In this document: piece by piece, positions 1-42,074 of the stretch | How positions within the stretch are numbered: position 1 is the first letter of the stretch | Layout: each line of letters starts with the position of its first letter | Assembly: GCA_016931075.1 (NCBI GenBank) | Contig: JAFGFF010000268.1 | Location: 1 to 42,074 of the forward strand | Source: Pirellulales bacterium | Lineage (GTDB): Bacteria > Planctomycetota > Planctomycetia > Pirellulales > Thermoguttaceae | Reading direction: 5' to 3' | Length of the DNA stretch: 42,074 nt | Position numbers and translations under genes: made by a program | Notes under the pieces: model-generated | The model's input: only the letters and a program-made list of their open reading frames with translations | Database searches by the model: none | Told to the model about the DNA's origin: nothing

Positions 1-1290
1 GACATGGGCTACGGCGACATCGAGCCCTTCGGATCGAAGAAGAATTCCACGCCGGAACTCTCGCGGATGGCCGACGAAGGGCTGAAGTTGACGTCGTTCT
101 ACGTCGCCGCGCCGCTTTGCTCCCCCTCCCGGGCCGCCCTGATGACTGGCTGCTATCCGAAGCGAGTCGGCCTGGGCCGAGGGTCCGGCCACGCGGTCCT
201 GTTCCCCGGCGATAAATTAGGATTGAACCCGAACGAAATCACCATCGCCGAGACGCTCAAGAAGGCCGGTTACGCCACCGGATGCTTCGGCAAGTGGCAC
301 CTGGGCGATCAGCCCCAGTTCCTGCCGACCGAGCAGGGCTTCGATACCTACTACGGCATTCCGTATTCGAACGACATGTGGCCGCCTCATAAGCGTTGGG
401 CTTTCCCCGTTCTGCCGGTCATGGAGGGCACGAAAGTCGTCGACCTGGTCAAGGACATGGACGACCAGGCGACGCTCTGCCGGCGGTTTACCGAGCAGGC
501 GGTCAAGTTCATCCACAAGCACAAAGACGAACCGTTTTTTGTCTACCTGCCGCACGCGTTCGTTCACTACCCGCGAAAGGCCAGCCCTCGGTTCATGGCC
601 AACGCCAAGACCGTCGAGGAGGCCCAGGTCGAGGAGGTCGACTGGAGCGTCGGTCAGATTCTCAAGGCCCTTCGCGAGGCGGGCGTGGCGGAGAATACGC
701 TGGTCTTGTTCACGTCCGACAACGGAGCGGCGGGCGGGCTCTCGAGCGGACCGCTTCGCGGTGGCAAGGGATCGGCCTACGAAGGCGGGCTTCGGGAGCC
801 GACACTCGTCTGGTGGCCCGGCACAATCAAGGCCGGCACGGTCAGCGACGAATTGACCACCGCGATGGACCTGATGCCCACGTTTGCCAAAATGGCGGGT
901 GCCGACGTGCCCCGCGATCGAGTCCTCGACGGCCGGGACATCGGCCCGGTGCTGCTTGGCAAGCCGGGCGCGAAGTCCCCGCACGACCGATTTTTCTACC
1001 ACCAGGGCAACAATCTCCGCGCGGTCCGCTCCGGGCCTTGGAAACTCTTTGTGTCGGGCGAGTTGTACAACCTGGACACCGATCTCGGCGAGAAGACGAA
1101 CGTCGCGGCCGATCACCCCAAAGTCGTCGCGAAGCTCCGCAAGATGCTCAAGGAGTTCCGTAGCGATGTAGCAAAGAACTCCCGCCCCGTCGGCCTGGCC
1201 AAGAAACCCCGCACTCTCGTGCCCCGCCCCGGAGTCGAGGGCGAAGAAGCCTATCTCCCGACGTTGACTGTCCCGCGACCGAAGCAGTGA
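1..1290 (+). CDS. Sulfatase (alkaline phosphatase superfamily), 5' end missing
   Basis: The frame is open from the first base and begins DMGYGD, the stretch normally found just after the signal peptide in sulfatases, so the true start lies upstream; about 429 residues are visible. The CSPSR motif at residues 40-44 is the CxPxR core in which Cys is converted to formylglycine by a sulfatase-maturating enzyme. GKWHLG near residue 98 and FTSDNGA near residue 238 are further family landmarks that line the metal and sulfate site. The family hydrolyses sulfate esters, in planctomycetes usually on sulfated polysaccharides, and is normally exported. The substrate cannot be read from the sequence. The stop is followed by a palindromic repeat and the next gene converges on it. 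Family assignment is secure. Confidence 0.93.
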   Translation, partial: DMGYGDIEPFGSKKNSTPELSRMADEGLKLTSFYVAAPLCSPSRAALMTGCYPKRVGLGRGSGHAVLFPGDKLGLNPNEITIAETLKKAGYATGCFGKWHLGDQPQFLPTEQGFDTYYGIPYSNDMWPPHKRWAFPVLPVMEGTKVVDLVKDMDDQATLCRRFTEQAVKFIHKHKDEPFFVYLPHAFVHYPRKASPRFMANAKTVEEAQVEEVDWSVGQILKALREAGVAENTLVLFTSDNGAAGGLSSGPLRGGKGSAYEGGLREPTLVWWPGTIKAGTVSDELTTAMDLMPTFAKMAGADVPRDRVLDGRDIGPVLLGKPGAKSPHDRFFYHQGNNLRAVRSGPWKLFVSGELYNLDTDLGEKTNVAADHPKVVAKLRKMLKEFRSDVAKNSRPVGLAKKPRTLVPRPGVEGEEAYLPTLTVPRPKQ

Positions 1291-1337
1291 ACATCTACCG
1301 GCAAGTGGCGCCAATTGAACACTGCATTGCCAACGCT

Positions 1338-1407
1338 CGGGTGCCATGGGCGGCTTGTCCGCCCTTGCCCGCGCCACAAGGGCGGACAAGCCGCCCATGG
1401 CACCCCG
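1338..1407. repeat. REPIN-like palindrome, GGGTGCCA-headed family
   Basis: Two inverted arms both start with GGGTGCCA. Each arm contains its own hairpin (GGGCGG-cttgt-CCGCCC). The element lies between the convergent ends of the sulfatase and the DUF1559 gene, where it could also act as a bidirectional terminator. Confidence 0.8.
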
Positions 1408-1424
1408 TGCGTGATTGGGGGATG

Positions 1425-2471
1425 TCAATAATCATCGAGTTCCACCGCCTGCCCGTCTCGGCCGTTGCCGAGACATAGGAAGACGTCCTTGTCGATATCG
1501 TACTTGACGGACCGCACCGAACCGTCGCAGAAGCAGGCGTTCATGGCGCCAGGGTGGGCGCTGCCGAACGCCCACAGAGGATCGGGGGTGAGGTTCGCGT
1601 CCTGATAGGGAGGCCGGTCGGTGAAACGTACGATGTCCCAGGTGTTGCCCAAGTACATCGATTCGTTATCGCCGAGGTCTTCCGTGACGATTTCATTCAC
1701 TTCGTAGTAATCTGGCCGGACGAATTTCTCGGCGCAATAGAGGGTCGACGAGGTGCCGTCGGTGAGTTCGCGTTGCTTTACCATGCTGGCCACGCCGACG
1801 ACTCCGTTGCAGAATTGGCTGACTGCCTTGAGCTTGGCCTGTCCGATGGGCGAATCGGCGTGGATGTAGCTCGTCGGATAGGTATAATCCCATTGAACCC
1901 CGCCGAGCCCTAGCTTGTTGGTGTATGTGATGTCCGAATACTCGGAACCCCCGTTGGCCGCGTAGTCGCTCAGGGCAACGCGTGTCAACGTGGCAGCGTT
2001 GCGGGGGGTCACGCTCTTGCTGGATGCGCCGGCGGAGACGACGGGATAGGGTTTCGATTCCCGACGGCTAGGGCAGTTGAACACCGGCAGCGGCGTGCCG
2101 CACATTTCGGCGGTCGCGGCGAGTTTCTCCGCGAAAGGAAGCCCTTTGGGTTGAGAGTACAGACTCTCCTGTTCCAAGTAGGGCAGCGCGTTGTAGATCC
2201 ATCCACCCGGCTGTTTCAGCCCGGTGCCGCGATCTGGATCGCCGATCCAGGCGTAGGACCAACCTCCGGCCGAGAAATGTCCCACCGCATCGTGCTGCAT
2301 GTGCGCCGCCAATCCAAGCTGCTTCAGGTGGTTCGCGCATTGAACGCGTCGGGCCGCCTCACGAGCAGCTTGGATGGCGGGCAACAACAAAGCGATCAGG
2401 ATGCCGATGATCGCAATGACGACCAGTAGCTCAACCAGAGTGAAGCCGAAACGCCGTGCTCCATGCGTCAT
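1425..2471 (-). CDS. DUF1559 domain protein with type IV prepilin-like N-terminus
   Basis: 348 residues. Residues about 7-30 form the prepilin-type methylation signal ([15 protein letters not shown]) followed by the hydrophobic helix and the [11 protein letters not shown] segment. The rest is the DUF1559 region, found almost only in planctomycetes and related phyla, ending in the typical [15 protein letters not shown] block. The start is ATG 2471, not the longer in-frame TTG further upstream, because GGAAGGAAG lies just before it and the prepilin signal then sits at the N-terminus as expected. The protein is probably membrane-anchored or assembled through a type II/IV pilus-like machinery. 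No specific function is established for the family. It precedes four PEP-CTERM genes on the same strand. Confidence 0.93.
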
Positions 2472-2509
2472 TTTCACTTCCTTCCGGCGTGAACGTATAG
2501 GGCGAACAC

Positions 2510-3619
2510 TCATCTCCGTCGCCAGAGAAGAAACGCTAGTGCCGAAGAGAGCAGCAATGCCAATACGGAGGGCTCGGGCACAGTCGCGCCTTCGCCCGAG
2601 CTTGTCCAATTAGCTGCCAGGATCGACGCGTCCAGATCGTCTACCCATTTGTCTCCATTGAAATCGCCGTCCGTTTCGTCATAGCCGATATTGTATTTCA
2701 ACCAGTTGGCGGCCAATTTCCGGGCGTCCTCGGAGTCCACCACGTTGTCGCCGTTCGTGTCGCCGGGAAAGAGCTGGACCACGTCATTCCAGTGAGACGC
2801 TCCCTGGGCGAACACGTTCGCGCGGATTTGCGCCGAGCTGAGCGCCTCGTCCCAGAAAGCCACATCATCCAGCGGCAGATTGGCATACTGTCGCGTTGCC
2901 AGGGAGCCGAGATCGGCGCAGCCAATTTGCAATCGGTCCATCTCGGGATACATGCTCGGGGTGGGGACATCAATAACCGTGTCGCCCGTTCCGAAGACCT
3001 TGAACATCCCCATGACCGTGTTGACCTTATTCCCGTCCTGGTAGAGTTTCAGCATATTGATGCCCTCGATGTTTTCAACCGTCAAGGCCATATGGTGCCA
3101 CTGGTCCGCCTCCCAGGTCAACTGGGCCGAAGTGCCCAGATAGCCCGCGCCGGAATCGGCGCTTGCATAGAACGAAGCCACGCGGCCAGGCGTGTCCCAG
3201 ACATACCCGGTATTGAATTGGAATCTCGGGTAATAGGGATTACTGATGTCCCAAGAAAATACCGGGCGTCCTTTCAGTTCGTCGACGATCTTGTTATCCA
3301 CGTTTTTGACCCACATCGACAGTGTGTAGTCACCCGCCGGTCTCAGGTTGGCCACATACGCTGCCAAATCAGTCCAGACATCCCCCTGCATATCTAGCGC
3401 GGTGCCGAATTGTCCCGGGATGGAACGATTGAATGTGTTGAGTGGCATGTCTCCAATGATGGTGGCTTCATACAATTGCCCGTTGTAGCCAGACACCACA
3501 TCAGTCACGATGTTGTCGAAGGCACTGTCGTCCATTGTCCAATTCGCCACTAAGCCAGCATCGGCCGTACAGATTGCTAGCACCGAAACTATAAGAAACC
3601 AAAATGTACTGAATCGCAT
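2510..3619 (-). CDS. Secreted LamG-like protein with dockerin-type repeat and PEP-CTERM signal
   Basis: 369 residues: signal peptide (about 1-22), a concanavalin/LamG-like domain opening with VANWTMDD, a dockerin-type pair of calcium-binding repeats ([15 protein letters not shown] and [14 protein letters not shown]), then VPEPS, a hydrophobic helix and RRR, which is the PEP-CTERM/exosortase sorting signal. ATG 3619 is chosen over the upstream in-frame start because AAGGGAG lies just before it. The LamG domain suggests carbohydrate binding at the cell surface. It is paralogous to the next gene upstream (3921-4841), which has the same LamG domain but no dockerin repeats. No catalytic domain is visible. 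Confidence 0.9.
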
Positions 3620-3679
3620 CGCATTTCTCCCTTGCTGATGACGCGTCACCAGATGGCACGTTATCCTGTGCCGTGATTG

Positions 3680-3886
3680 TTAACGAGAATACAGTCCTTC
3701 CACGGGCGGCAGGCCCAATCGCTCATGGATTTCCCTTTGCCCGAAGCGATCGAGCCGCCGCCGTGGGGCACCCAACGGATCATCCGTATGGAATAAAACA
3801 CGTTGCCGACTTTCAATAAAAGCCAGCGAGCCGGGATGCTCCCCCCAAAGGTTGACGAGAACCCGGCCGTGGATGCGCACGCTCAT
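3680..3886 (-). pseudogene. Possible remnant of a metallo-beta-lactamase-fold protein
   Basis: This part of the 301-base spacer reads, on the minus strand, GEHPGSLAFIESRQRVLF followed by HTDD. That resembles the PGHTPGSxA...RVLFTGD segment of metallo-beta-lactamase-fold hydrolases, with the first Thr replaced. It lacks a start, the HxHxDH motif and the rest of the fold. If real it is a decayed fragment; chance similarity is possible. Confidence 0.25.
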
Positions 3887-3920
3887 CCACGGCGCCAATG
3901 ACACCGATAGGAATACGCCG

Positions 3921-4841
3921 TTAGCGCCGCCGACGGAATCGCAGCAATGCCAGCGCCCCAATAAACAATACGAGCGAACTCGGCTCGGGCACGGCCCAAC
4001 CTTGAACGCCGTGGTTTATCACGTTGGCGATTTGCTCTTCGGTCAACGCGCCTTCCCACAGGCCGACGTCGTCGATGGGCAGGTTGCCATACGAGGTAGA
4101 GCCCAGCGACCCGAGGTCGATGGCGCCGATGTGAACCTGGTCCAACACGGGATATGTGCCCGGAGTGGGGACGGGGATCGTAGCGTCGCCTGTCCCAAAG
4201 AGCTTGAACATGCCCATGACTTCCGCCACCTTGTCTCCGTCCTGGTAGATCTTCAGCACGTTCGTGCCTTCGACCTCTTCAACGGTTAAGGCGACGTGAT
4301 GCCACTGGTCCGCTTCCCATGTCGTCAATTGGGGTGAAGTGCCTAAATAGCCGGCGCCGGAACTGGCGCTTGCATGGAAGGAACTGATCCGGCCGAAGGT
4401 GTCCCAGACGTATCCACAAACGACTTGGAATCTCGGGTAGTAGGGATTGCTCGTGTCCCAAGAGAACACGGGGTGGCCTGCCTGTTGCGTTGCCAGGACG
4501 TTGTCGACATTCTTGACCCACAGGGACAGCGTGTAGTCCCCGGCCGGTTTCAGATTGGCGATATGGGCCGTCAGGTCGGCCCAGACCTGATTCTGGAGAT
4601 CCAAGGCCGTGCCGAACACCCCGGGGATGGAGACATCCTCGGTGTTCATGTTGACCTGATTAGCATGGTCGTTCTGATATAACGAACCGTCGTAAGAATG
4701 GCCCGACGAATCGAGCACCGTGTTGTCCGCCGCGTTGTCGTCCATCGCCCAGTGTCCCACGAGCGTTTCCCCCTGGGCCGCACTTGACAGGGCGAGCATC
4801 GTCACGGCAAGCATAAAAAGCCATGATTGTGTGAGTCGCAT
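3921..4841 (-). CDS. Secreted LamG-like protein with PEP-CTERM signal
   Basis: 306 residues: signal peptide (about 1-24), one LamG/concanavalin-like domain starting LVGHWAMDD, and a C-terminal VPEPSS, hydrophobic helix and RFRRRR, i.e. a PEP-CTERM signal for exosortase processing and surface attachment. ATG 4841 is preferred to the adjacent TTG because AAGGGAG sits upstream at normal spacing, exactly as in the paralogue at 2510-3619. The two proteins align along nearly the whole LamG domain (shared segments include PAGDYTLS and NPYYPRFQ), so they are tandem duplicates. This copy joins the LamG domain directly to the sorting signal with no dockerin repeats. Predicted role: surface carbohydrate binding or matrix protein. 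Confidence 0.9.
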   Translation of the reverse strand: MRLTQSWLFMLAVTMLALSSAAQGETLVGHWAMDDNAADNTVLDSSGHSYDGSLYQNDHANQVNMNTEDVSIPGVFGTALDLQNQVWADLTAHIANLKPAGDYTLSLWVKNVDNVLATQQAGHPVFSWDTSNPYYPRFQVVCGYVWDTFGRISSFHASASSGAGYLGTSPQLTTWEADQWHHVALTVEEVEGTNVLKIYQDGDKVAEVMGMFKLFGTGDATIPVPTPGTYPVLDQVHIGAIDLGSLGSTSYGNLPIDDVGLWEGALTEEQIANVINHGVQGWAVPEPSSLVLFIGALALLRFRRRR

Positions 4842-5263
4842 CAATTTTCTCCCTTGAAAAACGGAACCTCAAGCAAATGAAACCAGTTGCTGTCAATGCG
4901 TCTTCTCTAGCAATTCCGTTTTCTCTGCTCCAAGTTGCGAGTTGTATTATTTGTTCTAGTAGACCTCCTCTTTCTGGTGTTAAAGTCAAGAATAATTGAA
5001 TGTAAGGAAAGCTCACTCTGTTCCAAACTAGAAACGGAAGTCGTTCGGCATGGCTGCCGAGCATTCCCCATTCTTTACCTTGCGAGCCTCACCTACCTCT
5101 CCGGCCTGCCTATACTTTCGCTGTTCTCATCAATTCATGAACGGTTGCTCCTTTTTTGTCGTCTTTCTTCTGACTGACACGGGCACGCGCAAGCACGGCT
5201 TCTTCTCTCCGGCAAGTACTCTGTCGCGTGCGAGCACGTGCCCGCTTAGATGATTAATCTCTG
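4842..5263. other. AT-richer spacer with a stem-loop
   Basis: The 422-base spacer holds no gene I can support. Bases 4860-5170 are clearly more AT-rich than the genes around them and should contain the promoter of the LamG gene to the left. The left part of the terminator-like palindrome of the next gene lies at 5180-5244. Confidence 0.5.
5180..5244 (-). terminator. Imperfect inverted repeat downstream of the discoidin/dockerin gene
   Basis: The arms CGGGCACG..GCACG and CGTGC..CGTGCCCG flank a loop of about 29 bases, directly after the stop of the minus-strand gene ending at 5264. The position suits a transcription terminator or mRNA 3' end. It lacks the GTAG or GGGTGCCA heads of the other palindromes. 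Confidence 0.45.
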
Positions 5264-6736
5264 CTAACGTCGGCGACGCAAAAGCAGTCCGCACGACAAA
5301 CCTAGCAACAGCACCAGTGTCGTCGGTTCTGGCACCCCGACTGGCGGTAGGGTATTGCCCCAATTGGCCGCCAGGATCGAGGCGTCTAGATCGTCGACGA
5401 TCCCGTCGTCGTTGAAATCGCCCTGTTCCCAGCCGACCCCGTCGCTGCGCAACCAGTTCTCTGCCAGGATACGAGCGTCAAACTCGTCGACCGTACCGCT
5501 GTTGTTGGCGTCGCCCGGGAAACGGACTATTTCGTAAAACCGGACTTCGTTAAGCCCCATTTGTCCCGCTGCGGCCCCATAGTTGGTCAATTGCGTCATG
5601 CGAACGTGAGTCGCCGTGACACCTCCGAAATCAACCGCCGTCTGATAGCCATACGTCCGGTACACCGTGTCATTCGGTTCTTCGGGTGCTTGGGCGAAGG
5701 TGTGCGTGCCCGGGTCCAGGCCGTTCGTGTCGGATAGAGCGGTCCAGAGGATGCCGTTGTCCGAATACTCCAGAATCACTTCCTTCGTGCCGGATGTACT
5801 GGTGCCAGAGGTGGCGGTGGCAAAGGTATAATTCCATACCAGCATTTCATCCAGCACATGCGAGCCCTGCAGGTCGAAGGTAATGGCCATGGGGGATCCA
5901 TCACCCGGCAGACAACAATACTGGCCGGCGCCGGAGATGGCCATCGCCGTGGGATCACCCACGCCCGCGCCGCCTTGATCGGTCATTCCCACGTTGTTGA
6001 CCATGTTGGTCGGTTCCGCGAAGTCACTTCCGTTCGTGGCGCCTGCCAGAAGCCGGCTCGGATCACTAAAGCTCACGCCCACATTGCCGATGAAGCCGTT
6101 GTAACCGGGGACATTGGCGCGGACGCGCATCTCGGTCATTCTCAGGTCGTCGTCAACATCAGGGACATCCACGGTATCCCGAATCCGAATATATCGAACT
6201 CCGGTCCATCCGCTGAGGTCGACGGTCCAAAACCGCGCGCCGTTGCCACTGTTCTCCGCCTGCAAAGTGGCGGTGGGGATTTCCATCGAGTAGAGCTCGC
6301 AATCCGTGGTGACGCCGGCTTCGAGATAGCAGCCCGTGAAATAGGGCGTCCAATTGCAGATGGGAAGGGTGCTTTTGGCGGGAAACAACTGAAGTGAGTT
6401 TAGGTCCAAGGTAACGCCGTCTTCCCCGGTCAGATCGATCCCCAGTGCGGCGTCAATGTTGGTGTTAACGTACATGAAGTTCTGGGGGGACTGATACCAA
6501 ATGTCGTCGTTGATTATGGGTTCCCCGGTCCACAAGTCACTACCTTCGGGATTGTAGATTTCATGGGGCTTGTAGTAGCAGGCGCCGGTACTACTACCCG
6601 CTCTAAAAATCTCCTTCATGTAGGCGACGTTCGTGTCGACGGAATCGACCGCCCGCGCCTCCCCGGTCCAGGCCACACATGCCGTAACCAAAACGGCCGC
6701 GACCAGTGTGATGGCTTTCCATTTCACACACATCAT
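5264..6736 (-). CDS. Secreted discoidin-like protein with dockerin-type repeats and PEP-CTERM signal
   Basis: 490 residues: signal peptide (about 1-30), an N-terminal beta-rich region, a discoidin (F5/8 type C)-like domain recognisable from GSHVLDEMLVWNY, EVILEYSDNGILW and GLNEVRFYE, then two dockerin-type repeats (PGDANNSGTVDEFDA, GDFNDDGIVDDLDA), then VPEPTT, a hydrophobic helix and RRRR. ATG 6736 is chosen because GGAGG lies eight bases upstream; an in-frame TTG further up would place that site inside the coding region. The discoidin fold usually binds glycans. Paralogue of 6965-8218. The product is predicted to be exported and processed by an exosortase that is not encoded here. Confidence 0.9.
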   Translation of the reverse strand: MMCVKWKAITLVAAVLVTACVAWTGEARAVDSVDTNVAYMKEIFRAGSSTGACYYKPHEIYNPEGSDLWTGEPIINDDIWYQSPQNFMYVNTNIDAALGIDLTGEDGVTLDLNSLQLFPAKSTLPICNWTPYFTGCYLEAGVTTDCELYSMEIPTATLQAENSGNGARFWTVDLSGWTGVRYIRIRDTVDVPDVDDDLRMTEMRVRANVPGYNGFIGNVGVSFSDPSRLLAGATNGSDFAEPTNMVNNVGMTDQGGAGVGDPTAMAISGAGQYCCLPGDGSPMAITFDLQGSHVLDEMLVWNYTFATATSGTSTSGTKEVILEYSDNGILWTALSDTNGLDPGTHTFAQAPEEPNDTVYRTYGYQTAVDFGGVTATHVRMTQLTNYGAAAGQMGLNEVRFYEIVRFPGDANNSGTVDEFDARILAENWLRSDGVGWEQGDFNDDGIVDDLDASILAANWGNTLPPVGVPEPTTLVLLLGLSCGLLLRRRR

Positions 6737-6905
6737 TGTTGGGTCCTCCAAATAGAGAAACGCGACTTAGCACGAATCGCGAGTCGAGAGCATCAAACGA
6801 ATAACAAACACACCCAGCCTCCCCCTCCTGGAAACTTCTCCCTGTCGCGCCAAGAGGTGTTCCCCCGACGGTCCAAATCATCCTCGGCGGGTTTTCAACG
6901 CTCCC

Positions 6906-6945
6906 GGAGGCGCCACTGCCGGCTTGTTCAGCAGTGGCGTCCTCC
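6906..6945. repeat. Single REP-like hairpin of the CACTGC...GCAGTG type
   Basis: CCACTGC and GCAGTGG flank a CGGCTTGTTCA loop. It has the same core as the arms of the palindrome at 33391-33471, but only one unit is present. It lies just past the stop of the minus-strand gene ending at 6965, so it may serve as terminator. Confidence 0.6.
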
Positions 6946-6964
6946 TTTCTTCCTACGACCTGTT

Positions 6965-8218
6965 TCAGCGTCGACGCCGGCCGACGAGGCACAACAGGCC
7001 CAGTCCGATCAGCCCAACGGAAGTGGACGGCTCAGGGACTTGATAAAACCGGACCTCGTTAAGACCAAAGGTTCCCGCCTCGCCCCCATAGTTGCTTAGT
7101 TGCGTCATGCGAACATTCGTCGCAGTGATGCCCTCGAAATCGACCGCCGTCTGGTAGTCATACATACGGTATTCGGTGTTGTTATATTCACCGAGCGGCG
7201 TGCTGGCGAACGTGTGGGTGCCCGGGTCCGTGCCGTTCGTGTCGTCCATCGTGGTCCAAGTAGTGCCGCCATCGTTTGAATACTCCAGCGTCACTTCCTT
7301 CGTGCTACGATTGTTCCAGGACACGGCGTTGGTGCCATTGCTATAGTTCCAAACGAGCATTTCATCCAACTCATGCGAGCCATGCAGGTCGAAGGTAACG
7401 ACGGCAGGAGCCCCAGAGCCATCATTAACGCTGCAATATTGGCCCGCGCTGCTGATGGACTTCGCCGTGGGAGAACCCACGCCCGCGCCGCCTTGATCGG
7501 TCATTCCCACGTTGTTGACCATGTTTTGCGGCTCCGCGAACTCAGCGCCATTTTCGTCGCCTGATAAGGCCCGGGCGTCATCATATCCCACGGTCACGTT
7601 GCCGATAAAATTGGCGTAACCGGGGACGTCGGCGCGGACGCGCATCTCAATCATTCTCAGGTCGTCGTCGACACCGGCGACGTCAACGGTGTCCCGAACC
7701 CGAATGTATCGCACATCGTTCCAGCCGGTGAGGTCGACAGTCCAAAACCGCTTGCCGTTGCCACCGTTCACCGCCTGCAAAGTGGCGGCGGGAATTTCCA
7801 TCGAGTAGTCGTCGCAATCGACCGTGTCGCCGGCCTCGATATAGCAACCTGTCAAATAGGGGTGCCAAGAGCAAACGGGAAGGACGACCTTGCCAGGAAA
7901 CAACTGAAGTGAGTTGAGGTCCAGTGTGACTCCTTCTTCCCCAGTCAGATCGATCCGGAAATAGGCATCCACGTTGCGATTGATGTACAGATAGTTCTCG
8001 GGAACTTGGTACCAGATGTCGTCCACCAGGACGGGTTCCCAGTTGCCCGCACCGTATATGTTCGTGGGCTGAAAATAGGCAGCCCCGCTTGGTGCATCCT
8101 GCACGGGTTTCATGTAGGCGACGTTCGTGTCGACCATTTCCGCCCGGACGATTCCGGTCCAGGAGGCGCATACAACAAGCGCAGCTCCCAGGATCAATCC
8201 CAGATGTTTCCACGTCAT
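6965..8218 (-). CDS. Secreted discoidin-like protein with PEP-CTERM signal
   Basis: 417 residues: signal peptide ending near residue 27 (VRAEM), the same N-terminal and discoidin-like domains as its neighbour 5264-6736 (for example NMVNNVGMTDQGGAGVG is identical in both), then VPEPSTS, a hydrophobic helix and GRRRR. The dockerin-type repeats of the neighbour are absent: GLNEVRFYQ runs straight into VPEP. ATG 8218 has GGAGG upstream, with the same leader layout as the paralogue. Probable surface-anchored glycan-binding protein; no enzymatic motif seen. The pair arose by tandem duplication and subsequent gain or loss of the dockerin module. Confidence 0.9.
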   Translation of the reverse strand: MTWKHLGLILGAALVVCASWTGIVRAEMVDTNVAYMKPVQDAPSGAAYFQPTNIYGAGNWEPVLVDDIWYQVPENYLYINRNVDAYFRIDLTGEEGVTLDLNSLQLFPGKVVLPVCSWHPYLTGCYIEAGDTVDCDDYSMEIPAATLQAVNGGNGKRFWTVDLTGWNDVRYIRVRDTVDVAGVDDDLRMIEMRVRADVPGYANFIGNVTVGYDDARALSGDENGAEFAEPQNMVNNVGMTDQGGAGVGSPTAKSISSAGQYCSVNDGSGAPAVVTFDLHGSHELDEMLVWNYSNGTNAVSWNNRSTKEVTLEYSNDGGTTWTTMDDTNGTDPGTHTFASTPLGEYNNTEYRMYDYQTAVDFEGITATNVRMTQLSNYGGEAGTFGLNEVRFYQVPEPSTSVGLIGLGLLCLVGRRRR

Positions 8219-8473
8219 AGTGGCATCCTCCAAAAAGTGGGGTGAAAGGGCCCTTTATTGATTCCTGCATAGTCAATGTTCGTACTTCACCGCCGATGGG
8301 CCGCTTCGTGGCCTGATCGGCTCTCCCGGTTAGCGGGAAACGTTCATTGGCAATGCGGACCTCAATAATTACAGGGCTTCGAACAAAAACCGGTTGCAAC
8401 ACATAACTCCCCACTTGCCGCTTGCCACTTCTCCGTGCCGACTACCCCTTGAGAATGATCCATCATTCTCCAT

Positions 8474-10831
8474 TCACCGAACATCATTGTTTTTCAAAAC
8501 GTACCGACAATTGACCACTTTCTCCACGAGATCTAGTGGCAGATAGAAATAGGCGCTGGCGGCCTCGAACCCGACGCACGAGTTCTGCTTGGCCAGCGTG
8601 TACATCTCCCGAGCCAGGTCAATCTCATTCTTGACCACGCGATCGATGACCGCCTGTTGGGCCTTGCGTTCCGCCGGAGAGAGCTTTCTCCGGGCCAAGG
8701 TGTCTCGGGCGGTAATGAACCTGGCCTGGTTGGCCGCGCTGGCGAAGTAGAGACGAGCAGCCCGGGCGAAGAGGAGCTGCTCCTCGGCCTGAGCCTTCCG
8801 GTCCGCGGGCGTCTTGGCCACGGCCTCTTCCAACGATTTCAGACCCTCCGCCCAGCCGGCGGCCACCTTCTCCAACTGCGAGGCGAAAACGCCCGCCGGA
8901 TACTTCCCTCGCCATCGCCGCAGATCGTCCATGGGAAAACCGACCATTGTCGAGTGGAAGCCCGTCTTTCGGACATACAGCGGATTGGCCGGTCCCACTT
9001 GCATGGGGCCCTGATAGATGAAGTTCTGGCAGTAGGGATACTCGGTGAACGCGCGGCTCATCGTCGTCCACGCGCGTCGGCCCGCCGCGGCTCCCTCGGC
9101 CCCAAAACACTCCCTCGCCACCTGATCAAGCGCGTCGTCCACGCTCAGCGTCGGCTGGTTCGCCAGCAACTGCGCGACGCGCAAGTTGGGCGACGGGTAA
9201 CCGCCCAACGTCCAGCTTGCCAACACGCCGTCGACGCCCGATTCGGCCACGTTGTGGCAGTGTTGGGCCACTAGATCGAGCGTGGGCAGGTAGGGCAACG
9301 ACGACAGTTCCCAAGTGGTGCCCAGTTGCATCTTGGCCATCGTCTTCAGGCCCCGCTTCTTCGCCAGGGCCCAGTGGGCCTTCGCCCGAGGGCCAGGGCC
9401 CACGGCCGAAATCGAGTATTCATTCACCACCGTTTCCACCCCGCCACGGATGATTGGCAACGAGATTTCGCTGACGGAGATGAGCCAGACCGATTTTGGC
9501 AGTCGGGAGATGATGCCTGGCGACTCGGTGCGTCCGGCCCAGCCCCAATCCCAGATCATGACCTTGGCGTCCGGGTTGGCTCGATGCACGCCCTCTTCGA
9601 ATACGGTGTTGATCTCGGCGATGACTTCGTCAATGCTTCGATCCTTGCACCGAGGGCAGGTCGATTTCAGCTTCTCCCCGAGCCAGGCACAGTTCGTCGG
9701 GGTCTCCGAAGCCGTGATAGAAAAAACGCCGGCCAACCCGGGAGCATTGGTGAAGAGGTTGGCCAGCGCGTCACTAATCCACTTGCGGACAGCCGGGTTG
9801 GAAGTGCAGATGCACTGGCGACCCAACGGAGTCATCGCGCCGGCCATTTCAGGACGATGCGCGAAGAACTCGGGAGGTTGACACCGGAGTTCGTTGAGAT
9901 AGAGATACACGCCGATGCCGTATCGGCCTGCCCGCTTGATGAGTTTGCGAAGATTGGCCTGACGGGTTTCCCATCCTTCGCCGAACTCGGGAAAAACGTC
10001 CCCGCCCGGCGCCATCCGAGGCAACACGCCGTAAAGCCAAATACCGTTGATTCCTTGATCGGCCAGACGCTGCAACAGGCCCTCGGGATACATGTCGATC
10101 TCGGGATCCATCAGCGGATCGCCGAAAGTCTTTAAATAGGAGTGGATGATGCGAGGAGAAGTCGATGCGTTGGCCGTATGACGAGGACGTTCGGACGCTG
10201 GCTCGGGCGTGGCCAGACGTTTGATAAATGCAAAACGTGGTTCGCCCGGCTCTCGCAGCGTGTCGCCGAAATACTCCTTAACGATCGACTTGATCTGTGC
10301 GGCTCGCTGTCGGGCTTTAGCGTCGGGTGGCCGATACTTCACCGGTGGACAAGCCGGTTTGTTGTCGCCCAAAATGTGCCAGTTGGCCGCTTCCTCGAAT
10401 TGGAGGAAATGGAGCAACTCCTCGGCCGTCGTGCCGGCCAACGGAGCCAATTGGTCCATCGGCAGCAGATGCCAGTTGCGGCGGCAGAGCGTCATCAAGA
10501 AGTAGCCGTGCTCTTTCTGCTCCGGCGGCAGCGCGATGGCCGGCGGCAGGCCCATCGACTCGGCCATCGCCGTGACGTTTTCCACCGATGTCCCTAGCAC
10601 CTTTGCAATCAATTCCGGCTCGACCGCATGCCAGTTCCGCCAGACGACCGCATGGGCACGATCGGGAAAGTGGGCGAACAATACGTCGTTTGCCGGAGCC
10701 GCGCGACCGTCCTTGGCCAAGGACACGGCGGGCCCAAGGGCAAATAGGACGACGACCGCGCACAATGCTCCCCACGTCGAGAAATTGCTGGCGATCCAGC
10801 CTTTCGAGGATGGTCGTGCGATGAATATCAT
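8474..10831 (-). CDS. Secreted glycoside hydrolase-like TIM-barrel protein (hexosaminidase-like)
   Basis: 785 residues with a signal-type hydrophobic segment near residues 20-40. The central part (about 230-560) reads as a beta/alpha barrel: GINGIWLYGVLPRM, GIGVYLYLNE, GVFSITASETP, KVMIWDWGW and GVLASWTLGGYPSPN are typical strand ends with acidic or aromatic residues, as in GH20-related enzymes. The SETP glutamate is the best candidate acid. A CPRCKDR segment could bind metal. The C-terminal 200 residues are helical. The exact family cannot be fixed by eye. ATG 10831 is chosen because the hydrophobic leader follows it; no Shine-Dalgarno site is evident. It starts 19 bases after the regulator gene on the same strand, suggesting co-transcription. 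Likely role: release of sugars from an external or periplasmic glycan. Confidence 0.72.
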   Translation of the reverse strand: MIFIARPSSKGWIASNFSTWGALCAVVVLFALGPAVSLAKDGRAAPANDVLFAHFPDRAHAVVWRNWHAVEPELIAKVLGTSVENVTAMAESMGLPPAIALPPEQKEHGYFLMTLCRRNWHLLPMDQLAPLAGTTAEELLHFLQFEEAANWHILGDNKPACPPVKYRPPDAKARQRAAQIKSIVKEYFGDTLREPGEPRFAFIKRLATPEPASERPRHTANASTSPRIIHSYLKTFGDPLMDPEIDMYPEGLLQRLADQGINGIWLYGVLPRMAPGGDVFPEFGEGWETRQANLRKLIKRAGRYGIGVYLYLNELRCQPPEFFAHRPEMAGAMTPLGRQCICTSNPAVRKWISDALANLFTNAPGLAGVFSITASETPTNCAWLGEKLKSTCPRCKDRSIDEVIAEINTVFEEGVHRANPDAKVMIWDWGWAGRTESPGIISRLPKSVWLISVSEISLPIIRGGVETVVNEYSISAVGPGPRAKAHWALAKKRGLKTMAKMQLGTTWELSSLPYLPTLDLVAQHCHNVAESGVDGVLASWTLGGYPSPNLRVAQLLANQPTLSVDDALDQVARECFGAEGAAAGRRAWTTMSRAFTEYPYCQNFIYQGPMQVGPANPLYVRKTGFHSTMVGFPMDDLRRWRGKYPAGVFASQLEKVAAGWAEGLKSLEEAVAKTPADRKAQAEEQLLFARAARLYFASAANQARFITARDTLARRKLSPAERKAQQAVIDRVVKNEIDLAREMYTLAKQNSCVGFEAASAYFYLPLDLVEKVVNCRYVLKNNDVR

Positions 10832-10850
10832 CTTGTTATGAGCGATGAAT

Positions 10851-11972
10851 CTACTTGGTCTTGTTTGAAAGGCCTTTCCGAGCGTGAAATCGGACGGGAA
10901 CGAGGACTCGCCGGTTCGCAAGTTCCTCTGTTTCGGAAAGCTCGCCAAGCATCTTGGCGATGATCGCGATGGTTTCTTCAAAAGTCGGCTCCGGACACAC
11001 ATGAGGATACGGAGATTGAACGGCCTCGCTCGTGGAGTGGTCGATGAACACGACTTCTATGTCGTCTGGAATGCGCGTGTTCCTCTCGGAGACCGTTTGG
11101 GCGATCACCCTTGCGATACTGCCGACCCGTCCGATAAAAGCCGTGGGTGGATCTTCCGAGTCCAGCAATCGCTGAGTCTCCGCCGCGATGCTGTCGATCC
11201 CCGGAGGCACGAATCGGTAAATCAGCGCATTATGAGGCAGCTCGGCGGCGGTCAACGCTTCGCTGATGCCATCGAAGAACTCGTTGTCTCCCTGTCGAGG
11301 TTGGGCCGCGTGGATCAGGGCGATCCGACTGTGGCCCTGCTCGACCAGGTATTGAGCAAGCAGCCGGCCTCCCTCGCGCAGGTCCAGGTCGACCGCCGGA
11401 AGCGCTCCTTCGTCCAGGACATAGGAACTTTGCGCCACGGCAGGGACGCCGGTTTCCGCCAAAAAAGTATTCAAGGCGTGTGAACCGCTGACGGACACGA
11501 CGCCGAAGCACTGCCCCGCCTTTTCGGAAGCCGTGATCAGCTCCTTGACGTACTCGACCTCGTTTCGATCGGGCACGAAACTGAACTGCACGCTTGCCTC
11601 GGGGATCTCCTTGCACAAGGCGCGCACGACGGCGTCAAAGGGATAACCGAACACGTCGCGCCGGTCGGCCGGCAGCAGGAAATGAATCGTCCGGACTCTT
11701 GCCGGGGACCGAACCGGCGCGTTGGGACCGATGAACGTCCCCGATCGCTGCCGGCGGTCCAGCACCCGCTTTGTCGCGAGCCACCGCAGCGCCCGATTCA
11801 TGACGCCCGTGCTCGCGCCGAATGCGTGTTGCGCTTCGTCGCGCGTGAGATATCTGTCGCCCACGTTCATCCCGCGTCGGCGGATATCCGCAACGATTCG
11901 GTCGGCCAGTTCAAGAACGGTGGCCGATTCCCGCTTGCCGGTGGCCGCCCAGTTTTCTTGCTGGATAGACAT
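10851..11972 (-). CDS. GntR/LacI-type transcriptional regulator
   Basis: 373 residues. Residues about 15-80 form a GntR winged helix-turn-helix (VLELADRIVADIRRRG, LTRDEAQHAFGASTGVMNRALRWL, followed by the wing RRQRSGTFIG). Residues about 95-365 are a LacI/periplasmic-binding-protein-like effector domain (VVSVSGSHALNTFLAETGVPAV, LVEQGHSRIALIHA, PPTAFIGRVGSIARVI, DIEVVFIDHSTSE). Such regulators typically sense a sugar and control the adjacent catabolic genes. ATG 11972 has GAGGA upstream; a TTG further up lacks this. It is divergent from the symporter operon and lies directly upstream of the glycosidase gene, so it probably controls both arms and itself. Confidence 0.9.
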   Translation of the reverse strand: MSIQQENWAATGKRESATVLELADRIVADIRRRGMNVGDRYLTRDEAQHAFGASTGVMNRALRWLATKRVLDRRQRSGTFIGPNAPVRSPARVRTIHFLLPADRRDVFGYPFDAVVRALCKEIPEASVQFSFVPDRNEVEYVKELITASEKAGQCFGVVSVSGSHALNTFLAETGVPAVAQSSYVLDEGALPAVDLDLREGGRLLAQYLVEQGHSRIALIHAAQPRQGDNEFFDGISEALTAAELPHNALIYRFVPPGIDSIAAETQRLLDSEDPPTAFIGRVGSIARVIAQTVSERNTRIPDDIEVVFIDHSTSEAVQSPYPHVCPEPTFEETIAIIAKMLGELSETEELANRRVLVPVRFHARKGLSNKTK

Positions 11973-12005
11973 CAGATGGCTCCTCAACTCGTTGACAGGA
12001 CCGTG

Positions 12006-12034
12006 ATACTATGATAAAAGAGCACATAGGTCAA
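12006..12034 (-). promoter_or_regulatory. Candidate sigma70-type promoter of the regulator gene
   Basis: On the minus strand TTGACC (12034-12029) and TAGTAT (12011-12006) are separated by exactly 17 bases. The expected start would give a leader of about 25-30 bases before ATG 11972. Read by eye only. Confidence 0.45.
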
Positions 12035-12042
12035 ATAAAAAC

Positions 12043-12062
12043 GATATATATCACAATATAAC
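12043..12062. promoter_or_regulatory. Candidate operator palindrome and rightward -10 element in the divergent region
   Basis: GATATATATC (12043-12052) is a perfect 10-base palindrome just upstream of the leftward -35 box. TATAAC at 12057-12062 could be a rightward -10 for the symporter operon, though its -35 is weak. A regulator bound here could affect both directions. The rest of the leader to 12264 shows no clear structure. Confidence 0.3.
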
Positions 12063-12264
12063 CATGTCCGTCCTGGTTGTCAAAGGGTACAAAATGGGGC
12101 CGTGGCCTCTCTGGAGGCGGCTCAATAGTGCCTTTTGGAGATCGGCGCAAAGTATTGCTATCAAGGTACATGCGTCTTTGATTCATTGGTAACATGCATC
12201 CAGGATACCTGTATCTGTTCTGTTGGCGATGGTGGCATAATTCACGGGGCTATCAGGCATAAAC

Positions 12265-13878
12265 ATGGATCTAGCCGCGCACGGGATTCACAGCAATTTC
12301 ACGGCCATCGACTGGGGCATCGTCGCCGCCTACCTCTGTGGGACCATTGTGATCGGCCTGATTGCCAATCGGTATATCTCGAACATGGCCGACTACGTCG
12401 TGGCGGGCCGTGCCCTGAAGTCGTATCTCGGCGTGGCTACGTTGATCGGCACCGAGTTCGGGCTGGTCAGCGTGGTGTGTGGGTCGCAGCTTGGCTTCAC
12501 CGGCGGCTTCTCGGCGTTCCATGTTGGAGTGCTCGGCCTGATTGTCACCCTGTTTGTCGGCGCGACCGGCGTCGTGCTTGTGCCGCTGCGCCGATCGGGC
12601 GTCATGACCATCCCCGAGTACTATGAGAAGCGGTTCGGCCGAAAGGCGCGCGTGCTTGGCGGCCTGATCATTGTCATCGCCGGACTTGCCACGATGGGGT
12701 TCTTCGTCAAGGCGGGAGCCATCTTCGTTGCGGGCCTGACCGGCATGACCAATCCCATGCACCTGAAGCTCTTCATGAGCGGAATGGTTCTCTTGGTTCT
12801 GATCTACACGGGACTGGGAGGAATGGTCTCCATCGTCATTGCCGACTACGTGCAATTCGTCGTCATGTCGATCGGCCTGATCGTGGTGTGCCTGTTGGGC
12901 ATTTACCATTTAGGCTGGGAGAATATCGTCTCCACCGTCAGCGCCGGCCGGGGCGAAGCCGGATTCAATCCGCTCCATAAGGACGGATTCGGGACGGCCT
13001 ACGTTCTCTACATGGCGCTTGGCGCGTTTGCCTCTTGCGCGCTGTGGCAGACGTCGGTCATTCGCGCCTGCGCGGCGGAAAACACGCGCACCGTCAAACG
13101 AATTATCAGCGCCTCGTCGATTGGATTCATGACGCGGATGACAATACCCGTCTTCATCGGCGTCTGTGCTTACGTGTTCATATCCCAGCATGAGTCCCTC
13201 GGGCAGATCTTTCTCTCGGATGCCGCGATCGCGGATTCGGAAACGACGATGATGGCCTCGGCGGTCTACCTGGGGCAACTGGTCCCGACCGGCCTGATGG
13301 GACTCGTGGCGGCGGGCATGCTGGCCGCCTTTCTGTCCACGCATGACAGTTACATGCTCTGTTGGTCGGCCGTCTTTGTCGAGGATGTCGTCGCTCCTTG
13401 TGCGGGCGGCAAGCTGTCGACCAGGGCGCGGCTGACGTTGAGCCGGTTGTTCCTGATCGGCGAGGGCGTATTCATCCTGGTCTTCGGGCTGTGGTATCCG
13501 CTCGGGCAAAACCTCTGGGACTACATGCTGACCTCCGGCGGCGTCTACTGGTTTGGCGCGGCGCCCGTGCTGATTATGGGGATCTATTGGAAAAGGGCCA
13601 GCCGCGTCGGCGCCTTCCTGGCGATGGTGACGGGATTCGGCGCCTTTTTGGGGCTCAAGCCCGTGCAGGCCCTGATCGGCCGACTCCTGGCCAAACTGAT
13701 GGTCGCCACGAATTGCGACTGGCTGCTTAGTTCCTCGCGGATGGAGGCTCTGAAGAATCTCGAGTTGTCCACGCCCAAGGTGTCCTTGTGCGTCGTGGGC
13801 CTGGCGTTCGCGCTCATGCTGATCGGCTCTCTTCTATTTCCCGATCGTCACGGTTCTCCAGTTGTCGAGGAAGCCTGA
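12265..13878 (+). CDS. Sodium:solute symporter (SSS/SSF family)
   Basis: 537 residues with about 13 hydrophobic helices. The N-terminal half shows the family pattern: IVAAYLCGTIVIGLIANRY, then DYVVAGRALKS and IPEYYEKRFGRK, as in sodium/sugar and sodium/solute symporters of the LeuT fold. Located in the inner membrane, it would import a small solute with sodium. The stop overlaps the start of the next gene (TGATG), showing tight translational coupling. Its position opposite a LacI-like regulator and in line with carbohydrate genes suggests a sugar, amino sugar or sugar acid as substrate; the sequence does not decide which. A weak AGG precedes the start ATG. Confidence 0.92.
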   Translation: MDLAAHGIHSNFTAIDWGIVAAYLCGTIVIGLIANRYISNMADYVVAGRALKSYLGVATLIGTEFGLVSVVCGSQLGFTGGFSAFHVGVLGLIVTLFVGATGVVLVPLRRSGVMTIPEYYEKRFGRKARVLGGLIIVIAGLATMGFFVKAGAIFVAGLTGMTNPMHLKLFMSGMVLLVLIYTGLGGMVSIVIADYVQFVVMSIGLIVVCLLGIYHLGWENIVSTVSAGRGEAGFNPLHKDGFGTAYVLYMALGAFASCALWQTSVIRACAAENTRTVKRIISASSIGFMTRMTIPVFIGVCAYVFISQHESLGQIFLSDAAIADSETTMMASAVYLGQLVPTGLMGLVAAGMLAAFLSTHDSYMLCWSAVFVEDVVAPCAGGKLSTRARLTLSRLFLIGEGVFILVFGLWYPLGQNLWDYMLTSGGVYWFGAAPVLIMGIYWKRASRVGAFLAMVTGFGAFLGLKPVQALIGRLLAKLMVATNCDWLLSSSRMEALKNLELSTPKVSLCVVGLAFALMLIGSLLFPDRHGSPVVEEA

Positions 13879-14045
13879 TGGAAATCTGGATCAAGATATG
13901 GACGTGGGTTCTCGTTCTGAACCTGGTGATATTCGCCGGCCTGGCGGTCGTGGTGACGATCGGCGGGTTTGGGAACATTCTCTCCATGCTCAAGTCCATT
14001 CGGATGCAGAATGACCAACAAAATCCGCCCGAACAGGAAGAATGA
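13878..14045 (+). CDS. Small single-pass membrane protein coupled to the symporter
   Basis: 55 residues: a short amphipathic start rich in Trp (MEIWIKIWTW), one membrane helix (about 10-32, VLVLNLVIFAGLAVVVTIGG), a short basic segment (MLKSIRMQ) and a Gln/Glu-rich acidic tail. Its ATG shares a base with the symporter stop (TGATG), and its own stop lies 3 bases before the next ATG, so it is locked into the operon. I do not recognise a named family. By position it may be a small accessory subunit stabilising or regulating the symporter, comparable in layout to other transporter-associated small proteins; that is inference. Confidence 0.75.
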   Translation: MEIWIKIWTWVLVLNLVIFAGLAVVVTIGGFGNILSMLKSIRMQNDQQNPPEQEE

Positions 14046-14048
14046 CGC

Positions 14049-15086
14049 ATGAGCGAGCCCACGAATGCCTATCGCGAGCTTTTGAAGCTCAAGGGCGACG
14101 CCGTGATCCGTCATTCTCGTGGATCGGGTGGTTACGTCCTCTGCCCCGACATGGGCGGCCGGGTGTTCGCCGAGGTGTGCGGTCAGTCGATGCATCGAAT
14201 CGACTTGGACGTGGTGGCCGATCCTACCCGACCGTTCAATAACTATGGCGGCGGCAATTTCTGGCCTGCCCCCGAGGGAGGACCGCTTGGTTTCAACTAC
14301 GAGGGCGACCAGTGGCGTGTCCAGGAGGGCATCAACGCCCAGCCCTTCGAAGTCGTCTCGGCTGACCCCGACCATCCGATCCTCGAAAAGACGGTTGCGT
14401 TGACGAACCGGGCAGGGACGGTCGTCGAAGTGCGAATGCGGCGGGAGCTGACGCCGAACGATTCGCTCCCCACGGTCCTCGACGGCTACGCACTGCAGGG
14501 AGCCCTCTCATACATAACAATAGATTCCTTCAAGGTTCTCAATGTCGTTTCCATTGAGCAAGCTCTAATCGCAAGTTGGACCCTTGAGCAATTCGCCGCC
14601 TCGGAGCATACGGTCTCCTTCTGCGTGGTCGAGAACCCACAATCGGCCATCAACTTCGATTTCTACGAGCACCCGGCCCAGCGGATCGTCTACCACGAGC
14701 GAGGCTTCCTCTATCGGACGGACGGACGGAAGACGGGGCAGATCGGCGTCAAGGCGGCGGCCGGCGCCTCGTTGATCGGTTTTTGCAGCCAGTCGACAGG
14801 CCTGGTGTGCGTCCGGGAGAATCGGAGCCCTTCGACCGGCCTGTTCTTCAACATCGCCGACAACGCCCAGCCCGACGGCCCCTACTCCGCGGCCGACAAC
14901 TACAGCATCTATAACTCCGACACCCAGATGAGCGCGTTCGAGCTGGAAACCGTGGGCAGCGCCACGGTGGAAAACAATCTAGTAGTAGGCTCGGAACTCG
15001 TCTCGGCGACGACGTTCGCGTTGTTACAGGAGATAAAAGATACGGAATCGTTCCTCGCGAAGATCCTGGGACCGCCGGTTTCTTAG
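14049..15086 (+). CDS. Mutarotase-like protein, possibly of the DUF6786 family
   Basis: 345 residues, no signal peptide, so cytoplasmic. The text is mostly beta-strand-like with motifs such as GGYVLCPDMGGRVFAEV, NNYGGGNFWPAPEGG and a long central stretch resembling aldose 1-epimerase/galactose mutarotase-like beta-sandwich proteins; I recall this pattern under DUF6786, but cannot verify it. The reaction is unknown; a sugar epimerase or sugar-binding role fits the operon. It starts 3 bases after the small membrane protein. From codon 157 onward there is a short stretch (about 14510-14590) with visibly lower GC than the rest, without a break in frame. Confidence 0.7.
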   Translation: MSEPTNAYRELLKLKGDAVIRHSRGSGGYVLCPDMGGRVFAEVCGQSMHRIDLDVVADPTRPFNNYGGGNFWPAPEGGPLGFNYEGDQWRVQEGINAQPFEVVSADPDHPILEKTVALTNRAGTVVEVRMRRELTPNDSLPTVLDGYALQGALSYITIDSFKVLNVVSIEQALIASWTLEQFAASEHTVSFCVVENPQSAINFDFYEHPAQRIVYHERGFLYRTDGRKTGQIGVKAAAGASLIGFCSQSTGLVCVRENRSPSTGLFFNIADNAQPDGPYSAADNYSIYNSDTQMSAFELETVGSATVENNLVVGSELVSATTFALLQEIKDTESFLAKILGPPVS

Positions 15087-15140
15087 TGATCCCGCCACAA
15101 CCACCGACACATTACGTTCATGCCCAAAGGAGCAAGTGAC

Positions 15141-16307
15141 ATGGGTTATTTGCCGCAACAAGAGCGAGACGTCCGACTGGCCCGGTTCAGGGAAATCCTG
15201 CACGAAAAGGACCTGGACATCGGCATCGTCTACTATGACGAGTTCAACATCGGCAACGGGTGGTATCTCACCGGCTGGTGCCCGCAATTCGAGTCCGGGG
15301 CCGTGCTCGTTCCACGAAGCGGCGAGCCCATGCTGCTGGGCGGGCCCGAAAGCGAGCCGTTCGCGAAGATGGACAGCGCGATCACCGAGACGCGCAACTT
15401 CCCGGTGTTCATGGTGCCCGACGAGGAGTACCCCAACGCCACGATCACCGATTTTGCGTCTCTCTTCGAGGAACTACGATCGCTCGGCCCGGTCCGAAGA
15501 GTCGGCCTGGTTGGCGGCGACCGGATGCCCGCGGCCTGCTATCGGCAGATCGTCGACGGCTTCCAAGGCATCGAGTTGACGGACATCACCGGCGATTACG
15601 TCACAATGCGTTTCATGAAGTCGCCTTGGGAGCGCGAGCAGATTCGTGCCGCGTTCGCCCTGGCGGATGAGTGCCACGCGGCCATCCTATCGAAGGTCGC
15701 GCCCGGCGCGACGGAAATCGAAGTGGCGGCCGCGGGCGAATATGCCGCGCGGAGCCGAGGCGCCAGCGGTTTCGGATTCACGCCGATCGTCGGCAGCGGG
15801 AAACGCTCCAACGCGGTGGTGCCCACGGCGAGTTCGAAAACGCTTGAAGCCGGAGAAATGGTCTTGGTCGGCATCGCCCCGAAGGTCCAGGGCTACGCGG
15901 GCGTGATGGGGGACATGCTGCCCGTCTCGGGTGAATGCACACCGCAACAAAAGCAATGCCTCGACCTGTTGCGGGAGGCGTTCCGCCTGACAAAATCGCA
16001 GCTTGTGCCCGGCAAGATCGGCCGAGAAATCGACGCCGTGCCGCGGGCCTTTTTCGAGAAGGAGGGATTCTCCAAATACCTCGTTTGTCCGTTCGTCCAC
16101 ACCATCGGCCTGCACGAAGCCGAATCGCCCTTCTTCGGTCCCGGCAGTAACGACGTGCTCGAGCCGGGCATGATGGTTTGCGTGGACGTCAGCTTTTTCG
16201 GCCATCCCGAATACAACGGAGCCCGGATCGAAACCGGATACGAAATCACCCAGGATGGAGCCGTGCCGCTGAGCGCGAAACTGGATAAAATCTGTACCGG
16301 GACCTGA
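15141..16307 (+). CDS. M24 family (Xaa-Pro peptidase/creatinase-like) protein
   Basis: 388 residues: an N-terminal creatinase-like domain (about 1-140, with FNIGNGWYLTGW) and a C-terminal pita-bread M24 domain (about 150-388). ATG 15141 is chosen because AAAGGAG lies eight bases upstream. Several positions usually occupied by metal ligands look changed: the first Asp of the DxG strand appears as VGIAP, and the following GYxSD stretch reads GYAGVMGD. The His of the LHEAESP segment and the Glu in GARIETGYEIT remain. The protein may therefore work without the two-metal site, as creatinase does, or on a non-peptide C-N bond. It follows the mutarotase-like gene by 54 bases. Confidence 0.82.
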   Translation: MGYLPQQERDVRLARFREILHEKDLDIGIVYYDEFNIGNGWYLTGWCPQFESGAVLVPRSGEPMLLGGPESEPFAKMDSAITETRNFPVFMVPDEEYPNATITDFASLFEELRSLGPVRRVGLVGGDRMPAACYRQIVDGFQGIELTDITGDYVTMRFMKSPWEREQIRAAFALADECHAAILSKVAPGATEIEVAAAGEYAARSRGASGFGFTPIVGSGKRSNAVVPTASSKTLEAGEMVLVGIAPKVQGYAGVMGDMLPVSGECTPQQKQCLDLLREAFRLTKSQLVPGKIGREIDAVPRAFFEKEGFSKYLVCPFVHTIGLHEAESPFFGPGSNDVLEPGMMVCVDVSFFGHPEYNGARIETGYEITQDGAVPLSAKLDKICTGT

Positions 16308-16398
16308 TAACCGCTGATTTGCCCATGGCGTCCAGGTGATGATTAACAAAACAGGAGTCAGTAAGGCGCTGCCAAGGAATAAGTTACCGACTATGTTC

Positions 16399-16489
16399 TG
16401 TAGGGAACGCCCTCCGTGGCGTTCCATGCACCGCGAGTATGGCCTTTTTTCCGCGGCTCGCGGAACGCCACGGAGGGCGTTCCCTACAG
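16399..16489. repeat. REPIN, GTAG-headed family A
   Basis: The two inverted 28-base arms are exact complements. Each starts CTGTAGG and contains the hairpin GGAACGCC-N6-GGCGTTCC. The loop is about 35 bases. It lies in the 301-base gap between the M24 and deacetylase genes, inside an otherwise compact operon. Confidence 0.9.
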
Positions 16490-16608
16490 AAACAGCAATT
16501 CCCTCAATTCGGTGAGTTGTCCTTATTACAAATACCAGGTACAAATATGTAGGAGCTGCCCCCAAGTCCGGCTTATGGCCGGTGCGAGGTGAAAAGGATA
16601 AGACGCAC

Positions 16609-17625
16609 ATGAATTGTCGCGATTTGCACATTCTGCTCTCCTTCGACATGGAGAGCGACATTGGGAGCTGGACCGATGAATACGTCGGTTGCGCGAAGGG
16701 GACCGGCCGGATTTTGGAGGTGCTGGACCGATACGACGTCCTGAGCACCTTCTTCTTCACGGGCGACGCGCTGCTGAACTGCCCGGAATCGGCGTGTGAG
16801 GTTCTAGCCGCCGCCAGGCACGAAATCGGTTGCCACACCTTGCACCACGAGAGCGTCGGCAATCCCAGCTTTCGTTGTCCCGGCGTGCAGCCCGTACTGC
16901 CCGAGGAAGTCCCCAATCGCATCGCAAAAGCCACGGAGATGGTGGAAGCGAAAACAGGGACCCGACCGATCAGTTTCCGGGCGCCGCGTGGTTGGGCCAG
17001 CACCGAAGCGCTTCGGACGCTACAGGAGCTAGGCTACGTGGCGGATTCTTCCTACATGGCCGCCTGTCACCGGCAACACACGCTTCCCTACTATCCGTCG
17101 GCCAAGGACTGGACCCAGCCCGGTGATCTGACGGTCCTCGAAGTCCCGTTGTTCGGCGGTGACATGGCGTACGGGGAACGTGACGCCGACAACTGGCTCG
17201 AGGAGGATCCTTGGATCACCCTGAGATTGAAGGGGGCTGAAGCCGTATTGGAGATGATCTGGCGTGAACATGATCGGCAGCAGAAGCAGGGTAACCCGGC
17301 TTTGGCCTGTTTCTATCTTCATCCCTGGGAATATGTCGAAATGCCCCAGACCATCACGACGGACGAATGTCGGATCGAGTTCCACGATCTCATCTGCAAG
17401 AACACGGGCGATGCTTCCGTCAGAACGCTTGACGCCCTGATTGCGGCGCTCAAAGCGGAAGGCGCTCAATTTCACACCATTCGAGATTTCACGGAGATGT
17501 GGAAGGGAAGGGTTCCTGACGCCCATGCTTCAGGCCACCCTCCGGCCCGGGGCGTGCCTTCTCGACCGAAAAGCCGAGGCGAAGGCGCGCTTGCCGACGG
17601 CTCGACCCGCACTGGTTTGAAGTAA
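16609..17625 (+). CDS. Polysaccharide deacetylase (NodB-like)
   Basis: 338 residues without a signal peptide. NodB motifs are present: FDMESD (metal Asp, residues 12-17), HTLHH (residues 76-80, metal His pair), SFRAPRG (122-128) and FYLHPWEY near residue 242, the latter typical of the subfamily that includes exopolysaccharide/PEP-CTERM-locus deacetylases. The family removes N-acyl groups from sugars, using zinc or a similar metal. The start is ATG 16609, in front of the conserved core; a GTG 27 bases upstream is the alternative. The C-terminal 35 residues are Pro/Arg-rich and probably disordered. Its place in the locus suggests deacetylation of an imported acetylated amino sugar or oligosaccharide. 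Confidence 0.88.
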   Translation: MNCRDLHILLSFDMESDIGSWTDEYVGCAKGTGRILEVLDRYDVLSTFFFTGDALLNCPESACEVLAAARHEIGCHTLHHESVGNPSFRCPGVQPVLPEEVPNRIAKATEMVEAKTGTRPISFRAPRGWASTEALRTLQELGYVADSSYMAACHRQHTLPYYPSAKDWTQPGDLTVLEVPLFGGDMAYGERDADNWLEEDPWITLRLKGAEAVLEMIWREHDRQQKQGNPALACFYLHPWEYVEMPQTITTDECRIEFHDLICKNTGDASVRTLDALIAALKAEGAQFHTIRDFTEMWKGRVPDAHASGHPPARGVPSRPKSRGEGALADGSTRTGLK

Positions 17626-17708
17626 TCGGCCCTGAGCAAGGGCAGACGCGCCGCACCTCAGGATTCCAGCAAGTGCTGATTCGGGGCGAGGACCGTGGGA
17701 GCAGACGG

Positions 17709-18797
17709 ATGAATCCCTTTGAGATCGAAATCCAACCGGACTTCGAAGGGTTGCGCCGATGCATCTTGCGTCAAGGGGAGCCCGAGCGTGTCCATAACAT
17801 CGAACTGCTCCTTGACGAAGAGATCATCTCGGAGATCGCCAGTCGATTCGATCTCGTAGGCAACCTCGATCTGACCGATCCCCACTACCGGCTGCGGCGC
17901 GATACGGTCGTGCACCGGTTCCTGGGCTATGATATATTTCCCGTGGCAGTCCCCGGCTTCGAGTTCACGATTCACTGGAATACGGCCAACAAGACCCACG
18001 CAACGAACGACCACCCCGAGCGGGAACGCAACTGGATCGAAGAACACCGCGGCCCGATCGGTTCTTGGAGCGACTTTGAGCAATATCCTTGGCCCGATCT
18101 CAAGAACCTCGATACACGTCCTCTCGAGTGGTGCGAGAAGAACCTGCCCGAGGGCATGGCCGTGTATTGCTGGAACGATCAGGTGTTCGAGCGTCTTTTC
18201 GGACTCTTCGGCTACGAGAATCTCTGCCTGAAGTTGTGCGACGAGCCGGAACTGGTCGAGGCCGTGGCACAAAAGGCGGGCCAGCTATGCGTCGGATTCA
18301 CCGAGGTGCTCTGCCAGTTCTCCCGTGTAGGGGCCATCTTCGACAGCGATGATCTGGGGTTCAGGTCGCAAACACTCCTCTCGCCTGAGTGGCTTCGCAT
18401 ACTGGTCCTGCCCTGGCACAAGGAATCGGCCCGCATCGCCCATGAACACAGGAAACTGTACTTCCTGCATTCCTGCGGAAATGTGGATGCGCTCATGGAA
18501 GACTTCATTGAAGACGTCGGCGTCGACGCAAAACACTCGTTCGAAGACGCCATCATGCCGGTTACCGAGGCGAAACGCAGATACGGCCATCGGATCGGGA
18601 TTCTCGGCGGAATCGACGTCGATTTCCTCTGCCGACAAGATGAGCAGGTAATCCGGGAGCGGGTTCGCGAAACGCTCGAAGTCTGTCAGCCCGGCGGAGG
18701 CTACGTGCTCGGTTCGGGCAACTCGATCCCGAACTTCATGCCTCTGGATCACTACCTGGCAATGCTCGACGAAGGCCGGAAATTCGGTCGGGGCTAG
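17709..18797 (+). CDS. Uroporphyrinogen decarboxylase-like (URO-D/MtaA-like) protein
   Basis: 362 residues with a URO-D-type barrel: the N-terminal PHYRLRRDTVVHRFLGYD region, FDSDDLGFRSQTLLSPEWL, the HSCGNV motif near residue 258 (the histidine-cysteine pair that binds zinc in MtaA/CmuA-type methyltransferases) and the tail GGIDVDFL, YVLGSGNSIPNFMPLDHY. It lacks the usual features of true heme-pathway HemE and lies in a catabolic operon, so a methyl transfer or related C1 role is more likely than porphyrin synthesis. ATG 17709 has GGGAG upstream. Last clear gene of the rightward arm. Confidence 0.82.
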   Translation: MNPFEIEIQPDFEGLRRCILRQGEPERVHNIELLLDEEIISEIASRFDLVGNLDLTDPHYRLRRDTVVHRFLGYDIFPVAVPGFEFTIHWNTANKTHATNDHPERERNWIEEHRGPIGSWSDFEQYPWPDLKNLDTRPLEWCEKNLPEGMAVYCWNDQVFERLFGLFGYENLCLKLCDEPELVEAVAQKAGQLCVGFTEVLCQFSRVGAIFDSDDLGFRSQTLLSPEWLRILVLPWHKESARIAHEHRKLYFLHSCGNVDALMEDFIEDVGVDAKHSFEDAIMPVTEAKRRYGHRIGILGGIDVDFLCRQDEQVIRERVRETLEVCQPGGGYVLGSGNSIPNFMPLDHYLAMLDEGRKFGRG

Positions 18798-18857
18798 ACC
18801 GTCGAAGCGCTAGTGAAATGTCTCAACCGGATTGTGATTTATCACAATGACACGTGC

Positions 18858-18931
18858 CTGTAGGGAACGCCCTCTGTGGCGTTCCGATGGCTCGGTCAAC
18901 CGGGGAACGCCACGGAGGGCGTTCCCTACAG
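18858..18931. repeat. REPIN, GTAG-headed family A
   Basis: Same arms as the copy at 16399-16489, with one C-to-T change in the left arm that keeps a G-U pair and a shorter, unrelated loop. It lies 60 bases after the URO-D-like gene and touches the end of the PEP-CTERM relic. Confidence 0.9.
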
Positions 18932-19131
18932 AGTGCCAAGATTGTCCATGATAAAAGTCACCAATTGCGAGACACTAAACCAACAATTCGGCAAACCCGA
19001 GCGGCGACGCAGAAGCCACACGAGTGGCACTCCCAGAGCCAGCAGCACGAATGTGCCGGGCTCGGGCGCGGGCGTCGAGGGTGAATCTGGGACGCGAAAA
19101 GGGAATGGGGCCAGCTTCTCCTGTTAGCCGC
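18928..19131 (-). pseudogene. Relic of a PEP-CTERM protein C-terminus
   Basis: On the minus strand the frame reads PSTPAPEPGTF, a hydrophobic helix (VLLALGVPLVWLL) and RRR, an intact PEP-CTERM signal. It is preceded by a TAA and has no start or upstream domain. After RRR the frame runs on for about 25 residues and ends in a TAG supplied by the REPIN. The text closely matches the tail of the protease gene at 20399-22033. Confidence 0.75.
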
Positions 19132-19195
19132 TGTGAACAGGGGTGTCGCTATCGCATACCAAGTCATTTGTCGGTATGATTGGGGTGACTCGACG

Positions 19196-19222
19196 CTGAA
19201 GCTGTCGTGAAGACAGCTTCAG
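19196..19222. repeat. Perfect 11-base stem-loop in a spacer
   Basis: CTGAAGCTGTC and its exact complement flank GTGAA. It lies in the 265-base spacer before the lower-GC membrane protein gene. There is no T-run, so terminator function is uncertain; no gene is seen around it. Confidence 0.6.
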
Positions 19223-19396
19223 AAGGACGAATAGGCAGGCGAGGGAACCACAGACGAACGCCGGACAGCAGGGCCGTCAGTTACGGTGCTTTCGCACCAA
19301 TCCACGGACCTGCCCCTGTTGCTCACCACGTTTTATCAAGAAATTGAAGTTCTTCTTCCAGGTTGGTAATTAAAACTGCTTTCAGAGGGTTTTCTG

Positions 19397-20545
19397 GTGT
19401 ATCAACCGATGTCTCCCAGTGTTGCCCAGCTAGTCTCCACAATGTCTGGCGATCAGATTTCGGTGACGCAAAGCAACAGTCACATCTGTATTGGTATTCG
19501 CCCCGGCATCTCAAAAACTCTCGGCTATTGCGGGGTTCTATTCATCCCGACAGGTGTCGTTCTTGGTGGCGCTGCTCTCTCGCTTGCCGTGACTTTGTCT
19601 GCCTCTGATCAGCCTAGCTGGTGGGCAATCGCAGCGTGGGCCGCTGTCGGACTCCTAGGTTTACTGCCTGCCATCGCGATGACTGCGATCCTTATACCGC
19701 CGCTCGTCATCAGGAGCAACATCGAGATCAGCGACCAAAGTGTTTACATCAAGGAAGGTGGCAGCGCGATGGAGTTTCCCTGGGAGGATATCAAGTCGGT
19801 CCGAGTACTATACAAGAGGAAAACCGAGCGCCAAATTCACGTTAAGAGCGGTGTGTCGTATCTTCGGGGTCGCGGTGGTGGCATTGCAATCGAGACCCCC
19901 CATGGCACAGTCAAACTAATGACGCACTGGCATCACGAAGTGAGTCAGTGGCTGGCAAGATTGCTGAGTGAAGTCTCAGGCGTCACGCTTTTTGACGACG
20001 AGAAAATCACGCGACCAGTTCTATTGAAGCCCATTGTCCGTGGCTTGTCAGCTACGATGTCTCGCAAAGAATCAAGAGGTGCGATGCTCCTCGGGCTATT
20101 TCTCGCCATATTGGCTCTATTCGGTGTCGGACGCATCGCTCTAGATTACCGAGACCTCGTACAATGGAAACTGGCCGTGGGCATTATCGAGTCGATAGAC
20201 ATGGAAAAGTCAGAGACTCAGCCGCACCTTGTTGTATCGTACCGCTATGAGGTGCAAGGAATTACTTTCGAGAACGATAGTTCTCGAATCGACGATTTGC
20301 AGGATGGTCGTCAGGCAGACATCGCCGTTGGCGACCGGATCGAGGTGCGGTACGACCCCGACGATCCGCGCGAATCTACGGCGGCGTGGCACCTTAGATT
20401 AGGAGCCTGCACAGACGGAATCATAATCTTCCTTGCTTTGGCCTTCGCGTGCGGACTCCTCGGAGCGACCCCGATAATCTACGCAGCGATCCGCAAGGAG
20501 AATGCCTTGGCCACACACTACGGTTGTCCAAATGAAAAAGAATGA
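19397..20545 (+). CDS. DUF3592-like membrane protein of unknown function
   Basis: 382 residues with two hydrophobic helices near residues 45-95, a PH-like cytoplasmic stretch (MEFPWEDIKSVRVLYKRK), a further helix near 225-245, then a segment with the DUF3592 pattern (LVVSYRYEVQGITFEND, GDRIEVRYDPDDPRES), and a last helix near 340-365. Function is unknown; such proteins are usually inner-membrane proteins. The start is the GTG with AGAGGG upstream; ATG 12 bases further is possible. Base composition is visibly lower in GC than the genes around it, and it is flanked by two related PEP-CTERM tails, so it may be a later insertion. Its 3' end overlaps the antisense protease gene by 147 bases. Confidence 0.72.
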   Translation: MYQPMSPSVAQLVSTMSGDQISVTQSNSHICIGIRPGISKTLGYCGVLFIPTGVVLGGAALSLAVTLSASDQPSWWAIAAWAAVGLLGLLPAIAMTAILIPPLVIRSNIEISDQSVYIKEGGSAMEFPWEDIKSVRVLYKRKTERQIHVKSGVSYLRGRGGGIAIETPHGTVKLMTHWHHEVSQWLARLLSEVSGVTLFDDEKITRPVLLKPIVRGLSATMSRKESRGAMLLGLFLAILALFGVGRIALDYRDLVQWKLAVGIIESIDMEKSETQPHLVVSYRYEVQGITFENDSSRIDDLQDGRQADIAVGDRIEVRYDPDDPRESTAAWHLRLGACTDGIIIFLALAFACGLLGATPIIYAAIRKENALATHYGCPNEKE

Positions 20546-22033
20546 AAAAGGAATGAAATGCCCTGTACAAATTGAATGCTGCCCTAGGGGAATTCCGCCG
20601 AGCTGCATAGGCTGATTCTGGGCATTCTGGTATGCGATTTCATGTTCGAGTTCGGCGGGCGACAGCCCTGCAAGCCACGTGTACGACACCCGGCTTGTTC
20701 TGTAACGGAGGAGCCACAGGACGGGTAGACTCCAGGCCAGCAAGAGGAAGGTGCCGGGCTCGGGCGTGGGTGTCGAGGGCGGGTTGAGGGACCAGTTGGC
20801 GGCCAGGATCGAGGCGTCGAGGTCGTCGACGCGGCCGTCGTGGTTGAAGTCGCCTTCGGTCCAGAATCCGTCGGTCGATTGCAGCCAGTGGGCGGCCAGG
20901 ATCGAGGCGTCGGCCGAATCGACCCGGCCGTTGCCGTCGGCGTCGCCCGGCGCGGGGGTGGGCCGGACGTCGATCGTCACCGTGGCGGCCTGTTCCGACC
21001 AGGCTTGGCCGTCGAACAGTGCGTAGGTGAAAGAGTCGGCGCCGATGAAGCCCGGGTTGGGCATGTAGATGAACTCCCCGCTGGGATCGAAGGAGAGCGT
21101 GCCGTTGGCCGGCAACGTCAGGCTGGTCGAGGTGAGTAGAACGTCGCCGTCCAGATCGAGGTCGTTGGCTATCACGCCGGGCAACTCGACACGGAGCGTG
21201 ACGTCTTCAAACGTGGCGTATGCGTCGTTCTTGGCCACTGGTGGGCGGTTCGGCGGCACGACGCCGGTGATCCAATCGTAGAGCGACGCCACCCGGGCGA
21301 AGGTTCCCCCGTCGCCGTAGCTGGCGTTGGCCGAGCCGTCGGTGTACCAGAGGGCCGTTTGGACGCCGGCCAAGTAGGTCTGGCCCTCAATGTCGACAAA
21401 CAGTCCCCCGCCGCTGTCGCCGTGGGCCATGCAATACTCCAGGTCCAGCGGCTCGGGCGAGCCCATCCGATTGCCGGCGCCGTCGTCGTCGGGCCGATCG
21501 AAGTCGACCAACAAAAGGTTCTCGGACCAGCCCCAGACCGAGCCGAGCATGTCGATCGTATTTTGACCGGCTCGCTTCGTGCCGCTGTAGGTTGTCTCGC
21601 CCGTCAGGCCCGTGCCCGAGCGTCCAAAACCCACGGTGACCGCTTCACGGCCCAGTTCACTGCCGAACTCGGGCAAGTAGAGCTTCGCCGGCGCCACGTC
21701 CGTCACTGGCCGGTCGAGCTGGAAGAGCCCGACGTCTTCGCCCGGGTATTTTACGATGGTCGATGCAACAGCGTTATAGGTCTCGTCGCCGAGCCGGAAG
21801 GAAGCCTGCGCGGTGGCCATGTGGCCGGCCGTGAGAACCCACGTGGGAGAAATCAAAACACCGCTTCCCAGGAGGCTGCCGGTGCAAATTTGCCCAGCGG
21901 CCGCGTAAGCTGGATCGTCGGCCAACGCCAGGTAGAGCGCCTCGTCGCGATCATGGCGGATCGTGCCCGCCGTGACTGCGCCGGCAGCCAACACGACCAG
22001 CATCAAACTTATCGCAACGAGCGATCGGGGCAT
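20399..22033 (-). CDS. Secreted trypsin-like serine protease with cadherin-like, dockerin and PEP-CTERM modules
   Basis: 544 residues: signal peptide (about 1-23), trypsin-like domain with His71 (TAGH), Asp100 (GEDVGL) and Ser207 (GDSGGG), a cadherin-like/VCBS-type domain (about 262-357, PPVAKNDAYATFED), two dockerin-type repeats (about 362-414), a Pro-rich linker and a PEP-CTERM signal PEPGTF...WLLRYR (about 424-445). Such signals normally end the protein, but here the frame continues for 99 residues with no recognisable domain, running antisense through the 3' end of the neighbouring gene. A lost stop codon is the simplest explanation. ATG 22033 starts at the signal peptide. Expected at the cell surface or exported. 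Confidence 0.85.
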   Translation of the reverse strand: MPRSLVAISLMLVVLAAGAVTAGTIRHDRDEALYLALADDPAYAAAGQICTGSLLGSGVLISPTWVLTAGHMATAQASFRLGDETYNAVASTIVKYPGEDVGLFQLDRPVTDVAPAKLYLPEFGSELGREAVTVGFGRSGTGLTGETTYSGTKRAGQNTIDMLGSVWGWSENLLLVDFDRPDDDGAGNRMGSPEPLDLEYCMAHGDSGGGLFVDIEGQTYLAGVQTALWYTDGSANASYGDGGTFARVASLYDWITGVVPPNRPPVAKNDAYATFEDVTLRVELPGVIANDLDLDGDVLLTSTSLTLPANGTLSFDPSGEFIYMPNPGFIGADSFTYALFDGQAWSEQAATVTIDVRPTPAPGDADGNGRVDSADASILAAHWLQSTDGFWTEGDFNHDGRVDDLDASILAANWSLNPPSTPTPEPGTFLLLAWSLPVLWLLRYRTSRVSYTWLAGLSPAELEHEIAYQNAQNQPMQLGGIPLGQHSICTGHFIPFSFFFIWTTVVCGQGILLADRCVDYRGRSEESAREGQSKEDYDSVCAGS

Positions 22034-22209
22034 GACTGCGTCCAAGATGCAGACTCAGTGCGTTCAACCCAACAGGCGGCAGACAGCCACACATAAACGA
22101 GAACGCCCAGTATAGAAAATCACCGGGGTCCAATGCAAGAAATGGCGTCATTGCCGCCCCGGAATTGTCCGAGGGAGCCCTTTCTTCGGGTGGGGCAGTA
22201 TGCCTCGGC

Positions 22210-25200
22210 CTACGCGGCCGCCTCGTGCTTCTTGCGGTACAAGAGCCAGTAGACGACGGGGATCACGACCAGGGTGAAGGCGGTCGAGGCGAAGATGCCG
22301 AAGATGATGGCCCAAGCCAGGCCCGAGAAGATCGGGTCGAGCGTGATGACCCAGTTGCCCAGCAGCGTGGTGCCCGAGGTAGCCAGAATGGGCCGTGTCC
22401 GGACGGCCACGCTCCGGAGGATCGCCTCGCGCAGCGACAGCCCTTCGGCCAGGCCGTGGTGGAAGAAGTCGATCAGCACGAGCGAATTGCGGACTACAAT
22501 CCCGCTGAGCCCGATCATCCCGATCATGGCCGTGGCCGTTAGGAAGACCGGGTTGGGGAACCCGCCGACCGGCCGGTTGACCAGGGCATTCAAGAGCCAG
22601 AAGCCGGGCAGGATGCCGATCAGCGTGAGCGGGATGGCCAGCATGATGACGATCGGCAGCAGCCGCGAGCCCGTCTGGAACATGAGGAGGATGAAGATGC
22701 CCACCTGCGCGGCGGCGAACGCCAGGCCCAGGTCGCGGAATACGTCGAGCGTGATCTTCCATTCCCCTTCGCCGGCCCAATCGACCGTGTAGCCGACGGG
22801 CAGCGCCCAGGGGTCGCCTCCGCCGGGGTTCAGCCAGGTGCGACTTTCGACGGGCCGGGGGCTCGCGGCGGGTTGAACGGCGGTCCCGTCGGGCTCGCGG
22901 TCCCATTGCATGTCGAGAATGGCATCGGCCGGCGGTCGGCCCGCGATCTCGGCAAACGCATAGGCCACGCGGCGGAGATTCTTGTGATAGATCGTCTTGC
23001 CGTCGACGCCCGTCTCGAGTTCGACCAGCGGCTCGGTCTTGACCAGTTGCCCGGCCTGGCCGACGAGATAGATCTGTTTCAGGTCCTCGATCGCCGATCG
23101 CATCTCGCGGGGCAACCGCAGCTCGATGGGCAACGGGTTGACCTCGCCCGGCGGGTGGATGGTCGTCACGGTCAGGCCGGACAGCGCGAGCTGTTGTGTC
23201 TGGGCGACGTCCTGCGTTGAGACGCCCGACAGGGCCGCCTTGTGCTTGTCGGTCACCAGCGTGTATCGCGTTTGATCGTCCTCGCCGCTGACGTCGACGT
23301 CAACCAGGCCCGGCTCGCGGTCCATCCGCGCGGCCACCGTCCGCGAGGCGGCGATCAGGTCGTCATACTTCGCGTCGTCCGGGCCGTAGATCTCGGCCGT
23401 GATCGTGGCGATGACCGGCGGGCCGGGCGGCACCTCGACCAGTTTGATCTTCGCGCCGGCCGCGTCGGCCAGGGCTTGCAGGTCGTTGCGGATCCGCAGG
23501 ATCAGGCCGTGCGACTGCTGCGACCGGTGTTCCTTCGAGGCCAGGTTCACCCGGATCTCGGCCAGATTCGATCCCCGGCGGAGGAAGTAGTGCCGGACCA
23601 TGCCGTTGAAGTCCATCGCCGAGGGCACGCCCGCGTAAAGCTGATAGTCGCGGACCTCGTTCACCCCGGCCAGGTACCGGCCGATCGACTCGGTGACCGC
23701 CTCGGTGTCTTCGAGCGTTGTGCCCTCGGGCATGTCGACGAGCACCTGGAACTCGTTCTTGTTATCGTAGGGGAGCATTTTCAGCGGTACGACGCGCAGC
23801 GCGGGCAGCAACATGGCGCCGACCAGCAGGAGCATCACGGCCCCGAGCGTCGCCCACGACAGCCAGCGCCGGTCGAGGATCGGCCCCAGCATAGCTTTGG
23901 TGAAGCGGTACAACGGCCGGGCGGTCAGGTCGAACGCCGGTTCCTCGTCGCCCCCCTTCTCGTGCAGCCGGCGCAGGGCGACCAGGGCCAGCCACGGGGT
24001 AATCATGAAGGCGACTCCCATCGACGCCGTCACCGTCAAGGGTACGCACAGGGCCATCGGGGCCATGTACGGGCCCATCATGCCGGTAATGAACATCAAC
24101 GGCAGGAAGCTCACGATGATCGCCAGCGTCGAGAGGATCAACGCCGGCCGGACCTCCTGGATCGCCCGAAGCACCGCGTCGCGCGGCGGCAGGATCTTCA
24201 TGGCGAAGTAGCGGGCGATGTTTTCGACGTCGGTGATCGGGTCGTCGACCAGCAGGCCCAACGAGAGGATCAGCGCGAACAGCGTCACGCGGTTGATCGT
24301 GTAGCCGACCATCAGGTTGATGAACAAGGTAATACTGTAGCAGACCGGGATGGCCAGGGCGACGACCAGGGCGGCCCGCCAGCCGATCATCATGCCGATC
24401 AGCCCGATCACCGTCAGCACGGCGATGGCCAGCCCTTCGACCAGCTCGTTGACCTTGGCATTGGCCGTCTCGCCGTAGTCGCGGGTGATCCGGTAGAAGA
24501 CGCCGTCGGGCAGGAACTTCGGGGCCAGTTCGGACATGCGGGCGTCGACGGCCTCGGCGACCCAAACGGCGTTGGTCCCTTTGCGCTTGGCCACGGCGAT
24601 GTGTACGGCCGGGAAGAGTTGCCCCGGTTCGAGCGGCGCGGCCTTGGCGATGTCCTCGCCTTCTTCTTTGTCGTCCTCGTTCGCTTCAATCGGCCGGTCC
24701 TTGGCGTCGCGGGGGTTCTCGGCGGCCGGACCGAAGCCGATCCAACTGTAACTGTCCGCCTCGGCCGGGCCGTCGATCACGGTGGCGACGTCCTTGAGGT
24801 AGACGGGCCGGTCGCCCCATAACTGGATGACCAGATCGCCCAGCTCCTGGGCGTCGCGGATGAACGTCCCCGCCTCGACGACGTACTCCTTGTCCTGCTG
24901 CTCGTACTTTCCGGCCCGGAGCGTCACGTTGCTCGCCCTGAGGGCCTGGGCCACCTGCAAGGCCGACGTGTGCCGGCCGGCCAGGCGGACCGGATCCAGC
25001 TCGACGCGGATCGTCCGGGGCCGCCCGCCGATCACGGTGACCCGGTTCGTGTTCTCAATGGCCTGCAACTCGTTTTGAAGTTGTTCGGCCAGACGTCGCA
25101 GGTGGTGGTCGTCGTAGCGCTTCGTCTCGGACCAGAGGGTCAGGTTGACGATCGGCACGTCGTCGACCTCGACCGGTTTGACCACCCAACCGGTCACGGC

Positions 25201-25593
25201 GGGCGGAATCCGGTCGACGTTCGATTGGACCTTGTTGTAGAGCTTCACCAGCGAGTCTTCGCGGTCCTCGCCGACGTAGAACCGGACCGTCACGATGCAC
25301 TGGCCCGGCTTGGACATCGAATAGACGTACTCGACGCCGTCGATCTGGTAGAGGAGCTTTTCCAACCGCGAGGTGACCTGCTGTTCGATCTCCTCGGACG
25401 AGAGGCCCGGCGCCGAGACCATCACGTCGGCCAGCGGCACCACGATCTGCGGCTCCTCCTCCCGCGGCGTCAGCCACAGCGAGGCGAGCCCCAGGATGAG
25501 CGACACGACGATCAACATGATCGTCACGTCCCCCCTCAAGAAGACCTCCACCAATCGGGTCATTAACGGCGTCTTGGCTTCCGTGCTGGTCAT
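22210..25593 (-). CDS. RND efflux pump, inner-membrane permease
   Basis: 1127 residues, slightly longer than usual for AcrB/CusA-type pumps. The N-terminal helix, the two large periplasmic loops and two six-helix clusters are evident. The proton-relay motif LLVDDPITDVENIAR in TM4 keeps the paired Asp. EEEPQIVVPLADVMVSAPG and GLSGIVVRNSLVLIDF are other family landmarks. The first periplasmic loop carries an acidic insert (NEDDKEEGED). It would export drugs, metals or lipids with the proton gradient. The adaptor gene lies 87 bases upstream on the same strand; no TolC-like outer-membrane partner is present. The substrate cannot be predicted. Confidence 0.93.
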   Translation of the reverse strand: MTSTEAKTPLMTRLVEVFLRGDVTIMLIVVSLILGLASLWLTPREEEPQIVVPLADVMVSAPGLSSEEIEQQVTSRLEKLLYQIDGVEYVYSMSKPGQCIVTVRFYVGEDREDSLVKLYNKVQSNVDRIPPAVTGWVVKPVEVDDVPIVNLTLWSETKRYDDHHLRRLAEQLQNELQAIENTNRVTVIGGRPRTIRVELDPVRLAGRHTSALQVAQALRASNVTLRAGKYEQQDKEYVVEAGTFIRDAQELGDLVIQLWGDRPVYLKDVATVIDGPAEADSYSWIGFGPAAENPRDAKDRPIEANEDDKEEGEDIAKAAPLEPGQLFPAVHIAVAKRKGTNAVWVAEAVDARMSELAPKFLPDGVFYRITRDYGETANAKVNELVEGLAIAVLTVIGLIGMMIGWRAALVVALAIPVCYSITLFINLMVGYTINRVTLFALILSLGLLVDDPITDVENIARYFAMKILPPRDAVLRAIQEVRPALILSTLAIIVSFLPLMFITGMMGPYMAPMALCVPLTVTASMGVAFMITPWLALVALRRLHEKGGDEEPAFDLTARPLYRFTKAMLGPILDRRWLSWATLGAVMLLLVGAMLLPALRVVPLKMLPYDNKNEFQVLVDMPEGTTLEDTEAVTESIGRYLAGVNEVRDYQLYAGVPSAMDFNGMVRHYFLRRGSNLAEIRVNLASKEHRSQQSHGLILRIRNDLQALADAAGAKIKLVEVPPGPPVIATITAEIYGPDDAKYDDLIAASRTVAARMDREPGLVDVDVSGEDDQTRYTLVTDKHKAALSGVSTQDVAQTQQLALSGLTVTTIHPPGEVNPLPIELRLPREMRSAIEDLKQIYLVGQAGQLVKTEPLVELETGVDGKTIYHKNLRRVAYAFAEIAGRPPADAILDMQWDREPDGTAVQPAASPRPVESRTWLNPGGGDPWALPVGYTVDWAGEGEWKITLDVFRDLGLAFAAAQVGIFILLMFQTGSRLLPIVIMLAIPLTLIGILPGFWLLNALVNRPVGGFPNPVFLTATAMIGMIGLSGIVVRNSLVLIDFFHHGLAEGLSLREAILRSVAVRTRPILATSGTTLLGNWVITLDPIFSGLAWAIIFGIFASTAFTLVVIPVVYWLLYRKKHEAAA

Positions 25594-25680
25594 GGCGCTG
25601 GGTTAGTTGTGAGAGGAAAGAGGAAGGGGCCACAGATGAACGCAGATGAATGCAGAGAGAGTGTTTGACGCTTCATTGCA

Positions 25681-26886
25681 TCACGGCTTTGTGACGGGGC
25701 AATTCGTGCAGTTCTTCTGTTGCGCGAGCTTATCCGGCCTCAGCAAAACCTTTTCCTTGGCATCGAGGCCGCTGAGGACTTCGACGCGGAGGGGCTGGCC
25801 TTGGGGGGTCCATTGGCCGGTGCGGCCGGTTTTGATCAAGCGGCGCTGGAGGCGGTTGCCGTCGACGACGACGTCGACCATTTCGAGCTGGCCGATCCGT
25901 TCGATGGCCGCTTCGGCCAGGCAGAGGTGTTTTCGAGGACCGATCGGGATCTCGACGCGGCCGAAAAGCCCTTCGATCAGACCTTCGGACCGGGGCAGCG
26001 CGATCTTGACCAAAAACGAACGGCTGGCCGCCTCGGCCTGCGGGACGATATGCTCGACCGTGCCGATGACCTCTTTGTGAGCCTTGCCGTTTTCGTCTTC
26101 TTTCTTCGAACTTCCGATCAGGACCTTCACTTTGTCGCCCCGCTTGATCTTGTCGAGCAGGCTTTCGACCACGGGCACTTCCAGCCGTAGGGAGCCTGGG
26201 TCGTAGAGTACCAGCAGGGGTTGGCCCGGCACGGCCATGTTGCCCGGCTCGGCCAGTCGGTCGACGACCACGCCCGCCTGCGACGCCCGGATCGTCGCGT
26301 CGGAGAGCCGTTTCTGGGCTTCGGCCACAGCGCTCTGGGCGCGTTGGACGTTGTTTCGAGCGACCTTGGCGCTGCTGAGCGACCGGTCGTATTGGCTCTG
26401 GCTGATGGCGTTGGTCTTGACCAGGCTCGCGTCGCGCCGCAGGGTGATCTCGGCCTGGTCCCGCTCGGCTTCGGCCGCGGCCAGGCTGGCTTGGGCCTGG
26501 CGAAGTTGGGCCTGCAGGTCGACGTCGTCCAACAGAACCAGAACGTCTCCCTTGGCGACCTCCTGGCCGGCCACGACGTTGATCTTGGTGATCCGCGCCA
26601 TGACACGGGACGAGACCTCGCTTCGGTTCGCCGCTCGAAGGGTCCCGACGGCTTCCTCCGTATCGTCCTTCGCGACCTCGTGGACCTCGTCCGTCTGGGC
26701 GCCGTCGAGCAAGAGCCGAGGTTCGATGGGTGCCTCGCCGGGCGGGATTTTCTTATTCCAGGTGACCGAGATCGACACGGCCTTGGTGGCCACGACCACC
26801 GAGGCGACCAGGATGGCGATCCCCACCGCCCACAATAACAGTGTCCCGGCCCAATCCCACGCCGCCGCGATCCATCCGCGTTTCAT
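25681..26886 (-). CDS. RND periplasmic adaptor (membrane fusion protein)
   Basis: 401 residues: one N-terminal membrane helix (about 12-36), a lipoyl-like half (SRVMARITKINVVAGQEVAKGDVLVLLDD), a coiled-coil hairpin (about 115-190, rich in Ala/Gln/Glu), the second lipoyl half (AGVVVDRLAEPGNMAVPGQPL) and a beta-barrel domain. This is the HlyD/AcrA adaptor that links the pump to an outer-membrane channel. It precedes the pump gene in the direction of transcription, so the two form an operon. The C-terminus ends NCTNCPVTKP, a CxxC that is unusual for the family and might bind a metal. Confidence 0.92.
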   Translation of the reverse strand: MKRGWIAAAWDWAGTLLLWAVGIAILVASVVVATKAVSISVTWNKKIPPGEAPIEPRLLLDGAQTDEVHEVAKDDTEEAVGTLRAANRSEVSSRVMARITKINVVAGQEVAKGDVLVLLDDVDLQAQLRQAQASLAAAEAERDQAEITLRRDASLVKTNAISQSQYDRSLSSAKVARNNVQRAQSAVAEAQKRLSDATIRASQAGVVVDRLAEPGNMAVPGQPLLVLYDPGSLRLEVPVVESLLDKIKRGDKVKVLIGSSKKEDENGKAHKEVIGTVEHIVPQAEAASRSFLVKIALPRSEGLIEGLFGRVEIPIGPRKHLCLAEAAIERIGQLEMVDVVVDGNRLQRRLIKTGRTGQWTPQGQPLRVEVLSGLDAKEKVLLRPDKLAQQKNCTNCPVTKP

Positions 26887-27065
26887 CGTGTCTCTCCGTT
26901 TGCCGGCCTTGCCAGCTTTGTCGGAAAAGGGGTTTTTATATTACCGTCAATACCCTACCGGGGGAGCCGAAAAGAGTCAATCCGAGACGGCGTGAGTGCG
27001 ATCGGACAAGTGCCGTGTCCACGGGGGCTGGCGTGGACACTTCGCTGAGTTGCTTCAAGCCGGGA

Positions 27066-27166
27066 GCCATGCCCAGACAACCGCCTTGGCGGCGGATGGG
27101 CATGAGATTGAGACCAGCCTTGCCAACATGCCCATCCGCCGCTGAAGCGACGTCTGGGCATGGCAC
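27066..27166. repeat. REPIN-like palindrome, GCCATGCCCAGAC type
   Basis: The outer arms GCCATGCCCAGAC and GTCTGGGCATGGC are inverted. Inner GGCGGATGGGCATG and CATGCCCATCCGCCG form a second stem. A related copy lies at 41345-41475, and the arm start matches the GGGTGCCA-headed family. Confidence 0.75.
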
Positions 27167-27224
27167 CCGCGTGGCGATGGGTGCATTCCGCACTTTGCAC
27201 AATGGAGAACGCTATTCATCGGAA

Positions 27225-27279
27225 TCCCTACTGGGCTGAAGGCCCTGCGGTTCTCCCAGCCCAGGGCATCGCCCTGGGG
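27225..27279. repeat. REP-like hairpin, CCAGGGC type
   Basis: CCCAGGGC and GCCCTGGG flank a very short loop, preceded by GGGCTGAAGGCCC, itself a small palindrome. It sits between two other palindromes. Confidence 0.5.
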
Positions 27280-27319
27280 ACCGTGTGGGTAAAACCTCGG
27301 TATGTCCGGCACAAGCCAG

Positions 27320-27391
27320 GTAGGCCGGGTCGTGACCCGGCTTGGCGGGGTTCGGTTTGCGCGATTCCCGCCGGGTCACGACCCGGCCTAC
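27320..27391. repeat. REPIN, GTAG-headed family B
   Basis: Each arm starts GTAG and contains the hairpin GCCGGGTC-gt-GACCCGGC. The arms are inverted around a loop of about 25 bases. A second copy of this family is at 37305-37360. Confidence 0.88.
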
Positions 27392-27399
27392 GAATCGCC

Positions 27400-27660
27400 T
27401 TACTCCGCCTGCCGGTCGGTCGGGAACTTGGTGGCCCAGCGGTCGCGCAAGAGGTCGGTCAGGTGCTGGCAGGCGTCCGGCGGCACGTCGACGGCGTGGC
27501 CCTGGGCGTAGAGGGCGATGGTGTGCTCGAGGTTTTCGATCAGCGTCCGGCAGGCCGCGCACCCGGCCAGGTGGCGGTCGAGTTTCGCACTTGTCTCCTT
27601 GTCCAACTCCCCGTCAAGATACTCGTTGACGATGGCCAGGATTTCTTCGCAATGTATCAC
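27400..27660 (-). CDS. Orphan zf-HC2 (putative anti-sigma factor zinc finger) protein
   Basis: 86 residues. Residues Cys4, His30, Cys34 and Cys37 (DRHLAGCAACRTL) give the zinc-binding zf-HC2 fold found in the cytoplasmic part of anti-sigma factors that hold ECF sigma factors. The start is GTG 27660, with GGAGG exactly eight bases upstream; a longer in-frame start would bury this site. There is no membrane helix and no ECF sigma gene next to it, which is unusual: planctomycetes normally keep the pair adjacent. It may be a soluble anti-sigma factor acting on a distant partner. It is divergent from the glycosyltransferase gene. Confidence 0.8.
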   Translation of the reverse strand: MIHCEEILAIVNEYLDGELDKETSAKLDRHLAGCAACRTLIENLEHTIALYAQGHAVDVPPDACQHLTDLLRDRWATKFPTDRQAE

Positions 27661-27946
27661 GTCCAATACCTCCGAGGCCAGCAACAACAGGACGGCCGGT
27701 CGGCTAGGGGAACGGCACTTCCCCGTCAGGTGCGGTGGCTCCTCCACAAAGCCACGGCACGCCGCTGCGATGACCGGCGACTAGAAGCCCCGTTTGGCAA
27801 AGGAAGCCAATCCGGGCAGAATCTCCCGCCCCGCGCAGACCCGGAGCGCTTCGGTGTCACTCTGTTTCGATGCGTCCGGTTGCAGGCTGGTTACAGAAAT
27901 CTGGGAATTTGACCTCAATGGCCCCTCCTTGGAGGTACACTTGCGT

Positions 27947-29125
27947 ATGAATGACGCTATTATGGTCGAAAATCCGACTCCCGAGTCTCCCGAGGCGCGC
28001 CAGACGCTGGAACGCCCGCCGGTGGTGGGCCGGGTGCTGCATGTGATCAACGGGGAGCACTATTCGGGGGCCGAACGGGTCCAGGACTTGTTGGCGGCCG
28101 AGCTACCCCGGCTGGGATTCGACGTCGGGCTGGCCTGCGTCAAGCCGGGCCAGTTCGCCCAAATGCGTCAGGCCCGGGACGTGCCGCTGGTGGATCTGCC
28201 CATGCGGGGTCGGTTCGACCTGCGTCCGGCCTGGCGGTTGGCCCGGCTGGTCCGCAGCAAGGGCTACGACCTTCTGCACGCCCACACCCCACGAACCGCC
28301 ATGCTGGCCGCGTTGGCCTGCCGGTTGAGCGGGGCGAAGCTGGTTTATCACGTCCATAGCCCCACGTCGCGCGACTCGACCCGGCAGTGGCAGAACCGGC
28401 TGAACGCCCTGATCGAGCGTCTTTCGCTCCGCCGGGCGTCGGCCCTGATCGCCGTTTCGTCTAGCCTGGGCCGGCATGTATGCCAGGAGGGTTTCCCCGA
28501 GTCGCTGGTCACCGTGGTGCCCAACGGCGTGCCTGGTCGGGCGGTTCGACCGCCGCGTGAGACCACTGCATCAACCTGGACGCTCGGCACGCTAGCCCTG
28601 TTCCGGCCGCGAAAGGGGACCGAGATCCTGATCGAAGCCCTTGCCCGGCTGCGGGCCGAGGGCCTGCCGGTACAGCTTCGGGCGATCGGCGGGTTCGAGA
28701 CGCCCGACTACGAACGGAAGCTCCAGGACCTAGCCCTGCGGCTCAAGGTGAACGAGGCGATCGAGTGGACCGGTTTCCGGCGGGACGTCGATGCCGAGTT
28801 GGCCCAAATGGACGCTTTCGTCCTGCCGAGCCTTTTTGGGGAAGGGCTGCCGATGGTTGTGCTCGAGGCCATGTCGGCAGGCGTGCCGGTTGTGGCCAGC
28901 CGGGTCGAGGGCATCCCCGAGACGATCCGCGACGGGCAAGACGGCCTGATCGTCGAGCCGGGCGATCCCGAGGACCTTGCCCAGGCGCTCGGGCGGCTCA
29001 TCCGAGGCGAGGCCGACTGGGAATCGCTCCGCCTCAGCGCCCTGGCCCGACACGCCGAGCACTTTTCCGCCCGAAGCATGGCCCAAGGCGTGGCCGAGGT
29101 GTATCGGCGCGTGCTGGCGAAGTAG
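27947..29125 (+). CDS. GT4-family glycosyltransferase (GT-B fold)
   Basis: 392 residues. The N-terminal half starts with VLHVINGEHYSGAERVQDLL, the nucleotide-sugar-transferase pattern with Gly-rich loop, followed by DLLHAHTPRTAMLAAL. The C-terminal half holds FRPRKGTEILIEALARL, the IEWTGFRRDVDAELAQMDAFVLPS segment and FGEGLPMVVLEAMSAGVPVV, where the EGLPMVVLEA glutamate belongs to the EX7E-type donor site of GT4. It transfers a sugar from a nucleotide donor to a glycan or lipid, probably for cell-surface polysaccharide. Start: ATG 27947, with GGAGG upstream; a TTG 6 bases earlier is closer to the site and equally possible. Confidence 0.9.
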   Translation: MNDAIMVENPTPESPEARQTLERPPVVGRVLHVINGEHYSGAERVQDLLAAELPRLGFDVGLACVKPGQFAQMRQARDVPLVDLPMRGRFDLRPAWRLARLVRSKGYDLLHAHTPRTAMLAALACRLSGAKLVYHVHSPTSRDSTRQWQNRLNALIERLSLRRASALIAVSSSLGRHVCQEGFPESLVTVVPNGVPGRAVRPPRETTASTWTLGTLALFRPRKGTEILIEALARLRAEGLPVQLRAIGGFETPDYERKLQDLALRLKVNEAIEWTGFRRDVDAELAQMDAFVLPSLFGEGLPMVVLEAMSAGVPVVASRVEGIPETIRDGQDGLIVEPGDPEDLAQALGRLIRGEADWESLRLSALARHAEHFSARSMAQGVAEVYRRVLAK

Positions 29126-29139
29126 GCCGTTCTTACATC

Positions 29140-29226
29140 GGGTGCCATGCTCCACGCTTGCGTGGACATGTTTTCCTGGGAGTATCGCGGCCTCTGCATG
29201 TCCACGCAAGCGTGGACATGGCACCC
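29140..29226. repeat. REPIN-like palindrome, GGGTGCCA-headed, CCACGC type
   Basis: Inverted arms headed GGGTGCCATG, each with the inner hairpin CCACGC-tt-GCGTGG. It lies between the convergent ends of the glycosyltransferase and HAMP-like genes. A close copy is at 30022-30107. Confidence 0.85.
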
Positions 29227-29286
29227 ATGCAATGGAGACGTGCCCTCACCTCGGCCCTTTCCCCGAAAGGAAAGGAAGAACGTGAA

Positions 29287-29808
29287 CTATTCCGCGATGA
29301 TCCAGGCGGCTTCGGGCTCTTCCTGGCCGTCCTCTTGCTGGGCGGTCGTCGACGTGGGCGTCGACGACGACGTGGCGTCGGGCTTCTGGCTGCTTTGCAC
29401 TCGTTCGACCAGGACGTTGAACTCCTCGGCAAAGTCTTGCCAGAAGTCGCCGTCGCGGAAGCGGATCGGCTCGACGTGTTCGCCCCGGGCGAGTTCACGC
29501 ATGCCGCGACGCAACCGAAGCATCGGCCCGGCGAAACGGTTGCTCAGACGGATGATGTCGACCACGACCAGCGGCACCATCACCAACGAGACGATCAGCG
29601 CCGGTCCGTAGTGGAACCACATGTCGTCCAGATGCGTGTAGAACATCCGGGCAGGGCCAGTGACGATCCGCCAGCAGAGCAGCATCATCGTCATGGTGCC
29701 GATGCAGACCATCCAGTAGAGGATCACGCGCCAAACCAGCGCGCCTTGTACTTTCGGATCAACGAACAGGTGCTTACGCGAAGCTTTCTTCGACGGGGAT
29801 GACGACAT
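29287..29808 (-). CDS. Two-helix membrane protein with HAMP-like domain
   Basis: 173 residues: a basic N-terminus, two hydrophobic helices (about 24-50 and 67-88), then a HAMP-like linker (IIRLSNRFAGPMLRLRRGMRELARGEH) and a short cytoplasmic stretch with FRDGDFWQDFAEEFNVLVERV, ending in a Ser/Thr/Gln/Glu-rich tail. The layout resembles a sensor lacking its output kinase or methyl-accepting domain, a type often seen in planctomycetes. GGAGG lies about ten bases before ATG 29808. It may pass a signal to a partner protein; the signal is unknown. Confidence 0.78.
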   Translation of the reverse strand: MSSSPSKKASRKHLFVDPKVQGALVWRVILYWMVCIGTMTMMLLCWRIVTGPARMFYTHLDDMWFHYGPALIVSLVMVPLVVVDIIRLSNRFAGPMLRLRRGMRELARGEHVEPIRFRDGDFWQDFAEEFNVLVERVQSSQKPDATSSSTPTSTTAQQEDGQEEPEAAWIIAE

Positions 29809-30129
29809 GGGACTCGGGCCTCCGTCAGGATTTCCGGTGGGGGTTCACGCGAGACGTCCCGCCACTCGGCAGGCCGCCAACCGCCGTGATGCGTACTCGC
29901 ATCGCGCACGACTGTCTCTAGAAGAATAGCTCACAGGGCAAGAAATGCCGGCTAGCGAGCCGATTCTCACGGTTCGAGTTGTGCAGGTCGTAACGATTGC
30001 AGGCCGTGGAAGACGGTGACAGGGTTCCATGCTCCACGCTTGCGTGGGCATGTTTTAGTGGCTTGCTCCGGTTCCACATGCCCACGCAAGCGTGGAGCAT
30101 GGCACCCAAAATCTCCGCTGGGTGGAGCA
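29809..30129. other. Spacer with one REPIN-like palindrome, otherwise no gene
   Basis: The 321-base gap contains the palindrome at 30022-30107. The remainder presumably holds the promoter of the HAMP-like gene. No protein or RNA gene is supported. Confidence 0.55.
30022..30107. repeat. REPIN-like palindrome, CCACGC type
   Basis: Same inner hairpin CCACGC-tt-GCGTGG as the copy at 29140-29226. The right arm ends in TGGCACCC while the left begins GGTTCCATG, so its outer end has decayed. It lies after the stop of the small secreted protein gene. Confidence 0.8.
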
Positions 30130-30537
30130 CTACTGGTTGACCGCCGTGCCTTCCACCCAATAGTGCAGCGAGACAGGCTGGCTGCCATGGGTGATGATCG
30201 TGCAGGCCGTGATTTGGCCCTGGCCGCCTTCGTTCAGAGTGGGCGGATCGCTCTCCCAGTGACCTTCGCCCAGGAACTGATCGCCCTCGTCGGCCACCGT
30301 GAAATGGACCATCACCTTGGTTCGCGGCGACGTGTCCTGGTTGGTCACCACACCCCAGATCAGCAGGTTTCCCTCGCTCCAGGTAGCTCGTTCCAGGGAA
30401 AAGGTAAGCGGCATGTCAAGCGGGGTCATGTCCTGCGTGTTCAGTTCGATCGGCGTGTCGGCCGAGAGCGGACCCACGAACAACATCATGACGGCAACCG
30501 CACCAAACCATCGCAACGCCCGTGTCGAAAAACTCAT
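30130..30537 (-). CDS. Small secreted protein of unknown function
   Basis: 135 residues with a signal peptide (about 1-26, AVAVMMLFVGPLSADTP). The mature part is beta-strand-like (LTFSLERATWSEGNLLIWGVV, TKVMVHFTVADEGDQF) and has no motif that I recognise; it could be a beta-sandwich similar to periplasmic lipoprotein domains. ATG 30537 has GGAGG six bases upstream, which decides it against a longer start. It lies on the same strand as the following Fe-S protein gene, with 105 bases between. Function cannot be assigned. Confidence 0.7.
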   Translation of the reverse strand: MSFSTRALRWFGAVAVMMLFVGPLSADTPIELNTQDMTPLDMPLTFSLERATWSEGNLLIWGVVTNQDTSPRTKVMVHFTVADEGDQFLGEGHWESDPPTLNEGGQGQITACTIITHGSQPVSLHYWVEGTAVNQ

Positions 30538-30672
30538 GCTGCACCTCCGCGTTTGGCGCCGGAGCAAGAGAGCCTTGCTCGGACTAGAAAAGACAACTAC
30601 AGAAAGTGTAGCTTATGCCCTCGACCGGGGGGCCGAGACCGGAAAGAAACACCGGAATGCCCATCCCGTCGG

Positions 30673-31911
30673 TTAGGGCCGGCTCCGCCAGACCTTCCAG
30701 GAGGTCCGCAACATGCCGGGCATCGTGCCCAGCAGGTAGGAGAGCCAGCTCTTGTAGGGCAGCCGGAACTCGGGCACGGGCTCCATCTGGATCGCCTTCT
30801 GGCGGTCGCAGGCCAACAGGCACAGGCCGCAGCCGATGCATCGGGCCGGTTCGTGGGTGAGCGACTTCGCTGGAACGTCGACCGTGATCGCGCCCATCGG
30901 GCAGGCCTTCGCACAGCGGCCGCAATGGATGCACGCCTCGGTGTCGAAGCGGGGCATGAAGTGGGGCGGCGCCATCATGCCCGGGGCGTTGAACTCGTTG
31001 ACCGTCCGCATCGCTTTGCAGCAACACCCGCAGCACGAACAGGACGCCTGGCCACTGCTCGATGCGACGTTCATGATCCAGGTGACCAGCCCGTGCGACT
31101 CGGCCTCGCGTTTGACGTCCAACAGGGCCTGTTTCGAGATACTACGGAGCCAGCCGGCTTCGATTCCTTGCGCGGCCCACTTGCCCATCGGGGTGCAGAC
31201 TTCCAACGGCCGGTCGCACGCCGTGCCGACCGAAGCGTTCGCGATCCGGCACTGGCAATAGCCCACGCCGAACGTGTCGTACTGGTCGAGCACGACTTCG
31301 AGCCGGTCGGCGGGCAGGGCGGCCGGATGGGCCCCGACGATGCCGCCGATGGGCAGGAACCGGATCATTGAAGACCGTTTCTGCTGGTAGTCGACCATGT
31401 AGCCCGTCTCGTACAGGGACTCGAACAGCTCAGCGAAACGCCGGTGCCAGTCGTTCATTTCGTCGGGCGCCTGGCCGATCAGCACCATCTCGAAAATGCC
31501 CGGCATGACCGGCATCAACCGATAACGTCGCTGCTCGGTCGGCCCTTCGCAGCCGATCGTCCGAAGTTCCGAGGCCATGCGTTCGAGTATCGGTTCGATT
31601 TCCTCGACGGGGCGTCTCGCAGCCCGGGCGATTTGCTGGGCCGTGCGACCGCGCATCTTGCCCACGTGCCGCGCGACAGCCGCCTCCTCTTCGGTGAACG
31701 TGTGCGTAACGAAAGCCATGAACTCGTCGCAGATCGGCGGACCCATCAACAACGGGCTGGAGAGCTTTTGCGCCAAGTCGCGATGAACCTGCGAGACGTT
31801 CGGATAGTCGTCCACCTTCCTCGTCCGCAACGTCTTCGCCCTCGGCGGCGTCGGCCCGATGATACTCTGCTCGACCTGGATGACGCGCCGGGTGGTGGAC
31901 GGTTCGCTCAT
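30673..31911 (-). CDS. 4Fe-4S ferredoxin-domain protein
   Basis: 412 residues. The N-terminal part (about 75-120, RGRTAQQIARAARRPVEEIEPILERM) looks like a winged-helix segment. The middle has a Cys-rich patch (SCSCCGCCCKAM, near residue 290). The C-terminal part holds two ferredoxin motifs, CIHCGRCAKACP and CIGCGLCLLACD, each expected to bind a 4Fe-4S cluster. The pattern is that of a large family of anaerobic-type Fe-S proteins of uncertain role, probably electron transfer in the cytoplasm. No Shine-Dalgarno site is clear before ATG 31911. The metallophosphoesterase gene lies 112 bases away upstream. Confidence 0.86.
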   Translation of the reverse strand: MSEPSTTRRVIQVEQSIIGPTPPRAKTLRTRKVDDYPNVSQVHRDLAQKLSSPLLMGPPICDEFMAFVTHTFTEEEAAVARHVGKMRGRTAQQIARAARRPVEEIEPILERMASELRTIGCEGPTEQRRYRLMPVMPGIFEMVLIGQAPDEMNDWHRRFAELFESLYETGYMVDYQQKRSSMIRFLPIGGIVGAHPAALPADRLEVVLDQYDTFGVGYCQCRIANASVGTACDRPLEVCTPMGKWAAQGIEAGWLRSISKQALLDVKREAESHGLVTWIMNVASSSGQASCSCCGCCCKAMRTVNEFNAPGMMAPPHFMPRFDTEACIHCGRCAKACPMGAITVDVPAKSLTHEPARCIGCGLCLLACDRQKAIQMEPVPEFRLPYKSWLSYLLGTMPGMLRTSWKVWRSRP

Positions 31912-32023
31912 GATGGACTTTTTCTGATAATCGAGGGACTAGGCCGTCATTTGGCGATATGTCGTGTCTCCCTTATACCCGGTCCGAATGCCCTGGATCA
32001 AGACGGCATTGTTGACCGAGGGG

Positions 32024-33112
32024 CTATGGATCCATTTTCGGTTCACCCTCTTCCGGCACCAGGTCAATGACCACGATCTCGGGCCGGCAGCAGAAGCGAA
32101 GCCGAGGGGCGGGGCCGCGTTCCAGGCCGGTGCCGCGGGAGACGATCAGCTTTCGGCCTTCGGAAAGTTCGGTCACGCCCGAGGCCCAGTTGCGGGGGAC
32201 GCGACAGCCGGTGAAGATGGGCCCGAAGCCGGGGATTTGGACCTGGCCGCCGTGGGTGTGCCCGGCCAGCAACAAATCGCCCTCGGTGGTTTCTATTGCA
32301 TAATTCGGCGCGTGACCGAGGACGACATGAAAGCGGTCGGACGAAGGCGTAGGAATTCGTATACCGTTGCGAAACGAGTCGTTCACCGCAAGGCACGTCA
32401 GCCGGATGCCGGCCACGTCGAAGGTCCGGGTGCGCGGGACCGGCATGACGGCCGTGTTTTGGAAGAGAAGAAACCACGGATTCCAAACGTCGATGTTACC
32501 TCCGATGGCAAAGGCGCCTTCTTTGCCGTTAAAATCCAGTTCTTTCAAGAGGTTGTTCATCACCTGGGCCTGATCGTTCCATTTGCACCCAGGGATGCTG
32601 AGATAGTCGCCGGCTAGGAGAAGCACGTCCGGTTGCTGTTCCATCACGGTCTGGAGCACCCGACGCTCGTAGGGGCCGATCGCGTCGGTCTGGAAATCGG
32701 CCAGGACCACGATCCGCACGGGCCGCTCGATCTTCGGGCTGGCGATCCGGTGGTGCGTCACTTCGAGCCAGGTCGGCTCGATAAAGAAGGCATGGATGCC
32801 CACGCCTACGATTCCCACGGCTGTCACGACCGACAGCAAGGCAGTTTTCCGCGCCGTCCGCCGCAAGAGCCACGCGCAAATGGTTAGCAGGACCGGTCCG
32901 TGAAGAAATAAAGCGCAGGCGACCAGACTGGCCGTGTAGAAAGACAAAAGGCCTCCGGTGAAGCCCAATGCTAATACTCCTACTGTCACCCCGCCGGCGA
33001 GCAGGGACGTCCACCACGACCAGGCTGTTCGTTTACAAAGAAGAATGGCGGCGATCACGGCCAGGTCGACGACCAGAATCGCCAGATTGTATGAGAGCGG
33101 AGCAGTAATCAT
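32024..33112 (-). CDS. Membrane-bound metallophosphoesterase-like protein
   Basis: 362 residues: four or so hydrophobic helices in the first 115 residues, then a calcineurin-like phosphoesterase domain similar to YaeI-type enzymes. Motifs are VVLADFQTD (usual DxH; here DFQ), LLAGDYL (GD), GGNIDVW (usual GNHD; here GNID), LGHAPN and AGHTHGGQ. The two changed positions would weaken one metal site. The enzyme family cleaves phosphoesters such as UDP-diacylglucosamine. ATG 33112 is the first Met in front of the first helix; a GTG at 33142 is an alternative. The changes suggest either an altered substrate or reduced catalysis. Confidence 0.83.
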   Translation of the reverse strand: MITAPLSYNLAILVVDLAVIAAILLCKRTAWSWWTSLLAGGVTVGVLALGFTGGLLSFYTASLVACALFLHGPVLLTICAWLLRRTARKTALLSVVTAVGIVGVGIHAFFIEPTWLEVTHHRIASPKIERPVRIVVLADFQTDAIGPYERRVLQTVMEQQPDVLLLAGDYLSIPGCKWNDQAQVMNNLLKELDFNGKEGAFAIGGNIDVWNPWFLLFQNTAVMPVPRTRTFDVAGIRLTCLAVNDSFRNGIRIPTPSSDRFHVVLGHAPNYAIETTEGDLLLAGHTHGGQVQIPGFGPIFTGCRVPRNWASGVTELSEGRKLIVSRGTGLERGPAPRLRFCCRPEIVVIDLVPEEGEPKMDP

Positions 33113-33526
33113 CGACACGATTGTCCGGGGGCCGGCCTCCACAAGGAGTGATCGCCCGGGGGCTCAGGAGTGGTTCCGTCACCCTGACCGTGTTCCCGAG
33201 AAGTGGAAGCCGAAAAATGGGGGTTCCTGCCTTGCCCCCCGACTATGGCAGCGGAGGCATGACGAGTCAGTCGGCATTATACCCGAAAACGGGCCCGTGG
33301 CATCGGCCAGTCCCGACATGCCCCCAGCCGTGACGGTTGGGGCCTTGTCAGCCAGGGGGTCATCTCGCACAATAGGGGCCTTCGGCGAACGGGTGCCACT
33401 GCTGGCTTGTCCAGCAGTGTTTCCTAAAGCTTTTTCACTTCGCACTGCTGAACAAGCCAGCAGTGGCACCCAGCAGAGCATCGGGGCCCGGGCCATTTTT
33501 CCTCTTACCAACTGGACTCTCGCACC
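33113..33526. other. Spacer with one REPIN-like palindrome
   Basis: The 414-base gap between the divergent metallophosphoesterase and thymidylate synthase genes contains a REPIN at 33391-33471. No gene or clear promoter could be picked out in the rest. Confidence 0.5.
33391..33471. repeat. REPIN-like palindrome, GGGTGCCA-headed, CTGCTGG type
   Basis: Inverted arms headed GGGTGCCA, each with the hairpin CTGCTGG-cttgt-CCAGCAG (one base changed in the right arm). Single-unit relatives are at 6906-6945 and about 35224-35250. Confidence 0.87.
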
Positions 33527-34375
33527 ATGGAAGGCATTCCCGTTCTCTGTGTCCGGGGCGACTGCATCGCCCGGGCTTGGGAAAACTCGCTTTTGGAACT
33601 CTATCGAGCAGGCGGCGACGTCTCAACCCAGTACGACAAGCCCGACGACCCGCCCAGCAAGGATGCGACGATGATCCTCACCGTCGAGAACCCGCTGGCC
33701 GAGCCGCGGATCCACCGCGATTTCCCCGGCGGATTCGAGGAGCTGCAGGAATACGTCATGGAGGTCTGCGAGGGCATCAAGGACCATTGCGTTCGCGATC
33801 CCGACGACCCAGACGACACACGGTGGGAATATACCTATCACCAACGGCTCTTCGGCTACGCCGCGCCGACGATCGAACCGATCGACCAGATCGAGGGCCT
33901 CTGCCGCCAACTGGCCGACGCGCCGCACACCCGCCGGGCGCAGGCCGTCACCTGGAAGGTCTGGGAAGACCGCCACTGCTACGACCCGGCCTGCCTGCAG
34001 AGCGTCTGGTGCCGTATTACCGAAGCGTCAGGCCGGCGCGTGCTGAGCATGAACGTCCGGTTCCGCAGCAACGACGCCTACAAGGCGGCCTTCATGAACA
34101 TCTTCGCCCTGGTCCAGCTCCAGGCGAACATCGCCGCCCGGGTGGCCGAGCTGTCGGGCGTACCGGTCGCACTGGGCCGCTACTGCCACATGGCCGACAG
34201 CTACCACATCTACGGCTCGAACCTGGCCGAGTTCGAAGGCCGGTTCCTCGGCGCGATCGAAAAGCGCACGTTCGAGCAACGGACCATGTGCTACGAGGAC
34301 GTTCGCGACATGATGGAAGAAGCCCGGCCCACTATTCTTGAAAAGGCCCAACGCATGGGCCGTAACGGGGCGTGA
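33527..34375 (+). CDS. Thymidylate synthase-family protein, archaeal-like
   Basis: 282 residues. The C-terminal half matches the thymidylate synthase fold: RSNDAYKAAFMNI (residues 180-192, dUMP-binding Ser/Asp), a helical QLQANIAARVAEL, and DSYHIYG (residues 224-230), the counterpart of the HxY that binds dUMP. Cys156 in DPACLQSVWCR fits the catalytic Cys position, although the usual PCH is PAC. The N-terminal half is the divergent type seen in archaeal synthases (CVRGDCIARAWENSLLEL). Canonical enzymes make dTMP from dUMP and methylene-tetrahydrofolate; this branch may modify another pyrimidine. No Shine-Dalgarno site is evident. The two REPINs around it mark it off from neighbours. Confidence 0.82.
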   Translation: MEGIPVLCVRGDCIARAWENSLLELYRAGGDVSTQYDKPDDPPSKDATMILTVENPLAEPRIHRDFPGGFEELQEYVMEVCEGIKDHCVRDPDDPDDTRWEYTYHQRLFGYAAPTIEPIDQIEGLCRQLADAPHTRRAQAVTWKVWEDRHCYDPACLQSVWCRITEASGRRVLSMNVRFRSNDAYKAAFMNIFALVQLQANIAARVAELSGVPVALGRYCHMADSYHIYGSNLAEFEGRFLGAIEKRTFEQRTMCYEDVRDMMEEARPTILEKAQRMGRNGA

Positions 34376-34399
34376 AGACGACGAATCCCCCAGCGTATT

Positions 34400-34447
34400 G
34401 GGTGCCATACCCAGACGTCGTGTCAACGACGGATGGGCACGGCACCC
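34400..34447. repeat. Short GGGTGCCA-headed palindrome
   Basis: GGGTGCCATACCCAGACG and the inverted GGATGGGCACGGCACCC form an imperfect stem. It is related to the GCCATGCCCAGAC elements at 27066 and 41345, and lies 12 bases from a family A REPIN. Confidence 0.65.
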
Positions 34448-34459
34448 GGTGACGTTCCT

Positions 34460-34534
34460 CTGTAGGGAACGCACTCCGTGGCGTTCCGGGTTTTTGGATT
34501 AGACCAGGAACGCCACGGAGGGCGTTCCCTACAG
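34460..34534. repeat. REPIN, GTAG-headed family A
   Basis: Same 28-base arms as the copy at 16399-16489 with one C-to-A change in the left arm. It sits between the stop of the thymidylate synthase gene and the convergent Gly/Pro-rich gene. Confidence 0.9.
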
Positions 34535-34581
34535 ATTAATTGCGCGGTGTGAATTGCCGTCAGCCTTCTTTCATCAGACCG

Positions 34582-35124
34582 TTACGGTCCCGGCATCGGC
34601 ATGGGCATCGGGCCCATGGGACCGCCCATCGGCGGACGGTAGCCGGGGAAGCCCCAGGGGAACCAGGGCGGGTTGGGCAACTGGCCGAGGCCGTAAGGGT
34701 TGACCCAAGAGCCGAACGGGGTCGTCCAGGGACCTTGCGGATTGCCCCAGGGACCGTAAGGCGTCGCGCCGGCCCGATAGGGATATTCCCACTCGCCGTA
34801 GGGACGAATGAACTCGCCTTCGCCCCACGTCTCGACCAGGTGGAGGTTGTCGGCCGTGCCGCCGGGGCCTCGCTGACGGATCCGATGGTGGTGATAGCCG
34901 CTTCGCTTGTAGTTCGACTCGGGCGTCGTGTAAGGCGTCGTCCCGGGCGAATACTGCGCCACGCGATTGCCCGAGGCCGGGTCATGGCTGTAGTACGACT
35001 TCTTGAAGGCCCAATCGGCCGCCGCGGGCAAGGCCGTGACCAGAAGGCCGAGGACAGCAAGGCTGACCAGTGTGAGTTGCCTTTGCGGAGTTCGTTGCCT
35101 AAACAGAGTTTGTTGCTTAATCAT
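34582..35124 (-). CDS. Secreted Gly/Pro/Tyr-rich protein of unknown function
   Basis: 180 residues: signal peptide (about 1-37, ending ALPAAADW), a YYSHDPASGNRVAQYSPG segment and a low-complexity half rich in Pro, Gly, Trp and Tyr, ending in GGPMGPMPMPMPGP. There is no enzymatic motif. Such proteins are common in planctomycetes and may be structural cell-surface or spore-coat-like components; that is guesswork. ATG 35124 is the first Met before the signal peptide; no Shine-Dalgarno site was seen. The tandem Pro/Gly composition favours a fibrous or disordered fold. Confidence 0.72.
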   Translation of the reverse strand: MIKQQTLFRQRTPQRQLTLVSLAVLGLLVTALPAAADWAFKKSYYSHDPASGNRVAQYSPGTTPYTTPESNYKRSGYHHHRIRQRGPGGTADNLHLVETWGEGEFIRPYGEWEYPYRAGATPYGPWGNPQGPWTTPFGSWVNPYGLGQLPNPPWFPWGFPGYRPPMGGPMGPMPMPMPGP

Positions 35125-35223
35125 GGGGGAGAGTCAATCTGCTGGGAGATAAGAAAGCTCGCGTCGTTCCGTCCCAAAGTCTCCTTGTCGAGGGTCTTTT
35201 AATATTGTGTTCTCACACTTCGC

Positions 35224-35250
35224 TGGGTGGCACTGCTGGCTTGTCCGAGG
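35224..35250. repeat. Half REP of the CTGCTGG type
   Basis: GGGTGGCACTGCTGGCTTGTCC matches one arm of the REPIN at 33391-33471 without its hairpin partner. It is a decayed or truncated copy next to the family C REPIN. Confidence 0.5.
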
Positions 35251-35270
35251 GTGTCCGGGAATTCGATTTT

Positions 35271-35337
35271 GTAGGAGGCGACTCCTGTCGCCGATCGGGA
35301 GTTCGGAACATCTTCGGCGACAGGAGTCGCCTCCTAC
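35271..35337. repeat. REPIN, GTAG-headed family C
   Basis: Inverted arms headed GTAGGAG, each with the hairpin GGCGAC-tcct-GTCGCC. It lies in the 251-base spacer between the Gly/Pro-rich gene and the lipoprotein gene. Confidence 0.88.
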
Positions 35338-35375
35338 AAACTGTAATGTTGTGTTCTCATTCGTCGTAACACCAT

Positions 35376-36014
35376 TCATTGCTCGACCGTGCGCTCGACC
35401 ATCAGGCCGGTGTGGTCGGGCAGGTTGACTTTTTCCGGCACGTAGATGTAGCGTTCGCCTTCGTCCAGTTCCGGAAGTTGGATTCGCAGGGGCTTGAAGA
35501 TCTTCTCCATGAACTCTTCGTGCGTCTTCGGCGGTCGGCCGTGTTCGGCGATGTAGAGCTTCAAGCTGTAGACGATCCGGTTCAAGTCCATCCGGTCCTG
35601 TGCCCGCCAGTAGGAGGCCAGAGGAACCGTGATGATCCGCGGTCCGCTGTAGTTGCCCTTGCCGCTTCCGATGTTCGCCTTCTCCTGAACCACGTTCAAT
35701 CCAGCCGCCGGCGTGGTGTGCATTTGCAGCCCTTCGTTGCCCATCTTCGGGGCGGGCAGAGCCGGCACCGGCTCGATCGGAGCGGGAGTCTCCACCGGCG
35801 GAGGCGTCTCGACCGGCATGGGAATCTCAGGTGGCGCGGGCGGCAAGGCCGGATCGGCGTCCGGCTCGGGCTGGACCGGCGCCGGCGGCGATTGGGCCGT
35901 CTTGGTGTTCGTATTCGCATTGGTGGAGTTGACCGGGGGCGGGTCGACCGAGTCGCAGCCCGCCCAGACCAGGCACATCGACATCAATACACAAACCGCG
36001 GCAATCCGTTTCAT
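35376..36014 (-). CDS. Lipoprotein with Pro/Asn-rich linker, SurE-linked
   Basis: 212 residues: lipobox-type signal peptide (MSMCLVWAGC, Cys near residue 20), a disordered stretch rich in Pro, Asn, Thr and Glu (about 25-90), then a mixed alpha/beta region with SLKLYIAEHGRPPKTHEEFME, the pattern of the hydrophilic end of type II secretion pseudopilin-like domains, and ERYIYVPEKVN. It is probably anchored in the periplasm by lipid. Start ATG 36014 lies only 2 bases after the surE stop, so both are in one operon. No family name is certain. Confidence 0.78.
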   Translation of the reverse strand: MKRIAAVCVLMSMCLVWAGCDSVDPPPVNSTNANTNTKTAQSPPAPVQPEPDADPALPPAPPEIPMPVETPPPVETPAPIEPVPALPAPKMGNEGLQMHTTPAAGLNVVQEKANIGSGKGNYSGPRIITVPLASYWRAQDRMDLNRIVYSLKLYIAEHGRPPKTHEEFMEKIFKPLRIQLPELDEGERYIYVPEKVNLPDHTGLMVERTVEQ

Positions 36015-36016
36015 GG

Positions 36017-36919
36017 CTAGGTTCCTGTTTTTGTTTCGGGGTCGTCTTCCGGCTCGACTTCGGCCGGGTCCACCGTCACGCGTTGCATCTTCCGCATCGA
36101 CCGGACCACCGGCAGGCTGGGCCGGGCGGTCGTGGTCGATTTGTCTATTTCGCCGGGCGACTCGACGTCGAATCGCCATTGTTCCATCTGCCGCAAGACC
36201 GGCTGTTCCGTCAGGTTGTAGCCCAACGGCGTCAAGGCCACGTGGCCGGCCGACAGGACCGATAGGTCGGTCTCGTCGGCGAATCGGGCCGCCGGTTTGC
36301 CGGTCGCCCAGTAGTAATGCCGCCCCCAAGGGTCGGTCCGCTGCTCGTACTCGTCGCCGTAGCGGCTCGTGTCCATCGGCACGCAATGGATCTCAGGCGA
36401 CTGCTTCTCAAGTGCCGCGATCGGGATGTTGAGGCTGAACAGCCGGGGGTCGGGTCCTTTCTGGGCGAGGACCTGTTCGATAATGTCGGTGGCCAATCGG
36501 GCCGCTCGTTCAAACGGGGCCTGCTCGTCGAACTCCAACGAGACGGCCACGCTCGTGATTCCAAAAAAGGCCCCTTCGATCGCCGCCGCGACCGTGCCCG
36601 AGTAGAGCACATTGATCCCGGCGTTCAGTCCACCGTTGATTCCGCTGACGACGAGGTCGGGCGTTTGGGGGCAAAGTTCGTTGACGGCCAGCTTGACGCA
36701 GTCGGCCGGGCTGCCCTCGACGGCCCAACCCCATCGGGTCGATCCGTGGTAGACCTCCTTGACGATCAGGGGTGTCAAATAGGTGATCGAATGGCCCACG
36801 CCGCTTTGTTCGGTCGCCGGGGCCACGACACACACCTGACCCAACCGCTGCAACTGCCGTTCCATGGCCGCCAGGCCCGGGGCGTGGATTCCGTCGTCGT
36901 TGGTCAGTAAAATGAGCAC
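36017..36919 (-). CDS. surE: 5'-nucleotidase SurE
   Basis: 300 residues, of which about 250 form the SurE fold. NDDGIHAPG (residues 7-15, metal Asp pair), ATEQSGVGHSIT (the metal-binding Ser region), VEGSPADCVKLAV and SGINGGLNAGINVLYSGTVAAA are all intact. The enzyme removes the phosphate from 5'- and 3'-nucleoside monophosphates and polyphosphates and helps in stationary survival. The start is GTG 36919, which places the first strand correctly. A low-complexity acidic tail (PAEVEPEDDPETKTGT) extends beyond the fold. The lipoprotein gene follows with a 2-base gap. Confidence 0.93.
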   Translation of the reverse strand: MLILLTNDDGIHAPGLAAMERQLQRLGQVCVVAPATEQSGVGHSITYLTPLIVKEVYHGSTRWGWAVEGSPADCVKLAVNELCPQTPDLVVSGINGGLNAGINVLYSGTVAAAIEGAFFGITSVAVSLEFDEQAPFERAARLATDIIEQVLAQKGPDPRLFSLNIPIAALEKQSPEIHCVPMDTSRYGDEYEQRTDPWGRHYYWATGKPAARFADETDLSVLSAGHVALTPLGYNLTEQPVLRQMEQWRFDVESPGEIDKSTTTARPSLPVVRSMRKMQRVTVDPAEVEPEDDPETKTGT

Positions 36920-37304
36920 CGGTAGGCCGACCCCCTCTCCGATAGGACTCGAGAACCGGCCCAGCCGCGTGCCAGACCGACCCGTTCATCATAGCCACGC
37001 CCCCCGCGCCTAGCAACGCCCGGCGACGCAAACCCTTGTGTTGTCGGAAGTTTCGAGAACCACCCTGTCGGCAGGGGTCCGAGGACCTGATCGCCAATTG
37101 ACCCGGAGAAGAAGGACGGTTTCCGACCATTCGATCCGTAAACCACCATCGGCCATTTACCAGTACAATAGGCCTGATCCGGCCTACCGGACCAGCTCGG
37201 CAGTCCGACGACCCGAGCCAAGGTTGTCCTTTTTCAACACCATGTGTTGCCAGAACGCGACACGCAACCGCTGATCCTTCCATGGATTGATGTCAGAAAA
37301 ACCC

Positions 37305-37360
37305 GTAGGCCGGGTCGTGACCCGGCAAGGCTGGAACCGCTGGGTCACGACCCGGCCTAC
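37305..37360. repeat. REPIN, GTAG-headed family B
   Basis: Same hairpin GCCGGGTC-gt-GACCCGGC as at 27320-27391, with a shorter loop and slightly degraded right arm. Confidence 0.85.
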
Positions 37361-37370
37361 TTGCTTTGTT

Positions 37371-37462
37371 CTGTAGGGAACGCCCTCCGTGGCGTTCCGC
37401 GGGCCTCGGAAATTGGGCCAAACTCGCGGTTCACGGAACGCCACAGAGGGCGTTCCCTACAG
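37371..37462. repeat. REPIN, GTAG-headed family A
   Basis: 28-base arms as in the other three copies, with one G-to-A change in the right arm, and a loop of about 36 bases. It is the immediate neighbour of a family B REPIN and about 80 bases upstream of the ChaN-like gene. Confidence 0.9.
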
Positions 37463-37541
37463 TGACAGTGATGACTTCAATTCGAGAAGTTGTTCTTCAA
37501 CGGATCCTGAGAACGATACCTAGACCTAGGGAGTAAACACC

Positions 37542-38522
37542 ATGCCTCGTCCGCTAAGTCTGTTCGTGATTACCGTGCTCTTCGCCACCTCGGTCGTGAT
37601 GGCCGACGAGGCATCTACACCGGAGAAACCCGAGGCCAAGAAAGCGGCCGACGCGCCGCGGCTGCAGTGTTGGATCGATCTTTATCAGGCGGAGCCCTTG
37701 CCGTACCATGCCGTGCTGGCCGACCTGGCCACGGCCCGGGTGGTCTACTTGGGCGAGAGTCACGGGGTGGTCCGGCATCACGGTCTTCAGGAGCGGATCG
37801 TGGCCGACCTGGCCAAGCGGAACGTCCCGCTCGTTTTGGGATTGGAACAGATGGAAGCGATCGACCAGCCCCACCTGGACCGTTACGCCCGGGGCGAGAT
37901 CGATTTCGAGGAGCTGGCCAACGTGACCGACTGGAGCCACACCTGGTCGAACTACACCGACTACCGCCCGGCACTCGAGGCGGCCCGGAAGGCCAAGGCG
38001 CCGATCCTGGCCCTGAACGCCCGGGCGACGACCATCCGTCGCGTAGCCCGGGGCGGCGGCGTCGACAAGCTGGCCCCCGAGCTTCGCAAGGAACTGCCCG
38101 AGGAAATGAAGCTCAACGATCCAGACTACATGAAGTATCTGAACCTGCGGATGCCGGTCCACATGGCAGCCACCCGCGAGCGGATGCGTCCCATGTTCGA
38201 GGCCCAAATGGCACGGGACGAGATGATGGCCTCGGTCCTGGCGACGTTTTTGAACTCCGAAGCTGGAAAAGACCGCACGGCGGTCGTCCTCTGCGGCGGG
38301 GGCCACGTCTGCTTCGGCCTGGGCACGCCCGACCGGGTCCGCCGGCGGATGCCCGGCGTCAAGGACAGGATCATCCTCATGACGTCCAGCGGCGACGTGA
38401 AGATGACGCCCTCGATGAAGGCCGTCACCCGCCCGGTGCGCGTCACCCACGACGATCTCCGCGCGATCGGCCGCCCGATCGCCGATTATTTGCATGTGAC
38501 GAGCCTGAAGAAGGACAACTAG
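37542..38522 (+). CDS. ChaN-like haem-binding uptake protein
   Basis: 326 residues with a signal peptide (about 1-21). The mature part carries the ChaN/Tiki-type pattern: VVYLGESHGVVRHHGLQERIV (GES-H motif near residues 70-75), LGLEQMEAID and AVVLCGGGHVCFGLGTPDRVRRR near the C-terminal third, where the GGGH histidine is expected at the site. ChaN proteins bind haem or act as TIKI-like metalloproteases in other lineages; the planctomycete function is not known. Start ATG 37542 with GGGAG upstream. It is followed by a REPIN and a DUF4405 gene; an iron/haem link to that putative cytochrome is plausible but inferred. Confidence 0.85.
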   Translation: MPRPLSLFVITVLFATSVVMADEASTPEKPEAKKAADAPRLQCWIDLYQAEPLPYHAVLADLATARVVYLGESHGVVRHHGLQERIVADLAKRNVPLVLGLEQMEAIDQPHLDRYARGEIDFEELANVTDWSHTWSNYTDYRPALEAARKAKAPILALNARATTIRRVARGGGVDKLAPELRKELPEEMKLNDPDYMKYLNLRMPVHMAATRERMRPMFEAQMARDEMMASVLATFLNSEAGKDRTAVVLCGGGHVCFGLGTPDRVRRRMPGVKDRIILMTSSGDVKMTPSMKAVTRPVRVTHDDLRAIGRPIADYLHVTSLKKDN

Positions 38523-38537
38523 AACCTCGTAGTTTTC

Positions 38538-38612
38538 GTAGGGTGGGGCACACTTGCCCCACCAGTTTCATGCCTTGCGATATCCTGGTGGGGCAAGTGT
38601 GCCCCACCCTAC
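38538..38612. repeat. REPIN, GTAG-headed family D
   Basis: Inverted arms headed GTAGG, each with the hairpin GGTGGGGC-N6-GCCCCACC, perfectly complementary, loop about 23 bases. It lies between the ChaN-like and DUF4405 genes, and would separate them if they were once a continuous operon. Confidence 0.9.
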
Positions 38613-38649
38613 GGATTCTCTCTCAAATAACAATGAATAGGAATCGAAT

Positions 38650-39162
38650 ATGAAAGACCTTTTTCAACTGAAGACCTGGGCGGGGGCGTTGACGATTGGA
38701 TCGTTCGTCGTGATGGCGGTAACGGGCGTGATGCTGTTCTTCCACGTGAACGTCGGGCTGAGCAAGCTGGCACACGAATGGTTGGGCTGGGTCCTGATCG
38801 TGGGAGGGCTTGCCCACGTGGTGGTCAATTGGAAGGCCTTTCTCGCCTACTTCCGCAAGCCGGCGTCCGTCGCCATTGTGGCGATCCTCTGCGTTGCCAT
38901 GGGGGCGGCCTTCCTCGCGCCCGGCCGACCGCCTCGGCACCGGACCGCCTTCAATCCCAGCGCGTTCGAGCAGGCTCCGTTGCACCTGATGGCCCAGGTT
39001 GCCAAATGCACGCCCGAGAAGGCCGTCGAACGGCTCAAGGAAAAGGGTATTCAGGTCGAGAACCTCGAACAGACCATCGCCGAAATCGCCTCGGCCAACA
39101 GCCGGCTTGGCATGGAAGTCCTGGCCATCATCCTCGGCCAATCTTCCGGAGGCCACCACTAG
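38650..39162 (+). CDS. DUF4405 membrane protein
   Basis: 170 residues. Three hydrophobic helices are visible (about 11-31, 42-60 and 74-90), with His at VMLFFHVNVG, KLAHEWLGW and LAHVVVNW, the spacing seen in DUF4405/cytochrome b561-like proteins where His ligates haem b. The C-terminal half (about 95-165) is soluble and contains a sterile-alpha-like QVAKCTPEKAVERLKEKG segment. Its stop shares the four bases CTAG with the converging sulfatase gene. AGGAA lies upstream of ATG 38650. Likely membrane electron carrier. Confidence 0.78.
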   Translation: MKDLFQLKTWAGALTIGSFVVMAVTGVMLFFHVNVGLSKLAHEWLGWVLIVGGLAHVVVNWKAFLAYFRKPASVAIVAILCVAMGAAFLAPGRPPRHRTAFNPSAFEQAPLHLMAQVAKCTPEKAVERLKEKGIQVENLEQTIAEIASANSRLGMEVLAIILGQSSGGHH

Positions 39163-40571
39163 TCCTCGTCCGGACTCACGTGTGGAAATCCTTCATCCCG
39201 CGTCTCCTTGGCCCAATCGAGCAGGAGACGGCGGTGGCGGTTGAGGATCTCGTGATGGGCCGGGTCGGGGGCCAGGTTGCGAGTTTCGCCGGGGTCGGTT
39301 TGCATGTCGAAAAGCTGCTCGCGATGCTGGCCGCTTGAGTAGACACAGTATTTGTAGCGGTCGGTCCGAACCATCCGGCCGGTGCCACCCGGCTTGTTCT
39401 TGCCGTAGGTGAACATGGTCTCGGCCACGACGTGCTTTCGCGGCATTTTTATTTTCTCACCCTCGATCACCGGCCGCCACGAGAGGCCGCGCATGGACGA
39501 AGGTTGCTTCACGCCGGCGAAGTCGAGGATCGTGACGGGGATGTCCAGGGCGGTCGAAACCAGCTCGGCCGAGACCCGACCTTTCGGTCCGCCGGGTACG
39601 CGGAAGAGCATCGGCACACGGGTGGTCTGGTCGTAAAGGACCTGCTTCTGGTTCCACCGATGTGCGGCCACGCCTTCGCCGTGGTCGCTGGTGAACAGGA
39701 CGACCGTGTTGTCGGCCAGGCCCGCCTCGTCGAGCACGTCGAGCACCTGGCCGATCTGCCGGTCGACCTTCTCGACCAACCGGTAGTAGCCCCAGAGGTA
39801 CTGCCGCCACTTCAGTTCGTCCCAGTCGGCCGTCGGATAATACTTCGGCTCCTTCTTCTGCATCGCCCGGATCAACGACGGCTCGTCCCGCGGCACGTCG
39901 AAATTGGCCGGCAGCGGCGGCAGCTTGGAAAGTTCGGTCGGCGGCTGGCCGATCGGTCCATCGGGCAGATTCTGTCCCCGGGCAAGCTCGCACACGTTGT
40001 GCGGGTTCATGAACGACACGGTCAGGAAGAACGGCTTCGTGTGCTTGCGTCGCAGGAACGCCAGGGCCGCTTCGGTCTTGGCCGGATCGAGCCCCACCTT
40101 GTCGGCCTCGACGTAGCCGGCCTTCTTGAAGGACGTGCCGACGTGCCACTTGCCTAGGTAGGCACAGTGATAGCCGGCCTCGCTCATGAGCTTGCCGAGC
40201 ATGGGGAACGCCCCGCGTATCTTCCGCCCGTTATTCACCGCGCCGATCTCATGCGGGAACCGGCTTGTCTGCAGACTCGATCGGCACGGCAGACACAGCG
40301 GCTGCGTCACATACGCCCGATCGAACCGTGTGCCCGACGCCGCCAGCTTGTCCAGCCCGGGCGTTTCCAGGTCCGCGTTGCCCGTGCAACTCAAAGCCGT
40401 GGCCGCCTGCTGGTCGGTCAGGATGAGCAGGATGTTGGATTTGGTGTGTAACGTATCCTCATTCGCGGTTGACACATTCAACCCCAACGTTCCGTACCAC
40501 GCGGAAAGCAGCGCGACTGCGACGGAAACCGTTCGACAAAGACCCATTCGATGCATCGTTTTGATTCCCAT
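39159..40571 (-). CDS. Sulfatase, secreted
   Basis: 470 residues: N-terminal hydrophobic leader (about 10-35), then NILLILTDQQ (metal-binding Asp), LCLPCRSSLQTSRFPHE with the CxPxR formylglycine core (CLPCR), YLGKWHVG, and FTSDHGEG (metal His). This is the arylsulfatase/choline-sulfatase-like type of the alkaline phosphatase superfamily, acting on sulfate esters outside the cytoplasm. ATG 40571 is chosen as the first Met ahead of the leader; Met at 40556 and 40547 are alternatives. It converges on the DUF4405 gene with a 4-base overlap. Substrate unknown. Confidence 0.92.
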   Translation of the reverse strand: MGIKTMHRMGLCRTVSVAVALLSAWYGTLGLNVSTANEDTLHTKSNILLILTDQQAATALSCTGNADLETPGLDKLAASGTRFDRAYVTQPLCLPCRSSLQTSRFPHEIGAVNNGRKIRGAFPMLGKLMSEAGYHCAYLGKWHVGTSFKKAGYVEADKVGLDPAKTEAALAFLRRKHTKPFFLTVSFMNPHNVCELARGQNLPDGPIGQPPTELSKLPPLPANFDVPRDEPSLIRAMQKKEPKYYPTADWDELKWRQYLWGYYRLVEKVDRQIGQVLDVLDEAGLADNTVVLFTSDHGEGVAAHRWNQKQVLYDQTTRVPMLFRVPGGPKGRVSAELVSTALDIPVTILDFAGVKQPSSMRGLSWRPVIEGEKIKMPRKHVVAETMFTYGKNKPGGTGRMVRTDRYKYCVYSSGQHREQLFDMQTDPGETRNLAPDPAHHEILNRHRRLLLDWAKETRDEGFPHVSPDED

Positions 40572-41264
40572 TGTCCACAATTCCCAGAAGGATGCCTCGC
40601 CTTAGGAAACGCCAACTCCGCAGGTGAGTCGTATAAGTCCACCTCCAAGGCACCGATTACACAAGCCACCGACTGCACCCCTGAGCCTACCACACTGTGC
40701 GGCCGATTGCACGTTCATTTCTTGGACCGCCACTGCGACCCGTCGGCTTGCCAAAACCGCAAGCTTGCCCATTCGGTTTCCCATTCCTTTTATCGCTTGC
40801 CTTTCGCTCCTGTTCCCTAATCGACTGCCGGCGGCCTCGCCACGATGTTGCTTATGCCGATAGCCGAGTGCTTGATGGATTCATCTTGGATGCGCTTCTG
40901 TCTCTGGCGGTGATTCCACTCGTCTTTCTCATGCGCCGCTCGGTGACCGAAGACACCGAATCTTTGGCGTAGGTGCAACCGGGAGGAAAACAGGCGACGG
41001 GCGTTCCCGGCGCGCACAGACAGTGTTGGCCGTGTCAACGACCTCGATCGGCGCCGCTTCGGAGCGGACAAACTGGCATGAGACGTGACCCGGTCAGGTG
41101 GTCCTTGCTAATGCCAGGTATGGGTTTCTTGCGCGTGCAAAGGTGGTCCGCGTGGTGCGTTAAGGTGTCGCTGAAAGAGGCGTGACTTGGGATGAACCCT
41201 TGGAATCCGGGGGATTCTTATGCGTTCTTTTTTAAGTTCTGCCGAAGCAGTTACACACCACGAA

Positions 41265-41332
41265 TGGAGGGCCACGCTCCGTCGTGGCCGGGTGCACCGA
41301 ATGACGCGGCCACGACGGAGCGTGGCCCTCCA
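41265..41332. repeat. REPIN, GGAG-headed family E
   Basis: Inverted arms headed TGGAGG, each with hairpin GGCCACG-ctccgt-CGTGGCC, around a short loop. GGAG takes the place of GTAG in the other families. Confidence 0.87.
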
Positions 41333-41344
41333 GGCCGGCCGGGC

Positions 41345-41475
41345 GCCATGCCCAGACATCGCTTCAGCAAGGGATGGGCATGTTGTTCGAGATGGCAGCG
41401 CCGACATGCTCATCCGCCGCTGGCGGGCTGTTGAACATAAAGACTGTGTCCTGGGCGGCGTCTGAGCATGGCACC
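41345..41475. repeat. REPIN-like palindrome, GCCATGCCCAGAC type
   Basis: Degenerate relative of 27066-27166: GCCATGCCCAGACATCGC at the left and GCGTCTGAGCATGGCACC at the right, with GGATGGGCATG and CATGCTCATCC inside. Confidence 0.65.
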
Positions 41476-41960
41476 CTGGTTGAAAACCGCTCGTTTTCGC
41501 GTGGGCGCTGAAAAATCGGGGGGGCTGAGCGTCAGCCGACGCCGATCCCGAATCGTGGATGCGTGATTTTCCTTGTGCGCTCAATCCTGGTTGAAAACGG
41601 CTTGATATTCCATCAACGCGCGCATCCCCGGGTTTTGTGACGGCGAACGCAGACAATATTTCCGAACCGCGGATGCGTGGTTCTCCCTGAGCGCTCAATC
41701 CTGGTTGAAAACGGCTTGTTTTAGCATGGACGCTGAAAATTCGGAGGGATTCGAGCGTCGACCGACGCCGATTCCGAATTGCTCCTGTGCAGCGTCGCCC
41801 GGGCACTGCATCTGGGCACAAAACCACTTGATTTAGCCTGTGCCCTCGTTCCATCCCACCCGGCCGGCGTGCATCCGGCTCGGGCACTGCATCTGGGCTC
41901 AAAACCGCTTGATTTGGCCAGTACCCTCGTTCCCTCCAGTCCGGCGGACATGCCGCGAGC
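41475..41960. repeat. Degenerate tandem repeat, period about 112 bases
   Basis: CCTGGTTGAAAACGGCTTG-like sequences start at 41475, 41586 and 41700, and the related CTGGGCACAAAACCACTTG-like ones at 41812 and 41893, giving spacings of 111, 114, 112 and 81 bases. Units also share stretches such as GGATGCGTG and GCGCTCAATC. Confidence 0.7.
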
Positions 41961-42023
41961 CAGGAGGGCTCTTTGTTGGGGGATTGACGTTGGTCGAGGT
42001 TCCTCTTCCGCCGGGCGGCTGGG

Positions 42024-42074
42024 GTATTTACCCCAGGCTGCTTGAATTGCAGCCCTAGCATCTGGGGCAAATAC
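42024..42074. repeat. Inverted repeat at window end
   Basis: GTATTTACCCCAG and CTGGGGCAAATAC are inverted with one mismatch, around GCTGC...GCAGC. It may continue beyond the window. Confidence 0.65.

Follow-up and report, generated by a model that had tools for sequence, protein, structure and literature searches.

The window, a stretch of 42,074 nucleotides from an uncultured Pirellulales bacterium, contains two tandem pairs of genes for PEP-CTERM proteins, all on the minus strand, and in each pair a dockerin is present in the downstream member and absent from its mate. In the first pair, a LamG protein (2510..3649; PF13385, PF00404, PF07589; TIGR02595) harbors a dockerin module at 2603..2773 and a PEP-CTERM signal (TIGR02595) at 2513..2581, while the upstream gene (3921..4844) encodes a LamG protein with PEP-CTERM at 3924-3992 and no PF00404. 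The two are 59% identical over 283 aa, beyond which only their VPEP-like tails correspond. In the second pair, the discoidin-like protein encoded at 5264..6751 possesses a dockerin module at 5357..5524 and a PEP-CTERM signal (TIGR02595) at 5267..5335, while its upstream mate (6965..8233; F5_F8_type_C_2, 28.4 bits; PEP-CTERM, 30.6 bits, 6968-7039) lacks PF00404. Here the alignment (63% identity, 411 aa) stops at GLNEVRFY and picks up again at VPEP, as an earlier note on this DNA had described. In a Pfam search of the window proteins, Dockerin_1 scored 26.0 bits in 2510 and 29.9 bits in 5264 (cut-off, 22.9) and was not found in 3921 or 6965, which bears out the claim of that note that one member of each pair has the module; TIGR02595 was above its cut-off in all four proteins.

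A third dockerin module (20789..20956, minus strand) lies in a trypsin-like/cadherin-like protein (20399..22045, minus strand; PF00089, PF17963, and PF00404 with 38.4 bits). The same 13-residue protein text is common to all three window modules. In this protease, the PEP-like stretch after the module (PTPEPGTFLLLAW...LLRYR) is internal rather than C-terminal, with ~100 aa more in frame. The codons behind the shared text are mixed at most positions, and the text is thus not the trace of recent copying.

Sequence, calcium loops, and predicted fold all identify the module as a genuine type I dockerin. All three window proteins exceed the curated cut-off of PF00404, and a profile search matches PDB dockerins (E value, 1.5e-8). 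Dockerin calcium loops have acidic ligands at loop positions 1, 3, 5, 9, and 12. In this genome, the corresponding columns of repeat 1 are D5 (100%), N/D7 (70%), D9 (84%), D/N13 (90%), and D16 (100%), and those of repeat 2 are D36 (99%), N38 (96%), D40 (100%), D/N44 (98%), and D47 (100%); ligands are kept in 96 to 100% apart from four columns, namely positions 3, 5, and 9 in the loop of repeat 1 and position 9 in that of repeat 2. The module would be expected to bind calcium. An AlphaFold2 model of the discoidin module (5357-5524) has a pLDDT of 97.5, and its best Foldseek match is the dockerin chain 2y3n_B (probability, 1.00; TM, 0.82/0.77). The 24 best matches are dockerins or cohesin-dockerin entries, the best with an E value of 2.2e-3 and none at or below 0.001.

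In the genome as a whole, 101 genes encode dockerins, and PEP-CTERM was recognized in 78 of them. A PEP-CTERM match lies within 120 nt downstream of 57 of the 106 dockerin matches genome-wide, in frame every time and at a distance of exactly 33 nt in 34 of these 57 cases, an adjacency that exceeds chance. The dockerin is stably built into ~100 secreted proteins, mostly exactly between the functional part and PEP-CTERM. LamG lectins are the passengers in 22 of 53 tandem genes. Two exosortases are present (PF09721; E values, 6e-57 and 2e-54). Among plus-strand matches in related genomes, a PEP signal accompanies 5/5 dockerin loci in G077 and 3/3 in G078 but 0/4 in G063 and 0/3 in G068. The chromosome of a named isolate, Lacipirellula limnantheis I41, also codes for a dockerin with a PEP-CTERM after it. 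The distance between dockerin and PEP motif is short and nearly constant in the two genomes in which it was measured, and other genera of the family show similar spacing. Such spacing could be expected if the module were a co-signal that the exosortase machinery recognizes directly, but 91 of the 150 PEP-CTERM proteins of this genome have no dockerin, and dockerins without a recognized PEP-CTERM show the same residues at the recognition positions (see below); we consider this explanation very improbable indeed.

Tandem paralogues that differ in the module were found in two genera, with 34 discordant pairs in total. In 30 of these, the insert measures 66 to 79 aa, which substantiates the proposal of a precise cassette at the junction between passenger and PEP-CTERM. 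Discordance was seen in 22 of 28 tandem pairs of this genome, where pairs without any dockerin are under-counted since the 80 stretches were picked around dockerins, and in 12 of 19 pairs of the sister genus G037, which by simple arithmetic does not exceed the expectation from its dockerin frequency. Three dockerin-free neighborhoods that were added contained one adjacent gene pair, its members unrelated to each other. The polarity of the discordant pairs is 19:3 in this genome (p = 0.0009) and 8:4 in G037 (p = 0.39); its significance in this genome only counts against the docking-tag reading favored below. In small trees, from which the G033 row was left out for a wrong reading frame, tandem mates of differing state cluster by locus, and the state has thus differed between close copies many times. 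Tandem genes provide many lectins in two forms, with and without the putative docking tag.

The earlier note saw in this pattern a mobile module, repeatedly inserted into or lost from genes beside PEP-CTERM. While the precise insertion point in unrelated passengers and the grouping of different-state mates by locus are in line with such mobility, the comparison of orthologues is not. Among 19 reciprocal-best orthologues of the two genera, 16 agree in module state (18 of 24 before filtering), and disagreement occurs only where identity is at most 47%. Orthologous modules rank 1, 2, 1, 19, 22, 8, and 1 of 98 where the passengers are at least 55% identical; modules stay with their own genes. At the discoidin junction, the module is not bordered by direct repeats, and the sole direct repeat of the LamG gene spans module, PEP, and stop together. 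The claim of mobility is not upheld, and we regard it as very improbable. As for a possible exchange of module and PEP tail as a single unit, identity is 0.53 between the tails of discordant mates and 0.49 between random tails (p = 0.01), with two same-state pairs of at least 55% for comparison.

Recent copying of modules as the main cause of their likeness was also rejected. Codon identity is 0.56 between modules on unrelated passengers (pool expectation, 0.43) and 0.57 on related ones, several positions are at equilibrium, and neighboring-codon context explains part of the excess. Some excess of codon identity between modules persists beyond the part accounted for by codon context.

No cohesin was detected in this genome, either with PF00963 or with a family-specific profile built from the cohesins of relatives, which detects 3/3 positive genomes, including G068, which had no part in its construction. 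Neither profile revealed a cohesin-bearing scaffold of the cellulosome or planctosome kind. A disguised cohesin was not seen by eye among dockerin proteins of less than 330 aa, which the profiles covered as part of the genome-wide search. It could be argued that a canonical cohesin is missing from the assembly (94% completeness, 491 contigs) or too diverged, and that this is an ordinary noncellulosomal cohesin-dockerin system of the planctosome type; cohesin matches do occur in 18 of the 99 genomes of the relatives search, and G055 and G013 have cohesin and dockerin joined in one protein. Against this, 13 of the 20 genomes with at least 10 dockerins gave no cohesin match, among them the one-contig genome G083 and the genome G073, given as 100% complete; the relatives' profile was likewise negative in all 13, and matches number two at most in any dockerin-rich genome. 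We therefore consider a missed cohesin unlikely.

Residues at the dockerin recognition positions show hardly any variation inside a genome and are not the same from one genome to the next. In the genome of the window, DLDAS is read in 90 of 99 modules, among them all three window modules, and columns 45/46/48/49 are D (95%), L (92%), A (97%), and S (97%) (n = 99). Modules of the sister genus G037 read DLDLA, with D (94%), L (97%), L (97%), and A (97%) in the same columns (n = 33). The corresponding residues are P (62%) with R/K/L, A (100%), and S (76%) in G033 (n = 29); A (100%), A (86%), A (100%), and A (76%) in G055 (n = 29); and D (100%), x, A (100%), and A (100%) in G013 (n = 30). Modules of G013, G033, G055, and G005 were sampled from the top of the score list, and those of G037 came from gene-dense stretches. 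The change has occurred in parallel at orthologous loci: 11 of 12 orthologous genes with a dockerin in both genera (D/D) have DLDAS here and DLDLA in G037, and orthologous modules change in the code but elsewhere retain the sequence that is their own. DL.AS is about as frequent in modules with a recognized PEP-CTERM (71/76) as in those without (19/23), and the code is thus independent of the PEP signal. Five of the eight published cohesin contacts (columns 45, 46, 14, 21, and 22), taken from the available part of PMC4728124 and mapped through the CelS alignment, are among the top ten genome-specific columns (P = 0.004, the cut at ten having been chosen afterwards). Column 25, the second-strongest genome-specific signal, is not among these contacts, and columns 52 and 53, which are, vary hardly at all. 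Fixation at the contact positions is confined to repeat 2 in this genome.

These residues bear on whether the dockerin could be a calcium-stabilized spacer that keeps the passenger away from the membrane and withstands proteolysis with no partner, its uniformity arising from duplication and gene conversion. A lack of detectable cohesin would agree with such a spacer, the near-constant spacing from the PEP signal would fit a structural function, and synonymous uniformity above the expectation from codon usage or context at S49 (TCG in 85/95), L46, I50, and L51 would allow for some copying of short tracts between modules, which also counts against the docking-tag reading favored below. However, code codons are mixed at D45, D47, A48, and A52, the first three of which speak against conversion; the genome-specific signal is concentrated on published contact columns; orthologous modules keep their own sequence around a changing code; and modules without a recognized PEP signal have that code too. 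A spacer thus appears rather unlikely.

We favor, as probable if only narrowly so, that the module is a calcium-dependent docking tag for a genome-specific receptor, displayed through exosortase sorting. The hint at a receptor comes from contact residues that are fixed within and different between genomes with no detectable cohesin. Exosortase processing of PEP-CTERM would bring the proteins to the cell surface, where the dockerin would be the last of their folded modules. The dockerins of a given genome would all dock in a calcium-dependent manner to one common receptor that is not a recognizable cohesin, and alteration of its binding surface between genera would pull the contact residues of all dockerins along. 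Given the two module classes of G033, a single receptor for each genome may be an oversimplification. The "cohesin-free use" suggested earlier agrees with both profile searches but needs a rider, as contact residues that are specific to a genome point to a partner of some kind. It is tempting, if still tentative, to imagine a large docking network on planctomycete cell surfaces with ~100 clients per genome, delivered by exosortase to a noncohesin receptor, with the code rewritten across clients upon receptor change.

Like type I dockerins of clostridial cellulosomes (PF00404; Cel48S, PDB 2mte/1daq), the modules have two calcium loops with following helices, match in sequence and fold, lie near the C terminus of secreted carbohydrate-active proteins, and conserve contact-position residues within an organism, as does the Ser-Thr pair of Clostridium thermocellum in the available part of PMC4728124. 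They differ in the lack of a detectable cohesin or scaffoldin, in placement before an exosortase signal, and in contact fixation in repeat 2 only. The "planctosome" of freshwater Nemodlikiaceae, in the available part of PMC6461901, is likewise planctomycete with noncellulosic dockerin proteins, but cohesins are reported there to serve as an anchor, while here no cohesin was found and LamG lectins predominate among the passengers. The presence of an exosortase and of tails with a PEP motif, a hydrophobic stretch, and a basic end agrees with PEP-CTERM/exosortase sorting as given in the accessible part of PMC1569441, from which our case differs by a docking module that immediately precedes the signal in the majority of dockerin genes.

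Dockerins are known as half of a pair, yet the genomes considered here hold ten to a hundred of them with no cohesin found, and the contact residues look as though a single common partner imposed selection on them. A study of methanotrophic archaea (PMC5244752) reportedly covers both cohesin/dockerin and exosortase and is the sole literature match for both words; its hosts are archaea, and the likeness lies in the two words co-occurring. What cohesin-less dockerins bind becomes directly testable, with the genome-specific code as a signature for a partner search, and the 34 natural pairs of the same surface protein with and without the module are available for questions of module function.

The window, contig C418 of a 6.06-Mb assembly that is 94% complete, contains both tandem paralogous pairs named in the earlier note, LamG (2510/3921) and discoidin (5264/6965), all on the minus strand. 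Their mates share 59 and 63% identity, respectively, and one member of each carries a two-repeat dockerin module (PF00404); three window proteins do share the text [13 protein letters not shown] in their modules. The protease (20399-22045, minus strand) departs from the note's claim in that its PEP-like stretch proved to be internal. About 100 aa follow it in frame (20399-20788, minus strand), which is unusual for a C-terminal signal; a lost stop, a fusion, or an assembly error are the possibilities.

At least 106 PF00404 matches (E ≤0.01; best 150 of 228 candidates scored) fall in 101 genes of this genome, which has at least 150 PEP-CTERM matches (best 150 of 286 scored). A listed PEP-CTERM match lies ≤120 nt downstream of at least 57 of the 106 dockerin matches, in every case in frame, with a spacing of 33 nt in 34 of the 57 listed cases; by a profile built from the genome itself, PEP-CTERM is present in 78 of the 101 dockerin genes. 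LamG is the main passenger, that is, the functional part preceding the module (22 of 53 tandem genes), alongside discoidin, sialidase-like, esterase, and phosphodiesterase domains. About 10 large proteins (loci L085, L096, L105, L108, L120, L123, L127, L131, L134, and L136) end after the dockerin in a tail of ~100 aa instead of PEP-CTERM. Several of these tails have VGPRR...LLAPAR-like text in common, and the tail may be a second surface-attachment domain. One 156-aa protein (L121, C398:38347-38817) has no passenger and consists of little else than a signal peptide, a DLDAS dockerin, and a hydrophobic tail. Among related genomes, the module-to-PEP layout occurs in 4/10 (G005), 26/30 (G013), 26/29 (G033), and 24/29 (G055) modules; in other families of the order, among the few plus-strand loci read, it was present in G077 and G078 and not found in G063 or G068.

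Paralogous pairs were defined as adjacent same-strand genes with passengers matching at E 1e-6. Of 28 such pairs in this genome, 19 have the plain copy (without module) upstream in transcription order, 3 have the reverse order, 6 carry modules in both copies, and none lacks it in both; the corresponding numbers for 19 pairs of G037, from another genus of the family, are 8, 4, 4, and 3. The plain-first order is significant in the former (19:3, P = 0.0009) and not in G037 alone (P = 0.39). The precise cassette proposed earlier is borne out by the 34 discordant pairs of both genomes (two plain genes being each counted with two neighbours): the plain copy is alignable to ≤6 aa from its own PEP motif in 32, and the insert before the PEP motif of the other copy measures 66-79 aa in 30, 88 aa in one, and 333 aa in three, where an additional ~270 aa is present. 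At L104, L164, and L165 the module-bearing copy is exactly 333 aa longer before this motif, the plain mate corresponding to the first passenger part only.

The module had also been read as apparently mobile. Of 24 reciprocal-best passengers between this genome and G037, module state is the same in 18 and different in 6; at ≥35% identity and ≥50% coverage it is the same in 16 of 19. An array of three genes, one plain and then two with dockerin, is conserved with 72, 80, and 76% identity between the respective genes, and for well-conserved passengers the orthologous modules are mostly among each other's closest. The discoidin module is not enclosed by flanking direct repeats; at the LamG gene, a 10-nt direct repeat encloses the whole 3' end. 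With state shared by most orthologues, modules following their genes, and no flanking repeats at the discoidin module, mobility is thus not supported. In small trees mates cluster by locus, not by module state (support 99/98 for C268 and for C46, 100/99 for C120, 99/99 for C25, and 95/93 for C479, each with its mate), although C268/C46 and C120/C25 each apparently represent a single locus in two genera. Two origins of the pair with identical order would account for this, or else gene conversion that makes the passengers uniform and leaves the C-termini distinct. Neither is proven; both would point to selection for forms with and without the module.

Nothing is out of the ordinary in the dockerin fold, in PEP-CTERM, or in the occurrence of dockerins in planctomycetes. 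Peer et al., writing on noncellulosomal dockerins, may already list planctomycete dockerins, so their abundance is not claimed here as new; cohesin-dockerin pairs are known to be species-specific in clostridia, as reportedly found by Pages et al. 1997. In open-licence literature "dockerin" co-occurs with "exosortase" in a single paper, and no co-occurrence with "PEP-CTERM" was found. The precise with/without tandem pairs are unusual, and above all so is a genome-specific code at the recognition columns with no detectable receptor.

Columns are numbered by a profile built from the modules of this genome. Calcium and core positions are similar across all compared genomes, while residues at loop positions 10, 11, 13, and 14 of repeat 2 are characteristic of each genome, as are, less uniformly, those at positions 10, 14, and 17 of repeat 1. 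Cellulosomal dockerins make contact through residues 11, 12, 18, 19, 45, 46, 52, and 53 (PMC4728124). Alignment with CelS puts its Ser-Thr pairs at columns 14-15 and 45-46, and hence Lys-Arg at 21-22 and 52-53; 5 of the ten most genome-specific columns belong to these eight. At columns 45-49, DLDAS in this genome versus DLDLA in G037 separates 11 of 12 orthologous genes, each module otherwise staying gene-specific. Against lineage-specific expansion, this code change between orthologues is the decisive control. The text that first drew attention in the window, [13 protein letters not shown], is the code of this genome. Scanning V[DN]DLD[AL][SA]I[LM] in one genome per species (84,980 species, the own genome possibly left out) gave 63 confirmed loci, only in planctomycetes and mostly in Pirellulales assemblies. 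Modules of G033 (L244-L263 and L194-L223) seem to form two classes, D-L (~1/4) and P-R/K/L (the majority); the residue following the first Trp, L or G, divides them in about the same ratio, and two receptors may be involved. Of the conserved column 49 serines in the window's genome, 85 of 95 are encoded by TCG (30% in the pool, 46% before isoleucine), a synonymous uniformity exceeding both expectations.

In line with the suggestion of cohesin-free use, no cohesin was detected in this genome, which has no match to PF00963 or to a family-specific profile built from 11 cohesins of relatives. PF00963 matches occur in 18 of the 99 related genomes searched (own genome included), and 13 of the 20 genomes with ≥10 dockerins (E 1e-5) have none; the family-specific profile found none in these 13 and recovered 3/3 positive control genomes, two of the three having supplied sequences for this profile. 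In G013, a 247-aa protein (L193:1129-1872, minus strand) consists of a signal peptide, a single cohesin, a dockerin of the local type, and PEP-CTERM, and its gene adjoins that of a second cohesin-dockerin protein.

Follow-up and report, generated by a model that had tools for sequence, protein, structure and literature searches.

Background

GTAG REPs were described in 2013 as occurring in several families per planctomycete genome, and several of them are known from R. baltica (PMC3733652). REPINs and GTAG REPs (PMC3116915, PMC3733652) have a GTAG or GT[AG]G tag, a hairpin, an arrangement in inverted (HH) pairs and a high copy number, and a genome may hold several families together with repeat-specific RAYTs; all of these traits recur in the elements described below. 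The RAYTs studied so far cut at a CT dinucleotide (PMC8266576), and an unpaired GA has been described as unique to the RAYT-REP systems of Pseudomonas and Xanthomonas (PMC2817692). The present host is a planctomycete, represented by a metagenome-assembled genome of Pirellulales type, whereas the RAYT signature invoked in the initial annotation of this DNA drew on proteobacteria.

Hairpin pairs in the window

The window, i.e., the whole 42,074-nucleotide stretch that was analysed, contains the five families A to E where the initial annotation had placed them, and each element is a pair of inverted hairpins whose tags face outward. Most elements of the window sit between Pfam-supported genes. 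The arm of family A is built as GTAG-GGAACGCC-CTCCGT-GGCGTTCC, and four REPINs of this family are present. The CTGTAG-headed element at 16398..16489 (arms 16400-16425 on the plus strand and 16462-16487 on the minus strand) and the one at 37371..37462 (37373-37398, plus; 37435-37460, minus) belong to subfamily 1, the larger one, in which the flanks outside the arms are conserved; these flanks were never seen without an A REPIN, so that no clean empty site was recovered. The element at 18858..18931 (18860-18885, plus; 18904-18929, minus) has the spacer of subfamily 2, and the remaining one lies at 34460..34534 (34462-34487, plus; 34507-34532, minus).

Family B, with arm GTAG-GCCGGGT-CGTG-ACCCGGC, is represented by GTAG-GCCGGGTCGTGACCCGGC at 27320..27391 (27320-27341, plus; 27370-27391, minus) and by a second REPIN at 37305..37360 (37305-37326, plus; 37339-37360, minus), which abuts the last A element. 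The single REPIN of family C (GTAG-GA-GGCGAC-TCCT-GTCGCC), with the sequence GTAG-GA-GGCGACTCCTGTCGCC-GA, occupies 35271..35337 (35271-35292, plus; 35316-35337, minus), and that of family D (GTAG-GGTGGGGCA-CACT-TGCCCCACC), with the sequence GTAG-GGTGGGGCACACTTGCCCCACC, occupies 38538..38612 (38538-38563, plus; 38587-38612, minus). Families A to D all have the GT[AG]G tag at the 5' foot of the hairpin. In family E, with arm GGAG-GGCCACG-CTCCGT-CGTGGCC, this canonical tag is absent and the tag is TGGAG; its REPIN, TGGAG-GGCCACG-CTCCGT-CGTGGCC, is found at 41266..41331 (41266-41289, plus; 41308-41331, minus), beyond position 38612, at which the region named in the initial annotation ends. Despite the non-canonical tag, family E is REPIN-like by its build and has the loop of family A. 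The five families had been called unrelated in sequence; for A and E this does not hold, because both have the loop CTCYGT, through which the two are probably related.

Hairpin pairs with a GGGTGC head, here called families F, are equally abundant in the same window and had been missed. They include an F1 pair headed GGGTGCC at 29140..29226, with a perfect reverse arm at 29197-29226; an F1-like pair with a GGGT(G)CC head at 30022..30107; an F2 pair headed GGGTGC at 33391..33471; and an F-type pair, GGGTGCCATGGGCGGCTTGTCC, at 1339..1405, with 29-nt arms that are complementary throughout. Units of family F3 are found at 27124..27168 on the minus strand (GGGTGCCATGCCCAGACGTC..GGATGGGCATG), at 34400..34447 on the plus strand, immediately 5' of the third A REPIN, and at 41340..41385 on the plus strand, abutting the E REPIN.

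Copy number and orientation

The cores of A, C and E, counted throughout the genome as the initial annotation had proposed, are present in many copies. There are 306 units of family A (155+151) and 146 of family E (76+70) with at most two mismatches, and 199 of family C (102+97) with at most one; reversed-pattern controls gave zero in all three cases. The A-E design is thus far above chance. Arm pairs in plus/minus order outnumber the reversed ones 39:1 for A, 17:0 for C, 12:0 for E, and 7:0 for each of D and B in a sample of about 0.98 Mb of the 6.06-Mb genome, which was partly picked for A matches and RAYT genes, so that copy numbers extrapolated from it are too high for A and rough for the others. 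When all 256 tetramers were compared as hairpin heads in 0.61 Mb, GTAG (40 per 1000 occurrences) and TAGG (46) were the most enriched, and any other reached at most about 11; TAGG is GTAG shifted by one base. CT stands immediately before GTAG in 81 of 82 A units, and these copies have barely decayed, 64 of the 82 being identical to one of two loop alleles.

RAYT genes flanked by the same repeats

The RAYT connection had been made by analogy, and a search for RAYT genes flanked by the same REPs was proposed with it. Such genes exist in this genome for D, F and G. A RAYT gene on contig C120 has D cores on either side; its product scores 184 bits against NF047646 (curated cut-off 80 bits) and is similar in sequence to E. 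coli TnpAREP 4er8 (phmmer E 2e-42). This is the sole GTAG-flanked RAYT found in the assembly. The RAYT on C114 (101 bits, likewise above the cut-off) is flanked by F3-type hairpins, and that on C130 by G cores. On C380, two H units separated by 608 nt were considered as a further locus and rejected, the enclosed ORF being unrelated to RAYTs. For A, B, C and E, this assembly, which is 94% complete and consists of 491 contigs, yielded no RAYT. The suggestion that the genome hosts several RAYTs for the five families thus lacks support in that form: among A-E only D has a REP-flanked RAYT here, next to those of F and G, which the initial annotation had not listed.

Related planctomycetes supply most of the missing partners. 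In G036, G112, G094 and G334, orthologous RAYTs are bracketed by inverted A cores; the B core is found at a RAYT of G026 and the H core at a RAYT of G055. C-type cores accompany five RAYTs, which form one clade; no RAYT was found next to the C core in its exact form, and a loop variant of this core flanks the RAYT of G109. The same REP thus flanks a RAYT gene for D in its own genome and for A, B and the C variant in relatives, and the RAYT/REPIN reading now stands on genes. The search for a RAYT of family E came up empty in every genome examined (G055, G100, G063 and G013 were searched), as did a scan of all retrieved loci for CTCYGT hairpins; neither G100 nor G063, both of which carry E elements, matches NF047646 at E 1e-10. 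Within the sample of relatives, six genomes contain 30 or more A units, and all three that have an A-type RAYT belong to these six (Fisher 4e-5, uncorrected for species kinship). In G102, two A units separated by 618 nt (C2:467168/467811) were also inspected as a possible RAYT locus and enclose no RAYT.

Three clades of RAYTs

A, C and B/D have their cognate RAYTs in three separate, well-supported clades. A-type RAYTs form one clade with SH-aLRT of 100 (6/6) and C-type RAYTs another with 98 (5/5), and the remaining GTAG RAYTs, 21 rows, lie on one side of a branch with 99. The clades track tag spacing and loop: tag labels change 7 times on the tree against 27 in shuffles, with some of the head labels assigned by hand. 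The initial annotation had left the choice between several RAYTs and one with relaxed specificity; since these partners come from three clades, several lineages are favoured and a single relaxed enzyme is disfavoured.

A-type RAYTs score 67-76 bits against NF047646 (E 2e-18 to 3e-21) and, by these matches, are clear homologues of that family lying just short of its 80-bit cut-off, which is why they are not filed under this equivalog; they are below the Pfam cut-offs too. The HUH and WQ motifs and the catalytic Tyr in YxxxNP are all present, with H73/H75, W125-Q126, Y146 and N150-P151 invariant (alignment A1). An AlphaFold model of an A-type RAYT made from two-sequence input had a pLDDT of 39.6, too low to judge the Y1 HUH fold by. 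Among the REPs of the A clade, tag and loop (CTCYGT) are constant, and the stem varies by compensated (paired) substitutions. It is possible, though less likely than not, that enzymes of this lineage read tag and loop (CTGTAG, CTCYGT), so that the stem may drift freely, giving new cores without new specificity. Under such reading, the cores of A and of its GGAACGGC variant, the GGGCCGCC cores seen in other orders and, after a change of tag to TGGAG, family E would have arisen. If so, core diversity in one genome would be in part stem turnover under a single enzyme lineage.

Origin of the families

We consider it very probable that families A-E and the GGGTGC-headed families are REPINs, non-autonomous elements of two inverted REP hairpins, and that each was multiplied by a RAYT of its own. 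In the proposed mechanism, the RAYT (TnpA-REP), a Y1 HUH endonuclease, would bind one single-stranded REP hairpin through the GTAG tag and hairpin features such as the loop and the spacing at the foot; the tag would guide a cut at the nearby CT dinucleotide, and the paired unit would be copied into a new site. The cutting chemistry is carried over to this genome from the enzymes of E. coli, Stenotrophomonas and Marinomonas (PMC8266576). It is the flanking genes that show which core goes with which RAYT clade, and with several clades involved (A, C and B/D types), the common GTAG design probably reflects a shared mode of recognition rather than one relaxed enzyme. Families D, F and G still have their RAYTs here; for A, B, C and E the RAYTs seem to have been lost or missed in assembly, leaving residual populations, and the origin of the copies of these four families is deduced from relatives because no RAYT for them was found in the assembly.

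A single RAYT of relaxed specificity, for example the C120 enzyme, might instead read GTAG only and move families A to D, and perhaps E, in trans; it is the only GTAG-flanked RAYT that we found in the assembly, and E. coli TnpAREP does process some foreign REPs that have GTAG and the right bulge (PMC8266576). We regard this as improbable: the cores have their own cognate RAYTs in other genomes, in three clades that follow tag spacing and loop; A units here far exceed D units, even though only the D RAYT is present; and G102 and G138 have abundant A units as well and yielded no C120-type RAYT (their best NF047646 scores are 82 and 89 bits, compared to 184 for C120). More improbable still is that the hairpins are retained for a role in the host, as bidirectional terminators or stabilisers of mRNA 3' ends, with GTAG incidental to it. 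The location between Pfam-supported genes agrees with such a role, and effects of this kind are possible for REPs (PMC3733652, PMC6006769), but the near-identical 26-nt cores, the invariant, one-sided, unpaired CTGTAG and the inverted flanking of RAYT genes would be left unexplained. REPINs might nevertheless have taken on a host role secondarily.

Compatible with the explanation by REPINs and their own RAYTs is the view that the RAYTs of A, B, C and E exist in the organism and are absent from the assembly, as REP-flanked genes break short-read contigs. This is plausible, although we lean slightly against it. The fragmentation and incompleteness of the assembly (491 contigs, 94%) point that way, as do the contig with the A-type RAYT of G036, which is only 4034 bases long and begins in tandem A repeats, and the slight decay of the A copies. 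On the other side stands G102, 99% complete in about 40 contigs, with 123 A units and no A-type RAYT, from which it follows that RAYT-less A populations exist.

The preferred reading, REPINs multiplied by RAYTs of their own, puts pairings at the level of genes in place of the analogy, for a phylum whose RAYT/REP pairs have received little study. Coexisting REPIN populations in one genome represent three RAYT clades that each have a tag spacing and loop of their own, and annotation cut-offs overlook a REP-flanked clade of RAYTs. Family A, in which tag and loop are constant, stems differ and RAYTs are present or missing, is a natural series for studying recognition by RAYTs, and is also suited to asking how long REPINs persist after RAYT loss.

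Comparison with known systems

The RAYT on C120 is a direct sequence relative of E. coli TnpAREP (group 2 RAYT; PDB 4er8), and in D, B and H, as in that system, nothing separates GTAG from the foot of the hairpin; the REPs of E. coli have a bulge, whereas those described here are perfect stems in a planctomycete host. C-type repeats resemble the GA-spacer REPs of Pseudomonas and Xanthomonas (PMC2817692; group 3) in having GTRG, then GA, a stem and a CGA(T) end; unlike those of group 3, the C-type RAYTs are planctomycete, and the likeness is one of REP build, not of a joint tree. A-type RAYTs share DH[VL]H, WQ, Y-x-L-x-NP and D/R after WQ with TnpAY1 subclass 2.7 (PMC6006769), a likeness that is based on motifs in the table of that work rather than on a tree with its members, and both are flanked by GTAG REPs. 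Compared to published GTAG REPs, the cores are new and at least 10 families occur in one genome; the GGAG tag of family E is outside the published variants (GYAG, GYRG, GTRG, GTMG; PMC3733652), and the head of the F families is GGGTGC. What is new, then, are these family members, the pairings of cores with RAYTs, and the constancy of head and loop amid compensated change in the stem.

Tagged hairpins in the window and the genome

The five REPIN families A-E of the initial annotation lie at the positions, and have the build, that it claimed: two inverted hairpin arms with the tag, GTAG in A-D and GGAG in E, outermost. The genome (6.06 Mb in 491 contigs, the window being C418) contains 306 units of A and 146 of E at up to two mismatches and 199 of C at up to one, with zero hits to the reversed pattern of each. 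In a 0.98 Mb sample, units form inverted pairs, tags outward, almost without exception. Among the 256 tetramers immediately 5' of hairpins, GTAG and its shift TAGG are at the top by far; the same scan gave two further GTAG-tagged cores, H (GTCAGGC-TGT-GCCTGAC) and I (AAGCGGCG-TCT-CGCCGCTT), and an A variant with a compensated stem, GGAACGGC-CTCCGT-GCCGTTCC.

GGGTGC-headed hairpins (family F), absent from the initial list, are as abundant in the window as A-E (1339-1405, 27124-27168, 29140-29226, 30022-30107, 33391-33471, 34400-34447 and 41340-41385), and carry one tag on hairpins of several kinds. Next to E, at 41460-41953, lie direct repeats that are 62-76 bases long and have diverged (CCTGGTTGAAAACCGCTTG...).

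RAYT genes and their repeats

We searched the genome with NF047646, the profile of REP-associated tyrosine transposases (RAYTs, TnpAREP), and found nine clear RAYT-like genes. Three are REP-flanked: C120 by D, C130 by GGGTGGCACTGGCGTCTCGCCAGTG (family G, GGGTGGC-headed), and C114 by GGGTGCC-headed hairpins of F. C114 appears to be the RAYT of F, and C130 that of the related family G. In sequence, the C120 enzyme is directly related to E. coli TnpAREP (PDB 4er8).

Other transposase genes also lie among hairpins. One RAYT-like gene, whose product includes a DnaA C-terminal-like domain, has many CTAAGTGCGCTCTGACCCCAGAATC copies on its flanks (C410, L015 3892-5657). IS200-type genes occur amid hairpins CCCCGGGTCGCTTCGCGACCCGGGG and GTAG-CCCCGATAGCTCCGCTATCGGGG (C189, L011 2513-2712 and 4481-5590), the latter similar to those adjoining the G022 and G004 RAYTs, and between CCCAGGGCAACGCCCTGGG hairpins with TTCTCCCAG foot (C142, L009 4259-5170; C348, L010 4287-4305), which are also found near the C260 RAYT-like gene.

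RAYTs for A, B, C and E were not detected in this assembly; the best match to the RAYT type flanked by A-like cores (A-type) is the distant C114 gene (E 7e-6). Such genes are found in relatives. Inverted A cores flank orthologous RAYTs in G036, G112 and G094 (65-69% identical) and in G334, the last from another order. G036 falls in the same family as the present genome, which most likely belongs to a Pirellulales-type planctomycete. Only three of 147 related genomes have an A-type RAYT; A units number 30 or more in six genomes, and these three are among them (Fisher 4e-5, kinship ignored). RAYTs of G026 and G055 are flanked by B and H cores, respectively, and five by cores of the C type (GTRG-GA, then a short stem with the loop TC[CT]); the core closest to C, at the G109 RAYT, differs in its loop. 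For E, no RAYT was found in G055, G100, G063 and G013 or by scanning the examined loci for CTCYGT hairpins. It is plausible that the A, B, C and E enzymes are missing only from the assembly; against this, G102, 99% complete, has 123 A units yet lacks an A-type RAYT. RAYT-less REPINs are known in E. coli (PMC8049555).

The initial annotation left a choice between several RAYTs and one with relaxed specificity. In a quickly built tree of 86 RAYT domains, with many weak branches, A-type RAYTs form a single clade (support 100), as do C-type RAYTs (98); a further branch (99) has the remaining GTAG-flanked RAYTs, C120 and the B and H enzymes among them, on the same side. The tag labels, partly hand-set, require 7 changes, versus 27 in shuffles. 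Because the tree splits the cognate RAYTs into clades, the shared GTAG design is best seen as the product of several lineages reading a GTAG-type tag, and the single relaxed enzyme is disfavored.

Constant loop, changing stem

The families had been described as sequence-unrelated, which fails for A and E: both have the loop CTCYGT, its C/T alternative included, and are therefore probably related. In the other order, A-type RAYTs are flanked by GTAG-GGGCCGCC-CTCYGT-GGCGGCCC; here E has two stems (GGCCACG and GGACGCG) with one loop. Across six distinct A-type units, both sides are altered in 3/8 stem pairs while 98% of cells remain paired, and slid-alignment controls give little or no compensation signal; these few sequences are modest evidence for compensated change. 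Loop constancy agrees with the loop bases required by group 3 RAYTs (PMC8266576).

Spread of the elements

Studied RAYTs bind one single-stranded REP, the tag guiding cleavage at the CT adjoining the hairpin (PMC8266576). By analogy, the RAYT here would bind single-stranded REP, the tag directing the cut at CT; CT immediately precedes GTAG in 81 of 82 A units. We infer cutting, copying and target choice in this genome. Both arms of an A REPIN have the same loop allele in 34/39 pairs, as expected if REPINs are copied whole; the 12 pairs of E arms lack this tendency. A copies can be sorted into subfamilies in which conservation extends beyond the arms, one of them within the spacer of H REPINs, and thus spread partly as larger composite units.

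A REPINs within or adjoining H REPINs (GTAGGTCAGGCTGTGCCTGAC), with a conserved junction, look like a single mosaic element that is copied whole (L192 3032-3188, L167 4008-4166, L028 6690-6873, L039 15952-16079). Subfamily 1 of A (window 16340-16530 and 37340-37500) has about 25-37 conserved bases beyond each arm, resembling an imperfect inverted repeat (AAGRAYAACTYACCGA) and never seen in the sample without an A REPIN.

Comparison with known systems

GTAG REPs, multiple families per genome and repeat-specific RAYTs have been published, also for planctomycetes including R. baltica (PMC3733652), and the GA spacer of C-type REPs has been described in Pseudomonas and Xanthomonas (PMC2817692). New are the cores found here, the A-type RAYT pairing, beneath annotation cut-offs, the GGAG (E) and GGGTGC (F) tags, and the constancy of tag plus loop.
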